64,000 bases of DNA from Sipunculus nudus. Lineage: Eukaryota > Annelida > Sipuncula > Golfingiida > Sipunculidae. Positions 1-64,000 of this stretch are shown here, one piece after another. The translations under genes and the position numbers were made by a program. The notes beneath the pieces were generated by a model that made no database searches, was not told the origin of the DNA, and saw only the letters and a program-made list of their open reading frames with translations. Numbering within the stretch: the first letter of the stretch is position 1; each line of letters begins with the position of its first letter. The DNA is taken from assembly GCA_026874595.1 (NCBI GenBank), contig CM049321.1, positions 19,374,979 through 19,438,978 on the forward strand. Reading direction: 5' to 3'.

Positions 1-364
1 ACCAATCGTCCTGATACTTATAGATAGAGTGTATAATCGGTTCTTCTCGGAGCCTATTGTTTTTGGTCATGATCGGTCAAGGGTCAAGGTCAGGGTCACC
101 AAAAAGCTCAAAAACGGTTTTTTCTTCATACCTTCGTCAAAAATAGCCGTAGGCACCTAATCTGTAGCCCGTTTTATTTGCCACTGCATGGCCACTTCCA
201 ACACTGCAAAATTGCCTCATTTCGCTGTTACCATGGTTACGCAATTTTGGGGAGAAATCATGGAATTTCGTGATATTTTTCAAATTTGCAGCAATTTTAC
301 TGATTCTGAGATATTTTATGTAACATAAGAATATCTCGAAACGGGTTTTTCAGATTTTGGAAAT

Positions 365-384
365 GGCCTTCAGGGGGCGTTGCA
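365..384 (+). promoter_or_regulatory. Second, weaker CTCF-like motif of the standard unit (representative)
   Basis: GGCCTTCAGGGGGCGTTGCA lies in the other half of each 1,274-bp unit, at the position equivalent to the primary motif. It matches the core AGGGGGCG but deviates at flanking positions. It is missing from the 1,058-bp units, where block B replaces it. Confidence 0.35.
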
Positions 385-822
385 GATGAAAAAACATGAA
401 AATTTGTTTTGGTGCTATACCTCCAGAACTATTAAACATTGGGCCATTTCCATCACAGCACCTTAAACTAGGGTCCATGGGCTTATTTTTGCGCATAGGT
501 GCCAAAGTGCGCTATTGCCAGATTTCTCTATTTTTGGGGTAAAACCTTTGAATTTTGAAAATATGCAGTTTTCAGCTTCTAACTCTGTCAGTTTTTATGC
601 TGGAGAGGTCAAAATTTTTGCATCTTGTAGCCCTTGGTGAGTTCTCGGTGATCCAACCAAAAATCTTGCAAAATCTCGCACCGTTTCTCGTCGAATGAGA
701 TTTCGCGATTTCACGGTGACATGCCCTATAGGCCACAGATATGCAGGCATCCTTTTGAAACTGATACATGTTACGTCATACACTAATATCTCGAAAGCAA
801 TTGTTCAGTTTTTGGAAAATTA

Positions 823-840
823 CCGCTAGGGGGCGCTGCA
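823..840 (+). promoter_or_regulatory. CTCF-like motif, primary site of the satellite unit (representative)
   Basis: The 18-mer CCGCTAGGGGGCGCTGCA closely resembles the known bilaterian CTCF core (CCA-C/T-AG-GGGGCGC type). It recurs once per unit at 2098, 3372, 4646, 5920, 7194, 8468, 9742, 11016, 12291, 13565, 14839, 16113, 17387, 18661, 19935, 21210 (one C-to-T change), 22268, 23326, 24601, 25875 and 27150, always on the + strand. Binding is inferred from the motif only. Confidence 0.5.
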
Positions 841-2511
841 CTGCAACCCCGTACCTACTATCATTGTTTAACCATATCTCCAAAACTACACATTTTAGGT
901 ACATAAACTGTACACCATATGAATTGGCGTTTCATGGCCTTTCTGCCCATGACCTCTTTTGTTTAATCATACACGGTCCCCGCAAATTTTAGCAACTTTG
1001 TAAAAATTAAAACCCGCATGCACAAATACATATGCCATCACGCATGCATGCACGCGTTTTAGTATGAAAGACAGACACGCTTTCCCGTGACTGTAAAAAT
1101 TATAGCGTTCGCCGTATAAAATAAGTGACCACAGGCACTCTTTGCGGGCCGGTTTGCCATTTCTGTCGCGTTATAGTTTATTGCTTGCCGGAATCAGAGA
1201 TTTCGACAAGTATGTTGATCAGTTCCGTTTGTTTGTTTGTCTGTATGTCCCCGCTCTACAGGCCACAATTTTGCACCAATCGTCCTGATACTTATAGATA
1301 GAGTGTATAATCGGTTCTTCTCGGAGCCTATTGTTTTTGGTCATGATCGGTCAAGGGTCAAGGTCAGGGTCACCAAAAAGCTCAAAAACGGTTTTTTTCT
1401 TCATACCTTCGTCAAAAATAGCCGTAGGCACCTAATCTGTAGCCCGTTTTATTTGCCACTGCATGGCCACTTCCAACACTGCAAAATTGCCTCATTTCGC
1501 TGTTACCATGGTTACGCAATTTTGGGGAGAAATCATGGAATTTCGTGATATTTTTCAAATTTGCAGCAATTTTACTGATTCTGAGATATTTTATGTAACA
1601 TAAGAATATCTCGAAACGGGTTTTTCAGATTTTGGAAATGGCCTTCAGGGGGCGTTGCAGATGAAAAAACATGAAAATTTGTTTTGGTGCTATACCTCCA
1701 GAACTATTAAACATTGGGCCATTTCCATCACAGCACCTTAAACAAGGGTCCATGGGCTTATTTTTGCGCATAGGTGCCAAAGTGCGCTATTGCCAGATTT
1801 CTCTATTTTTGGGGTAAAACCTTTGAATTTTGAAAATATGCAGTTTTCAGCTTCTAACTCTGTCAGTTTTTATGCTGGAGAGGTCAAAATTTTTGCATCT
1901 TGTAGCCCTTGGTGAGTTCTCGGTGATCCAACCAAAAATCTTGCAAAATCTCGCACCGTTTCTCGTCGAATGAGATTTCGCGATTTCACGGTGACATGCC
2001 CTATAGGCCACAGATATGCAGGCATCCTTTTGAAACTGATACATGTTACGTCATACACTAATATCTCGAAAGCAATTGTTCAGTTTTTGGAAAATTACCG
2101 CTAGGGGGCGCTGCACTGCAACCCCGTACCTACTATCATTGTTTAACCATATCTCCAAAACTACACATTTTAGGTACATAAACTGTACACCATATGAATT
2201 GGCGTTTCATGGCCTTTCTGCCCATGACCTCTTTTGTTTAATCATACACGGTCCCCGCAAATTTTAGCAACTTTGTAAAAATTAAAACCCGCATGCACAA
2301 ATACATATGCCATCACGCATGCATGCACGCGTTTTAGTATGAAAGACAGACACGCTTTCCCGTGACTGCAAAAATTATAGCGTTCGCCGTATAAAATAAG
2401 TGACCACAGGCACTCTTTGCGGGCCGGTTTGCCATTTCTGTCGCGTTATAGTTTATTGCTTGCCGGAATCAGAGATTTCGACAAGTATGTTGATCAGTTC
2501 CGTTTGTTTGT

Positions 2512-5500
2512 TTGTCTGTATGTCCCCGCTCTACAGGCCACAATTTTGCACCAATCGTCCTGATACTTATAGATAGAGTGTATAATCGGTTCTTCTCGGA
2601 GCCTATTGTTTTTGGTCATGATCGGTCAAGGGTCAAGGTCAGGGTCACCAAAAAGCTCAAAAACGGTTTTTTCTTCATACCTTCGTCAAAAATAGCCGTA
2701 GGCACCTAATCTGTAGCCCGTTTTATTTGCCACTGCATGGCCACTTCCAACACTGCAAAATTGCCTCATTTCGCTGTTACCATGGTTACGCAATTTTGGG
2801 GAGAAATCATGGAATTTCGTGATATTTTTCAAATTTGCAGCAATTTTACTGATTCTGAGATATTTTATGTAACATAAGAATATCTCGAAACGGGTTTTTC
2901 AGATTTTGGAAATGGCCTTCAGGGGGCGTTGCAGATGAAAAAACATGAAAATTTGTTTTGGTGCTATACCTCCAGAACTATTAAACATTGGGCCATTTCC
3001 ATCACAGCACCTTAAACTAGGGTCCATGGGCTTATTTTTGCGCATAGGTGCCAAAGTGCGCTATTCCTAGATTTCTCTATTTTTGGGGTAAAACCTTTGA
3101 ATTTTGAAAATATGCAGTTTTCAGCTTCTAACTCTGTCAGTTTTTTTGCTAGAGAGGTCAAAATTTTTGCATCTTGTAGCCCTTGGTGAGTTCTCGGTGA
3201 TCCAACCAAAAATCTTGCAAAATCTCGCACCGTTTCTCGTCGAATGAGATTTCACGATTTCACGGTGACATGCCCTATAGGCCACAGATATGCAGGCATC
3301 CTTTTGAAACTGATACATGTTACGTCATACACTAATATCTCGAAAGCAATTGTTCAATTTTTGGAAAATTACCGCTAGGGGGCGCTGCACTGCAACCCCG
3401 TACCTACTATCATTGTTTAACCATATCTCCAAAACTACACATTTTAGGTACATAAACTGTACACCATATGAATTGGCGTTTCATGGCCTTTCTGCCCATG
3501 ACCTCTTTTGTTTAATCATACACGGTCCCCACAAATTTTAGCAACTTTGTAAAAATTAAAACCCGCATGCACAAATACATATGCCATCACGCATGCATGC
3601 ACGCGTTTTAGTATGAAAGACAGACACGTTTTCCCGTGACTGCAAAAATTATAGCGTTCGCCGTATAAAATAAGTGAGCACAGGGGCTCTTTGCGGGCCG
3701 GTTTGCCATTTCTGTCGCGTTATAGTTTATTGCTTGCCGGAATCAGAGATTTCGACAAGTATGTTGATCAGTTCCGTTTGTTTGTTTGTCTGTATGTACC
3801 CGCTCTACAGGCCACAATTTTGCACCGATCGTCCTGAAACTTATAGATAGAGTGTATAATCGGTTCTTCTCGGAGCCTATTGTTTTTGGTCAGGATCGGT
3901 CGAGGGTCAAGGTCAGGGTCACCAAAAAGCTCAAAAACGGTTTTTTCTTCATACCTTCGTCAAAAATTGCCGTAGGCACCTAATCTGTAGCCCGTTTTAT
4001 TTGCCACTGCATGGCCACTTCCAACACTGCAAAATTGCCTCATTTCGCTGTTACCATGGTAACGCAATTTTGGGGAGAAATCATGGAATTTCGTGATATT
4101 TTTCAAATTTGCAGCAATTTTACTGATTCTGAGATATTTTATGTAACATAAGAATATCTCGAAACGGGTTTTTCAGATTTTGGAAATGGCCTTCAGGGGG
4201 CGTTGCAGATGAAAAAACATGAAAATTTGTTTTGGTGCTATACCTCCAGAACTATTAAACATTGGGCCATTTCCATCACAGCACCTTAAACAAGGGTCCA
4301 TGGGCTTATTTTTGCGCATAGGTGCCAAAGTGCGCTATTGCCAGATTTCTCTATTTTTGGGGTAAAACCTTTGAATTTTGAAAATATGCAGTTTTCAGCT
4401 TCTAACTCTGTCAGTTTTTATGCTGGAGAGGTCAAAATTTTTGCATCTTGTAGCCCTTGGTGAGTTCTCGGTGATCCAACCAAAAATCTTGCAAAATCTC
4501 GCACCGTTTCTCGTCGAATGAGATTTCGCGATTTCACGGTGACATGCCCTATAGGCCACAGATATGCAGGCATCCTTTTGAAACTGATACATGTTACGTC
4601 ATACACTAATATCTCGAAAGCAATTGTTCAGTTTTTGGAAAATTACCGCTAGGGGGCGCTGCACTGCAACCCCGTACCTACTATCATTGTTTAACCATAT
4701 CTCCAAAACTACACATTTTAGGTACATAAACTGTACACCATATGAATTGGCGTTTCATGGCCTTTCTGCCCATGACCTCTTTTGTTTAATCATACACGGT
4801 CCCCGCAAATTTTAGCAACTTTGTAAAAATTAAAACCCGCATGCACAAATACATATGCCATCACGCATGCATGCACGCGTTTTAGTATGAAAGACAGACA
4901 CGCTTTCCCGTGACTGCAAAAATTATAGCGTTCGCCGTATAAAATAAGTGACCACAGGCACTCTTTGCGGGCCGGTTTGCCATTTCTGTCGCGTTATAGT
5001 TTATTGCTTGCCGGAATCAGAGATTTCGACAAGTATGTTGATCAGTTCCGTTTGTTTGTTTGTCTGTATGTCCCCGCTCTACAGGCCACAATTTTGCACC
5101 AATCGTCCTGATACTTATAGATAGAGTGTATAATCGGTTCTTCTCGGAGCCTATTGTTTTTGGTCATGATCGGTCAAGGGTCAAGGTCAGGGTCACCAAA
5201 AAGCTCAAAAACGGTTTTTTCTTCATACCTTCGTCAAAAATAGCCGTAGGCACCTAATCTGTAGCCCGTTTTATTTGCCACTGCATGGCCACTTCCAACA
5301 CTGCAAAATTGCCTCATTTCGCTGTTACCATGGTTACGCAATTTTGGGGAGAAATCATGGAATTTCGTGATATTTTTCAAATTTGCAGCAATTTTACTGA
5401 TTCTGAGATATTTTATGTAACATAAGAATATCTCGAAACGGGTTTTTCAGATTTTGGAAATGGCCTTCAGGGGGCGTTGCAGATGAAAAAACATGAAAAT

Positions 5501-8500
5501 TTGTTTTGGTGCTATACCTCCAGAACTATTAAACATTGGGCCATTTCCATCACAGCACCTTAAACTAGGGTCCATGGGCTTATTTTTGCGCATAGGTGCC
5601 AAAGTGCGCTATTCCTAGATTTCTCTATTTTTGGGGTAAAACCTTTGAATTTTGAAAATATGCAGTTTTCAGCTTCTAACTCTGTCAGTTTTTTTGCTAG
5701 AGAGGTCAAAATTTTTGCATCTTGTAGCCCTTGGTGAGTTCTCGGTGATCCAACCAAAAATCTTGCAAAATCTCGCACCGTTTCTCGTCGAATGAGATTT
5801 CACGATTTCACGGTGACATGCCCTATAGGCCACAGATATGCAGGCATCCTTTTGAAACTGATACATGTTACGTCATACACTAATATCTCGAAAGCAATTG
5901 TTCAATTTTTGGAAAATTACCGCTAGGGGGCGCTGCACTGCAACCCCGTACCTACTATCATTGTTTAACCATATCTCCAAAACTACACATTTTAGGTACA
6001 TAAACTGTACACCATATGAATTGGCGTTTCATGGCCTTTCTGCCCATGACCTCTTTTGTTTAATCATACACGGTCCCCACAAATTTTAGCAACTTTGTAA
6101 AAATTAAAACCCGCATGCACAAATACATATGCCATCACGCATGCATGCACGCGTTTTAGTATGAAAGACAGACACGTTTTCCCGTGACTGCAAAAATTAT
6201 AGCGTTCGCCGTATAAAATAAGTGAGCACAGGGGCTCTTTGCGGGCCGGTTTGCCATTTCTGTCGCGTTATAGTTTATTGCTTGCCGGAATCAGAGATTT
6301 CGACAAGTATGTTGATCAGTTCCGTTTGTTTGTTTGTCTGTATGTACCCGCTCTACAGGCCACAATTTTGCACCGATCGTCCTGAAACTTATAGATAGAG
6401 TGTATAATCGGTTCTTCTCGGAGCCTATTGTTTTTGGTCAGGATCGGTCGAGGGTCAAGGTCAGGGTCACCAAAAAGCTCAAAAACGGTTTTTTCTTCAT
6501 ACCTTCGTCAAAAATTGCCGTAGGCACCTAATCTGTAGCCCGTTTTATTTGCCACTGCATGGCCACTTCCAACACTGCAAAATTGCCTCATTTCGCTGTT
6601 ACCATGGTAACGCAATTTTGGGGAGAAATCATGGAATTTCGTGATATTTTTCAAATTTGCAGCAATTTTACTGATTCTGAGATATTTTATGTAACATAAG
6701 AATATCTCGAAACGGGTTTTTCAGATTTTGGAAATGGCCTTCAGGGGGCGTTGCAGATGAAAAAACATGAAAATTTGTTTTGGTGCTATACCTCCAGAAC
6801 TATTAAACATTGGGCCATTTCCATCACAGCACCTTAAACTAGGGTCCATGGGCTTATTTTTGCGCATAGGTGCCAAAGTGCGCTATTGCCAGATTTCTCT
6901 ATTTTTGGGGTAAAACCTTTGAATTTTGAAAATATGCAGTTTTCAGCTTCTAACTCTGTCAGTTTTTATGTTGGAGAGGTCAAAATTTTTGCATCTTGTA
7001 GCCCTTGGTGAGTTCTCGGTGATCCAACCAAAAATCTTGCAAAATCTCGCACCGTTTCTCGTCGAATGAGATTTCGCGATTTCACGGTGACATGCCCTAT
7101 AGGCCACAGATATGCAGGCATCCTTTTGAAACTGATACATGTTACGTCATACACTAATATCTCGAAAGCAATTGTTCAGTTTTTGGAAAATTACCGCTAG
7201 GGGGCGCTGCACTGCAACCCCGTACCTACTATCATTGTTTAACCATATCTCCAAAACTACACATTTTAGGTACATAAACTGTACACCATATGAATTGGCG
7301 TTTCATGGCCTTTCTGCCCATGACCTCTTTTGTTTAATCATACACGGTCCCCGCAAATTTTAGCAACTTTGTAAAAATTAAAACCCGCATGCACAAATAC
7401 ATATGCCATCACGCATGCATGCACGCGTTTTAGTATGAAAGACAGACACGCTTTCCCGTGACTGCAAAAATTATAGCGTTCGCCGTATAAAATAAGTGAC
7501 CACAGGCACTCTTTGCGGGCCGGTTTGCCATTTCTGTCGCGTTATAGTTTATTGCTTGCCGGAATCAGAGATTTCGACAAGTATGTTGATCAGTTCCGTT
7601 TGTTTGTTTGTCTGTATGTCCCCGCTCTACAGGCCACAATTTTGCACCAATCGTCCTGATACTTATAGATAGAGTGTATAATCGGTTCTTCTCGGAGCCT
7701 ATTGTTTTTGGTCATGATCGGTCAAGGGTCAAGGTCAGGGTCACCAAAAAGCTCAAAAACGGTTTTTTCTTCATACCTTCGTCAAAAATAGCCGTAGGCA
7801 CCTAATCTGTAGCCCGTTTTATTTGCCACTGCATGGCCACTTCCAACACTGCAAAATTGCCTCATTTCGCTGTTACCATGGTTACGCAATTTTGGGGAGA
7901 AATCATGGAATTTCGTGATATTTTTCAAATTTGCAGCAATTTTACTGATTCTGAGATATTTTATGTAACATAAGAATATCTCGAAACGGGTTTTTCAGAT
8001 TTTGGAAATGGCCTTCAGGGGGCGTTGCAGATGAAAAAACATGAAAATTTGTTTTGGTGCTATACCTCCAGAACTATTAAACATTGGGCCATTTCCATCA
8101 CAGCACCTTAAACTAGGGTCCATGGGCTTATTTTTGCGCATAGGTGCCAAAGTGCGCTATTCCTAGATTTCTCTATTTTTGGGGTAAAACCTTTGAATTT
8201 TGAAAATATGCAGTTTTCAGCTTCTAACTCTGTCAGTTTTTTTGCTAGAGAGGTCAAAATTTTTGCATCTTGTAGCCCTTGGTGAGTTCTCGGTGATCCA
8301 ACCAAAAATCTTGCAAAATCTCGCACCGTTTCTCGTCGAATGAGATTTCACGATTTCACGGTGACATGCCCTATAGGCCACAGATATGCAGGCATCCTTT
8401 TGAAACTGATACATGTTACGTCATACACTAATATCTCGAAAGCAATTGTTCAATTTTTGGAAAATTACCGCTAGGGGGCGCTGCACTGCAACCCCGTACC

Positions 8501-9160
8501 TACTATCATTGTTTAACCATATCTCCAAAACTACACATTTTAGGTACATAAACTGTACACCATATGAATTGGCGTTTCATGGCCTTTCTGCCCATGACCT
8601 CTTTTGTTTAATCATACACGGTCCCCACAAATTTTAGCAACTTTGTAAAAATTAAAACCCGCATGCACAAATACATATGCCATCACGCATGCATGCACGC
8701 GTTTTAGTATGAAAGACAGACACGTTTTCCCGTGACTGCAAAAATTATAGCGTTCGCCGTATAAAATAAGTGAGCACAGGGGCTCTTTGCGGGCCGGTTT
8801 GCCATTTCTGTCGCGTTATAGTTTATTGCTTGCCGGAATCAGAGATTTCGACAAGTATGTTGATCAGTTCCGTTTGTTTGTTTGTCTGTATGTACCCGCT
8901 CTACAGGCCACAATTTTGCACCGATCGTCCTGAAACTTATAGATAGAGTGTATAATCGGTTCTTCTCGGAGCCTATTGTTTTTGGTCAGGATCGGTCGAG
9001 GGTCAAGGTCAGGGTCACCAAAAAGCTCAAAAACGGTTTTTTCTTCATACCTTCGTCAAAAATTGCCGTAGGCACCTAATCTGTAGCCCGTTTTATTTGC
9101 CACTGCATGGCCACTTCCAACACTGCAAAATTGCCTCATTTCGCTGTTACCATGGTTACG
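2512..9160 (+). repeat. Higher-order dimer (2,548 bp) inside the satellite
   Basis: Alternate units share private variants. Copies with landmarks at 3317, 5865 and 8413 have 'gctattcctag', 'tttttttgctagag', 'gttcaatttttgg', 'gagcacaggggctc', 'gtacccgctc' and 'caccgatcgtcctgaaac'. The intervening copies at 4591, 7139 and 9687 do not. Spacing of the variant copies is exactly 2,548 bp, twice the base unit. The pattern is absent from the rest of the array. Copies at 7139 and 9687 also share 'tatgttggag', not found in 4591. Confidence 0.9.
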
Positions 9161-12100
9161 CAATTTTGGGGAGAAATCATGGAATTTCGTGATATTTTTC
9201 AAATTTGCAGCAATTTTACTGATTCTGAGATATTTTATGTAACATAAGAATATCTCGAAACGGGTTTTTCAGATTTTGGAAATGGCCTTCAGGGGGCGTT
9301 GCAGATGAAAAAACATGAAAATTTGTTTTGGTGCTATACCTCCAGAACTATTAAACATTGGGCCATTTCCATCACAGCACCTTAAACTAGGGTCCATGGG
9401 CTTATTTTTGCGCATAGGTGCCAAAGTGCGCTATTGCCAGATTTCTCTATTTTTGGGGTAAAACCTTTGAATTTTGAAAATATGCAGTTTTCAGCTTCTA
9501 ACTCTGTCAGTTTTTATGTTGGAGAGGTCAAAATTTTTGCATCTTGTAGCCCTTGGTGAGTTCTCGGTGATCCAACCAAAAATCTTGCAAAATCTCGCAC
9601 CGTTTCTCGTCGAATGAGATTTCGCGATTTCACGGTGACATGCCCTATAGGCCACAGATATGCAGGCATCCTTTTGAAACTGATACATGTTACGTCATAC
9701 ACTAATATCTCGAAAGCAATTGTTCAGTTTTTGGAAAATTACCGCTAGGGGGCGCTGCACTGCAACCCCGTACCTACTATCATTGTTTAACCATATCTCC
9801 AAAACTACACATTTTAGGTACATAAACTGTACACCATATGAATTGGCGTTTCATGGCCTTTCTGCCCATGACCTCTTTTGTTTAATCATACACGGTCCCC
9901 GCAAATTTTAGCAACTTTGTAAAAATTAAAACCCGCATGCACAAATACATATGCCATCACGCATGCATGCACGCGTTTTAGTATGAAAGACAGACACGCT
10001 TTCCCGTGACTGCAAAAATTATAGCGTTCGCCGTATAAAATAAGTGACCACAGGCACTCTTTGCGGGCCGGTTTGCCATTTCTGTCGCGTTATAGTTTAT
10101 TGCTTGCCGGAATCAGAGATTTCGACAAGTATGTTGATCAGTTCCGTTTGTTTGTTTGTCTGTATGTCCCCGCTCTACAGGCCACAATTTTGCACCAATC
10201 GTCCTGATACTTATAGATAGAGTGTATAATCGGTTCTTCTCGGAGCCTATTGTTTTTGGTCATGATCGGTCAAGGGTCAAGGTCAGGGTCACCAAAAAGC
10301 TCAAAAACGGTTTTTTCTTCATACCTTCGTCAAAAATAGCCGTAGGCACCTAATCTGTAGCCCGTTTTATTTGCCACTGCATGGCCACTTCCAACACTGC
10401 AAAATTGCCTCATTTCGCTGTTACCATGGTTACGCAATTTTGGGGAGAAATCATGGAATTTCGTGATATTTTTCAAATTTGCAGCAATTTTACTGATTCT
10501 GAGATATTTTATGTAACATAAGAATATCTCGAAACGGGTTTTTCAGATTTTGGAAATGGCCTTCAGGGGGCGTTGCAGATGAAAAAACATGAAAATTTGT
10601 TTTGGTGCTATACCTCCAGAACTATTAAACATTGGGCCATTTCCATCACAGCACCTTAAACTAGGGTCCATGGGCTTATTTTTGCGCATAGGTGCCAAAG
10701 TGCGCTATTGCCAGATTTCTCTATTTTTGGGGTAAAACCTTTGAATTTTGAAAATATGCAGTTTTCAGCTTCTGACTCTGTCAGTTTTTATGCTGGAGAG
10801 GTCAAAATTTTTGCATCTTGTAGCCCTTGGTGAGTTCTCGGTGATCCAACCAAAAATCTTGCAAAATCTCGCACCGTTTCTCGTCGAATGAGATTTCGCG
10901 ATTTCACGGTGACATGCCCTATAGGCCACAGATATGCAGGCATCCTTTTGAAACTGATACATGTTACGTCATACACTAATATCTCGAAAGCAATTGTTCA
11001 GTTTTTGGAAAATTACCGCTAGGGGGCGCTGCACTGCAACCCCGTACCTACTATCATTGTTTAACCATATCTGCAAAACTACACATTTTAGGTACATAAA
11101 CTGTACACCATATGAATTGGCGTTTCATGGCCTTTCTGCCCATGACCTCTTTTGTTTAATCATACACGGTCCCCGCAAATTTTAGCAACTTTGTAAAAAT
11201 TAAAACCCGCATGCACAAATACATTTGCCATCACGCATGCATGCACGCGTTTTAGTATGAAAGACAGACACGCTTTCCCGTGACTGCAAAAATTATAGCG
11301 TTCGCCGTATAAAATAAGTGACCACAGGCACTCTTTGCGGGCCGGTTTGCCATTTCTGTCGCGTTATAGTTTATTGCTTGCCGGAATCAGAGATTTCGAC
11401 AAGTATGTTGATCAGTTCCGTTTGTTTGTTTGTCTGTATGTCCCCGCTCTACAGGCCACAATTTTGCACCAATCGTCCTGATACTTATAGATAGAGTGTA
11501 TAATCGGTTCTTCTCGGAGCCTATTGTTTTTGGTCATGATCGGTCAAGGGTCAAGGTCAGGGTCACCAAAAAGCTCAAAAACGGTTTTTTTCTTCATACC
11601 TTCGTCAAAAATAGCCGTAGGCACCTAATCTGTAGCCCGTTTAATTTGCCACTGCATGGCCACTTCCAACACTGCAAAATTGCCTCATTTCGCTGTTACC
11701 ATGGTTACGCAATTTTGGGGAGAAATCATGGAATTTCGTGATATTTTTCAAATTTGCAGCAATTTTACTGATTCTGAGATATTTTATGTAACATAAGAAT
11801 ATCTCGAAACGGGTTTTTCAGATTTTGGAAATGGCCTTCAGGGGGCGTTGCAGATGAAAAAACATGAAAATTTGTTTTGGTGCTATACCTCCAGAACTAT
11901 TAAACATTGGGCCATTTCCATCACAGCACCTTAAACTAGGGTCCATGGGCTTATTTTTGCGCATAGGTGCCAAAGTGCGCTATTGCCAGATTTCTCTATT
12001 TTTGGGGTAAAACCTTTGAATTTTGAAAATATGCAGTTTTCAGCTTCTAACTCTGTCAGTTTTTATGCTGGAGAGGTCAAAATTTTTGCATCTTGTAGCC

Positions 12101-15100
12101 CTTGGTGAGTTCTCGGTGATCCAACCAAAAATCTTGCAAAATCTCGCACCGTTTCTCTTCGAATGAGATTTCGCGATTTCACGGTGACATGCCCTATAGG
12201 CCACAGATATGCAGGCATCCTTTTGAAACTGATACATGTTACGTCATACACTAATATCTCGAAAGCAATTGTTCAGTTTTTGGAAAATTACCGCTAGGGG
12301 GCGCTGCACTGCAACCCCGTACCTACTATCATTGTTTAACCATATCTCCAAAACTACACATTTTAGGTACATAAACTGTACACCATATGAATTGGCGTTT
12401 CATGGCCTTTCTGCCCATGACCTCTTTTGTTTAATCATACACGGTCCCCGCAAATTTTAGCAACTTTGTAAAAATTAAAACCCGCATGCACAAATACATA
12501 TGCCATCACGCATGCATGCACGCGTTTTAGTATGAAAGACAGACACGCTTTCCCGTGACTGCAAAAATTATAGCGTTCGCCGTATAAAATAAGTGACCAC
12601 AGGCACTCTTTGCGGGCCGGTTTGCCATTTCTGTCGCGTTATAGTTTATTGCTTGCCGGAATCAGAGATTTCGACAAGTATGTTGATCAGTTCCGTTTGT
12701 TTGTTTGTCTGTATGTCCCCGCTCTACAGGCCACAATTTTGCACCAATCGTCCTGATACTTATAGATAGAGTGTATAATCGGTTCTTCTCGGAGCCTATT
12801 GTTTTTGGTCATGATCGGTCAAGGGTCAAGGTCAGGGTCACCAAAAAGCTCAAAAACGGTTTTTTCTTCATACCTTCGTCAAAAATAGCCGTAGGCACCT
12901 AATCTGTAGCCCGTTTTATTTGCCACTGCATGGCCACTTCCAACACTGCAAAATTGCCTCATTTCGCTGTTACCATGGTTACGCAATTTTGGGGAGAAAT
13001 CATGGAATTTCGTGATATTTTTCAAATTTGCAGCAATTTTACTGATTCTGAGATATTTTATGTAACATAAGAATATCTCGAAACGGGTTTTTCAGATTTT
13101 GGAAATGGCCTTCAGGGGGCGTTGCAGATGAAAAAACATGAAAATTTGTTTTGGTGCTATACCTCCAGAACTATTAAACATTGGGCCATTTCCATCACAG
13201 CACCTTAAACTAGGGTCCATGGGCTTATTTTTGCGCATAGGTGCCAAAGTGCGCTATTGCCAGATTTCTCTATTTTTGGGGTAAAACCTTTGAATTTTGA
13301 AAATATGCAGTTTTCAGCTTCTAACTCTGTCAGTTTTTATGCTGGAGAGGTCAAAATTTTTGCATCTTGTAGCCCTTGGTGAGTTCTCGGTGATCCAACC
13401 AAAAATCTTGCAAAATCTCGCACCGTTTCTCGTCGAATGAGATTTCGCGATTTCACGGTGACATGCCCTATAGGCCACAGATATGCAGGCATCCTTTTGA
13501 AACTGATACATGTTACGTCATACAGTAATATCTCGAAAGCAATTGTTCAGTTTTTGGAAAATTACCGCTAGGGGGCGCTGCACTGCAACCCCGTACCTAC
13601 TATCATTGTTTAACCATATCTCCAAAACTACACATTTTAGGTACATAAACTGTACACCATATGAATTGGCGTTTCATGGCCTTTCTGCCCATGACCTCTT
13701 TTGTTTAATCATACACGGTCCCCGCAAATTTTAGCAACTTTGTAAAAATTAAAACCCGCATGCACAAATACATATGCCATCACGCATGCATGCACGCGTT
13801 TTAGTATGAAAGACAGACACGCTTTCCCGTGACTGCAAAAATTATAGCGTTCGCCGTATAAAATAAGTGACCACAGGCACTCTTTGCGGGCCGGTTTGCC
13901 ATTTCTGTCGCGTTATAGTTTATTGCTTGCCGGAATCAGAGATTTCGACAAGTATGTTGATCAGTTCCGTTTGTTTGTTTGTCTGTATGTCCCCGCTCTA
14001 CAGGCCACAATTTTGCACCAATCGTCCTGATACTTATAGATAGAGTGTATAATCGGTTCTTCTCGGAGCCTATTGTTTTTGGTCATGATCGGTCAAGGGT
14101 CAAGGTCAGGGTCACCAAAAAGCTCAAAAACGGTTTTTTCTTCATACCTTCGTCAAAAATAGCCGTAGGCACCTAATCTGTAGCCCGTTTTATTTGCCAC
14201 TGCATGGCCACTTCCAACACTGCAAAATTGCCTCATTTCGCTGTTACCATGGTTACGCAATTTTGGGGAGAAATCATGGAATTTCGTGATATTTTTCAAA
14301 TTTGCAGCAATTTTACTGATTCTGAGATATTTTATGTAACATAAGAATATCTCGAAACGGGTTTTTCAGATTTTGGAAATGGCCTTCAGGGGGCGTTGCA
14401 GATGAAAAAACATGAAAATTTGTTTTGGTGCTATACCTCCAGAACTATTAAACATTGGGCCATTTCCATCACAGCACCTTAAACTAGGGTCCATGGGCTT
14501 ATTTTTGCGCATAGGTGCCAAAGTGCGCTATTGCCAGATTTCTCTATTTTTGGGGTAAAACCTTTGAATTTTGAAAATATGCAGTTTTCAGCTTCTAACT
14601 CTGTCAGTTTTTATGCTGGAGAGGTCAAAATTTTTGCATCTTGTAGCCCTTGGTGAGTTCTCGGTGATCCAACCAAAAATCTTGCAAAATCTCGCACCGT
14701 TTCTCGTCGAATGAGATTTCGCGATTTCACGGTGACATGCCCTATAGGCCACAGATATGCAGGCATCCTTTTGAAACTGATACATGTTACGTCATACACT
14801 AATATCTCGAAAGCAATTGTTCAGTTTTTGGAAAATTACCGCTAGGGGGCGCTGCACTGCAACCCCGTACCTACTATCATTGTTTAACCATATCTCCAAA
14901 ACTACACATTTTAGGTACATAAACTGTACACCATATGAATTGGCGTTTCATGGCCTTTCTGCCCATGACCTCTTTTGTTTAATCATACACGGTCCCCGCA
15001 AATTTTAGCAACTTTGTAAAAATTAAAACCCGCATGCACAAATACATATGCCATCACGCCTGCATGCACGCGTTTTAGTATGAAAGACAGACACGCTTTC

Positions 15101-18100
15101 CCGTGACTGCAAAAATTATAGCGTTCGCCGTATAAAATAAGTGACCACAGGCACTCTTTGCGGGCCGGTTTGCCATTTCTGTCGCGTTATAGTTTATTGC
15201 TTGCCGGAATCAGAGATTTCGACAAGTATGTTGATCAGTTCCGTTTGTTTGTTTGTCTGTATGTCCCCGCTCTACAGGCCACAATTTTGCACCAATCGTC
15301 CTGATACTTATAGATAGAGTGTATAATCGGTTCTTCTCGGAGCCTATTGTTTTTGGTCATGATCGGTCAAGGGTCAAGGTCAGGGTCACCAAAAAGCTCA
15401 AAAATGGTTTTTTCTTCATACCTTCGTCAAAAATAGCCGTAGGCACCTAATCTGTAGCCCGTTTTATTTGCCACTGCATGGCCACTTCCAACACTGCAAA
15501 ATTGCCTCATTTCGCTGTTACCATGGTTACGCAATTTTGGGGAGAAATCATGGAATTTCGTGATATTTTTCAAATTTGCAGCAATTTTACTGATTCTGAG
15601 ATATTTTATGTAACATAAGAATATCTCGAAACGGGTTTTTCAGATTTTGGAAATGGCCTTCAGGGGGCGTTGCAGATGAAAAAACATGAAAATTTGTTTT
15701 GGTGCTATACCTCCAGAACTATTAAACATTGGGCCATTTCCATCACAGCACCTTAAACTAGGGTCCATGGGCTTATTTTTGCGCATAGGTGCCAAAGTGC
15801 GCTATTGCCAGATTTCTCTATTTTTGGGGTAAAACCTTTGAATTTTGAAAATATGCAGTTTTCAGCTTCTAACTCTGTCAGTTTTTATGCTGGAGAGGTC
15901 AAAATTTTTGCATCTTGTAGCCCTTGGTGAGTTCTCGGTGATCCAACCAAAAATCTTGCAAAATCTCGCACCGTTTCTCGTCGAATGAGATTTCGCGATT
16001 TCACGGTGACATGCCCTATAGGCCACAGATATGCAGGCATCCTTTTGAAACTGATACATGTTACGTCATACACTAATATCTCGAAAGCAATTGTTCAGTT
16101 TTTGGAAAATTACCGCTAGGGGGCGCTGCACTGCAACCCCGTACCTACTATCATTGTTTAACCATATCTCCAAAACTACACATTTTAGGTACATAAACTG
16201 TACACCATATGAATTGGCGTTTCATGGCCTTTCTGCCCATGACCTCTTTTGTTTAATCATACACGGTCCCCGCAAATTTTAGCAACTTTGTAAAAATTAA
16301 AACCCGCATGCACAAATACATATGCCATCACGCATGCATGCACGCGTTTTAGTATGAAAGACAGACACGCTTTCCCGTGACTGCAAAAATTATAGCGTTC
16401 GCCGTATAAAATAAGTGACCACAGGCACTCTTTGCGGGCCGGTTTGCCATTTCTGTCGCGTTATAGTTTATTGCTTGCCGGAATCAGAGATTTCGACAAG
16501 TATGTTGATCAGTTCCGTTTGTTTGTTTGTCTGTATGTCCCCGCTCTACAGGCCACAATTTTGCACCAATCGTCCTGATACTTATAGATAGAGTGTATAA
16601 TCGGTTCTTCTCGGAGCCTATTGTTTTTGGTCATGATCGGTCAAGGGTCAAGGTCAGGGTCACCAAAAAGCTCAAAAACGGTTTTTTCTTCATACCTTCG
16701 TCAAAAATAGCCGTATGCACCTAATCTGTAGCCCGTTTTATTTGCCACTGCATGGCCACTTCCAACACTGCAAAATTGCCTCATTTCGCTGTTACCATGG
16801 TTACGCAATTTTGGGGAGAAATCATGGAATTTCGTGATATTTTTCAAATTTGCAGCAATTTTACTGATTCTGAGATATTTTATGTAACATAAGAATATCT
16901 CGAAACGGGTTTTTCAGATTTTGGAAATGGCCTTCAGGGGGCGTTGCAGATGAAAAAACATGATAATTTGTTTTGGTGCTATACCTCCAGAACTATTAAA
17001 CATTGGGCCATTTCCATCACAGCACCTTAAACTAGGGTCCATGGGCTTATTTTTGCGCATAGGTGCCAAAGTGCGCTATTGCCAGATTTCTCTATTTTTG
17101 GGGTAAAACCTTTGAATTTTGAAAATATGCAGTTTTCAGCTTCTAACTCTGTCAGTTTTTATGCTGGAGAGGTCAAAATTTTTGCATCTTGTAGCCCTTG
17201 GTGAGTTCTCGGTGATCCAACCAAAAATCTTGCAAAATCTCGCACCGTTTCTCGTCGAATGAGATTTCGCGATTTCACGGTGACATGCCCTATAGGCCAC
17301 AGATATGCAGGCATCCTTTTGAAACTGATACATGTTACGTCATACACTAATATCTCGAAAGCAATTGTTCAGTTTTTGGAAAATTACCGCTAGGGGGCGC
17401 TGCACTGCAACCCCGTACCTACTATCATTGTTTAACCATATCTCCAAAACTACACATTTTAGGTACATAAACTGTACACCATATGAATTGGCGTTTCATG
17501 GCCTTTCTGCCCATGACCTCTTTTGTTTAATCATACACGGTCCCCGCAAATTTTAGCAACTTTGTAAAAATTAAAACCCGCATGCACAAATACATATGCC
17601 ATCACGCATGCATGCACGCGTTTTAGTATGAAAGACAGACACGCTTTCCCGTGACTGCAAAAATTATAGCGTTCGCCGTATAAAATAAGTGACCACAGGC
17701 ACTCTTTGCGGGCCGGTTTGCCATTTCTGTCGCGTTATAGTTTATTGCTTGCCGGAATCAGAGATTTCGACAAGTATGTTGATCAGTTCCGTTTGTTTGT
17801 TTGTCTGTATGTCCCCGCTCTACAGGCCACAATTTTGCACCAATCGTCCTGATACTTATAGATAGAGTGTATAATCGGTTCTTCTCGGAGCCTATTGTTT
17901 TTGGTCATGATCGGTCAAGGGTCAAGGTCAGGGTCACCAAAAAGCTCAAAAACGGTTTTTTCTTCATACCTTCGTCAAAAATAGCCGTAGGCACCTAATC
18001 TGTAGCCCGTTTTATTTGCCACTGCATGGCCACTTCCAACACTGCAAAATTGCCTCATTTCGCTGTTACCATGGTTACGCAATTTTGGGGAGAAATCATG

Positions 18101-21100
18101 GAATTTCGTGATATTTTTCAAATTTGCAGCAATTTTACTGATTCTGAGATATTTTATGTAACATAAGAATATCTCGAAACGGGTTTTTCAGATTTTGGAA
18201 ATGGCCTTCAGGGGGCGTTGCAGATGAAAAAACATGAAAATTTGTTTTGGTGCTATACCTCCAGAACTATTAAACATTGGGCCATTTCCATCACAGCACC
18301 TTAAACTAGGGTCCATGGGCTTATTTTTGCGCATAGGTGCCAAAGTGCGCTATTGCCAGATTTCTCTATTTTTGGGGTAAAACCTTTGAATTTTGAAAAT
18401 ATGCAGTTTTCAGCTTCTAACTCTGTCAGTTTTTATGCTGGAGAGGTCAAAATTTTTGCATCTTGTAGCCCTTGGTGAGTTCTCGGTGATCCAACCAAAA
18501 ATCTTGCAAAATCTCGCACCGTTTCTCGTCAAATGAGATTTCGCGATTTCACGGTGACATGCCCTATAGGCCACAGATATGCAGGCATCCTTTTGAAACT
18601 GATACATGTTACGTCATACACTAATATCTCGAAAGCAATTGTTCAGTTTTTGGAAAATTACCGCTAGGGGGCGCTGCACTGCAACCCCGTACCTACTATC
18701 ATTGTTTAACCATATCTCCAAAACTACACATTTTAGGTACATAAACTGTACACCATATGAATTGGCGTTTCATGGCCTTTCTGCCCATGACCTCTTTTGT
18801 TTAATCATACACGGTCCCCGCAAATTTTAGCAACTTTGTAAAAATTAAAACCCGCATGCACAAATACATATGCCATCACGCATGCATGCACGCGTTTTAG
18901 TATGAAAGACAGACACGCTTTCCCGTGACTGCAAAAATTATAGCGTTCGCCGTATAAAATAAGTGACCACAGGCACTCTTTGCGGGCCGGTTTGCCATTT
19001 CTGTCGCGTTATAGTTTATTGCTTGCCGGAATCAGAGATTTCGACAAGTATGTTGATCAGTTCCGTTTGTTTGTTTGTCTGTATGTCCCCGCTCTACAGG
19101 CCACAATTTTGCACCAATCGTCCTGATACTTATAGATAGAGTGTATAATCGGTTCTTCTCGGAGCCTATTGTTTTTGGTCATGATCGGTCAAGGGTCAAG
19201 GTCAGGGTCACCAAAAAGCTCAAAAACGGTTTTTTCTTCATTCCTTCGTCAAAAATAGCCGTAGGCACCTAATCTGTAGCCCGTTTTATTTGCCACTGCA
19301 TGGCCACTTCCAACACTGCAAAATTGCCTCATTTCGCTGTTACCATGGTTACGCAATTTTGGGGAGAAATCATGGAATTTCGTGATATTTTTCAAATTTG
19401 CAGCAATTTTACTGATTCTGAGATATTTTATGTAACATAAGAATATCTCGAAACGGGTTTTTCAGATTTTGGAAATGGCCTTCAGGGGGCGTTGCAGATG
19501 AAAAAACATGAAAATTTGTTTTGGTGCTATACCTCCAGAACTATTAAACATTGGGCCATTTCCATCACAGCACCTTAAACTAGGGTCCATGGGCTTATTT
19601 TTGCGCATAGGTGCCAAAGTGCGCTATTGCCAGATTTCTCTATTTTTGGGGTAAAACCTTTGAATTTTGAAAATATGCAGTTTTCAGCTTCTAACTCTGT
19701 CAGTTTTTATGCTGGAGAGGTCAAAATTTTTGCATCTTGTAGCCCTTGGTGAGTTCTCGGTGATCCAACCAAAAATCTTGCAAAATCTCGCACCGTTTCT
19801 CGTCGAATGAGATTTCGCGATTTCACGGTGACATGCCCTATAGGCCACAGATATGCAGGCATCCTTTTGAAACTGATACATGTTACGTCATACACTAATA
19901 TCTCGAAAGCAATTGTTCAGTTTTTGGAAAATTACCGCTAGGGGGCGCTGCACTGCAACCCCGTACCTACTATCATTGTTTAACCATATCTCCAAAACTA
20001 CACATTTTAGGTACATAAACTGTACACCATATGAATTGGCGTTTCATGGCCTTTCTGCCCATGACCTCTTTTGTTTAATCATACACGGTCCCCGCAAATT
20101 TTAGCAACTTTGTAAAAATTAAAACCCGCATGCACAAATACATATGCCATCACGCATGCATGCACGCGTTTTAGTATGAAAGACAGACACGCTTTCCCGT
20201 GACTGCAAAAATTATAGCGTTCGCCGTATAAAATAAGTGACCACAGGCACTCTTTGCGGGCCGGTTTGCCATTTCTGTCGCGTTATAGTTTATTGCTTGC
20301 CGGAATCAGAGATTTCGACAAGTATGTTGATCAGTTCCGTTTGTTTGTTTGTCTGTATGTCCCCGCTCTACAGGCCACAATTTTGCACCAATCGTCCTGA
20401 TACTTATAGATAGAGTGTATAATCGGTTCTTCTCGGAGCCTATTGTTTTTGGTCATGATCGGTCAAGGGTCAAGGTCAGGGTCACCAAAAAGCTCAAAAA
20501 CGGTTTTTTTCTTCATACCTTCGTCAAAAATAGCCGTAGGCACCTAATCTGTAGCCCGTTTTATTTGCCACTGCATGGCCACTTCCAACACTGCAAAATT
20601 GCCTCATTTCGCTGTTACCATGGTTACGCAATTTTGGGGAGAAATCATGGAATTTCGTGATATTTTTCAAATTTGCAGCAATTTTACTGATTCTGAGATA
20701 TTTTATGTAACATAAGAATATCTCGAAACGGGTTTTTCAGATTTTGGAAATGGCCTTCAGGGGGCGTTGCAGATGAAAAAACATGAAAATTTGTTTTGGT
20801 GCTATACCTCCAGAACTATTAAACATTGGGCCATTTCCATCACAGCACCTTAAACTAGGGTCCATGGGCTTATTTTTGCGCATAGGTGCCAAAGTGCGCT
20901 ATTGCCAGATTTCTCTATTTTTGGGGTAAAACCTTTGAATTTTGAAAATATGCAGTTTTCAGCTTCTAACTCTGTCAGTTTTTATGCTGGAGAGGTCAAA
21001 ATTTTTGCATCTTGTAGCCCTTGGTGAGTTCTCGGTGATCCAACCAAAAATCTTGCAAAATCTCGCACCGTTTCTCGTCGAATGAGATTTCGCGATTTCA

Positions 21101-21616
21101 CGGTGACATGCCCTATAGGCCACAGATATGCAGGCATCCTTTTGAAACTGATACATGTTACGTCATACACTAATATCTCGAAAGCAATTGTTCAGTTTTT
21201 GGAAAATTACTGCTAGGGGGCGCTGCACTGCAACCCCGTACCTACTATCATTGTTTAACCATATCTCCAAAACTACACATTTTAGGTACATAAACTGTAC
21301 ACCATATGAATTGGCGTTTCATGGCCTTTCTGCCCATGACCTCTTTTGTTTAATCATACACGGTCCCCGCAAATTTTAGCAACTTTGTAAAAATTAAAAC
21401 CCGCATGCACAAATACATATGCCATCACGCATGCATGCACGCGTTTTAGTATGAAAGACAGACACGCTTTCCCGTGACTGCAAAAATTATAGCGTTCGCC
21501 GTATAAAATAAGTGACCACAGGCACTCTTTGCGGGCCGGTTTGCCATTTCTGTCGCGTTATAGTTTATTGCTTGCCGGAATCAGAGATTTCGACAAGTAT
21601 GTTGATCAGTTCCGTT

Positions 21617-22180
21617 TGTTGCTTGCCGGAATCAAAGATTTCCGCAAGCATGTTGGTCAGTTGCGTATGTCTGTTTGTCTGTCTGTTTGTCTGTCTGTTT
21701 GTTTGTCTGCACTCTCCTGGCCACAATTTTGCCACAATCACCTTGAAACTTACAGGGATGATGAAAAACATTATTTCTAGGTGCCCTATTGTTTTTGGTT
21801 AAAATAGGTCAAAGGTCAAGGTCAAGGTCGTCAAAACTTCTCAAAACGTGTTTTTCTTCATATCTTTGTGACTATTAGTCGTATCTACTTCAACAATACC
21901 TTATTTTAATTGTCATTCCAAGGTCTGTCATCTGGTGTGTAGCTGACTCAAATTTGCCGTAACCATGGTTACAAATTTTAGGGGAAAAGTCATGATATTC
22001 GAAAATAAGGGGTCTTATTTTTCTAACTTTGTCAGTTTTAAAGCTAGAGTGATCTAGTTTTTTGCATCAGGTAGCATTCAACTAGTACTACAAGATTTTA
22101 TTACAAGTCTTGCAGTATCTCGTAAAATATCTCGTGAATAGAGATATTTCGAGATTTCATTCATCTTGCGCCAAAGGCCA
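21617..22180 (+). repeat. Variant block B (first copy) in a 1,058-bp unit
   Basis: After 'cagttccgtttgtt' the usual block is replaced by about 560 bp beginning 'gcttgccggaatcaaag'. It contains (TGTC/TGTT)n, 'aaaggtcaaggtcaaggtc' and a stretch ending 'gcgccaaaggccacag', after which the normal unit resumes. This shortens the repeat to 1,058 bp and removes the second GGGGGCG motif of the standard unit. Confidence 0.92.
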
Positions 22181-22674
22181 CAGATATGCAGGCATCCTTT
22201 TGAAACTGATACATGTTACGTCATACACTAATATCTCGAAAGCAATTGTTCAGTTTTTGGAAAATTACCGCTAGGGGGCGCTGCACTGCAACCCCGTACC
22301 TACTATCATTGTTTAACCATATCTGCAAAACTACACATTTTAGGTACATAAACTGTACACCATATGAATTGGCGTTTCATGGCCTTTCTGCCCATGACCT
22401 CTTTTGTTTAATCATACACGGTCCCCGCAAATTTTAGCAACTTTGTAAAAATTAAAACCCGCATGCACAAATACATATGCCATCACGCATGCATGCACGC
22501 GTTTTAGTATGAAAGACAGACACGCTTTCCCGTGACTGCAAAAATTATAGCGTTCGCCGTATAAAATAAGTGACCACAGGCACTCTTTGCGGGCCGGTTT
22601 GCCATTTCTGTCGCGTTATAGTTTATTGCTTGCCGGAATCAGAGATTTCGACAAGTATGTTGATCAGTTCCGTT

Positions 22675-23238
22675 TGTTGCTTGCCGGAATCAAAGATTTC
22701 CGCAAGCATGTTGGTCAGTTGCGTATGTCTGTTTGTCTGTCTGTTTGTCTGTCTGTTTGTTTGTCTGCACTCTCCTGGCCACAATTTTGCCACAATCACC
22801 TTGAAACTTACAGGGATGATGAAAAACATTATTTCTAGGTGCCCTATTGTTTTTGGTTAAAATAGGTCAAAGGTCAAGGTCAAGGTCGTCAAAACTTCTC
22901 AAAACGTGTTTTTCTTCATATCTTTGTGACTATTAGTCGTATCTACTTCAACAATACCTTATTTTAATTGTCATTCCAAGGTCTGTCATCTGGTGTGTAG
23001 CTGACTCAAATTTGCCGTAACCATGGTTACAAATTTTAGGGGAAAAGTCATGATATTCGAAAATAAGGGGTCTTATTTTTCTAACTTTGTCAGTTTTAAA
23101 GCTAGAGTGATCTAGTTTTTTGCATCAGGTAGCATTCAACTAGTACTACAAGATTTTATTACAAGTCTTGCAGTATCTCGTAAAATATCTCGTGAATAGA
23201 GATATTTCGAGATTTCATTCATCTTGCGCCAAAGGCCA
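22675..23238 (+). repeat. Variant block B (second copy)
   Basis: A second, apparently identical B block lies 1,058 bp after the first, so the two form a short tandem run of the 1,058-bp unit before the array reverts to 1,275-bp units. Confidence 0.92.
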
Positions 23239-26200
23239 CAGATATGCAGGCATCCTTTTGAAACTGATACATGTTACGTCATACACTAATATCTCGAAAG
23301 CAATTGTTCAGTTTTTGGAAAATTACCGCTAGGGGGCGCTGCACTGCAACCCCGTACCTACTATCATTGTTTAACCATATCTGCAAAACTACACATTTTA
23401 GGTACATAAACTGTACACCATATGAATTGGCGTTTCATGGCCTTTCTGCCCATGACCTCTTTTGTTTAATCATACACGGTCCCCGCAAATTTTAGCAACT
23501 TTGTAAAAATTAAAACCCGCATGCACAAATACATTTGCCATCACGCATGCATGCACGCGTTTTAGTATGAAAGACAGACACGCTTTCCCGTGACTGCAAA
23601 AATTATAGCGTTCGCCGTATAAAATAAGTGACCACAGGCACTCTTTGCGGGCCGGTTTGCCATTTCTGTCGCGTTATAGTTTATTGCTTGCCGGAATCAG
23701 AGATTTCGACAAGTATGTTGATCAGTTCCGTTTGTTTGTTTGTCTGTATGTCCCCGCTCTACAGGCCACAATTTTGCACCAATCGTCCTGATACTTATAG
23801 ATAGAGTGTATAATCGGTTCTTCTCGGAGCCTATTGTTTTTGGTCATGATCGGTCAAGGGTCAAGGTCAGGGTCACCAAAAAGCTCAAAAACGGTTTTTT
23901 TCTTCATACCTTCGTCAAAAATAGCCGTAGGCACCTAATCTGTAGCCCGTTTTATTTGCCACTGCATGGCCACTTCCAACACTGCAAAATTGCCTCATTT
24001 CGCTGTTACCATGGTTACACAATTTTGGGGAGAAATCATGGAATTTCGTGATATTTTTCAAATTTGCAGCAATTTTACTGATTCTGAGATATTTTATGTA
24101 ACATAAGAATATCTCGAAACGGGTTTTTCAGATTTTGGAAATGGCCTTCAGGGGGCGTTGCAGATGAAAAAACATGAAAATTTGTTTTGGTGCTATACCT
24201 CCAGAACTATTAAACATTGGGCCATTTCCATCACAGCACCTTAAACTAGGGTCCATGGGCTTATTTTTGCGCATAGGTGCCAAAGTGCGCTATTGCCAGA
24301 TTTCTCTATTTTTGGGGTAAAACCTTTGAATTTTGAAAATATGCAGTTTTCAGCTTCTAACTCTGTCAGTTTTTATGCTGGAGAGGTCAAAATTTTTGCA
24401 TCTTGTAGCCCTTGGTGAGTTCTCGGTGATCCAACCAAAAATCTTGCAAAATCTCGCACCGTTTCTCGTCGAATGAGATTTCGCGATTTCACGGTGACAT
24501 GCCCTATAGGCCACAGATATGCAGGCATCCTTTTGAAACTGATACATGTTACGTCATACACTAATATCTCGAAAGCAATTGTTCAGTTTTTGGAAAATTA
24601 CCGCTAGGGGGCGCTGCACTGCAACCCCGTACCTACTATCATTGTTTAACCATATCTCCAAAACTACAAATTTTAGGTACATAAACTGTACACCATATGA
24701 ATTGGCGTTTCATGGCCTTTCTGCCCATGACCTCTTTTGTTTAATCATACACGGTCCCCGCAAATTTTAGCAACTTTGTAAAAATTAAAACCCGCATGCA
24801 CAAATACATATGCCATCACGCATGCATGCACGCGTTTTAGTATGAAAGACAGACACGCTTTCCCGTGACTGCAAAAATTATAGCGTTCGCCGTATAAAAT
24901 AAGTGACCACAGGCACTCTTTGCGGGCCGGTTTGCCATTTCTGTCGCGTTATAGTTTATTGCTTGCCGGAATCAGAGATTTCGACAAGTATGTTGATCAG
25001 TTCCGTTTGTTTGTTTGTCTGTATGTCCCCGCTCTACAGGCCACAATTTTGCACCAATCGTCCTGATACTTATAGATAGAGTGTATAATCGGTTCTTCTC
25101 GGAGCCTATTGTTTTTGGTCATGATCGGTCAAGGGTCAAGGTCAGGGTCACCAAAAAGCTCAAAAACGGTTTTTTCTTCATACCTTCGTCAAAAATAGCC
25201 GTAGGCACCTAATCTGTAGCCCGTTTTATTTGCCACTGCATGGCCACTTCCAACACTGCAAAATTGCCTCATTTCGCTGTTACCATGGTTACGCAATTTT
25301 GGGGAGAAATCATGGAATTTCGTGATATTTTTCAAATTTGCAGCAATTTTACTGATTCTGAGATATTTTATGTAACATAAGAATATCTCGAAACGGGTTT
25401 TTCAGATTTTGGAAATGGCCTTCAGGGGGCGTTGCAGATGAAAAAACATGAAAATTTGTTTTGGTGCTATACCTCCAGAACTATTAAACATTGGGCCATT
25501 TCCATCACAGCACCTTAAACTAGGGTCCATGGGCTTATTTTTGCGCATAGGTGCCAAAGTGCGCTATTGCCAGATTTCTCTATTTTTGGGGTAAAACCTT
25601 TGAATTTTGAAAATATGCAGTTTTCAGCTTCTAACTCTGTCAGTTTTTATGCTGGAGAGGTCAAAATTTTTGCATCTTGTAGCCCTTGGTGAGTTCTCGG
25701 TGATCCAACCAAAAATCTTGCAAAATCTCGCACCGTTTCTCGTCGAATGAGATTTCGCGATTTCACGGTGACATGCCCTATAGGCCACAGATATGCAGGC
25801 ATCCTTTTGAAACTGATACATGTTACGTCATACACTAATATCTCGAAAGCAATTGTTCAGTTTTTGGAAAATTACCGCTAGGGGGCGCTGCACTGCAACC
25901 CCGTACCTACTATCATTGTTTAACCATATCTCCAAAACTACACATTTTAGGTACATAAACTGTACACCATATGAATTGGCGTTTCATGGCCTTTCTGCCC
26001 ATGACCTCTTTTGTTTAATCATACACGGTCCCCGCAAATTTTAGCAACTTTGTAAAAATTAAAACCCGCATGCACAAATACATATGCCATCACGCATGCA
26101 TGCACGCGTTTTAGTATGAAAGACAGACACGCTTTCCCGTGACTGCAAAAATTATAGCGTTCGCCGTATAAAATAAGTGACCACAGGCACTCTTTGCGGG

Positions 26201-27556
26201 CCGGTTTGCCATTTCTGTCGCGTTATAGTTTATTGCTTGCCGGAATCAGAGATTTCGACAAGTATGTTGATCAGTTCCGTTTGTTTGTTTGTCTGTATGT
26301 CCCCGCTCTACAGGCCACAATTTTGCACCAATCGTCCTGATACTTATAGATAGAGTGTATAATCGGTTCTTCTCGGAGCCTATTGTTTTTGGTCATGATC
26401 GGTCAAGGGTCAAGGTCAGGGTCACCAAAAAGCTCAAAAACGGTTTTTTTCTTCATACCTTCGTCAAAAATAGCCGTAGGCACCTAATCTGTAGCCCGTT
26501 TTATTTGCCACTGCATGGCCACTTCCAACACTGCAAAATTGCCTCATTTCGCTGTTACCATGGTTACGCAATTTTGGGGAGAAATCATGGAATTTCGTGA
26601 TATTTTTCAAATTTGCAGCAATTTTACTGATTCTGAGATATTTTATGTAACATAAGAATATCTCGAAACGGGTTTTTCAGATTTTGGAAATGGCCTTCAG
26701 GGGGCGTTGCAGATGAAAAAACATGAAAATTTGTTTTGGTGCTATACCTCCAGAACTATTAAACATTGGGCCATTTCCATCACAGCACCTTAAACTAGGG
26801 TCCATGGGCTTATTTTTGCGCATAGGTGCCAAAGTGCGCTATTGCCAGATTTCTCTATTTTTGGGGTAAAACCTTTGAATTTTGAAAATATGCAGTTTTC
26901 AGCTTCTAACTCTGTCAGTTTTTATGCTGGAGAGGTCAAAATTTTTGCATCTTGTAGCCCTTGGTGAGTTCTCGGTGATCCAACCAAAAATCTTGCAAAA
27001 TCTCGCACCGTTTCTCGTCGAATGAGATTTCGCGATTTCACGGTGACATGCCCTATAGGCCACAGATATGCAGGCATCCTTTTGAAACTGATACATGTTA
27101 CGTCATACACTAATATCTCGAAAGCAATTGTTCAGTTTTTGGAAAATTACCGCTAGGGGGCGCTGCACTGCAACCCCGTACCTACTATCATTGTTTAACC
27201 ATATCTCCAAAACTACACATTTTAGGTACATAAACTGTACACCATATGAATTGGCGTTTCATGGCCTTTCTGCCCATGACCTCTTTTGTTTAATCATACA
27301 CGGTCCCCGCAAATTTTAGCAACTTTGTAAAAATTATAACCCGCATGCACAAATACATATGCCATCACGCATGCATGCACGCGTTTTAGTATGAAAGACA
27401 GACACGCTTTCCCGTGACTGCAAAAATTATAGCGTTCGCCGTATAAAATAAGTGACCACAGGCACTCTTTGCGGGCCGGTTTGCCATTTCTGTCGCGTTA
27501 TAGTTTATTGCTTGCCGGAATCAGAGATTTCGACAAGTATGTTGATCAGTTCCGTT

Positions 27557-28120
27557 TGTTGCTTGCCGGAATCAAAGATTTCCGCAAGCATGTTGGTCAG
27601 TTGCGTATGTCTGTTTGTCTGTCTGTTTGTCTGTCTGTTTGTTTGTCTGCACTCTCCTGGCCACAATTTTGCCACAATCACCTTGAAACTTACAGGGATG
27701 ATGAAAAACATTATTTCTAGGTGCCCTATTGTTTTTGGTTAAAATAGGTCAAAGGTCAAGGTCAAGGTCGTCAAAACTTCTCAAAACGTGTTTTTCTTCA
27801 TATCTTTGTGACTATTAGTCGTATCTACTTCAACAATACCTTATTTTAATTGTCATTCCAAGGTCTGTCATCTGGTGTGTAGCTGACTCAAATTTGCCGT
27901 AACCATGGTTACAAATTTTAGGGGAAAAGTCATGATATTCGAAAATAAGGGGTCTTATTTTTCTAACTTTGTCAGTTTTAAAGCTAGAGTGATCTAGTTT
28001 TTTGCATCAGGTAGCATTCAACTAGTACTACAAGATTTTATTACAAGTCTTGCAGTATCTCGTAAAATATCTCGTGAATAGAGATATTTCGAGATTTCAT
28101 TCATCTTGCGCCAAAGGCCA
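27557..28120 (+). repeat. Variant block B (third copy), array edge
   Basis: The last homogeneous unit also carries block B. Homogeneity stops within it: after about 28,120 ('cattattgcaggaatc') the sequence continues into diverged relatives rather than the array consensus. Block B is therefore the junction between young array and old repeat. Confidence 0.9.
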
Positions 28121-31100
28121 CATTATTGCAGGAATCTTTTTGAAACTGACATATTATAAGTCCTACACTAGTATCTCGAAATCGTTTTTTCATTTTTTTA
28201 ATAGGGCCGATAGGGGGCGCTGGATGCGAACCTCCCGAACATATCATATTTTGGCCATATCTCCAAAATTATAAGCCTCAATTACATAAACTATAGCTTA
28301 TTTTCTTCCTCTGAGTCTTCTCCATAACTAGTGTAGTCATCTGGTCACAATTTTGTGACACTTTGTCAGTGTGTTTGTCTGTTTGTCAGTTGTCCTCAAA
28401 TTCGCCTGCTTGCTCTTGCGTCTCACATATAGCATTCTACAGGCCACAGTTTTGAAAGAATCCTTTTGAAACTATTACTTCTTAAGCCTTACACTAATAT
28501 CTCGAAACCAATTTTTCATTTTCCGGATATGGCCGCTAGGGGGCGCTGAACTCGAACCTCTCCCAACATATCATGCTTTGGCAATATCTCCAAAACTATA
28601 AACCTCAGTTACATAAACTGTAGTTTTTTTCTTCCTTTGAGTCTTCTCCATAACCTGGAGTAGTCATCTGGACTCAATATTGAGTCACTTTGTCAGTGTT
28701 TTCGTCTGTTTATCAGTTGTCCTCAAATTCGCCTGCTTGTTGGCTCTTGCGTCTCACATATAGCATTCTATAAGCCACAGTTTTGACTGAATCCTTTTGA
28801 TACTATTACATCTTATGTCTTACACTAATATCTAGAAATGAATTTTTCATTTTCCGGATATGGCCACTAGTGGGCGCTGCACACAAACCTCATACACATA
28901 CCATTGTATTGGCCATATCTCTACACCCAAAGCCTCAGTTACATAAACTATAGCTTATTTTCTTCCTTTGAGTCTTCTCCATAACCTGATTAAGGCATCT
29001 GGTTTCAATCTTCGGTCACTTTGTCAGTGTGTCCATCTGTTTGTCCGTTATCCTCATAGTCGCCTGCTTGCTGGTTCTTACGCCTTACATATAGCATTCT
29101 ACAGGCAACAGCTTTGACGGAATCCTTTTGAAACTGGGACAACTCATGTCATACACTAATAATACGAAACGCATTTGTCGTCTTCGGAATATGTCTGCTA
29201 GAGGGCGCTACAGTCGAGCCTCAATCACTAGGTTATGTCACCTGGTGTCAATCTTGTCTCACAAAAGTCACTATGTCTGTCTGTTCGTCTTTTGTTGTCA
29301 GCTTTGTCTGCTTGTCTGTTCTTTTGTCTCATATGTCATTCTACGGGCCACATATTCTCAGCAATGTCCCTGAGAATCATTCCATTAATAGAAAACCGAC
29401 AATATGTTCTGTCTGTCCGTCTGTGTTTCACTTCCGATTTCCGGCAAGCGTTCGACCTATGGTCGTCTAGTTTGTCTGTCTGTCTGTCTGTTTGTTTGTC
29501 TGTTTGTTTGTCGGTGCTCTTCAGGCCACAATTTTGCACGAATCGTCATGAAACTTATAGGTAAAGTGTAAGATCTGTTCTCCTCGGAGCCTATTGTTTT
29601 TGGTCATGATCGGTCAAAGGTCAAGGTCAGGGTCACCAAAAAACCTAAAATCTTTATTTTCTTCATATCTTCGTCAATAATAATCGTAGCCGCATAATCT
29701 GTAGCTCATTTTATTCCTCTTTATGTTACCTTTCCAAGTGCTTGCAAATTTTTCCGGTCAATTGTTAACATCGTAACGTATTTTTGGGGGGAAATCAGAA
29801 AATTCGAAAATTTCCCTCCAAATTTCTTATTTTTAAAGCTAGAGAGTTCTAGTTTTTTGCATCAGGTAGTATTTCATGAGGTGTTTATGATACAACTGTA
29901 AATCTCGCAAAATCTCGCACAATTTCTCGTCAAACGAGAGTTTTCGATATTTTATTAAATATGACCTGCAGGTTGCATTTTATTAACAATGGCTTTGAAA
30001 TTAATGTATTTTGTGTTATTTATAAATATCTCGAAATTGTTTTTTCATTTTTTGAAAATAGCCACCAGGGGGCGTGGTACTGGAAACACTACAACTTATT
30101 ATTTTTCCGCAATATCTTAAAAATTATTAAGCATATAACAATTTTTTTTGTCGCATCTAAAACTAAGATCATTGCCTTATTCCTTCGTACATTTAGCCTT
30201 GTGCTGCCGTTACCGTGGTTATCAAATTTTGGGGTAAAACTTGACAATCTGAAAATATGTAGTTTTTGGCTTCTATCTCGGTTGATATATATGTTTTAAG
30301 GGTCTAGTTTTTTGCATAAGGCTGCTTCCTCTTGGTTCTCAGTCATTCAATTGCAGGTCTCGTCAAATCTTGCTCGGTTTATTGCCAAACGAGAAATTAC
30401 GAGATTTCACAGAAATGCTTATAACTTGATCACGGTTAATGCCAAAATGGAGTAGTTTTCAGCATTTGGTAACATTTCAGAAGCCGGACATGATTGTATT
30501 GCAAATCTCGCCACATCTCGTATCATCTCCCGCCAAACGAGAATATTTTAGATTTCGAACAAATGTCTTTATCTCGGTCATTTTCATGCTAGATATTTTA
30601 TTTTTCTATTCTTCAAGAATCATTTGACTAGTTTTAAGTGACAAAAGTGAATATCTCGTAAAATCTCGCACCATTTGTCCTCAAACGAAAACAGAGGACC
30701 ATTTAAACAAATGCCTATAATGCTGTCATTTTTTACACTACAGACATATAGTTTTCAGCATGTGACAGCGTCTGACACTCGCAATCACATCATGTGATTT
30801 TATTGCAATTCTCGTCAAATCTTGCCTCGTTTTTCTTCAAATGATGAAAATACATCCAATTGCCGTGAGCACAAGTGGCTTCAGGGTTGACCGGTAAGTG
30901 CCGGCAAGGCTTTTACAGTTGCATGTTGGCGTGCGCGGTCGTCCATGAATCTCACAAAGCAGCATTGAATAGAGTACAAAAGCCGCTAAATGTGGAGGGA
31001 ACACACCTGTGATTTTTATTGTGTCCCCTTGTGCGGCCACTTGTGTTGCCAGGAACCACTAGCAAATCTTTGAAACCAGGGACGGATCCCCGATTTTGTA

Positions 31101-32399
31101 GTTGGGTGTGTCAAAATATGGGCTGATCCCTGGTTTAGCAGTTGGGGGCAGGGGTAAAATTTTAATTATACATCAAATATATATATTAAAATAAAATATC
31201 TGGAAACTTATTTTTTTCCTTTTAGAAAATAGCCCCCAGATGGCGCTGTAGCAATCATTATTATGCCATATCTCCAAAACTATAGACAGTGTCATTACAT
31301 TGATTGCAGCTTCTGAAACTATATTTAATGCGTTTAACCTTGTGGGGACTCTGTCGTATTCTGCGGGGGTTAAATTTTAATTATACATAAAATATATATA
31401 ATAAAAATTAGAATATCGCGAAACTATTTATTTTTCCTTTCAGATGGCGCTGCAGCAATCATTATTGTGCCATATCTCCAAACTATAGACGGTGTCACAA
31501 CATTGATTGCAGCTTTTGAACCAAGATTTAATGCGTTTTCCTCGTGGGGATATTGTCATATTCTGCAGAAGTTTAAATTTACTTATACATCAAATATTTA
31601 TTATAAAAAAATAATATCTCGAAACTTATTTTTTGTCCTTTTAATTACAACCGCCAGATGGCGCTGCAGCAATCATTATTTTGCCATATCTATAAAACTA
31701 TAGATAGTGTCACAACATTGATTGCAGCATCTGAAACTAGATTTAATGGGTTTATCCTCGTGAAGACTCTGTCATATTCTTCCGTTACCATTGGGGCCTG
31801 ATATAGGTTACAATTAAATTCTTCTTTTTCCTGAAATTCAAAATATGAAGATTTATTCTAATTGACTGACGCTTATTTTATTCATGCATTCCATTCTCCA
31901 TGACAGGAGTACATTGCCTACACATGGAGTTATTTTCCGTCTGTCTGTCTACTCATTTGTGGCTATTGAAAATCAGCGAAATCACATAAAAATGTGCTTC
32001 CATTTTAGCCATGATAGCGGTTGTTCATTTGATCAGATCCAAACGCTCCCTGTCTGTCTGCCTAGTAACTGTCCGTCTGTTTCGCTGTCTTATTTCCGGC
32101 TATTTCCGGAACTAGATTTAATGCATTTTACCTCGTGGGGACTCTGTCGTATTCTGCCGGGGCTAAATTTTAATTATACATCAAATATATATAATAAAAA
32201 AATAAAATATCTCGAAACTTTTTTTTGTCCTTTTAGAAATAGCTGCCAGATGGCGCTGCAGCAATCATTATTGTGCCATATCTCCAAAACTATAGACAGT
32301 ATTATACGTTCCCTGACAGTCTGCCTAGTAACTGTCCGTCTGTTTCGCTGTCTTATTACCGGCCATTTCCGGCAAGCGTTCGACCTCTGGTCGTCTAGT

Positions 32400-32893
32400 T
32401 TGTTGGTTTGTTTGTCTGCACTCTCCTGGCCACAATTTTGCCACAATCACCTTGAAACTTTCAGAGATGATGGAGAATTAAATTTCTAGGTGCCCTATTG
32501 TTTTTGGTCAAAATAGGTCAAAGGTCAAGGTCAAGGTCATCAAAATTTCTCAAAACGGTTTTTTCTTCATATCTTTGTGACTATAAGTCGTATCTACTTC
32601 AACAATAGCTCATTTTAATTGTCATTCCAAGGCCTGTCATCTGGTGTGTAGCTGACTCAAATTTGCCGTAACCATGGTTACAAATTTTTTGGGAAAAGTC
32701 ATGATATTCGAAAATAAGGGGTCTTATTTTTCTAACTTTGTCAGTTTTAAAGCTATAGTGATCTAGTTTTTTGCATCAGGTGGCATTCAACTAGTACTAC
32801 AAGATTTTATTACAAGTCTTGCAGTATCTCGTTAAATATCTCGTGAATAGAGATATTTCGAGATTTCATTCATCTTGCGCCAAAGGCCATATT
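32400..32893 (+). repeat. Diverged copy of satellite block B
   Basis: From 'tgtttgtctgcactctcctggcc' to 'catcttgcgccaaaggcc' this stretch matches block B of the array nearly base for base (for example 'attttgccacaatcaccttgaaactt', 'taaccatggttacaaattttt'), with scattered substitutions such as 'tttcagagatgatggag'. It shows that block B existed as a dispersed unit outside the tandem array. Confidence 0.88.
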
Positions 32894-33643
32894 ATTGCAG
32901 GAATCTTTTTGAAACTGACATATCATAAGTCCTACACTAGTATCTCGAAATTGTTTTTTCTTTTTTTTGAATATGGCTGCTAGGGGGCGCTGCATACGAC
33001 CCTCACACACATATTATTACATTGCCCATATCTCTAAAACCCAAAGCCTCAATTACATAAACTATAGCTTATTTTTTTCCTCTGAGTCTTCTCCATTAAC
33101 TGATAATGTCATCTGGTCTCAATCTTGTGTCACTTTGTCAGTATGTTTGTCTGTTTGTCAGTTGTCCTCAAATTTGGCTGCTTGCTGATTCTTGCGTCTC
33201 ACATATAGCATTCTACAGGCCACAGTTTTTAAAGAAGCATTTGAAAACTGATGCATATTATATTTTACAGAAATATCTCCAAACTTTTTTTTTCATTTTC
33301 CTGATATGGCCGCTAGGTGGCGCTGCACATGACCCTCACACACATATCATTATATTGACCATATCTCTAAAACCCAAAGCCTCAATTACAGAAACTATTG
33401 CTTATTTTCTTTCCCTGAGTCTTCTCCATGACCTGGTAATGTCATCTGGTCTCAATCTTGTGTCACTTTGTCAGTGTGTCTGTCTGTTTGTCAGTTGTCC
33501 TCAAACCCGCCTACTTGCTGGTTCTTGCGTGTCATATATAGCATTCTACAGGCCACAGTTTTTTTTCAGGAATCCTTTAAAACTGGTACATCTTATGTGT
33601 TACACTAATATCTCAAAACAGATTTTTCATTTTCCGGATATAG

Positions 33644-33659
33644 CCACTAGGGGGCGCTG
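33644..33659 (+). promoter_or_regulatory. CTCF-like motif in the diverged repeats (best of 12)
   Basis: CCACTAGGGGGCGCTG here is very close to the known CTCF consensus. Related cores occur at 28207, 28533, 28864, 29194, 30062, 31234, 31441, 31651, 32243, 32977 and 33310. They read AGGGGGCGCT, AGTGGGCGCT, AGAGGGCGCT, AGGTGGCGCT or AGATGGCGCT. All are on the + strand. The core is retained while surrounding bases differ. Confidence 0.45.
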
Positions 33660-33990
33660 CACCTTCACCTCCCCAACATATCATGTTTTGGCCATATCTC
33701 CAAAATTATAAACCTTATCTACATAAACTATCGCTAATTTTGCTCTTCTTTACCTTCGGCACTTTTGTCTGGTAATCTGTTATCACAGATGTGTCAGTAT
33801 GTCTGTCTGTTCGTCTTTTGAGGTCAGCTTTGTCTGCTTCCTCGTTGTTTTGTCTGATATGTCATTTTACAGGCCACAACTTCTCAGCAAACGCTGAGGG
33901 TCATTCAAATAATAGAAAACCCACAATATGTTCTGTCTGTCCATCTGTCTGTCATTTCAACTTCCGGCAAGCGCTCGACCTCTGGTCGTC

Positions 33991-34195
33991 TAGTTTAAGT
34001 TCTTAAAATGAATTTAAATTTCATACTTTGGTTTACAGAAACTTTATTTAAATGATTTACATAAGTTTCCTAATAGCTGACAAATCATTTATTATTGAAG
34101 ACCATTAATTCGATAAATTCAAATCTGTGATAAATTGTGTTGAAAACAAACGCTTGAAGGTACGAACAATTTAACAAGGCCTTCTATCTTTTTAG
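33991..34195 (+). other. Unique sequence before the first visible RAD50 exon
   Basis: This is AT-rich, apparently non-repetitive DNA between the last repeat ('ggtcgtctag') and the acceptor 'ctatctttttag'. It is the 3' end of a RAD50 intron whose start is not in the window. Confidence 0.7.
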
Positions 34196-34286
34196 ATGGA
34201 AAGGCAGAAGTTTCTTCCACATGTGGTGATTTAGATTTTGATGAAGAGTTTCAAAGGCTGAGTACCAAAAAGGACTCATTACTGGA
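34196..34286 (+). CDS. RAD50: RAD50 visible exon 1: coiled coil entering the hook
   Basis: It follows acceptor 'tttttag' and ends at donor GTGAGC. The reading frame enters with two bases of a split codon and gives [13 protein letters not shown], which matches the CGxxDF....RL segment just before the human zinc hook. The ATG at its first base is out of frame and is not a start. Confidence 0.88.
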
Positions 34287-37200
34287 GTGAGCAATTTCAT
34301 TATCTTTTCTTTACATAATCAACGGAATAATAAAATGGGCTTTATTGCTAAAATATGTTTACTTATGAGGGCATTGGTAAATTCAGTTTAAGCTTGAAAG
34401 CCATACCCAGATACGTTTGAACACAGCGAGTATAGTCAATACAGGATTGTCATGACCTCTTGGTTATTCCAAGCACTATGAAACGAAAGTTAGAAATTCC
34501 GAGAGTTGCACACTGCTTTCTCATCTAGTACTATCTTTCACGTTTACCTATTTTAATTCATCAATAAATACTAAGAAAATGAAAAAAAATAAAATATGAA
34601 AATTAAAAATATATAGTACTGTTGTGAATATTATGGCCGCAGCAAGAAGACCACACTACAGGCTTCCGAGAGAATGTTCAGAGAGTACATAAGCAATCTA
34701 CAGGGAGTAAACCCGCCGTGTCCTCTCTGTAAACGGGGATTTAATGGTCACAAAGAGGTTCAGGACCTTGTCAAAGACGTGGGTAGTCCTCTTCTTCTTG
34801 TTTTTCTTCTTCTTCTTCTTCTTCTTCTTATATATATATATATATATATATATCTGGAGCATATTCTTGCAAAGTGTCCTTCGTTTGCACTACTTATTCT
34901 TTGATTAATTGTCGCATGCACTCTTTCAGCTGACAAAACAAATGTCATCGATACTAGTGATGATAAGTGAGCTGGAGTCAAAACACTCTGAAACAACTAG
35001 AAATTTTGAAAGGATGCTTGAACTAAAACCAACCCAAAACAAGGTATGTCTTTATTAACTTCGATTTCCTACGGCTTTTTGTAGGACCGTTTTAATTAGC
35101 TTAATATATAGCTAGTCTTGGGTGTATATTGAAGTTTATATATACACATATTAACTCGGCTAGATTATGGATTAATGTTGACAATATATGCCCTTTAAGG
35201 ATCAGATCTCATTCAACATTGTATTCATAATTATCAAATGAGGACTTAACAGGAAATTTCAATGTCAATTTCATTTTGAATAAAAGTAAAAATATAAACT
35301 GGGTTTGTAAACGTATTTATGATATATCCCAAAATACAATTCTGTATGATGTGATTTTATAATAATGTTTATTGCAGTGGCTAAAAACGTTTACTCTCAA
35401 ATTAGTGCATGTTAATATGCCAATTTCATCGCATATTTTTGGCTAAAGGCATTATGAAATATCCATGTATGATTATAGACAACACTGGATCGGAATAATA
35501 TGGTTCATGTTGTTTTTCCTCTTTTTAGATTACCACCTGGCAGCAGTCCGCAATTCCTGATCTGGAAAGAAAGCTAAGTGACATGAAATCATCCATGGAG
35601 AGAACTGAATCGGACATACAAAAGGCACGTCTTTCATTATTTATCAGTACAAATATTGCACGTGAATCATTCATTTGTAAACTCTCAATTGAAAACCTAA
35701 ACGGAGATTGTTATCGTATTTTCAAAATATAAATTCTGCATAAATTGTTTGATGAAGACATGAAGAGGACTGAATTAAGTAAAGTTATATGACAAGAGGT
35801 TTGGCAGCTCTGTCCACATTTCCTTATTTTTTGTTTTGTTACTTTGGTGTCCGGGTAACCATATGATGAGATGATATTTCAGTTGTACTGTTTCATATTT
35901 AGTCAAATATTACTTAGCCCTTTCATGGGTACCGTAGGCTTCACCGAAGATAGATAATCAAATTTTCTCTAAAGACAGTGAGGTCATTGTTGGCAGTGGC
36001 TTCAATGAATTCTCCAGGGTGGGGAAAAATTTGGAATGGGAGGATAATAAAATGTATATATGTTTCCCGTATAGGTTACTTCTAAGCCAGGTTTAGTTTT
36101 ATAATATTTCATAGTGAACTCAGAAATAGAATAAAAGACTGTAATTCTAATTATTTATATGTATCATTTCTAATAATTAAGTGTTATTAGCTGAATAAAG
36201 TCAACCTTTGCTGATAGTTGGGGGAGATATATACCCCAACCCCCCTGTATTGACGACCCTGTTTGTCTGATATCTCTAGTGTCTGAAAAAATCTATTAAA
36301 TTCTAATGTTTCCGCAACATGTGGGTACAGGATGATTTTCGCCTTTTCTTTCAGTTATTATCGACTAATTTAATTCTGGATGAAACGTCACTTAATACTT
36401 GATTTTCCAAGTCGAATTGTCCAGTAAAAGTGTACCACTCAACAATGTGTTTTTGTCTGCGCTCATCTCTTGAATTCTGCAACTTGTGAGTTATTTCTTT
36501 TTTTCTATTAAGATTAAAGTAATCAATCAAATATTTGACTTTAATTACACTTATGTTTTGTTCCTCCAGAAAGAAAATGAACTTCTGGCTATGAACGATT
36601 CCCTGGAGGTTGCACAAGGTGTTCATACTGACGTAGCTCTGATGGACACTTTTCAGACTGAGATCGAGAGCATTGACATCATGATCGAGAAACAGGCTGC
36701 CCTGATAATGGGCGGAGGTAATATTAGAAATATAACGGCAAAATATTTTACCACATCTTCCATTGTAGCTTGAAACAGGGGTACACTTTGTTAGCAGGAG
36801 CCTGTACAAAGGTATATGTAAAAAGTATGATAATCTTTATAACAGATAAAATGTATATGATATTATTAATATTAATCGTCTGCCACTTATGTTTCCAATG
36901 CAACCAGTCGTGTACAGTCTCTCTATTTTCATAATGTACTCAAGTAAAACACCTAAAAAGTGGACACGCCTCGCACCTTTACACATTTAGAGCCAACTTT
37001 ATTGTCGGTTTCATTTTCGTCGTCACAGAGCAAAGTGATGTCAGACACTCCGTGTTCTTGTTCGTTTCACTCCTGGGCGATGAGTCACTATGCACGATGA
37101 CGTCATGCGTATCCATTATCCTGTTGAACATTGGTTTTACTGTTTTATTTTTGTCTGTTTTCAAGATTCGGATCGCACCATGCAACATGTATCTCAGGAG

Positions 37201-40200
37201 AAAGAAACGATTCAGTGTCAGTTGTAAGTATGATAGACCCAGAATGTTTTATCTTGAGCAGTCCAGTGAGCTGAATAGGATTCCGATGAGGTTCCCTCAT
37301 TGATGATTTGTAAATATGTGAACACGCTTACTGCTTAAATATTAGTGTTATCTGAAGTAAAAATTTATGAATGTAGGGTTGTATTGAATTCGTAAGCATT
37401 AGGGAGGGGATAATTTATCACTGATCACCGTTCTCTCACATTTTCACCGAAAATAACCCCCCTGCCGTATTTCCTTGATCAAACGCCGGGCCTTAAATAG
37501 TCGCTTGTATTAAGTCACAGGGAAAAAAACAATGTCTCAGTAAAATAAACGCCGGCCTTGTTCAGAGGCCGGGTGTCAGAGTAGTTTCCATGATTGCCAC
37601 CAGATGTCTTTCCCCGTAACTGTAATTGGTGCAGTTAACGGTTTGTATTTGTGTTAATGAAATTTTAATCCCTTAATAAATCTTTCTTTTTTAGCTCAGT
37701 TGACTTTCAGCCATGCTGAGCTATAGTGATGGGTCATTGTCCGTCGTCCTTATGTCCAGCCGTCTGGATGCATTTTAAGCCGTACCTTTTAATCCTAAAC
37801 CTTCAATTTTTCACATATGGCTCACCACAATGGGGGAAGAATGCTGTAGATATTCACATCACAAGGCCAAAAGGCAAGGTCACAAGACTCACTTGTTTGA
37901 AAAGCTTTTATATACATTTTACGCGAAACTATATGACCAAACTCTCATCAGTCACATACAGCTCGCCCATCAATGGGGAAGAATAGTATAGATATTAAGG
38001 TCTCAGTGTCAAAGGTCAAGGTCACATGACCCTTTTCCCACACCTTCCATCCTTTTTCATCTAGCTCACCTACATAGGAAAGAGACCTGTTGCTTTTGAG
38101 GTCCTAAGGTCAAAGGTCAAGGTCACAGTGTCGTTGTTTATAAAGACTTGTGGTGCCCTATGTATTTTTTTTCTATTTTTTTATACATTTTCACCTGTAA
38201 TTTTGAAACTGCCAAATTACAGCATTTGCCTCAGTTTCTCAGCTATGGGTCCATCTATAGTCTTAAAACCTCATATATTTATTGTGCATGACTAGTTTTA
38301 TTAGTTCCTACAGACCGGTGGCGCCACTTTCTATTTTCCACACATTTTTACCTGTAACTCTGATACAGTCAAATGACAGCAATTGTATCAGTTCATCAAC
38401 TGTGTTTTCATCTAGTGTCTTGAAACATCATATATGATTATTGATCAAGACTAGTTTTGTCAGTTCCTGAGGACATTTGTATATTTTATATCTTTTTATA
38501 TCTTTTGTACTTTTTACACTGATAAACTTAAATAAATGGTGTCATCTTTTCAACTGTAATTCCATCGAGTCTCCTGAAACATGGATTGCTTTTTTTATAA
38601 AAAAAAAAAATAAAGTTTCATCCGTTTTTGAGGACTGGTGTTGCCAGCTGTATTATTTTCTATTTTCAGGTATTGTTGCTCATTTTTTAGGCCGTCAAAT
38701 GACAGCAGTCATACCTTTTTTTCAGCAGTGGATACTTTTTGGCCATGGATTGTTTTGCAAGTTAAAAAAGACTCGCGGCTCTAATTCTAACACATTTTTC
38801 TTGCTCTTTTTTGAGACAACAAATGACAGCTTTATATCAGTTGATCAACTGTGGTCTCATCTAGTGTCCTGACAGTTAATATGATTATTGATTATGACTA
38901 TTTCTATCATAAAAACATATCCTTGCAAACCTTAAATAAGGTGATCTATATTCTGCGAGCTGTGTTCTTGAAACATCAATTTCACTGTCTAAACCAGTAG
39001 CAAATGTTCAGTCATGCCTAGTATCACTATTTTGAACTGAACCATCGAGTAATGTAATTTATGTGTACAAATCTTCATGTCCCTGACAGCAGTCATATTA
39101 GTTTTTTTTCAGCAGTGGATACTTTATGATCATGGTTGATTTTGCTAGTTATAAAAGACTGGTGGTGCCATCTGTGGTTCTTTCTCATTTAACACATTTT
39201 GCTTGTACTCTTGTGGGACAACAAATGACAGCTTTATATCCGTTAATCGACAGAGGTTTCATCTAGTGTCCTGAAAATTCATATGGTTATTATCATGGCT
39301 ATTTCTATTAGTTACTGAAGACTGGTGGCGCTACCTGTACCTTTTAGCTCAGCTGAACAAAAAATCCTTGCAAACCTTGAATAAGGTCATGGTGATCTAT
39401 ATTCTGCAAGCTGTTCTGTTTCACTGTTTAAACCAGTAGCAAATGTTCAGTCATACCTAGTATAACTACTTTGACCTGAAACATCAAGTAATGGGCTTTA
39501 TGCATACAAATCTTCCTGTCCCTCCCCAAAATTTTCACAAAATTTCCGATTATTTTCTTCTAAATAAGACAACAGTTGTAATAATAGGCCATTATCTCAT
39601 GCCTGTCAGGTGAGCTTCATGATCCATGGGTTACTTGTCTTACGTGCATGTCTATTCCCATAAGAGAACCAAATATTCCCGATTTAACGATTAAATTATG
39701 ATTAAAGTCGATCACCGATCCTGGTGAGCTCTTCACAAATACCTCAACAGGGAGTAGGATAAGACTATCACTGCTGTCAAGCTAGATGAAAATGGTACCG
39801 TTTGACACAAGTGGTACAACTTGGTACAGTAGGAGACTACCTCACGGAAAATTAAACAGATGTGTTCAAATATGTTTGGGCACATATTTCTTGTGTGCAT
39901 GAAGATAGCATGAAGACCCTAAATGATGGTGTCAAGCAGTACAATTTGTATCTACTGTCAACCAAATGTACGCCTCTGAAATAACCTTAAAAGATTTAAA
40001 ACGTATTTACTCTTGTCTCAATAATACATTCAGAGGAATATCTCTGGCAGGGAATGTCATATACAAGTTTATTCCAGGTCAGAAACGCTTGAATACGCTG
40101 CCTCAAGCTGAACCAGTTAAAAGTCGGATGGAAAATATCATAAATACTAATTACCCAGTCCTGTTATACGTACCGACCCAAGTATGTAGATGGAATCAAT

Positions 40201-43200
40201 ATTACGTTGTACGCGATGCACAGTTAGTGGAAAAGCCACCCCGTACTCAGTTTATGCCAGGGCGGATACGCTTGAATACGATGTGTCAAGCAGCGTCAGT
40301 GAAAAGACGGGAGGAAAGTATCCTGAAAGTGAATTACGCTATGCCGTTATAGGTACCAATACCCCGTATTTCGATGAAATCAATGCTACCAGTTGTACGT
40401 AGTAAACATTTAATGGAAGAGCCAGCTCGTGTCCAGAGGGAAAAAATGTTACTAAATGCACCCAGTGCAAAATAAATTGAACAGCCACATGAAACGCCTG
40501 GTTTCGAGAGACCTGCACAGACAGATTCTTTTGGACAACAACAAAATTTCTCGCTGTGATTCCCCGTAAATCATGATGCATTGCGTGAAGATTGCGTGTG
40601 TCCCATATCCCTATGGCATCTTGGGATATTGCGTAAACACAATCTGTTTTCAATTGTGTCCTCAAACAGTGACTAGGGTTTTTAGCTCACCTGACTATAA
40701 GTCATCTGTGCTATATAGTCGTGGTCCATTGTCCGTCGTCCGTCCGTCTGTCTGTCCGTCCGTCCGTTTATCGTGCCGTCACTCCGTCCGTCCGTCCGTC
40801 TCTCCGGATGTCCGTCCGTAAGACTGGCACGTTTCGACACCACTGGACCTACGAATCTGAAATTTGGCATACAGTTAGATGTCCCCAAAATCTCCTACCA
40901 TGCCGAAAATTGGGTCAATATGACTTTGTTCCTTCAAGATATTAAGGAAAACCCTCATTTTTTTTATTAGAAATCAATTTTTAGCTCAGCTGACTATAAG
41001 TCATCTGAGCTATAGTCGTGGTCCATTGTCCGTCGTCCGTCCGTCTGTCCGTCCGTCCGTCCGTCCGTCCGTCCGTAGATGTGGCACGTTTTGAAACCGT
41101 AAGACCTAGGAATCCAAAATTTGGCATAATGTTAGATGTCCCCAAGATCTCATACCAAGCCGAAAACTGGGTCTTTGCAACTTCGTTCCTTTGAGAAATT
41201 AAGGAAAAACCTCAATTTTTTATTAAAAACCTATTTTCACACTTCAGGACTGCCTAATATCAAAACCACTCATTTGTTTTTCCTCATATTTACCATAAAT
41301 ATTCCTCTATATAGTTCCTATGTACATGCCAGAAATTATGTCTGTATTATTTAATTTAAAAAAGTTATGGGCCCAAACATAATGCATTTTGTAAAAAATC
41401 AGGAAAGATATTTGATCACTTAACACAAAAAATGTTAAAGCTATTGACCTTTTTTCCAGTAATATAACTTTAATTAATCAAAATTAAATTGTATACCCAA
41501 AATTAGATGAAAATCTTTTAAATTTTCTAAAATATTAATAAAAATAGAAAATTGGTACCTTAAATTTTGCCCAACTTTGACCATGGCACGTTTTTTTCCT
41601 GTAAGTACTGTGGATTTAATTTTCACAGCATGTTTTTGTTAGTATTTCAACTGTTAACACCAAAAATTTGAAACCAGTTGATCAAAAACTGTAGATTTTA
41701 ATAAGTTTTCAAGCACCATGTAACATATTTGTTTACATCAAGCTAGTGTTATGCAGTTTGCAAGAGCTCAGCTCCCAAGCTTCAGCTCTTAGTTCCTTAA
41801 ATTCGGCATACAGTTAGATGTCTCCAAAATCCCCTACCATGCCAAGAATTTGGTCACTAGGACTTAATACCTTCGAGATATTAATGAAAAACTTCATTTT
41901 TCCATTAAAAACCCATTGTTACACTTCAAGACTGCCTAATATCAAAACCACTGATCTGACTTTAATCATAAATAATATACATATTTTTATTCTCTATGCA
42001 CATGCCAGAATGATGTCAGTATTGCGTAATTGTTTTAAGTTATGGGCCCAAACATAATGCACTTTGTAAAAAATCAAGAAATATATTTACTCCCTTAACA
42101 AGGGCATTGCTGAAGCTAGAGATTTTTTTGTCAGGGATGTAACATTATTTAATCAAGATTCAATTGAATACCCAAAATTAGTTCTGAATTTTTCAAATTT
42201 TATAAGTTATTAGTATAAATATAAAATTAGTACCTTAAATTTTGCCCAACTGTGACCATGGCACGTTTGCGTCCTGTGAGCACTGTTGATATAATTTTCA
42301 TATCATGCACACATTAGGATTTCAGCTTTTTAGTTTAGAAAGCTGAAAGAAATTGGCCAAACTATGTAGCTTTTATTAATGTTTTTTATGAGACCCTGTC
42401 AGACTTTGGCTCTCTCCAGCCCCTCTTGAGTCACCTGTATGTTGACCTTGTTGACCTTTCATCAAATTATGCACGCTTGAGGCGAGGCATACAGGAATCC
42501 AGGCAGCTTATGGCCAGCCACAGTTGATCCAGGTGTCCAACCCAACTCATCTAGTAGTTTTAACCAACAACATAACAATAAACAATAAATTAATAAATTT
42601 TTATTGGTTTTTAATAACAAATTAAAGAAAAATAGAAAAGGAATTTGTTAGTTTATAATAACAGGAAATTAACTTGCAGTTACTGATGATATAAGAATCT
42701 TGTATCGATGGGTAGAATGTCACATATTCCAAATAACACCATGCAGTCACCTATGGCATTTTTCAGTTCAATTTTAATGATAAAGAAGTAAATCATATTA
42801 TTCATTACTAATCATTAGGGATCATATGAAAGAAATTAATGATAGACAAAGATGCAGTTGATAATATTAATCTAGATTCCTACTGTGTCTAGTTTGTACA
42901 TTGATGTGAAATTAGTCATAAATGAATTTTTTACAGTTATTTTTTAATATAAATAAAAGCCATAAAACCAGGTACTTATGATCATTATTTAAATGTGTGA
43001 ATTTTGTATATTCTGGATTCTCAACATCATTGGTTGGTGAAACTGAATAAATACCAGACATGGTGCGAATACTTTGTAATTGTATTTAAATACGAATATG
43101 ATTATGTACTCCATTATAAAATTTCTTGCATAAAGAATAGGAATTCAGGTAAAAATGAAAGTATATGAATACACGCGCAAATACTTTCAAAATGTATTCA

Positions 43201-46200
43201 TGAATGCATTCATGAATATATTCTTTAATATTATTTTAATAATCAAATCAGTTATATTTCATTTAAAAAATCATATGATTCTCTTATTATTTTTTATAAA
43301 AATTATATTTGGGACAATATTTGTAATTTTTTTTAATAAATAGTTAAACTCTTATATTATATGTTCTGCTTATAAGTTATATGGCCAAGTCAAAATCTGT
43401 GTGACAATAGTACTCCATTTGTTAATAAAATAAATGAAATCAATCCTCTTCCCTGTCTCCAAAGGTACTATCAAAATCATACATAAGCTAAACAACAACT
43501 GATAATACAGCTTATATTTATTACCACACAAAACCAGCATGTGCCTCATTTCTAAATAATATTTTTTTTATCATATATAACAGCTGAGCGTCGTGACCCA
43601 TAGGTCCCTTGTTACACTTCAGGACTGCCTAATATCAAAACCACTCATCTGGTTTTCTTCATATTGACCATAAATATTACTCTATATATTTCCTATGCAC
43701 ATGCCAGAAACTAAGTCAGTATTATTTAATTTAAAAAAAGTTATGGGCCCAAACCTAATGGACTTTGTGAAAAAATCAGGAAAGATATTTGGTCACTTAA
43801 GACCAGAAGTGTTAAAGATAGGGACTTTTTTTCAGTAATACAACTTTAATTATTCAAATTTTAATTGTATACCAAAAATTAGTTCAAAATCTGTTCAATT
43901 TTTTTATATATTGGCAAAAAATATAAAATTGGTACCTTAAATTTTGCCCAACTTTGGCCACTGCACGTTTTTTTCCTGTAAGTACTGTGGATTTAATTTT
44001 CACAGCATGTACACATTAGGATTTATTCTGTTAAAATCTGAAATTTGAAAATAAAAGCTGCAAAATTAGGCTAGTTATTGAAGTTTTTTTTAGGCTCTTG
44101 TTGTATTCCCTTACATTGTCAAGCAGTCTACTTTGAAGACTGTAGGTCATTCAGTGCACATCTCTATGCTCCCGAGGCTGTTGGCATAATGTTAGATGTC
44201 CCAAAAATCTCCTACCATACCAAAAATTGGGTCATTAGGACTTCGTTCCTTCGAGATGTTAAGAAAAAACCTACGTTTTCCATTAAAAAAGCCATTGTTA
44301 CACTTCAAGGCTGCCTAATACCGAAACCACTGATCTGTTTTTGATCATATTTAGTATTCACATTCTTTCATACATTTTCTATGAACATACCAAAAATTAG
44401 GTCAGTATTGGGTATTATTTTGAAGTTATGGGCCAAAATATAATGCAATTTTAAAAAAAACCAGGAAATATATTTACTCACCTTACATGAGAATTGTTGA
44501 ACCTAGAGACTTTTTTTCAAGAATATAACTTAATTAAATCAAGATTCAATTGTTTACCCAAAATTAGATGTGAATTTTGCAAATTTTTCAAGTTATTAGC
44601 ATAAATAAAAAATCAATACCTTAAATTTTGTCCAAATTTGGCAATGGCAAGTTTTTTCCCTGTAAGCACTGTTGATTTATTTTCACGACATATATATATA
44701 TATAAGGATTTAATCTTTTAAAATCTGAAATTTCAAAGAAAATGATTTGAAAGAAAAGCTTTTATTCACGTTTTCATACAACATGTCAAGTGTTGTTTAT
44801 ATCTAGCCCACCTAGTAGTACAGCCTTCACAGCCTACAGCATTATGTAACCCACCCCAGGCAGCTTGCCTTTGCTCAGCTTGGCCACTACCAGCAAGCTT
44901 CCCCTCTGCCCTGCACTCCCCCTCCCCCCCCCCCCCCCCCATATGGTGCATAAACTAGATGAATGTTATTGTTTTCTGTATTGGATTCATTCTTATTCTA
45001 GGCTATGCTACATTTTAGATTTATTATTGTACCACCAGGGTTACAATGATTAAAGTGTACATTTAATGTGTCCACAAAGTGGTGTATTGCTATGAAAGTG
45101 TGGATGTTCATCAGATAAGTAATTCCTTACTTCAGAAGAGTAAAAACTTCACCAGGTGTGAAATCGACCATTAATTCCAGTAATAAATTAAAACTGGGAT
45201 AGTAATTAGCACAATGATATTGTTTGTCTCTCATTCAACCAACAGCGTGTATACTTTATTTGAAAAGATGTTTTATTTTATCAAATTTACTGAATCTTTA
45301 GTTTTATTTTGGTGAATAAAATTAAGCATGTACTGAAAACGCAAATGTGCAAAACTTTTTAATAGTGATTCAAGGAATATTAATGTAGATGCCATGTTGT
45401 GGCATTATTTTCTTTTAAATTCAGTTTAAACATTTATGATTTAAAAATAACAAAATATATGTGTATGCATAATATGACCCAATATGTGCTTCTCTTCTGG
45501 ATATATAATGTAGCAACTTTTGCAACAATTCTAATATTTTAACTTATAGTTTCACTTTTTTTACTCTGTATATATTATGATTGCAGCTTTTGCAAAAATT
45601 CTAATATTTTAACTTATATTTTCAGGTTTTTTTTATGAAAAATTTATAAAATCTGTAAATAAAATAAAAATGATTGAGATAAAAACTTCTTAATGGAAAA
45701 AGTGGATATGCTAAAAAATAGGCTTATATATAAACTTAAATGCATTATTCCCTTGAAAGTGAAATAAAGGTATTAGTCCATTCTGTCCACTTGCCTGTCC
45801 ATCTGTTAAATTTCATATGCATCACAGTATCTCAAAACTTTTACTGTTTTTCTTCATGACAGTCTTGTCGGAGTATTAGTTTGCAATCATATATTTAGAT
45901 CTTTACTATAACCAAGTAGGAGGGCCCCTTTCCTCCTAACTTTTCGTATTCTTATATAAATGAAAAACATTACAATAGAATATTTCTACGTCCACCTTCG
46001 TGCTGCCCTCAGTTTTCCCTTCTCCGAACCCCATCCCAAAGTCAGCGTCAGTAAGCAAGAACAAGATGAATCAGATATATTCATAGAAATTATGTCAATA
46101 TTGTGTAATATGTAGACATAGTGGGCATCACAATAATGTACCTTGTCAAGACTAAAAAGATATTGTGTCATACAGTCACAAATTCATAAGTCACTTCATC

Positions 46201-49200
46201 AGCATAGTTAATCATAACATCATATCTGTCAAATTGAAAACTTGCAGATTACCATAAACTTTAGATCCTTCAACAAATAGCCTTATTATCATTCTACTAC
46301 TGCTTATTACTGATGTCATTGCATTCATATTTGCTCAAATATAACCCAATTTTCAACCCCTCCTAAATAAATAAAAAATAAACCACTATATTTTGCTCTA
46401 TTAATCCATCAGTCAGGTAATTTCATTTATCATTTACACACATATTACATTACATTCCTTTATAATAGCCCAACACGTCCATGATATTCATAAGCTTTTT
46501 TGACTCGATAAAGTATCACAGTGGAGAAACATTTATAGTCCAATCAAAAGAAGCTGGCCCTGAATGAAAGACTGCCTTGTTTAGACGCCGGGTCAAGGCC
46601 TAATCTGAAAAGAATAAATGCCCGAGCGTCCGATCAAGGGAATACGGTATATAAAATATACCATCTTATAATTCTTTAAGATAAAGGATTTCGTCTGCAT
46701 TGATTGTTCAACCATAACTGAGGTTCATTAGATGCAAGGCATTAAAGCTGATAGATCCCTGTTTTAATCAAACAGGAACCTTCAAGAAACAGGGAAAAAT
46801 GAAAAGCAATCGCTCGTTCAAACCATATTCGGTACAACAAAAGTTTTTTTTGTATTATATGTTTATAATATGTTTATATTCTTACAAATATATATAAGAT
46901 GGAACATATGATGTGAGCCATTCATATGGTAAGAATCAACAAGCAAGTAGTAAAATTGACCTTTCAGGGATTCTGTTGACACCGACCTGGCCCACAAGAA
47001 AGCGACACTAGATAACCATAGAAAGCATATCAGTCAACTGAAGATGAACCTCAGCACACTGACAGTTCAAAAAGTACAGATTGAAAATGATTTACAACAT
47101 CAGTCTGACCTAAATGAAAGATGGAAACAACTGAATGAACAAGTTGAATCAGTTGAAAAGGAAATAAAGGTAGATGACTTATATTCAATCACTATATATA
47201 TATATATATTAGTTGCGGTTGCAGTTTTAACTCTCGCCTGTTGCATTATTATAAAATGAAACAAAAATACAGTGAACTCAAATGTGAACTGGAGTAATTT
47301 GTGGTTCATATCCTGAGTCATGTGATTAATTGTTTTGATTTTTATCCCAAACAGGAAGCAAGACGGAGCCTGAGTCCGCTTGATGAGAGAATAGAAAATC
47401 TGGAAACCCAGAAGTGGAACATGAAGAAGGAGAAGAATGAGAAATACGAACAGGACAAGGAAAAGGTCAGTGGGCATGGGGTCTCTTCCCCTTTTAGTTC
47501 AATTTTCTACACAGTGGAGAGGTATTTATGGCCTTTAACTTTCTCTGAACATCTTATTTGTAAAGTGGAAATAAATTGAATTTAAAAGTGTACTTTACCC
47601 ATTTAAGAAGTTCTTTTAAATATTTACATCTTACTAAAGAGAAAAATATGGATCATTTTTCAGAATACCTTCACCATTGTTCATGGAATATGATATACAA
47701 CACTTCACACTTGGTTTTCCAGTAATGATCAATGAAAATCAGTAATCGATCAATGTAAATATTTATTTCAGGCTGACAGAGTGAAAGCAATGGCAGACAG
47801 CATCAAGTCGCTTCATGACGAAGTTGAGCGGTAAGAACGTACAGACTATCACTTTCATAAATTCAATATATCCATCACAAAGCTTGACAAGAATCAGAGA
47901 GTGCACACCGACGACATTTCCTTGGTCATCAATAATGAATCATCACTCTTTAGAAACCTCGACAATGCGTGACAAATGAGTGTATTATCTATTTATTAGA
48001 CACCAAACAAATGTTTATTGAAATTCAAATTTCAAATAAAAACGTGGCTGAAGTCCGCCTCAAAATTAAATCAAACCACTCAAAAATTACTGCCTTGCTG
48101 TGTGTCGTAATTCTTGACATTAGATTGCAATTCATTGGGAACCATTGGAAATAGTAGGTGGAGAAAAAAAGACTCAGGTAGGGTAAACAAATTGTTATTA
48201 AGGCTCATTACGTAATCAATTTCGTCGCATGGTCATATAACTTACTACATTATACTCAAAGTTCCTTTCAATGAAAATATGCTGATTTCTTACATACATT
48301 TGTACATTGACAGTACTTGCTGCACATCCTGATTTTTACAATACTCCCATGAAAAAAAGTAATGGTGGTACCCTGTAATTTCGATGAAATTTGATAAATT
48401 TATATATAATCTTACGTCTTCTATATCACCCAGAGGTTCACCAGCATGTGTTGTCATGTCATTATGGGAGAATCAATATATTCATCGGATAAATTATTAC
48501 GCTATTAAAATGCTAACAGCTAATGGGTGTGGCACTTGCTTAATAAAATACTAGATAATTATATAATTTTGATTTTCTAGAATTCGAAACAGATATGTCA
48601 TATTTTCCTTTAAAATCCGTAAGTATGATTATGAATAACATTATTGATTAATTGTAAATTTGTATTTGTTATTTTTTCTGTTAGGATTACCCTGTCTGAA
48701 TTTAAATACAGGTACAATCAGGAAGGCAAAGATGATGAATTATGTAGAACTAAGCGTGATCTGGACTCTGCAAGAGATCGTTTTCAGAAGCTGCAAAAGG
48801 AAAGTAGATCAGTGCAAACAAGTATTGAACAGATCAAAGAAGAGTTTGGCAGGCAAGAGGTAAGTAATTATATACCTGTGAAATCTATGTCCTTAAAGGC
48901 CATGCCGTTTAAAAATTTACTACGACCTCGTCACGGCGACTTTTCTTTAAATTAACCGATTTTAACAAAATTTATGAGATTTCGGCTATCTGCAGGGAAG
49001 GCACAAAACCACACTTTAATTCTTGAAATGGCACACATGTAAACACATATTCAGTCCATAATCAATTATACCTTCATTAATACTAAAATGATTGAGACAA
49101 ATATGAAGACTGTGTGCTGATTTACATGAACAGATTAGTCCAGGTAATATAATTTTGTAGGAAATTAGAAGGAGAAGGTAGAATGAGAATAAACTTTACC

Positions 49201-49272
49201 TACCCGTAAGGCACGTATCCGAGAAACAACAAAAGAATCATTTCAATTATTTATAACTTAAATAAAATATCA

Positions 49273-49344
<72 letters not shown>

Positions 49345-52300
49345 TTAAGTAGAAGAAGTAGATGACCCATATTAATGAAACATATAGCAACACTCAAACT
49401 CTTTATATAGATGTGTATGCATTATTTTGGATGCACCTAGCATGTCTATTTTTTTGCAGTAAAAGCAAATCTCTGTAAGCTGTCTATGTTTCTCTGAATC
49501 GTCAAGTGGATGTTCTTTTAGTTCGCCATCTTAGGACGTCCTTGATATGTCGCAAGAGCATCTGTTCAGTCATTTTGTTCAGTCGGCCGGGACGTAGATA
49601 TGGTGAACGTCCGTCTGTCGTCCGTCACCTGATGTTAACGCATTAACGTAAAAACAAATAAACATACAGTTGCCAAATTTGCAGCATTGATCCATCCCTT
49701 GAAAGCAAGACCAAGTTCGAATATGAATGGCCTTGATTCATTCTCAAGGTCAAAGAGGCGAAGATGCTAAAATGTTGGCGCAAATATAATATGAAAACAA
49801 TCTAAGACACATTCACCATATTTGCAGTATTGTTGAACCTCATAGAGGACTAGGTCAGGTTTGAATATGGATGACCTCGGTGCATTGTTTAAGGTCTCGG
49901 GGGCAGTCAGGTTTAAATTATGACAACAATAACGTGAAAGAAATTGAGGCACAGACACCAAAGTTGCAGCATTTACACGCCTAATAAAGGGCTGCTTCCA
50001 CAACAAGCGGGCAAATATACCAGATCTCTACCACAGATAATTTTTTCTTGTTCATAAATAATATGGAATCCATACAAGGGGAGCACATTTGCTTAGATAT
50101 TCGCCACATTTTGTCTGATTTGCCTTTGGGGTAAATAAAAGTAAGCTTGAGTTGATTGTAAATAAATGTTAACGAAAGATTAAATAGACGGGGTGGTGGA
50201 ATGAAGTATAATTTTCAAGAATGGATTGCAAGACGTAATAGGTGGAGCTGCTCTACCTAAATGTGCTACAATTTCGGGCTGAGTTCCCCCCCCCCCCCCT
50301 CTCTCTTGTAATTTTTTTTTTGTGTACACCGTATACCTTGATGAATTATATCACATTTCTGTGCCTAGAAGTATATATGTATAAAGTATGCATTTATTCA
50401 TAATTCGGTTTACGATCGATCAGTAATTCTTCACTTTACTCCCTGCAACAGAAACATTACGTTAATACACCCGTCTTTGTAGGTAAGGAAGCGAAACATT
50501 CAAGACAACTTGATAATGAGGACAAAGGAAAAAGAAGCGACTGATATGAGTGAACGAATCAAGGAAAACCGTAAAAAGTTATGTGACCTGAAACCCGAAG
50601 ACCTGGAGTCCGAACGGAAACTTCTATATGATGAAAAGGAGCGTCTAAACATTGAGGTGAATATTCAATCCACAGATTGCCGTACTTCCCCCAACTTTTG
50701 TTGGTTAAACATTAAATATATTAATACATATAATAATAATGCTTTATCGATTCTACACTAATTTTTCCGTATAAATACCTTTTTCCCAATTTTCACAATC
50801 TACAAAATTGTAAATATTCAAATACATGAAACGACAAACAGATATATTCTATTTCCACCGCATTGAATTGTCCGTTCGTGTACCTTATATATGTTGCAGT
50901 GACATTTCACCAACAGGAGCAGGTATTAATACCGTTGTTATTATTGTGACGTAATAACAGAAACCAGAGTGACACACAGATGCTGCTTAAATTAGGACCT
51001 TAAAGGATTTAGTCACGTTTTACATTTCCAAGTGCAAAAATGAAACCAAAACAAAACATAGGTCGAATGTAAATTTTTGCCTGGTCTCTTGTTATGAAAC
51101 AGAGCACAAACAGGATCCGATAGCACTTTTGTAGAGTTTTTCGAATATCAGAATATATTAAATATTAATATTAATTTCAGAAAAACACTCTAGATGGCAG
51201 TGTAGCTGCACTCCAGGACCAGGTGGCAAGCCAGCGAAGAGAGCTTCAGAAACCCCCGTACGCCAAGGCGGAAGAGACTTACAGAAACACCATGCTAGCC
51301 GTTGAGGTGATTGTACTTTAATAGGTTCTCCTCGTAATGTATCAGTCTTGTAAGGTCATAATTAACCAATAATTAATTTGCCACCAGTAGACTAGATTTA
51401 ATTTCCGCTGGCATCAACTCAGGGGTGGATGAACGCTTTTGACAGAGATTTTTCGGACAAGGACATTTAGTTCGGGTCAATATTATCATTATAAAATAAC
51501 CATTTGAATTATACTTGAGCATGGCACTATATCAAATTGATTTAAGCCTGATATTGATAGGGCTCATAGAATGGGGATTATAGTGTTTTCATATTAGCAG
51601 CTGCTGGAAAAAAAAACAGGAGTTTAAATAAGGTAGATAATGAACCAGTTGCAATCAAGCTATTTATATTGCAAAATTGATATTAAATAAATAAAACAGA
51701 AAATAAAGGATAAAATGATAGAAAAATATGCATTCTATAATTCTGTAGTGACGTGGAGAAAATATCTGGGCATATGGATTCCTTTCAAATCTTCAATTTC
51801 TTAGGATACAGAATCAGTTAAATCTGATAATCAGCCTAGGGCTGAATCGCTCCAGATGGGAAACAACCTTGAAGGAACACTGACAATTCATAACAAATAA
51901 GGGTGGACATCCTGTCAACCCTGTAGAATCAACAAAAATAGTGTCATAATAAGTTGCTCAGGATCAGTTAATAACGGTGTTGCAAGGATGGTCCCATGCT
52001 TACCACAGCAACGTACTGGGTAGTTTTTCTGAAGTTATAAGTAAATCACAAGCACAACATTCCCTCATTATATATGCACTTCCAAGAGTTGTCAAGGAGT
52101 AGCTCACCCATCAGAGAGTTAGGTTGAGAAAATCGCCAAGACAGAGCTTGTATGATTGGTTTCATACTTACTTTAGCAAGCAACATAGTTACTGAGTAGT
52201 TGGCCTCCAGATCACTGGAGGACCATGTTTCCTTACTGCATCTGCACAGGAATTGTCTTTGAGCAATTCACCCAAGTGAGAATTATTCACCAAAACAAGG

Positions 52301-53524
52301 TGACCTGTGATGTAAGAATGTCAAAACCAAATCAGTATGGAGATATTCGGGACAAAGCAATGTGGCGCCAAATAATATTGGGTTGAAGTGGTGTATACAA
52401 TGAAAGCAGCCGGCAAGTTGAAAGGTTACCTGGGGATGTGTCAAAACTCCACATAATTGTAATGCAGTGTTAAAAACAAACAGTTTGAGGGCCCTTGTCC
52501 CTTCAGATATCGCATGTTTACCTGTCAGATGAATTTTCAGTCGGTTTGGAGAATTGTAGACAAGCCACGAAACGTAAAACTAGCACAACCAAGCAAGATC
52601 AGATACAAGACAACCTCAACTTAATCAGATGCTCGTTTATCTCGTCGACCAAAGGACCACAAGTGCCATCAGGAACTGAATATCTAACCTAGTCTCGACC
52701 ACGACTGGAGTATATTAGGCTAACGTTATTCAATGTACCATCCATGACAAAGTATAACCAATGACTGGGGCCAGATAGCAGGTTAAAACAGAACCAACTT
52801 CATTCACTATGATAAACGTGTCATTGTATTTGCCACGGAGAAACATGGTCCATGAACAGGACGTTTCGTGTTCACTCACTTATACATAAGCAGTAATATT
52901 TAATTCATGCACAAATAGACGGGGTTTGCCATACTCGTCGTCAGTACAAAACAAACAACATCATATGAAGGATTGCTAAGAGTATTTGATGAAGCTGGAT
53001 GTGATCCTTTTGTTGTCACAATGGAATGGGCGGAGAGGAGAATAAGAATACTAACCGGTAGACGATTTATCTTAAAAATAGAATACATTTTAAAGATAAT
53101 TTGTTTGATAATCATCCAAATAATTAATTATATATTTGGGACTTTAGTTTTACGTTTGATGGCTATCAAACAAATGTTACTATATTTAGTTAACCACAAA
53201 ATGAAACATTGTCATGTCCAAGAAGTAATTAACTAAAATAGCTATTTAATGAGGGTTAATCTCTTATCAATTCCTATTATAATCTCTGTTTATGGAGCCG
53301 TATAATATTGACAATGACAAAACGTCCTCCAAAGGGCCGAAACGTCCTAGCTCGGGATGTCCTAGTCCGAAAAGGTCCAGTAAGAAACGTCCTACATCCA
53401 ACCCAGGCAACCAGATCGCAGCACTGTGGGGTCTCCTATTTTTTTGCTCAGGCCGGGAACATATTGACTTACTGTCCTAAACCAATTTATTTTTGTTCTA
53501 CACTAAGTTACAGTGTAAATGGGG

Positions 53525-53603
<79 letters not shown>

Positions 53604-54853
53604 AGAATGCGGTCTTACCTCCGCGGTCTCAGAGCGCTGTATGTTTAGTAACAGAGCATGATAATATTAAGGTATGTGATGGATATCATCGGTTCATCAG
53701 ATGACTTGAATTTCAACTTCTACGGTGTCGGTTTTTATTATTTCTTTTTCGCAAGGTCAGACGCCTTTGATTCATGCCAGTAGGTGGATACAATTAGGAA
53801 ACAGTTATTCAGCAAATTCTTTTGTTCTGAGTATAGGATAGCCAGGTTATCGGCCATACATATGTTGCATTGATCTAAAGAGGTCATTGATGTGTTTGAT
53901 TGCTGGAGTATAGGCCAGGTGATGGTGAAAGTGTGTTGATGGTCTTTCAGGGTCCACAGGCTTTGCGAGCTCTGTAACGTTTGGTTGGTTGTAAAACATT
54001 TTTTTTAAAGGGGCCTCCGGTTATGGCAAAGTATGTATTAAAACAGTAATCAACTTGATTGGTTACAAGCCGAAGCTCAGTTACACGGCCCCGGTGGAAA
54101 CAACCAAAACACCTCGAAAAACCGACCCATCATTTGGGTACACCCACCGTTCAGTATTATTGTCAAGACAATGGTCGGGAAATTTTTTTTTTTTTACATT
54201 GTGGCCAAACATTTTCCAAAATATCATATTCCACAAAATATTTAGTGAACACAACCTGAAAATCAGCTACAGGTGTATGAAGAATGTTAAGTCGATAATC
54301 CCAAACCACAACACAAGATTACTATCTGAAAGGCAACAAAAAGAATCCACGCAACAATAGCTATGAAACTGCCGTGCCAAATCTGATTTCGTCCTCAATG
54401 GGGAATGCCTAGCACCGTCCATTGTGTACTTAGCCGACGTGAACAACAAAAGTGAAGTTAAAACGTACATTGGCATGACCTGAGGACCCTGTAAATAAAG
54501 TTTTTCCAACCAAAACAAATCCACAACACGGGACTCACTCAAACGAAAACGAGCTCACAAGACATGTTTCAATCCTGACAGACAAGCAACAAAATTTCGA
54601 GATCATCTAGACTATGTCCTCTTCAAATCGGTGCAACTTATGTTTGGCCGGGAAACTGGCAATCCTAAGCTCAAAACAAAGGAACTTGCTGAATAAATGT
54701 TTGAAATTGTAACAACCCGTCGCAATAGATCAAGGGCACCTGACCGTGCGAAAAAGAAACGATAAACACCGACACCGCAGAAGTTAAAATTCCAGTCTTC
54801 TCATGAACCGATTAGGCGAAACCGGTGGTAGTGACTCAGATCCATAACATACA

Positions 54854-54894
<41 letters not shown>

Positions 54895-55056
54895 CGAAGG
54901 TAAAAATAAAGCGTGACGCCTTTTCAATAGACTAACTAGTTAATCAACACACAATTAACCAATAAACAGTGTGTGTGGATAAACTAGTTAGTCTATCTAA
55001 AAGGCGTCACTCTTTACCTTTACCTTTGCTTCAACTACAGGCTAACACGGCTATAC

Positions 55057-55097
<41 letters not shown>

Positions 55098-58000
55098 TCT
55101 TATATTCTATTTATGATATCAAGGCTTTTGTATATTATTGAATTCTTAGATAAAACTGAATAACAAAATTTGTTTAAGTATTCTTGTACGCGGTTTGTGA
55201 TGAATTAAGGGGACTGTTAATATATATTAAAATAGGATCAGCTTTGCCTCGTCGACATATTACATTGGTTTTCTGGAGTAAACTTAAAGTAAACTGGGAC
55301 AAAATTAAAAGGGCTTTATCCAAACCAGCAATAACTCTGAAATTAAAAATATTCAACGAAATTTACAGATACACGGAATCCGAACACATTCTGCTATTTG
55401 CAGAATAATTTTGTTTCAAGAAAACGTTTTAATTACTTCATATAGCAGAATAACCTTACAGAATTCCTTTTTTAGTATATAGTGAATCTGTGGTTTTCAC
55501 TTCAGACCATGGAGAAAGAATGCAGCGACTTGGACAAAGAATATGAAGCCGTGGACAGGTAATGGCTATTTTTCTCTATGAAGAGAGATAACCTCCATGT
55601 TTACAGAAAAAAAAAATGTTTCCACAAATGACAATGCTAAAAATGGGCGCATTGGTTAAAACACCTATTCAGTTTTCTAATACCTAATAAAATATATTTA
55701 AAAAATGTGTGATTTAGTGGATATAAAGAAAAGAATTATATTGCATGAGAAACGCAATGTCAAAATAAAGGTCAACCATACCACTTTTACCTCACGGATT
55801 CCTCTGTTGTTTATCCAGTTGTTATAGATTTATGTGTTCTTTATCCGGTTGTCATGGATTCCTCGGTTCTTTTTATCCAGTTGTCATTGCTTCCTCTATT
55901 CTTTTTATCCGGTTGTCATGGATTCATCTGTTTTGATCGACAGTTATCTTATGAGATACCATAAAGAGAAGATGACCGAGCTAAATAAGACCATCGACGA
56001 ACGCTGGAGAAACATGTACAAAGGCCAGGGTATGTTATATGATTATTATAGACAGGTTCTGAATACTATAGTAGTCCAATTCTGCCACCAATTTTTTAAA
56101 CATGTTTTGCAGATATAGCAAGAGCCTTGACTTAACGTCAGATTAGTTTAAATTACCCATTTGCTATCATACTTTACTTTCCTCTCATATGCAACACAGT
56201 GTAGGTAAAAGCAGTATTAATATAAGAGTATAAATGAGAGTTGATCGTACGAGTAGCCAGAGAGAATTTGCCTATGTTGCTTTCACCGAGCATCAAATTA
56301 TATGAGTGAATGGTTAGTGGCAGAACCATCGGAATCACGTACTAGAAGTTCATGCTTCGGTTTAAGACTTTTTGGCGGTTATATTCATTATCATATTTGC
56401 GTGGGACTGTGAATTGGGAACAATGCGTTGATTGTTTTAGCGACTGGTTGTATTAAACTTTGTTTACGCTACCCCTGGACTTCTTACTTCGAATGAAATA
56501 GAGTGGATAGAACTCGGAATATATCAATATCATTCGAGTAGAGGTTAGGACCGGACCGCTTGAACCGGTCAGAATCACGGACCACCTCTTCTTAACAAAA
56601 TTGCTTGTGCTATAGACGAATTCGATTTGATTGGTAAGTTTATTCTGAATATCTAACCCGTATTATAAATAGTATGTTTGTGTTTTGAGTTTCTTCTAAC
56701 AAATCCTTTACCACTAAATTGACAAAAACAAACGGCAGAAATTTTGTTTCAGTGTGTCAGTTTGGACTTTTCTGGCGTTTAGTTAAATGCTCAAAATGAG
56801 GAAGACGCAGAACATTTACAAGTTATTAAAGTGTGTTATTGTATAATTAGGTATTAATCAAGAGTGGCATGGGAGGCCTGAGATTGAAACCTAGAGAATA
56901 ACCACGAGATTGTATATCGTCTTGAATGTCTTTATTGTTTCATGAGTTTATAAAAGTTTTCAACATTGATAGCATTTAATTCAAAGCATACATTGTATTA
57001 TCTGCAGGTGTTTAGTTAAGTTACTTCTTCCCATTCTGGTATTATAATTACATGTATTAAATAAATGGACCGGACCGCTCGGACCGTTCCTCCATAAAAA
57101 CCTGTCCAGTCTGGACCACTAATTGTTATAATTTTGTGACAAAAGGTTTGATTCCGTTTTAATCCCCCAGATTAACAGTCGGTACTAGACCTAAAAAGGC
57201 TGAATCTTGTTTCACAGATATAGACACAATAAAGATTCAGTGTGATGAGGAGGAGGGAAGCGGGGCGTCAAAGCGAAGAAGAAGTTTTAACTACCGGGTA
57301 CAAATGGTGAAAGGTGACACGGCCATTGACATGAGGGGGCGTTGCAGTGCCGGACAAAAGGTTATACTCCGGGTTATGTGATCACCTGGACTTTTTCCAT
57401 TATAATATGTGGAAGTTAAAATTAGGATCCCAGATTTATCATTAAATATAACTATTTACGTTTAGAGGAGGGTCTATCTATGAAAACGAAATTGCGGCAT
57501 GAAGGTAACGAGTTGATTATGATCGTCTTTTCTCAAATTACGACCTAAATATTATTACTGCGCAACAATGCTCGCTTAATCACAGACAGATTGCCTCCGT
57601 TTACTCCTTAGTCCTTCCTAATAACTAGACGTCACCAAAGAATAAATAAAATTTAAAGGGAATCCCATTGTTGAGCGGGAAAGCAGGGGCCTGGACAGTC
57701 AAGTGGTAAAACGCTCTGATCTCTCATCTGGAGATCCGGGTTCGTTCCCCGGCGTGGCTATGAGGGTGAGTTGTAGTGGCCCGTCCAAGTGTTTTTTCCG
57801 GGTAGCCCGCATTCCTCCATTCCATAGGCAACCGACGCCACCATCCGAGCAACGATCGGGGGAAAAGCTTTTTCAAGAAGTGAGCCTTGTGGCTGTGACC
57901 TTTGACCCCGTAACCTAAAAAAATCGATAGGGCTTTCATCCATGGGTAGGTGACCATATGTGCAAGATGAAAGGTTTTTATCGATAGGTTTTGCTTTAAA

Positions 58001-59729
58001 TGGGTCCATAAGCTTTTTTTCAAGAAGTGGGCCTTGTGGCCGTGACCTTTGACCCCATGACATCAAAATCGATAGGGTTCTTCATCCATGGGTGGATGAG
58101 CCACATTTGCAAGATAAAAAGGTTTTGGGGAAACGATTTGGCTTTGAATGGGTCCACAAGCTTTTCCAAGAAGTGGGTCCTAAGGCCGTGACCCTTGACC
58201 CCGTGACCTCAAAATCGATAGGGTTCTTTATCTATGGGTGGGTAAACCATATTTTCAAGATGAAAAGTTGTTGTCAAACGGTTTGGTTTGGAATCGATGC
58301 ACAAGCCAATTCCGGACGGACAGACGGACGTACTAACGGAGGCGTTACTATATTCCTTTCGCAACGTCTTTGCGAGGGGATAATAGAAAGTTTATACTTG
58401 AAAATCTGGTCGGTGCCTCCAGGTAGGAACGACAACAGTGGGTATTCCTGTGAGATTTAAGATCCAAGTGAACAGACGTTAAAATTTACTAAATTTCGCG
58501 ATTCTTTGACCCCCCCCCCCCCCCCATGGGAGACTTGTTGCTTTCATTACCATTGTCTGTGGTCGTCGCCTGTTGGTATCTTGTGAACGCGATAGATAAC
58601 TTTTGAAGGGCCTCATATTTTCGGATTCCCCACGGGGGAGGGGAGAGACATGCATCTGTTTTGCGCCTGCAAAACAAATGTATTCTAGTATTATGTTTGA
58701 AATACTTTCTGACGCATACTATACCACTTCTCTTTTGACAGGTGCTAGCTTCGTTAATTATACGACTGGCTTTGGCCGAGACATTCTCCGGAAACTGCCC
58801 TATTCTCGCACTGGATGACCCTACCATTAACATGGACAGAGAGAACATGGAGAGCCTGGCTTCAAGCTTAGTGCAGTTAGTTTCGTATTTAACATAACGT
58901 CATACAACGTAAGGGTATCTTTCTTGTATCATGCTTAGTCGAGTAAGTTTCGTTAATTTTCAACGGTATATCACTTGCTCCCTGTCATCAGGTTTGGTGG
59001 AGTAAATGCTACATACAACGTTTATTTATATAAGATATGCTTAGTCCCCACTGGCAGGCTTTCATACTGAGACACTGTTATCATCCTGGTAATACTAAAA
59101 TAAAAAAACTTTTTTTCCATTATTTTGAAAATAATCATATGAGAAATGACTCCATTTTTAAAGTGTGAATCTACAAACCTTCATATCCATATACATATGC
59201 CAATGCATGTGTGCCTGTATATGGCATCATCGCTTGCACAATTGTTTATCGATATAAAATATGCCCAGTACTCTGTTTCTTGTATATAGAATGGTTCACA
59301 CGGGTAACAAAACAAATTCAAAATGACTTTGATCCGGAAAACACAACCAGAAATATATAACTTCCCTTCTGAACTAAAAATATGATATACATAGTCCCCA
59401 CTGGCAGGCTTTCATACTTGTAGCCATGGTCAGTTCTGAAAAAATATGCAAGTTATCCAGAAGTAATCAAGATAAAGTTAGATAGTCTTACTGATAACGT
59501 TCACATACGATGCATATGTCCTGAATAGAAATGATTGAATGACGGATAATTTTCTTGCGTTCATTTACAGAATCATTAAAGATCAGAGAACACGAAGGGA
59601 TTTCCAGCTTCTTGTTATCACACACAGTGAGCAGTTTGTTCGTTTACTTATACGTGCAGAATGTGTAGACGAGTTCATCAAAGTCAGCAGATCTGATGGG
59701 TAAGCAAACATCTCACCATTATATGACCG

Positions 59730-59810
<81 letters not shown>

Positions 59811-60517
59811 ATATACATATATATATATATGGAGCTCCAGTGGCAATTCACAATTACAACCACCTAGGGGACTGACTAACGTAGTCAAAATCTCGAACTG
59901 GTCGTGTCGGTAAAATCTTGATCAAATATATATATATCAAGTTATACAAGAATAGACGACTGAAGGTACATCAATGGACAGACTGATTTTAATTAGCATC
60001 ATGTTTGACCGTTTTATGGAATGTAGTTTGTAGTTTTGCCTTAAGTGCCACAAGTGCTTTTGTCATAAATGTTAACAGAATTGATTTTCAAGGTTTGCTA
60101 ATATCCCTGCCACGAACATTTTAGATAATTTTTTTTAATTATATTAACCTATTTGTCTATATAATATATGTATAGTTGTGATTTGGAAAAGGTTTTTTAC
60201 ATCCAAATTTGAAAAAATCTTCAATTATTTTTGTTATTGTCTAACTGTAATCCAAACAGCCTCAACATTTAAAAAAAAAACCTAATAGAACATACTAGTA
60301 TTTAGTATATATTCTAAATATAAAATAATTCCATGGAAATTAGGCTACAAGTGTGGGGCTGTAATGAAGGAAGAAATTGTAATTAGGGCTTTATAGGCTG
60401 TATTATGTAAACCAATTTAATATCGACCTACGGGCAATTTTAACTTGTTTCCATATGATTTTTTTCAGTGGTTACTCCTGTGTTAAGAGCGCGGGATTGG
60501 AGGATCGTTGTTTATGA
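34196..60517 (+). CDS. RAD50: RAD50 DNA repair ATPase, C-terminal half (18 exons, 5' part outside window)
   Basis: RAD50 is the SMC-like ATPase of the nuclear MRE11-RAD50-NBS1 complex, which tethers and processes DNA double-strand breaks. Exons: 34196-34286, 34643-34778, 34930-35043, 35529-35624, 36570-36717, 37166-37223, 46968-47169, 47355-47465, 47772-47830, 48712-48859, 50483-50656, 51181-51306, 55506-55558, 55944-56029, 57218-57360, 58742-58875, 59571-59699, 60469-60517. Phases agree at every junction and give 684 residues plus stop. Visible landmarks, in local numbering: zinc hook CPLC at 56-59; returning coiled coil at about 75-500; ABC signature SAGQK at 577-581; Walker B ILALDD at 602-607; switch His 644. 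Hook to C-terminus is 628 residues, against about 631 in human RAD50 as remembered. The N-terminal Walker A lobe and first coiled coil must lie upstream. The copy looks intact but has Asp for the catalytic Glu at 607. Alternative: a diverged or partial duplicate. Confidence 0.95.
34643..34778 (+). CDS. RAD50: RAD50 visible exon 2: zinc hook
   Basis: It encodes CPLCKRGF, the CxxC zinc hook through which two RAD50 molecules dimerise by jointly binding one Zn ion. Acceptor 'ggccgcag' and donor GTGGGT were chosen because they keep phase and give the same spacing as human RAD50 on both sides (38 residues from CG to YI; 33 residues from the hook helix to the next Pro). A later acceptor 'ctacag' breaks the frame. 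A (TTC)n(TA)n microsatellite starts 14 bases past the donor. Confidence 0.93.
34792..34852 (+). repeat. (TTC)n(TA)n microsatellite in RAD50 intron
   Basis: A run of CTT/TTC triplets passes directly into TA dinucleotides, between visible exons 2 and 3 of RAD50. Confidence 0.95.
34930..35043 (+). CDS. RAD50: RAD50 visible exon 3: coiled coil after the hook
   Basis: It has 38 codons, phase 0 at both ends, acceptor 'ctctttcag' and donor GTATGT. It translates to a heptad-like helix ending [12 protein letters not shown], equivalent to the human RRDEMLGLVP region. Confidence 0.9.
35044..36569 (+). other. RAD50 introns around visible exon 4
   Basis: These are two AT-rich introns (35044-35528 and 35625-36569). 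Apart from exon 4 between them, no gene, RNA gene or recognisable repeat is seen. Confidence 0.6.
35529..35624 (+). CDS. RAD50: RAD50 visible exon 4: coiled coil, GC donor
   Basis: It has 32 codons after acceptor 'ctttttag' and includes [19 protein letters not shown] (human IPELRNKL). The only phase-compatible donor is GCACGT after 'caaaag', a GC-AG intron. Using it gives the same residue count as human RAD50 from LxxKL to the next exon's MxxF. Confidence 0.88.
36570..36717 (+). CDS. RAD50: RAD50 visible exon 5: coiled coil with TDV..M motif
   Basis: Acceptor 'gttcctccag', donor GTAATA, phase 1 exit. It encodes [20 protein letters not shown] followed by EKQAAL, which aligns with human LTDVTIMERF and QQAAKL. 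Confidence 0.93.
37166..37223 (+). CDS. RAD50: RAD50 visible exon 6: 58-nt exon before a 9.7-kb intron
   Basis: It lies between acceptor 'gttttcaag' and donor GTAAGT. With the flanking split codons it reads [20 protein letters not shown], matching human LDRTVQQVNQEKQEKQHKL. It supplies exactly the residues missing between exons 5 and 7 and the phase shift needed (+2, +2). Confidence 0.9.
37440..37580 (+). repeat. Short dispersed repeat with CCGTATTTCCTTGATC head
   Basis: 'ccgtatttccttgatcaaacgccgggcc' followed by 'aaacgccggccttgttcagaggccggg' gives an element with internal GC-rich inverted pieces. A reverse-oriented relative ends at about 46,650 ('gatcaagggaatacggtat'). Confidence 0.6.
37690..39640 (+). 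repeat. Palindrome-headed dispersed repeat (about 1.95 kb)
   Basis: It starts 'tttagctcagttgac ... ctgagctatag ... gtcattgtccgtcgtcc', whose two ends form a stem. It contains 'aaaggtcaaggtcaca' twice, then several imperfect copies of a module with 'aaatgacagc ... tcagttgatcaactgtgg ... catctagtgtcctga'. It ends near 'caggtgagcttcatgatccatgggtt'. No coding capacity beyond chance ORFs is seen. It lies inside the 9.7-kb RAD50 intron. Confidence 0.65.
39966..40352 (+). other. 128-codon ORF made of a partly duplicated unit (unrecognised)
   Basis: The ORF contains two related segments of about 33 residues ([20 protein letters not shown] and [20 protein letters not shown], each continuing to an N-Y pair). 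At the DNA level a block of about 185 bp is duplicated. Some differences are synonymous, others not. No family is recognised, no promoter is seen, and it lies within a RAD50 intron on the same strand. It may be a chance ORF in a repeat or a fragment of a mobile element. Confidence 0.3.
40678..40980 (+). repeat. Palindrome-headed dispersed repeat, first head
   Basis: 'tttagctcacctgactataagtcatctgtgct' is followed by 'gtggtccattgtccgtcgtccgtccgtctgtc', then 'tttggcatacagttagatgtccc'. The ORFs here are Pro/Ser/Val-rich translations of the GTCC run. Confidence 0.8.
40981..43612 (+). repeat. Palindrome-headed dispersed repeat, second head to tail
   Basis: A second, more perfect head ('agctcagctgactataagtcatctgagct') follows immediately. 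Two copies of a module ('cttcaggactgcctaatatcaaaaccact', 'gttatgggcccaaacataatgca', 'tgtaagtactgtggatttaattttcac') start near 41240 and 41919. The tail 'cagctgagcgtcgtgacccataggtccctt' ends near 43610. AT-rich filler occupies about 42,550-43,560. No gene is seen. Confidence 0.65.
43613..44760 (+). repeat. Two more copies of the dispersed-repeat module
   Basis: Copies of the 'cttcaggactgcctaatatc' module begin near 43613 and 44297, joined by 'ttggcataatgttagatgtccc'. They are directly oriented and diverged relative to the copies at 41240 and 41919. The second ends in a short (TA)n tract near 44690. Confidence 0.7.
44761..46967 (+). other. AT-rich remainder of the 9.7-kb RAD50 intron
   Basis: It contains a poly-C run (about 44924-44942) and a direct duplication of about 50 bp ('gcaacttttgcaacaattctaatattttaac' near 45512 and its relative near 45588). 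The reverse-oriented relative of the CCGTATT element ends at about 46650. No exon or RNA gene is seen. Confidence 0.55.
46968..47169 (+). CDS. RAD50: RAD50 visible exon 7: coiled coil
   Basis: Acceptor 'cctttcag', donor GTAGAT. It completes the split codon with one base and encodes 67 residues, from [19 protein letters not shown] to SVEKEIK, aligned with human DTVSSKIELNRKL through YREIK. The last exon base is followed by a short (TA)n tract in the intron. Confidence 0.93.
47355..47465 (+). CDS. RAD50: RAD50 visible exon 8: SPL coiled-coil segment
   Basis: It has 37 codons in phase 0. [20 protein letters not shown] corresponds to human [20 protein letters not shown]. Acceptor 'cccaaacag', donor GTCAGT. 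Confidence 0.94.
47772..47830 (+). CDS. RAD50: RAD50 visible exon 9: coiled coil, 59 nt
   Basis: Acceptor 'tatttcag', donor GTAAGA. It encodes [19 protein letters not shown] plus two bases of an Arg codon completed by the next exon, equivalent to human NDIKEKVKNIHGYMKDIEN. Confidence 0.9.
47831..48711 (+). other. RAD50 intron between visible exons 9 and 10
   Basis: AT-rich unique-looking sequence. No other feature is supported. Confidence 0.5.
48712..48859 (+). CDS. RAD50: RAD50 visible exon 10: coiled coil with QEGKDD
   Basis: It starts at 'taaataca-g|gtacaatc', so the acceptor AG is 48710-48711. It encodes [20 protein letters not shown] (human YIQDGKDDYKKQKETEL) and ends IKEEFGRQE before donor GTAAGT. 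Confidence 0.93.
49274..49340 (+). repeat. (TA)n microsatellite
   Basis: An almost pure TA dinucleotide run in the intron after visible exon 10. Confidence 0.97.
49510..49980 (+). repeat. Fragment of a GTCCGTC-type dispersed repeat
   Basis: 'gaacgtccgtctgtcgtccgtcacctgatgttaacgc' is followed by two similar segments ('agttgccaaatttgcagcattgatccatccc' and 'caccatatttgcagtattgttgaacctcat'), each followed by 'caagttcgaatatgaatgg' or 'aggtttgaatatggatga'. It looks like a decayed dispersed repeat, without a coding region. Confidence 0.5.
50483..50656 (+). CDS. RAD50: RAD50 visible exon 11: coiled coil with QDNL..R
   Basis: It has 58 codons in phase 0. [19 protein letters not shown] matches human KIQERWLQDNLTLRKRNEE. 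Acceptor 'gtctttgtag', donor GTGAAT. Confidence 0.94.
50657..51180 (+). other. RAD50 intron between visible exons 11 and 12
   Basis: AT-rich; nothing else is recognised. Confidence 0.5.
51181..51306 (+). CDS. RAD50: RAD50 visible exon 12: end of coiled coil
   Basis: It has 42 codons. [12 protein letters not shown] is followed by [20 protein letters not shown], matching human NLALGRQKGYEEEI and [20 protein letters not shown]. Acceptor 'ttaatttcag', donor GTGATT. A 4.2-kb repeat-filled intron follows. Confidence 0.94.
51307..53300 (+). other. First part of the 4.2-kb RAD50 intron, decayed repetitive DNA
   Basis: Two loosely similar segments ('gatggtcccatgcttaccacagcaacgtactgggtag' near 51990 and 'attggtttcatacttactttagcaagcaacatagttactgagtag' near 52156) suggest an old internal duplication in a decayed element. 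No domain could be recognised in any frame. Confidence 0.4.
53318..53400 (+). repeat. Degenerate short tandem of CGAAACGTCCTA-like units
   Basis: Pieces such as 'ccgaaacgtcctag', 'gggatgtcctag', 'ccgaaaaggtcc' and 'agaaacgtcctac' follow each other at about 13-16 bp spacing. This may be part of the neighbouring retroelement's terminal region. Confidence 0.5.
53525..53600 (+). repeat. (CT)n(TA)n microsatellite
   Basis: A run of CT dinucleotides passes directly into TA dinucleotides. Confidence 0.97.
53680..53727 (-). ncRNA. Degenerate hammerhead-ribozyme-like motif (left end, inverted)
   Basis: On the minus strand this copy has CACCGTA (53721-53727) with an acceptable GTA cleavage triplet and an intact CTGATGA (53694-53700). 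The GAAA core and closing strand are lost. It is the inverted counterpart of the motif at 54773-54827. Confidence 0.4.
53690..53990 (-). mobile_element. Penelope-like element 3' end, inverted copy
   Basis: The reverse complement matches the 3' part of the element at 54560-54830 at roughly three bases in four. Shared stretches include 'gaaaaagaaa..ataaa.accgacaccg', 'cagaacaaaagaatttgctgaata' and the tail with CTGATGAACCGAT. The two copies face each other, forming a large imperfect inverted repeat of about 1.1 kb overall. Confidence 0.65.
54059..54765 (+). pseudogene. Penelope-like retroelement fragment (RT tail plus GIY-YIG endonuclease), broken
   Basis: One frame reads [20 protein letters not shown] then [13 protein letters not shown], typical of the region after the reverse transcriptase in Penelope-like elements (NxxKISYSCMPNMxxII..HN). 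After in-frame stops at 54358 and 54364 it continues [20 protein letters not shown] and then TYIGMT, the Cys-rich and YIG part of the GIY-YIG endonuclease. Further in-frame stops follow TYIGMT. The catalytic RT core is absent, so this is a dead 5'-truncated copy in the RAD50 intron. Confidence 0.75.
54773..54827 (+). ncRNA. Degenerate hammerhead-ribozyme-like motif (right end)
   Basis: In order: CACCG (54773-54777), AGAAG ... CTTC arms, CTCATGA (54800-54806; the consensus is CTGATGA), a short ACC/GGC stem, GAAA (54818-54821), then CGGTG pairing with CACCG. Penelope-like elements are known to carry hammerhead ribozymes. One core base and the base before the cleavage site (GCA instead of GTA) are changed, so it is probably inactive. 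Confidence 0.45.
54856..54891 (+). repeat. (TA)n microsatellite left of fold-back element
   Basis: A TA dinucleotide run directly abutting the left arm of the inverted repeat. Confidence 0.95.
54892..55030. repeat. Fold-back (inverted repeat) element
   Basis: Arms 54892-54941 and 54981-55030 are imperfect reverse complements over about 50 bp (shared core GTGACGCCTTTT and TAGACTAACTAGTT), with a loop of about 40 bp. (TA)n tracts lie on both sides. It has no coding capacity and resembles a small non-autonomous inverted-repeat element. Confidence 0.8.
55064..55096 (+). repeat. (TA)n microsatellite right of fold-back element
   Basis: A second TA dinucleotide run about 35 bp after the right arm. 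Confidence 0.95.
55506..55558 (+). CDS. RAD50: RAD50 visible exon 13: 53-nt exon
   Basis: Acceptor 'cacttcag', donor GTAATG. It encodes [17 protein letters not shown] plus a split Ser codon, matching human TTELVNKDLDIYYKTLD. It connects the coiled coil to the C-terminal ATPase lobe. Confidence 0.92.
55944..56029 (+). CDS. RAD50: RAD50 visible exon 14: start of C-terminal ATPase lobe
   Basis: It encodes [20 protein letters not shown] followed by WRNMYKGQ, matching human [26 protein letters not shown]. Acceptor 'gatcgacag', donor GTATGT, phase 1 exit. Upstream intron sequence has a short internal repeat of 'ttgtcatggattcctc'. Confidence 0.94.
56030..57217 (+). other. RAD50 intron between visible exons 14 and 15
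   Basis: The motif GGACCGGACCGCT occurs in direct orientation at 56548 and 57067. The DNA between them has no recognisable coding region. No RNA gene is seen. Confidence 0.5.
57218..57360 (+). CDS. RAD50: RAD50 visible exon 15: ABC signature motif
   Basis: It ends [28 protein letters not shown] is identical to human as remembered. The signature motif contacts ATP bound by the partner subunit. An acidic linker ([13 protein letters not shown]) occupies the place of the human DADENVSASDKRR loop. Donor GTTATA is weak but is the only one that joins in frame to exon 16. Confidence 0.95.
57686..57762 (+). mobile_element. tRNA-derived SINE head
   Basis: It has an A-box-like segment ('cagtcaagtggtaaaacgct') and a B box ('gggttcgttcccc') within a perfect CCGGG/CCCGG T-arm, spaced as in a tRNA. 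The acceptor ends do not pair properly, which argues for a SINE promoter region rather than a working tRNA gene. RNA polymerase III transcription would be expected if intact. Confidence 0.65.
57763..58400 (+). repeat. SINE body with three 146-bp-type tandem segments
   Basis: A segment beginning 'gctttttcaagaagtgagccttgtggc' recurs at about 57866, 58011 and 58159, each with 'gtgacctttgacccc', 'aaaatcgatagggttctt' and 'catgggtggatgagcca'-like stretches. It ends in 'ggacggacagacggacg'. It lies inside the intron before the Walker B exon. Protein-like ORFs on both strands here are repeat translations. Confidence 0.7.
58509..58526 (+). repeat. Poly-C tract
   Basis: A C homopolymer run in the RAD50 intron. 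Similar runs occur at about 44924-44942 and 50286-50299. Confidence 0.95.
58742..58875 (+). CDS. RAD50: RAD50 visible exon 16: Walker B, catalytic Glu replaced by Asp
   Basis: [15 protein letters not shown] is unchanged from human; it is followed by [17 protein letters not shown], where RAD50 proteins have IIALDEPTTNLDREN. The second acidic residue (GAC at 58817-58819) is normally the Glu that activates the hydrolytic water. Acceptor 'cttttgacag' and donor GTTAGT keep the frame. Confidence 0.94.
58876..59570 (+). other. RAD50 intron between visible exons 16 and 17
   Basis: It carries the 27-bp direct repeat TAGTCCCCACTGGCAGGCTT.. at 59042-59068 and 59392-59418. No coding or RNA feature is seen. 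Confidence 0.55.
59571..59699 (+). CDS. RAD50: RAD50 visible exon 17: switch histidine
   Basis: It encodes [17 protein letters not shown], corresponding to human [17 protein letters not shown]. The switch His is retained, while the following Asp is Ser. Acceptor 'catttacag', donor GTAAGC. Confidence 0.94.
59733..59830 (+). repeat. (TA)n microsatellite
   Basis: A long TA run with a few CTA interruptions in the last RAD50 intron. Confidence 0.97.
60469..60517 (+). CDS. RAD50: RAD50 visible exon 18: C-terminus and stop
   Basis: After acceptor 'ttttttcag' the frame reads [15 protein letters not shown] then TGA at 60515-60517. It resembles the human ending CSEIVKCSVSSLGFNVH in length and in the SxVK pattern. 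Confidence 0.88.
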
Positions 60518-61081
60518 TCACACAGCAGTATAAAAAATATCAAATTGAAACCGCTGAGTGAAAGATCAATACATCAATGAAACAATGACAACATGACACA
60601 ATAAATATTTATTCGGGATTAACAGGGATACTTAATAGTTAAGCACTTCAGGAACAGAAACCACATTGAAGACCACACGTTTATGGAACCACAGGGACAG
60701 TAACAACAGGGACAACGACACATGTCATGCAAACTATATAAAAGTGACTGAACTCCTGTGTCTGTCGAGGTGTGCGGACGTGCTTTGTGCTGCTCCCGAG
60801 CGTGACGCATGAAGGCAGTAGCCTAATGCAAACTTGAGTGTTGGGCGCAAACCTCTAAAAATGACGCAAATGCCTGCGGTTTGAATTTGATCTTACCAAG
60901 CCTGGATATTAAACACCTAAAATGACTACATCAGTGTAAATTTTTCGCAATTTTGGAGGAAAGGACACTCGCAAAAATTTCCGTTGTACACTGTCATATA
61001 TGGAGAGAGCAGTGTTGTGCAATTTTTAAAGGTAGGAGTTACATATATTCCCATATTGACTGTTATATACTTTGTTGGACA
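60518..61081 (+). other. RAD50 3' flank and probable LINE 5' region
   Basis: The first part is RAD50 3' UTR and flank. Somewhere before 61082 the retrotransposon begins; no exact 5' boundary or target-site duplication could be fixed. Confidence 0.45.
60600..60605 (+). promoter_or_regulatory. Likely RAD50 polyadenylation signal
   Basis: AATAAA lies 83 bases after the RAD50 stop codon, a short 3' UTR. A second AATAAA in the neighbouring bases was not seen. Confidence 0.55.
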
Positions 61082-61972
61082 ATGAGTGAATCACAAGATC
61101 TCACTCCCGTAACGCCATTAGGAACTCAAAACAAGCGCACCCGTGGCTCTGATAGCTCTATATCACCCAGCACCCCGAACCTCTGTGAAAAACGGCCAAA
61201 ATCAGCCATGGCAGAAAACATCGCCAATACTGCATCTACTGCATCTGTGAACCCTATCAGGGCAGCTCTGACAAGCCTGGACCCTGATGCTCCTCTCACT
61301 GTGGGGTTATTAGCAGAGTTTTTGCAGCTGCATGCAGAATATTTAAATGATAAACTTGACGCTAAATTAGCTGAACAACAAAAGGTTATCAATGACCAGA
61401 GGAATGAAATAACACAGATCAAGGAACAGCTAAAATTCTGCGAAAATAAACTAGCACAGGTTAATTCAGAACTGCAGTCCCTATATAACGCTTTAGATGA
61501 ACAGCAACAATATAGCCGTCGAAACTCTGTGAGAGTGTTTGGTATCACCGAGACTCCAGATGAGAACTTGGACTTTAAAGTGCAGGAAACTTTAACAAGC
61601 TCACTGAAATTAAAACTAGAGGACAGTGATATATGCCGTATGCACCGTGTCGGCAAACCTAATAAAGCCTCTGATGCCAAGCCCCGTCCTGTGCTACTTA
61701 AACTCACGAACCACAAGGCAAAAGTTAAAATACTGCGGTCGACAAAAAATCAGCGAAACGCAGGTAGTCTTTCGGGAATATTAGTGTCTGAAGATTTGAC
61801 CAAATTAAGAGCGAATCTCGCTTTCCACGGTCGTGAACTGAAACGTCGATCCAAAATAAAGGACACATGGACATACGACGGCAAGATTTTTATTCGACTC
61901 CACAATGACAACATCAAAACAGTTACAACAAAAGAAGACCTGGCCTCACTCTTCCCGGACTATCAGGTTTAG
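61082..61972 (+). CDS. Non-LTR retrotransposon ORF1 protein (RNA-binding, coiled coil)
   Basis: The ORF opens at 60953, but the ATG at 61082 (MSESQDLTPVTPLG) is the likelier start because the preceding residues look like untranslated sequence. The 296-residue product has a Ser/Thr-rich N-terminus, then a coiled coil at about 90-145 (KLDAKLAEQQKVINDQRNEI..). The next region (YSRRNSVRVFGITETPDEN) is the RRM-like fold typical of LINE ORF1 proteins, and a basic C-terminal domain ends FPDYQV. Such proteins coat element RNA and act as chaperones. The frame is intact, so the copy may be young. The exact clade is not determined. Confidence 0.82.
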   Translation: MSESQDLTPVTPLGTQNKRTRGSDSSISPSTPNLCEKRPKSAMAENIANTASTASVNPIRAALTSLDPDAPLTVGLLAEFLQLHAEYLNDKLDAKLAEQQKVINDQRNEITQIKEQLKFCENKLAQVNSELQSLYNALDEQQQYSRRNSVRVFGITETPDENLDFKVQETLTSSLKLKLEDSDICRMHRVGKPNKASDAKPRPVLLKLTNHKAKVKILRSTKNQRNAGSLSGILVSEDLTKLRANLAFHGRELKRRSKIKDTWTYDGKIFIRLHNDNIKTVTTKEDLASLFPDYQV

Positions 61973-63235
61973 ATTAGTGTTTTTGATTAACACTTTTTCA
62001 CCTTTCGATCTCGGTGCTAGATATGAATGATGTGTTTTCAGATAGTAATTTGTATATTTACATATCCACCTACATAACTTTTTTTAACAGGAAAGCTTCC
62101 AACCTTAAAAAAAAAAAAGCAAAATTTTTCTTTTGTGTTTTCGCTTACGCAGTCGGGTAGTTATGCGATTGTTGTTTACAAACTAAATCGATGCACATAG
62201 GTCTTGTGTCTCCAATCGCATAACAAGTTTCCAGTCAAAATAGTGATTGCATAACTGTAACGTCACGAAAGTGCATGTATTCAATCTCACACAACACGGG
62301 TTCCTGGAGTACAACGCTAGGGAGCGTACGTGATTCGAACGGTTACCGCTGCAGGTGTGAGTAAATCGTCTACACTTAAATATTTAAGTACCTCTCACAC
62401 CTGGTTTTCAGCACAGGGTTAATTAGTACACTGGTCGTCACCACTAACCCGAAACACTGCTAACATGCTCTTTGGTATCTGGCCTAGGATCATATTTGAC
62501 TCTTGGGGTAGTACTATGGTAACCATTCATTTCGTCCAAGCCTGACCGGTACCAAAACTCGTGCGTCTGTCGCATGATACATTCGCTCACTGTTTACTTT
62601 TGTGGTAGTACTGAGATAATATTATTATTTCTATTTGTCACTTGTTCTTCAATAATGTGTAAGAGGTAAAAATTCTATTATTTTCATGCATTTCTTTCAT
62701 ATAGTTATGTTATATTTAGTGAGATACGAACAAGCTACATTTCATTCACAAAGTTTCTTTTAAATTATCCAGAGAATATAACCCTGGAAAAATTTCAGGG
62801 TCTTTTGCACTTTCAAACTACATATATTGTAATATCACAATAGAAAACATAACCTGGAAAATATCCTGGGTCACATGCAGATTTAAACATTTGTAATACA
62901 AAGTGTACATCTAGACAGCCCATTACTCGACACCCTTTATAACATGTCATATTCATATTTGTTTGCATTTTTGTGTTACTGTGTAGTCCTTCGCCCGTCT
63001 TTTGTCTCGTCTATGATTGTTTTTTTTTGTTCATTAGGTTTTATGTCGTATTTACAAATGGTGTTATTTCACAACAGATCCGATCTTGGTGGTATCATCA
63101 AACTATGCTCATATATGGATAGTCAGGGTATAATAATGATTTTTTACATATATCCTGTTAAGTAAAGTTTTGACCATGATGCATGTGAATCAATGACCTG
63201 GTACTTTGGGTACTTTAAAAGGACCGGTTTCTCTA
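61973..63235 (+). other. Spacer between ORF1 and ORF2 of the retrotransposon
   Basis: About 1.26 kb without a credible gene, long for a LINE inter-ORF region. It includes an A12 run near 62106 and a small stem 'accctg ... cagggt' near 62779. It may hold a second inserted element or the end of a separate ORF1-only copy. Confidence 0.5.
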
Positions 63236-64000
63236 ATGGGTGATTCTATAGTTCAGTATCGCGCTGCTATTGGTCTTTTCTACAACAAAACTTTAACATC
63301 ACGTTTTGCAATGTGCAAGCAACTCAATGCAAACATATTAAGTAAAAGACATCTCACCGAACTTTACAAATTACTAATGTCAACTAGCATAGATGTCCAT
63401 CCTAACCCGGGCCCGCAAATAAATGTTTCACGGAATAAACATAATCTAAAGATGTGCCACATTAATGTGAGAAGTATATTGGCGGAGGGAAAACTGTCAG
63501 AACTTCAGCATTTAACAATCACAGAAAATATGGATATTGTATGTGTTTCAGAAACATGGCTAGATGGTAGTATCCATGATACCTCCGTTTCCTTACCCGG
63601 TTTTCATCTTGTTTTACGTAGAGATAGGAATAGGCATGGGGGTGGGGTAGCACTTTTTATAAGAGATCACCTCACATACTCTAGAAGTTACGATCTTGAA
63701 CAGCCAGACACTGAGTGTTTATGGGCAGAAATACACGTACGAAAACAACGAGTGATTATAGGGGTATATTACAGACCTCCAGGCCAGTCAAGCGAAGTTC
63801 GCAAATTATTCTTAGATAAATTGACACAAAGTCTAAACAGTGCTCTAGCAAAAAATCCATACGCTGTGATTGTATCTGGCGATTTCAATGACAGGTGTGT
63901 GAAGTGGTATTCTAACCATGATGATAGTGAACTTGGCAATGAACTCTTAAATGTACTACAACAATTAGGACTACAGCAGCTTATTTCCGAACCAACAAGA
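63236..64000 (+). CDS. Non-LTR retrotransposon ORF2, N-terminal APE-type endonuclease (cut by window edge)
   Basis: The frame is open from 63197 to the window end, with first ATG at 63236 (MGDSIVQYRAAIGLFYNK). It carries HPNPGP, then CHINVRSIL, DIVCVSETWLD, GGGVALFI, GVYYRPPG and VSGDFND. These match the order of motifs in apurinic-endonuclease-like domains of CR1/L2-type LINEs; the Glu in SETWLD and the Asp and Asn in GDFND are the expected metal-binding and catalytic residues. The endonuclease nicks target DNA to prime reverse transcription. The reverse transcriptase should follow beyond the edge. There are 255 codons in the window, without a stop. Confidence 0.9.
   Translation, partial: MGDSIVQYRAAIGLFYNKTLTSRFAMCKQLNANILSKRHLTELYKLLMSTSIDVHPNPGPQINVSRNKHNLKMCHINVRSILAEGKLSELQHLTITENMDIVCVSETWLDGSIHDTSVSLPGFHLVLRRDRNRHGGGVALFIRDHLTYSRSYDLEQPDTECLWAEIHVRKQRVIIGVYYRPPGQSSEVRKLFLDKLTQSLNSALAKNPYAVIVSGDFNDRCVKWYSNHDDSELGNELLNVLQQLGLQQLISEPTR

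Follow-up and report, generated by a model that had tools for sequence, protein, structure and literature searches.

Among the elements most like the one analysed here are the DINE-1/HINE elements of insects and mites, which carry subTIRs, an inverted repeat near the 5' subTIR, a microsatellite, central repeats and a 3' stem-loop and show a preference for TT, the term CTCF being absent from the text of the paper describing them (PMC4067079). Cg_HINE of Crassostrea gigas has a 5' subTIR, a complementary inverted repeat and a 4-nt microsatellite on its left, central repeats in element direction, a 3' subTIR with a palindrome on its right, T-rich insertion sites and a link to satellite DNA, and the part of its description used here mentions no CTCF-type core (PMC7492417). 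Among large tandem arrays, the mammalian DXZ4 macrosatellite is bound by CTCF, according to the sections of its literature used here (PMC3491370, PMC3218863). CTCF-like motifs have been reported at squid boundaries and at cephalopod loop anchors, their direction not being demonstrable in the squid study. No paper combining Helentrons and CTCF was found in the literature searched, and a search by motif letters gave one CTCFL paper and otherwise nothing relevant by title among the matches listed. Rodent B2 SINEs are mobile elements that have spread near-consensus CTCF sites by the thousands.

We analysed 64,000 nt of the Sipunculus nudus genome (hereafter the window, meaning this whole stretch), which shares with both HINE groups the end structures, microsatellite and central repeats listed above, and with Cg_HINE the link to satellite DNA, may share their T-rich or TT insertion sites and, like DXZ4, contains a large tandem array. 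Unlike these HINEs as described, its modules carry CTCF-like cores, which within elements lie 200-460 bp and mostly 320-460 bp apart, against central repeats of mostly 140-180 bp in Cg_HINE. In contrast to the B2 SINEs, the carrier is a rolling-circle element that additionally forms oriented multi-site satellites. The satellite part of the window comprises the following features, with scores in bits of an approximate vertebrate CTCF matrix.

1..27560, + strand: satellite array of 1,274/1,275-bp units, ~27.5 kb, already under way at the window start
Regular satellite unit, + strand: 5' subTIR with inverted repeat and microsatellite, head, modules A and B, one CTCF-like core per module
364..382, + strand: first unit, core of module A, TGGCCTTCAGGGGGCGTTG (16.9 bits); 20 of this kind, the last ending at 26709
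820..838, + strand: first unit, core of module B, TTACCGCTAGGGGGCGCTG (23.4 bits); 22 of this kind, the last ending at 27165
21226..23325, + strand: two 1,058-bp chimeric units, satellite joined to the head of the neighbouring diverged element

Altogether the window holds 54 CTCF-like cores, 54/54 on the + strand, of which 22 belong to module B of the 1,274-bp satellite, 20 to module A (second half of the unit) and 12 to diverged modules. The earlier note had reported more than 30 motifs in one orientation, an undercount that is otherwise borne out: the core occurs in 22 satellite copies (21 exact, one with C to T at 21210) and in 12 diverged relatives at 28.2-33.7 kb, which lie, in YAG-step coordinates, at 28211, 28537, 28868, 29199, 30066, 31237, 31441 (partial, its left part deleted), 31655, 32247, 32981, 33314 and 33648. 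With up to three mismatches, CCGCTAGGGGGCGCTG matches the window 30 times, 30/30 on the + strand, where shuffles predict 0.12, and a second core, CTTCAGGGGGCGTTG, is found once per regular unit in 20 copies. The 80 bp surrounding the A and B cores are 72.5% identical, and 19 regular units, taken from B core to next B core, differ from their consensus by 0-13 substitutions. In the chimeric units the switch occurs at AGGCCACA, ~85-90 bp upstream of the core, which rules out the core as their crossover point.

The likeness to the CTCF consensus, also proposed earlier, was confirmed by matrix scoring: at >=16 bits there were 50 plus-strand and 0 minus-strand sites in the window with 0.3 expected, and 50/54 cores reached this threshold. 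The satellite core has a per-position p of 8.5e-9, and the best core (start 33641) scores 27.4 of 31.3 bits (p 1.4e-10). Both AGGGGGCGC and AGATGGCGC, which we take to be two CTCF site forms, are present in different lineages of the element family, which comprises 28 module subfamilies. A chance origin of the cores is ruled out by the shuffle and matrix expectations together with the reversed pattern, which has 0 genome matches against 4,792 for the core. Matches to a 16-mer in four IMG/VR contigs were taken as chance, the 600 bp viewed in one of them (L001) being unrelated GC-rich DNA.

The genome encodes a CTCF orthologue with 11 fingers and 56% identity over 308 residues to human CTCF (approximate reference sequence), whose best PDB match is CTCF (E 1.7e-109). 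The recognition quartets of ZF3, ZF4 and ZF5 are identical to human, while three recognition positions are changed in ZF6 and two in ZF7. L034 and L035, which rank next among the 320 matches, were rejected as CTCF: they have 9 and 13 fingers, and their quartets do not resemble those of CTCF. Parsing covered the orthologue and these two.

Downstream of the array, three diverged elements follow on the same strand.

27561..29470, + strand: diverged HINE copy 1, 5' subTIR and inverted repeat at 27561, 3' subTIR and palindrome at 29439-29470
28204, 28530, 28861 and 29192, + strand: 19-mer core starts of the four modules of HINE copy 1
27561..27589, + strand: 5' subTIR GCTTGCCGGAATC with complementary inverted repeat GATTTCCGCAAGC (hairpin), fold -8.9 kcal/mol, z -2.57
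29471..32398, + strand: HINE copy 2, diverged and joined head to tail to copy 1, 3' end at 32367-32398
30059, 31230, 31441 (partial), 31648 and 32240, + strand: cores of HINE copy 2
32399..33993, + strand: diverged HINE copy 3, cores at 32974, 33307 and 33641, 3' end at 33962-33993
33962..33993, + strand: 3' subTIR TTCCGGCAAGC with palindrome CGACC-TCT-GGTCG, followed by TCTAG and a T-rich stretch, z only -1.33

The 3' subTIR, which is the reverse complement of the 5' subTIR, is followed by the palindrome at 29439, 32367 and 33962, and CGACC-nnn-GGTCG lies within the predicted fold of all three ends (z -1.1 to -1.7). Runs of a TGTC/GTTT microsatellite follow the left flank at 21668, 22726, 27608 and 29470; a 5' subTIR sought at the starts of HINE copies 2 and 3 gave no match, and the sequence downstream of copy 3 has no similarity to the satellite unit. 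In 20 other fetched loci, the 5' subTIR (<=2 mismatches) was present on the module strand in 19 and the HINE 3' end in 18; the four-module layout of copy 1 recurs between the ends in L023 and L032, and element ends adjoin T-rich letters in the three loci L023, L031 and L032. Modules of different subfamilies recur in a single order in several elements. Of 119 in-module matches of at least 16 bits, 116 lay no more than 60 bp from a module end, and each of the 116 was on the strand of that end. Helitron_like_N has 143 genome matches, several in open frames of more than 2,200 aa. In our view the satellite array almost certainly arose by amplification from a family of non-autonomous Helentrons (HINEs), and the cores share a single orientation because the element structure sets it.

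Genome-wide, the exact core occurs 4,792 times and one of the element ends 803 times, and the satellite unit is present in 1,358 copies, so that the window array is one of many, with oriented arrays in a divergent pair on contig 1 near 65.9-66.4 Mb; DXZ4, by contrast, is X-linked and CTCF-bound by experiment, while CTCF binding to the Sipunculus array is predicted.

The earlier note had held that the core was kept while the flanks drifted, and had proposed comparing them base by base in a module alignment. Between 28 subfamily consensuses (147 modules, 124 once near-identical within-locus copies were removed) the core was the better kept, with 20.5% mismatch against 37.8% in the flanks, and the core window ranked 2 of 145, surpassed just by its own neighbour one position away. 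It is, however, not the sole kept part. Among window modules, with the satellite copies represented by a single module of type A and a single one of type B, parsimony gave 1.32 changes per site in the TTACACTAATATCTCGAAA block ~40 bp upstream and 1.53 in the core, against 2.39 in the left and 2.84 in the right flank. The block ATATCTCGAAA near the core was almost as well kept as the core. With flank-only profiles, themselves built from window modules that have the core, every window module detected at E<0.01 had at least part of it, and the 20 loci contained two truncated modules in which the core was not intact (L018 at ~6291 and L027 at 321).

A core-blind set of 117 modules (135 left-flank matches less 17 exact duplicates and one edge module) was drawn via one exact 3' end and represents a single lineage of ends; 10 of its 30 loci overlap those originally fetched by core, and its list is without the core string of the truncated L018 module. 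Its modules scored at least 12 bits in 111/117 cases and at least 16 bits in 91/117. Internal branches carried 1.11 changes per site in the core vs 2.40 in the flank, and terminal branches 2.26 vs 2.42 (p=0.75), the internal/terminal by core/flank table giving p=0.009. At G/C sites the internal figures were 1.00 vs 3.17; the core-chosen set (two of the 124 modules out for gaps, leaving 122, including one truncated L018 module) gave 1.53 vs 4.16. Thinning to 80 modules weakened the internal/terminal contrast (p 0.12, 0.018 and 0.28), as did restriction to non-CpG core positions (p 0.055) or to G/C non-CpG sites (p 0.13). With all sites pooled, slower decay of the core in individual copies was not found in the non-seed and core-blind sets, and three module pairs of an 86.8%-identical duplication differed at 6/57 core letters (by-eye count), about the overall rate. 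At G/C non-CpG sites, terminal branches of the core-blind set had 1.45 changes in the core vs 2.93 in the flank (p=0.0055), and one cut through the non-seed subfamilies alone gave 3/408 copy-level changes in the core vs 40/1,392 (p 0.009). The suggestion that retention reflects selection agrees with the lineage figures; for single copies the all-site and the G/C non-CpG figures differ, so that constraint could lie at the level of the element, of the copy or of both. The G/C non-CpG result weakens the reading of ordinary-rate decay in copies and, like the non-seed cut, fits site-level constraint, mutation bias or conversion too.

The CTCF-specific statistics of the core are mixed. In the window set, changes fell on CTCF-tolerated bases above random (p 0.0002 with one per family, p 0.0016-0.0026 on the tree), the partial core m31441 being left out of the tolerance and score tests. 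CTCF information content correlated with changes at Spearman -0.45 (p 0.053) in the window set, where 21/374 slid positions did as well, at -0.48 (p 0.037) in the 122 core-chosen modules and at -0.20 (p 0.42) in the core-blind set. The CTCF score responded no differently to subfamily-level than to private changes (p 0.22), and core position 5, among the two most informative, is often altered (C to T at CpG). The core contains two CpGs, and vertebrate CTCF is hindered by methylation.

The likeness to CTCF could be coincidence or convergence, the core being read by a protein of the element (the Rep/helicase of an autonomous Helentron) or by another host factor. The machinery exists, as the Helitron_like_N matches indicate, the ATATCTCGAAA block is nearly as kept, and the CTCF-shape correlation was non-significant in the core-blind set. 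Rolling-circle proteins act at element ends, though, and the end structures lie apart from the core; with a match of up to 27.4 of 31.3 bits and both AGGGGGCGC and AGATGGCGC spread across family lineages, we hold this to be unlikely. Rather less weight is due to an absence of functional constraint, in which the core would owe its apparent retention to descent from a recent shared ancestor, to locally infrequent mutation or to (GC-biased) conversion among copies: the divergence of subfamilies (37.8% in flanks vs 20.5% in core) and the survival of the internal contrast at G/C sites argue against it, even if the satellite consists of near-identical, partly dimeric units, chimeric units reveal exchange, the core in the duplication differs at about the overall rate, and the terminal core deficit at matched G/C sites would fit.

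Another alternative concerns the gene next to the array, two exons of which were located with approximate borders.

34638..34781, + strand: RAD50 zinc-hook exon (CPLC), Rad50_zn_hook 26 bits vs cut-off 24.3
57226..57363, + strand: RAD50 C-terminal ATPase exon (..CSAGQKV), RAD50 E 7e-14

The array lies 5' of these exons on the same strand, and could be a directional insulator or loop anchor under host selection at RAD50, or the host could use individual copies as CTCF sites. Dense one-way cores adjoining the exons, the fewer copy-level core changes at G/C non-CpG sites and in one non-seed cut, and the precedent of DXZ4 speak for this. We nevertheless consider it improbable, and the least favoured of the three, as all-site core decay in copies is no slower, the family is dispersed across the genome, motif orientation was reported to be uninformative at echinoderm boundaries, and the array's own A-type core scores lower, two bases being altered relative to most L020/L021 copies (16.9 vs 23.5 bits). 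The earlier idea of an insulator at a DNA-repair gene is right about the neighbourhood; in a family dispersed by thousands, retention of the core does not show such a function here. Any insulator-like property at RAD50 would be a by-product of amplification and not locally selected.

Our main reading, to which we assign a probability of about 0.5, is that the HINE-borne core would be read by host CTCF for the benefit of the element itself. The core is probably a real CTCF-binding sequence, as predicted from its match; whether the benefit falls on the element rather than the site we regard as evenly balanced. Our figures for the overall reading and for the element-level benefit were lowered because of the terminal G/C non-CpG deficit in the core. 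By this account, an element with several modules, all in element direction and nearly all with a CTCF-type sequence, would be bound by host CTCF at its cores; binding may aid the element, for example through open chromatin for transcription, nicking or integration, and tandem amplification of its units would yield a satellite with oriented cores.

The Sipunculus genome could help to show how CTCF is used beyond vertebrates and flies. Several thousand near-consensus, oriented CTCF-type sites on a mobile element amount to a natural experiment that lends itself to tests of occupancy, insulation and loop stopping, at unique copies as well as at arrays whose direction is known. More tentatively, a Helentron lineage may carry several CTCF sites per element that function in its own spread, and tandem amplification may have placed thousands of oriented CTCF platforms in the genome, which may redraw chromatin domains, the divergent pair on contig 1 among them. 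If true, the array would be a Helentron-made counterpart of DXZ4, and Helentron-derived satellites would enter the debate on the evolution of the 3D genome.

Matches to CCGCTAGGGGGCGCTG with up to three mismatches numbered 30 in the window, all on the + strand (shuffled mean 0.12). The satellite holds 22 copies, 21 exact and one with C to T, as counted in the earlier note, and the 12 diverged relatives which it had reported at 28.2-33.7 kb were recovered as further cores. The regular satellite unit contains a second, diverged core, CTTCAGGGGGCGTTG (20 copies), that the note did not include, and the one-orientation array of more than 30 motifs stands at 22, 20 and 12 cores. When scored with the vertebrate CTCF matrix MA0139.1, the window has 50 sites of at least 16 bits on the + strand and none on the - strand (100 simulated windows: mean 0.3, maximum 3), in line with the resemblance to the CTCF consensus proposed earlier; at 12 bits there are 53 + and 4 - sites. 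By the same matrix the satellite cores score 23.4 and 16.9 bits, and several cores of the diverged copies lie above them, up to 27.4 of 31.3 bits, with others below, down to 13.1. The core is a real and strong CTCF-type sequence.

The finger region of human CTCF gave one outstanding match in the genome (373 bits, in an open frame with 56% identity across 308 residues; runner-up 198 bits), an orthologue with 11 fingers whose nearest solved structure is CTCF (E 1.7e-109). As known from CTCF-DNA structures, the core is read by ZF3-7. ZF3, ZF4 and ZF5 share their recognition quartets with the human protein, ZF7 retains R at -1 and D at 3 with 2 and 6 changed, ZF6 retains Q at -1 with 2, 3 and 6 changed, and each remaining finger differs at one position at least. 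The next two genome matches have 9 and 13 fingers, with differing quartets. C2H2 finger matches number at least 320, on contigs 16, 7 and 9; many of those listed lie on contig 16 at 38-62 Mb, a cluster that probably represents a zinc-finger gene expansion.

A Helentron family has dispersed the CTCF-type sequence and multiplied it. The satellite unit has GCTTGCCGGAATC followed by a complementary repeat and a GTTT/GTCT microsatellite, and the 3' termini of the three diverged copies consist of TTCCGGCAAGC, CGACC-nnn-GGTCG and TCTAGTTT, where GCTTGCCGGAA is the reverse complement of TTCCGGCAAGC. The same layout, with left subTIR, IR and microsatellite and a right subTIR with palindrome, is described for the Pacific oyster HINE elements (PMC7492417) and for DINE-1 (PMC4067079). 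Copy 1 has both element ends; copies 2 and 3 follow it head to tail, and no 5' subTIR match was found at either. Two-ended elements of the same genome run from a 5' end through 2 to 4 modules to a 3' end (loci L023, L029, L030, L031, L032), and Helitron_like_N has 143 matches in the genome, several within open frames of more than 2,200 aa. Repeats of the GGTCAAGGTCA type occur in the element heads, at 29620 and 32520 of the window and in the heads of the units; they resemble nuclear-receptor half-sites and may be a further host-factor site. A paper joining Helentron and CTCF was not found in the open-licence PMC literature.

The regular units (n = 19) differ from their own consensus by 0-13 substitutions, and units 2-7 (window 2098-9741) alternate between two types as a dimeric higher-order repeat, in which the first two dimers are 2 differences apart and neighbours 19. 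Two further units are chimeric:
21226-23325, + strand, two chimeric 1,058-bp units, satellite joined to the diverged element's head next to it
The two share 99.9% identity, change over close to where the module starts and not in the core, and have the same junction as the array edge at 27.5 kb. The array appears to have grown by unequal exchange with homogenisation of the ordinary kind. The single orientation of the cores follows from the build of the element: a module end was found within 60 bp for 116 of the 119 in-module matches of at least 16 bits, and on the same strand in 116/116.

In the genome searched (1.43 Gb, 153 contigs), the exact 16-mer core occurs 4,792 times (reversed control 0), CCRSYAGRKGGCGCTG 7,116 times (control 1), one 32-bp 3' end in 803 exact copies and a 37-bp segment from the satellite unit in 1,358, so the RAD50-side array has many counterparts. 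RAD50 exons lie on its 3' side in the same orientation, which supports the suggested position inside or beside a DNA-repair gene; the zinc hook exon is above the Pfam cut-off and the ATPase exon matches RAD50 at E 7e-14. As the PDB match places the hook mid-protein (residues 658-700 of 1,312), the array most likely sits within a RAD50 intron. On contig 1, satellite units and 3' ends among the matches listed are all - at 64.5-65.9 Mb and all + at 65.97-66.41 Mb, mixed beyond; among these matches, 64.5-66.4 Mb forms a divergent pair of oriented arrays, which perhaps flank a centromere. At 60926-64000 the window has LINE-like frames, one of 348 aa and one an endonuclease frame cut by the window end (Exo_endo_phos 43.7 bits).

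Core conservation was determined in a core-blind sample of 30 loci selected by one exact 3' end, with modules located through a flank profile and a tree built from flanks only. All 117 modules had an alignable core, scoring at least 12 bits in 111 and at least 16 bits in 91. Internal branches carried 21 core changes (1.11 per site) versus 351 in flanks (2.40), and terminal branches 43 (2.26) versus 353 (2.42, p 0.75); the 2x2 contrast gave p 0.009, p 0.12, 0.018 and 0.28 in three random 80-module subsets, and p 0.055 for non-CpG core positions only. As G and C make up more of the core than of the flanks, the changes were split by base. G/C sites had 1.00 internal changes per site in the core versus 3.17 in flanks, and 2.13 versus 3.09 terminal changes (p 0.06; 2x2 p 0.019); at G/C non-CpG sites the values were 0.73 versus 3.02 and 1.45 versus 2.93 (terminal p 0.0055; 2x2 p 0.13). 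By these internal-branch deficits, which include the G/C and non-CpG splits, the core is clearly better kept than flanks between element lineages. Single copies may be protected too; terminal branches hold some lineage change as well, and this by itself would give a terminal core deficit.

Among 14 modules of the window, the core (1.53 changes per site) lies below the left (2.39) and right flank (2.84), but another block is lower still at 1.32, so that by the test set in the note the window alone does not decide the matter. This block, TTACACTAATATCTCGAAA, about 40 bp before each core, is kept about as well as the core, and ATATCTCCAAAA, resembling it, lies about 50 bp past the core. The window and 20 loci chosen by core gave 124 modules in 28 subfamilies, of which 17 have one module each. 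Subfamily consensuses differ at 20.5% of core versus 37.8% of flank positions, and retention of the core is borne out between subfamilies of these core-chosen loci; among 145 windows only one is lower, and that is the core window shifted by one. As the loci were picked by core, subfamilies with a core other than the one searched for were tested, and differing letters were 15/734 in the core versus 277/5,561 in flanks (p 1.6e-4). Their private changes alone showed no significant difference (11 versus 117, p 0.33), with 3/408 versus 40/1,392 at G/C non-CpG sites (p 0.009), and the by-site test gave p 0.022 for shared and 0.29 for private variants. In seed-type subfamilies core and flanks were alike for both shared and private variants. 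The 122-module tree of the core-chosen set had 1.53 core versus 3.45 flank changes per site on internal and 3.74 versus 4.86 on terminal branches (2x2 p 0.015).

Core changes in the window set favour CTCF-tolerated bases beyond random (p 0.0002 when each family is represented by a single module, 0.0016-0.0026 by tree), and subfamily-level changes fall on such bases above random (p 0.019). Private changes had no such excess (p 0.12), and subfamily-level versus private changes did not differ significantly in CTCF tolerance (p 0.22). In the 122-module tree the mean score loss was 1.15 bits for internal versus 2.90 for terminal changes (p 0.041), and internal changes correlated with information content at -0.48 (p 0.037); in the core-blind set the correlation was -0.20 and not significant (p 0.42). 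CTCF-like sites also exist outside the family, as 10 matches of at least 16 bits in 154 kb lie outside detected modules, five of them lacking another copy in the window and the core-chosen loci (L013-L032). A host insulator at RAD50 is putative, and the best reading, if unproven, is that the element may itself make use of CTCF.
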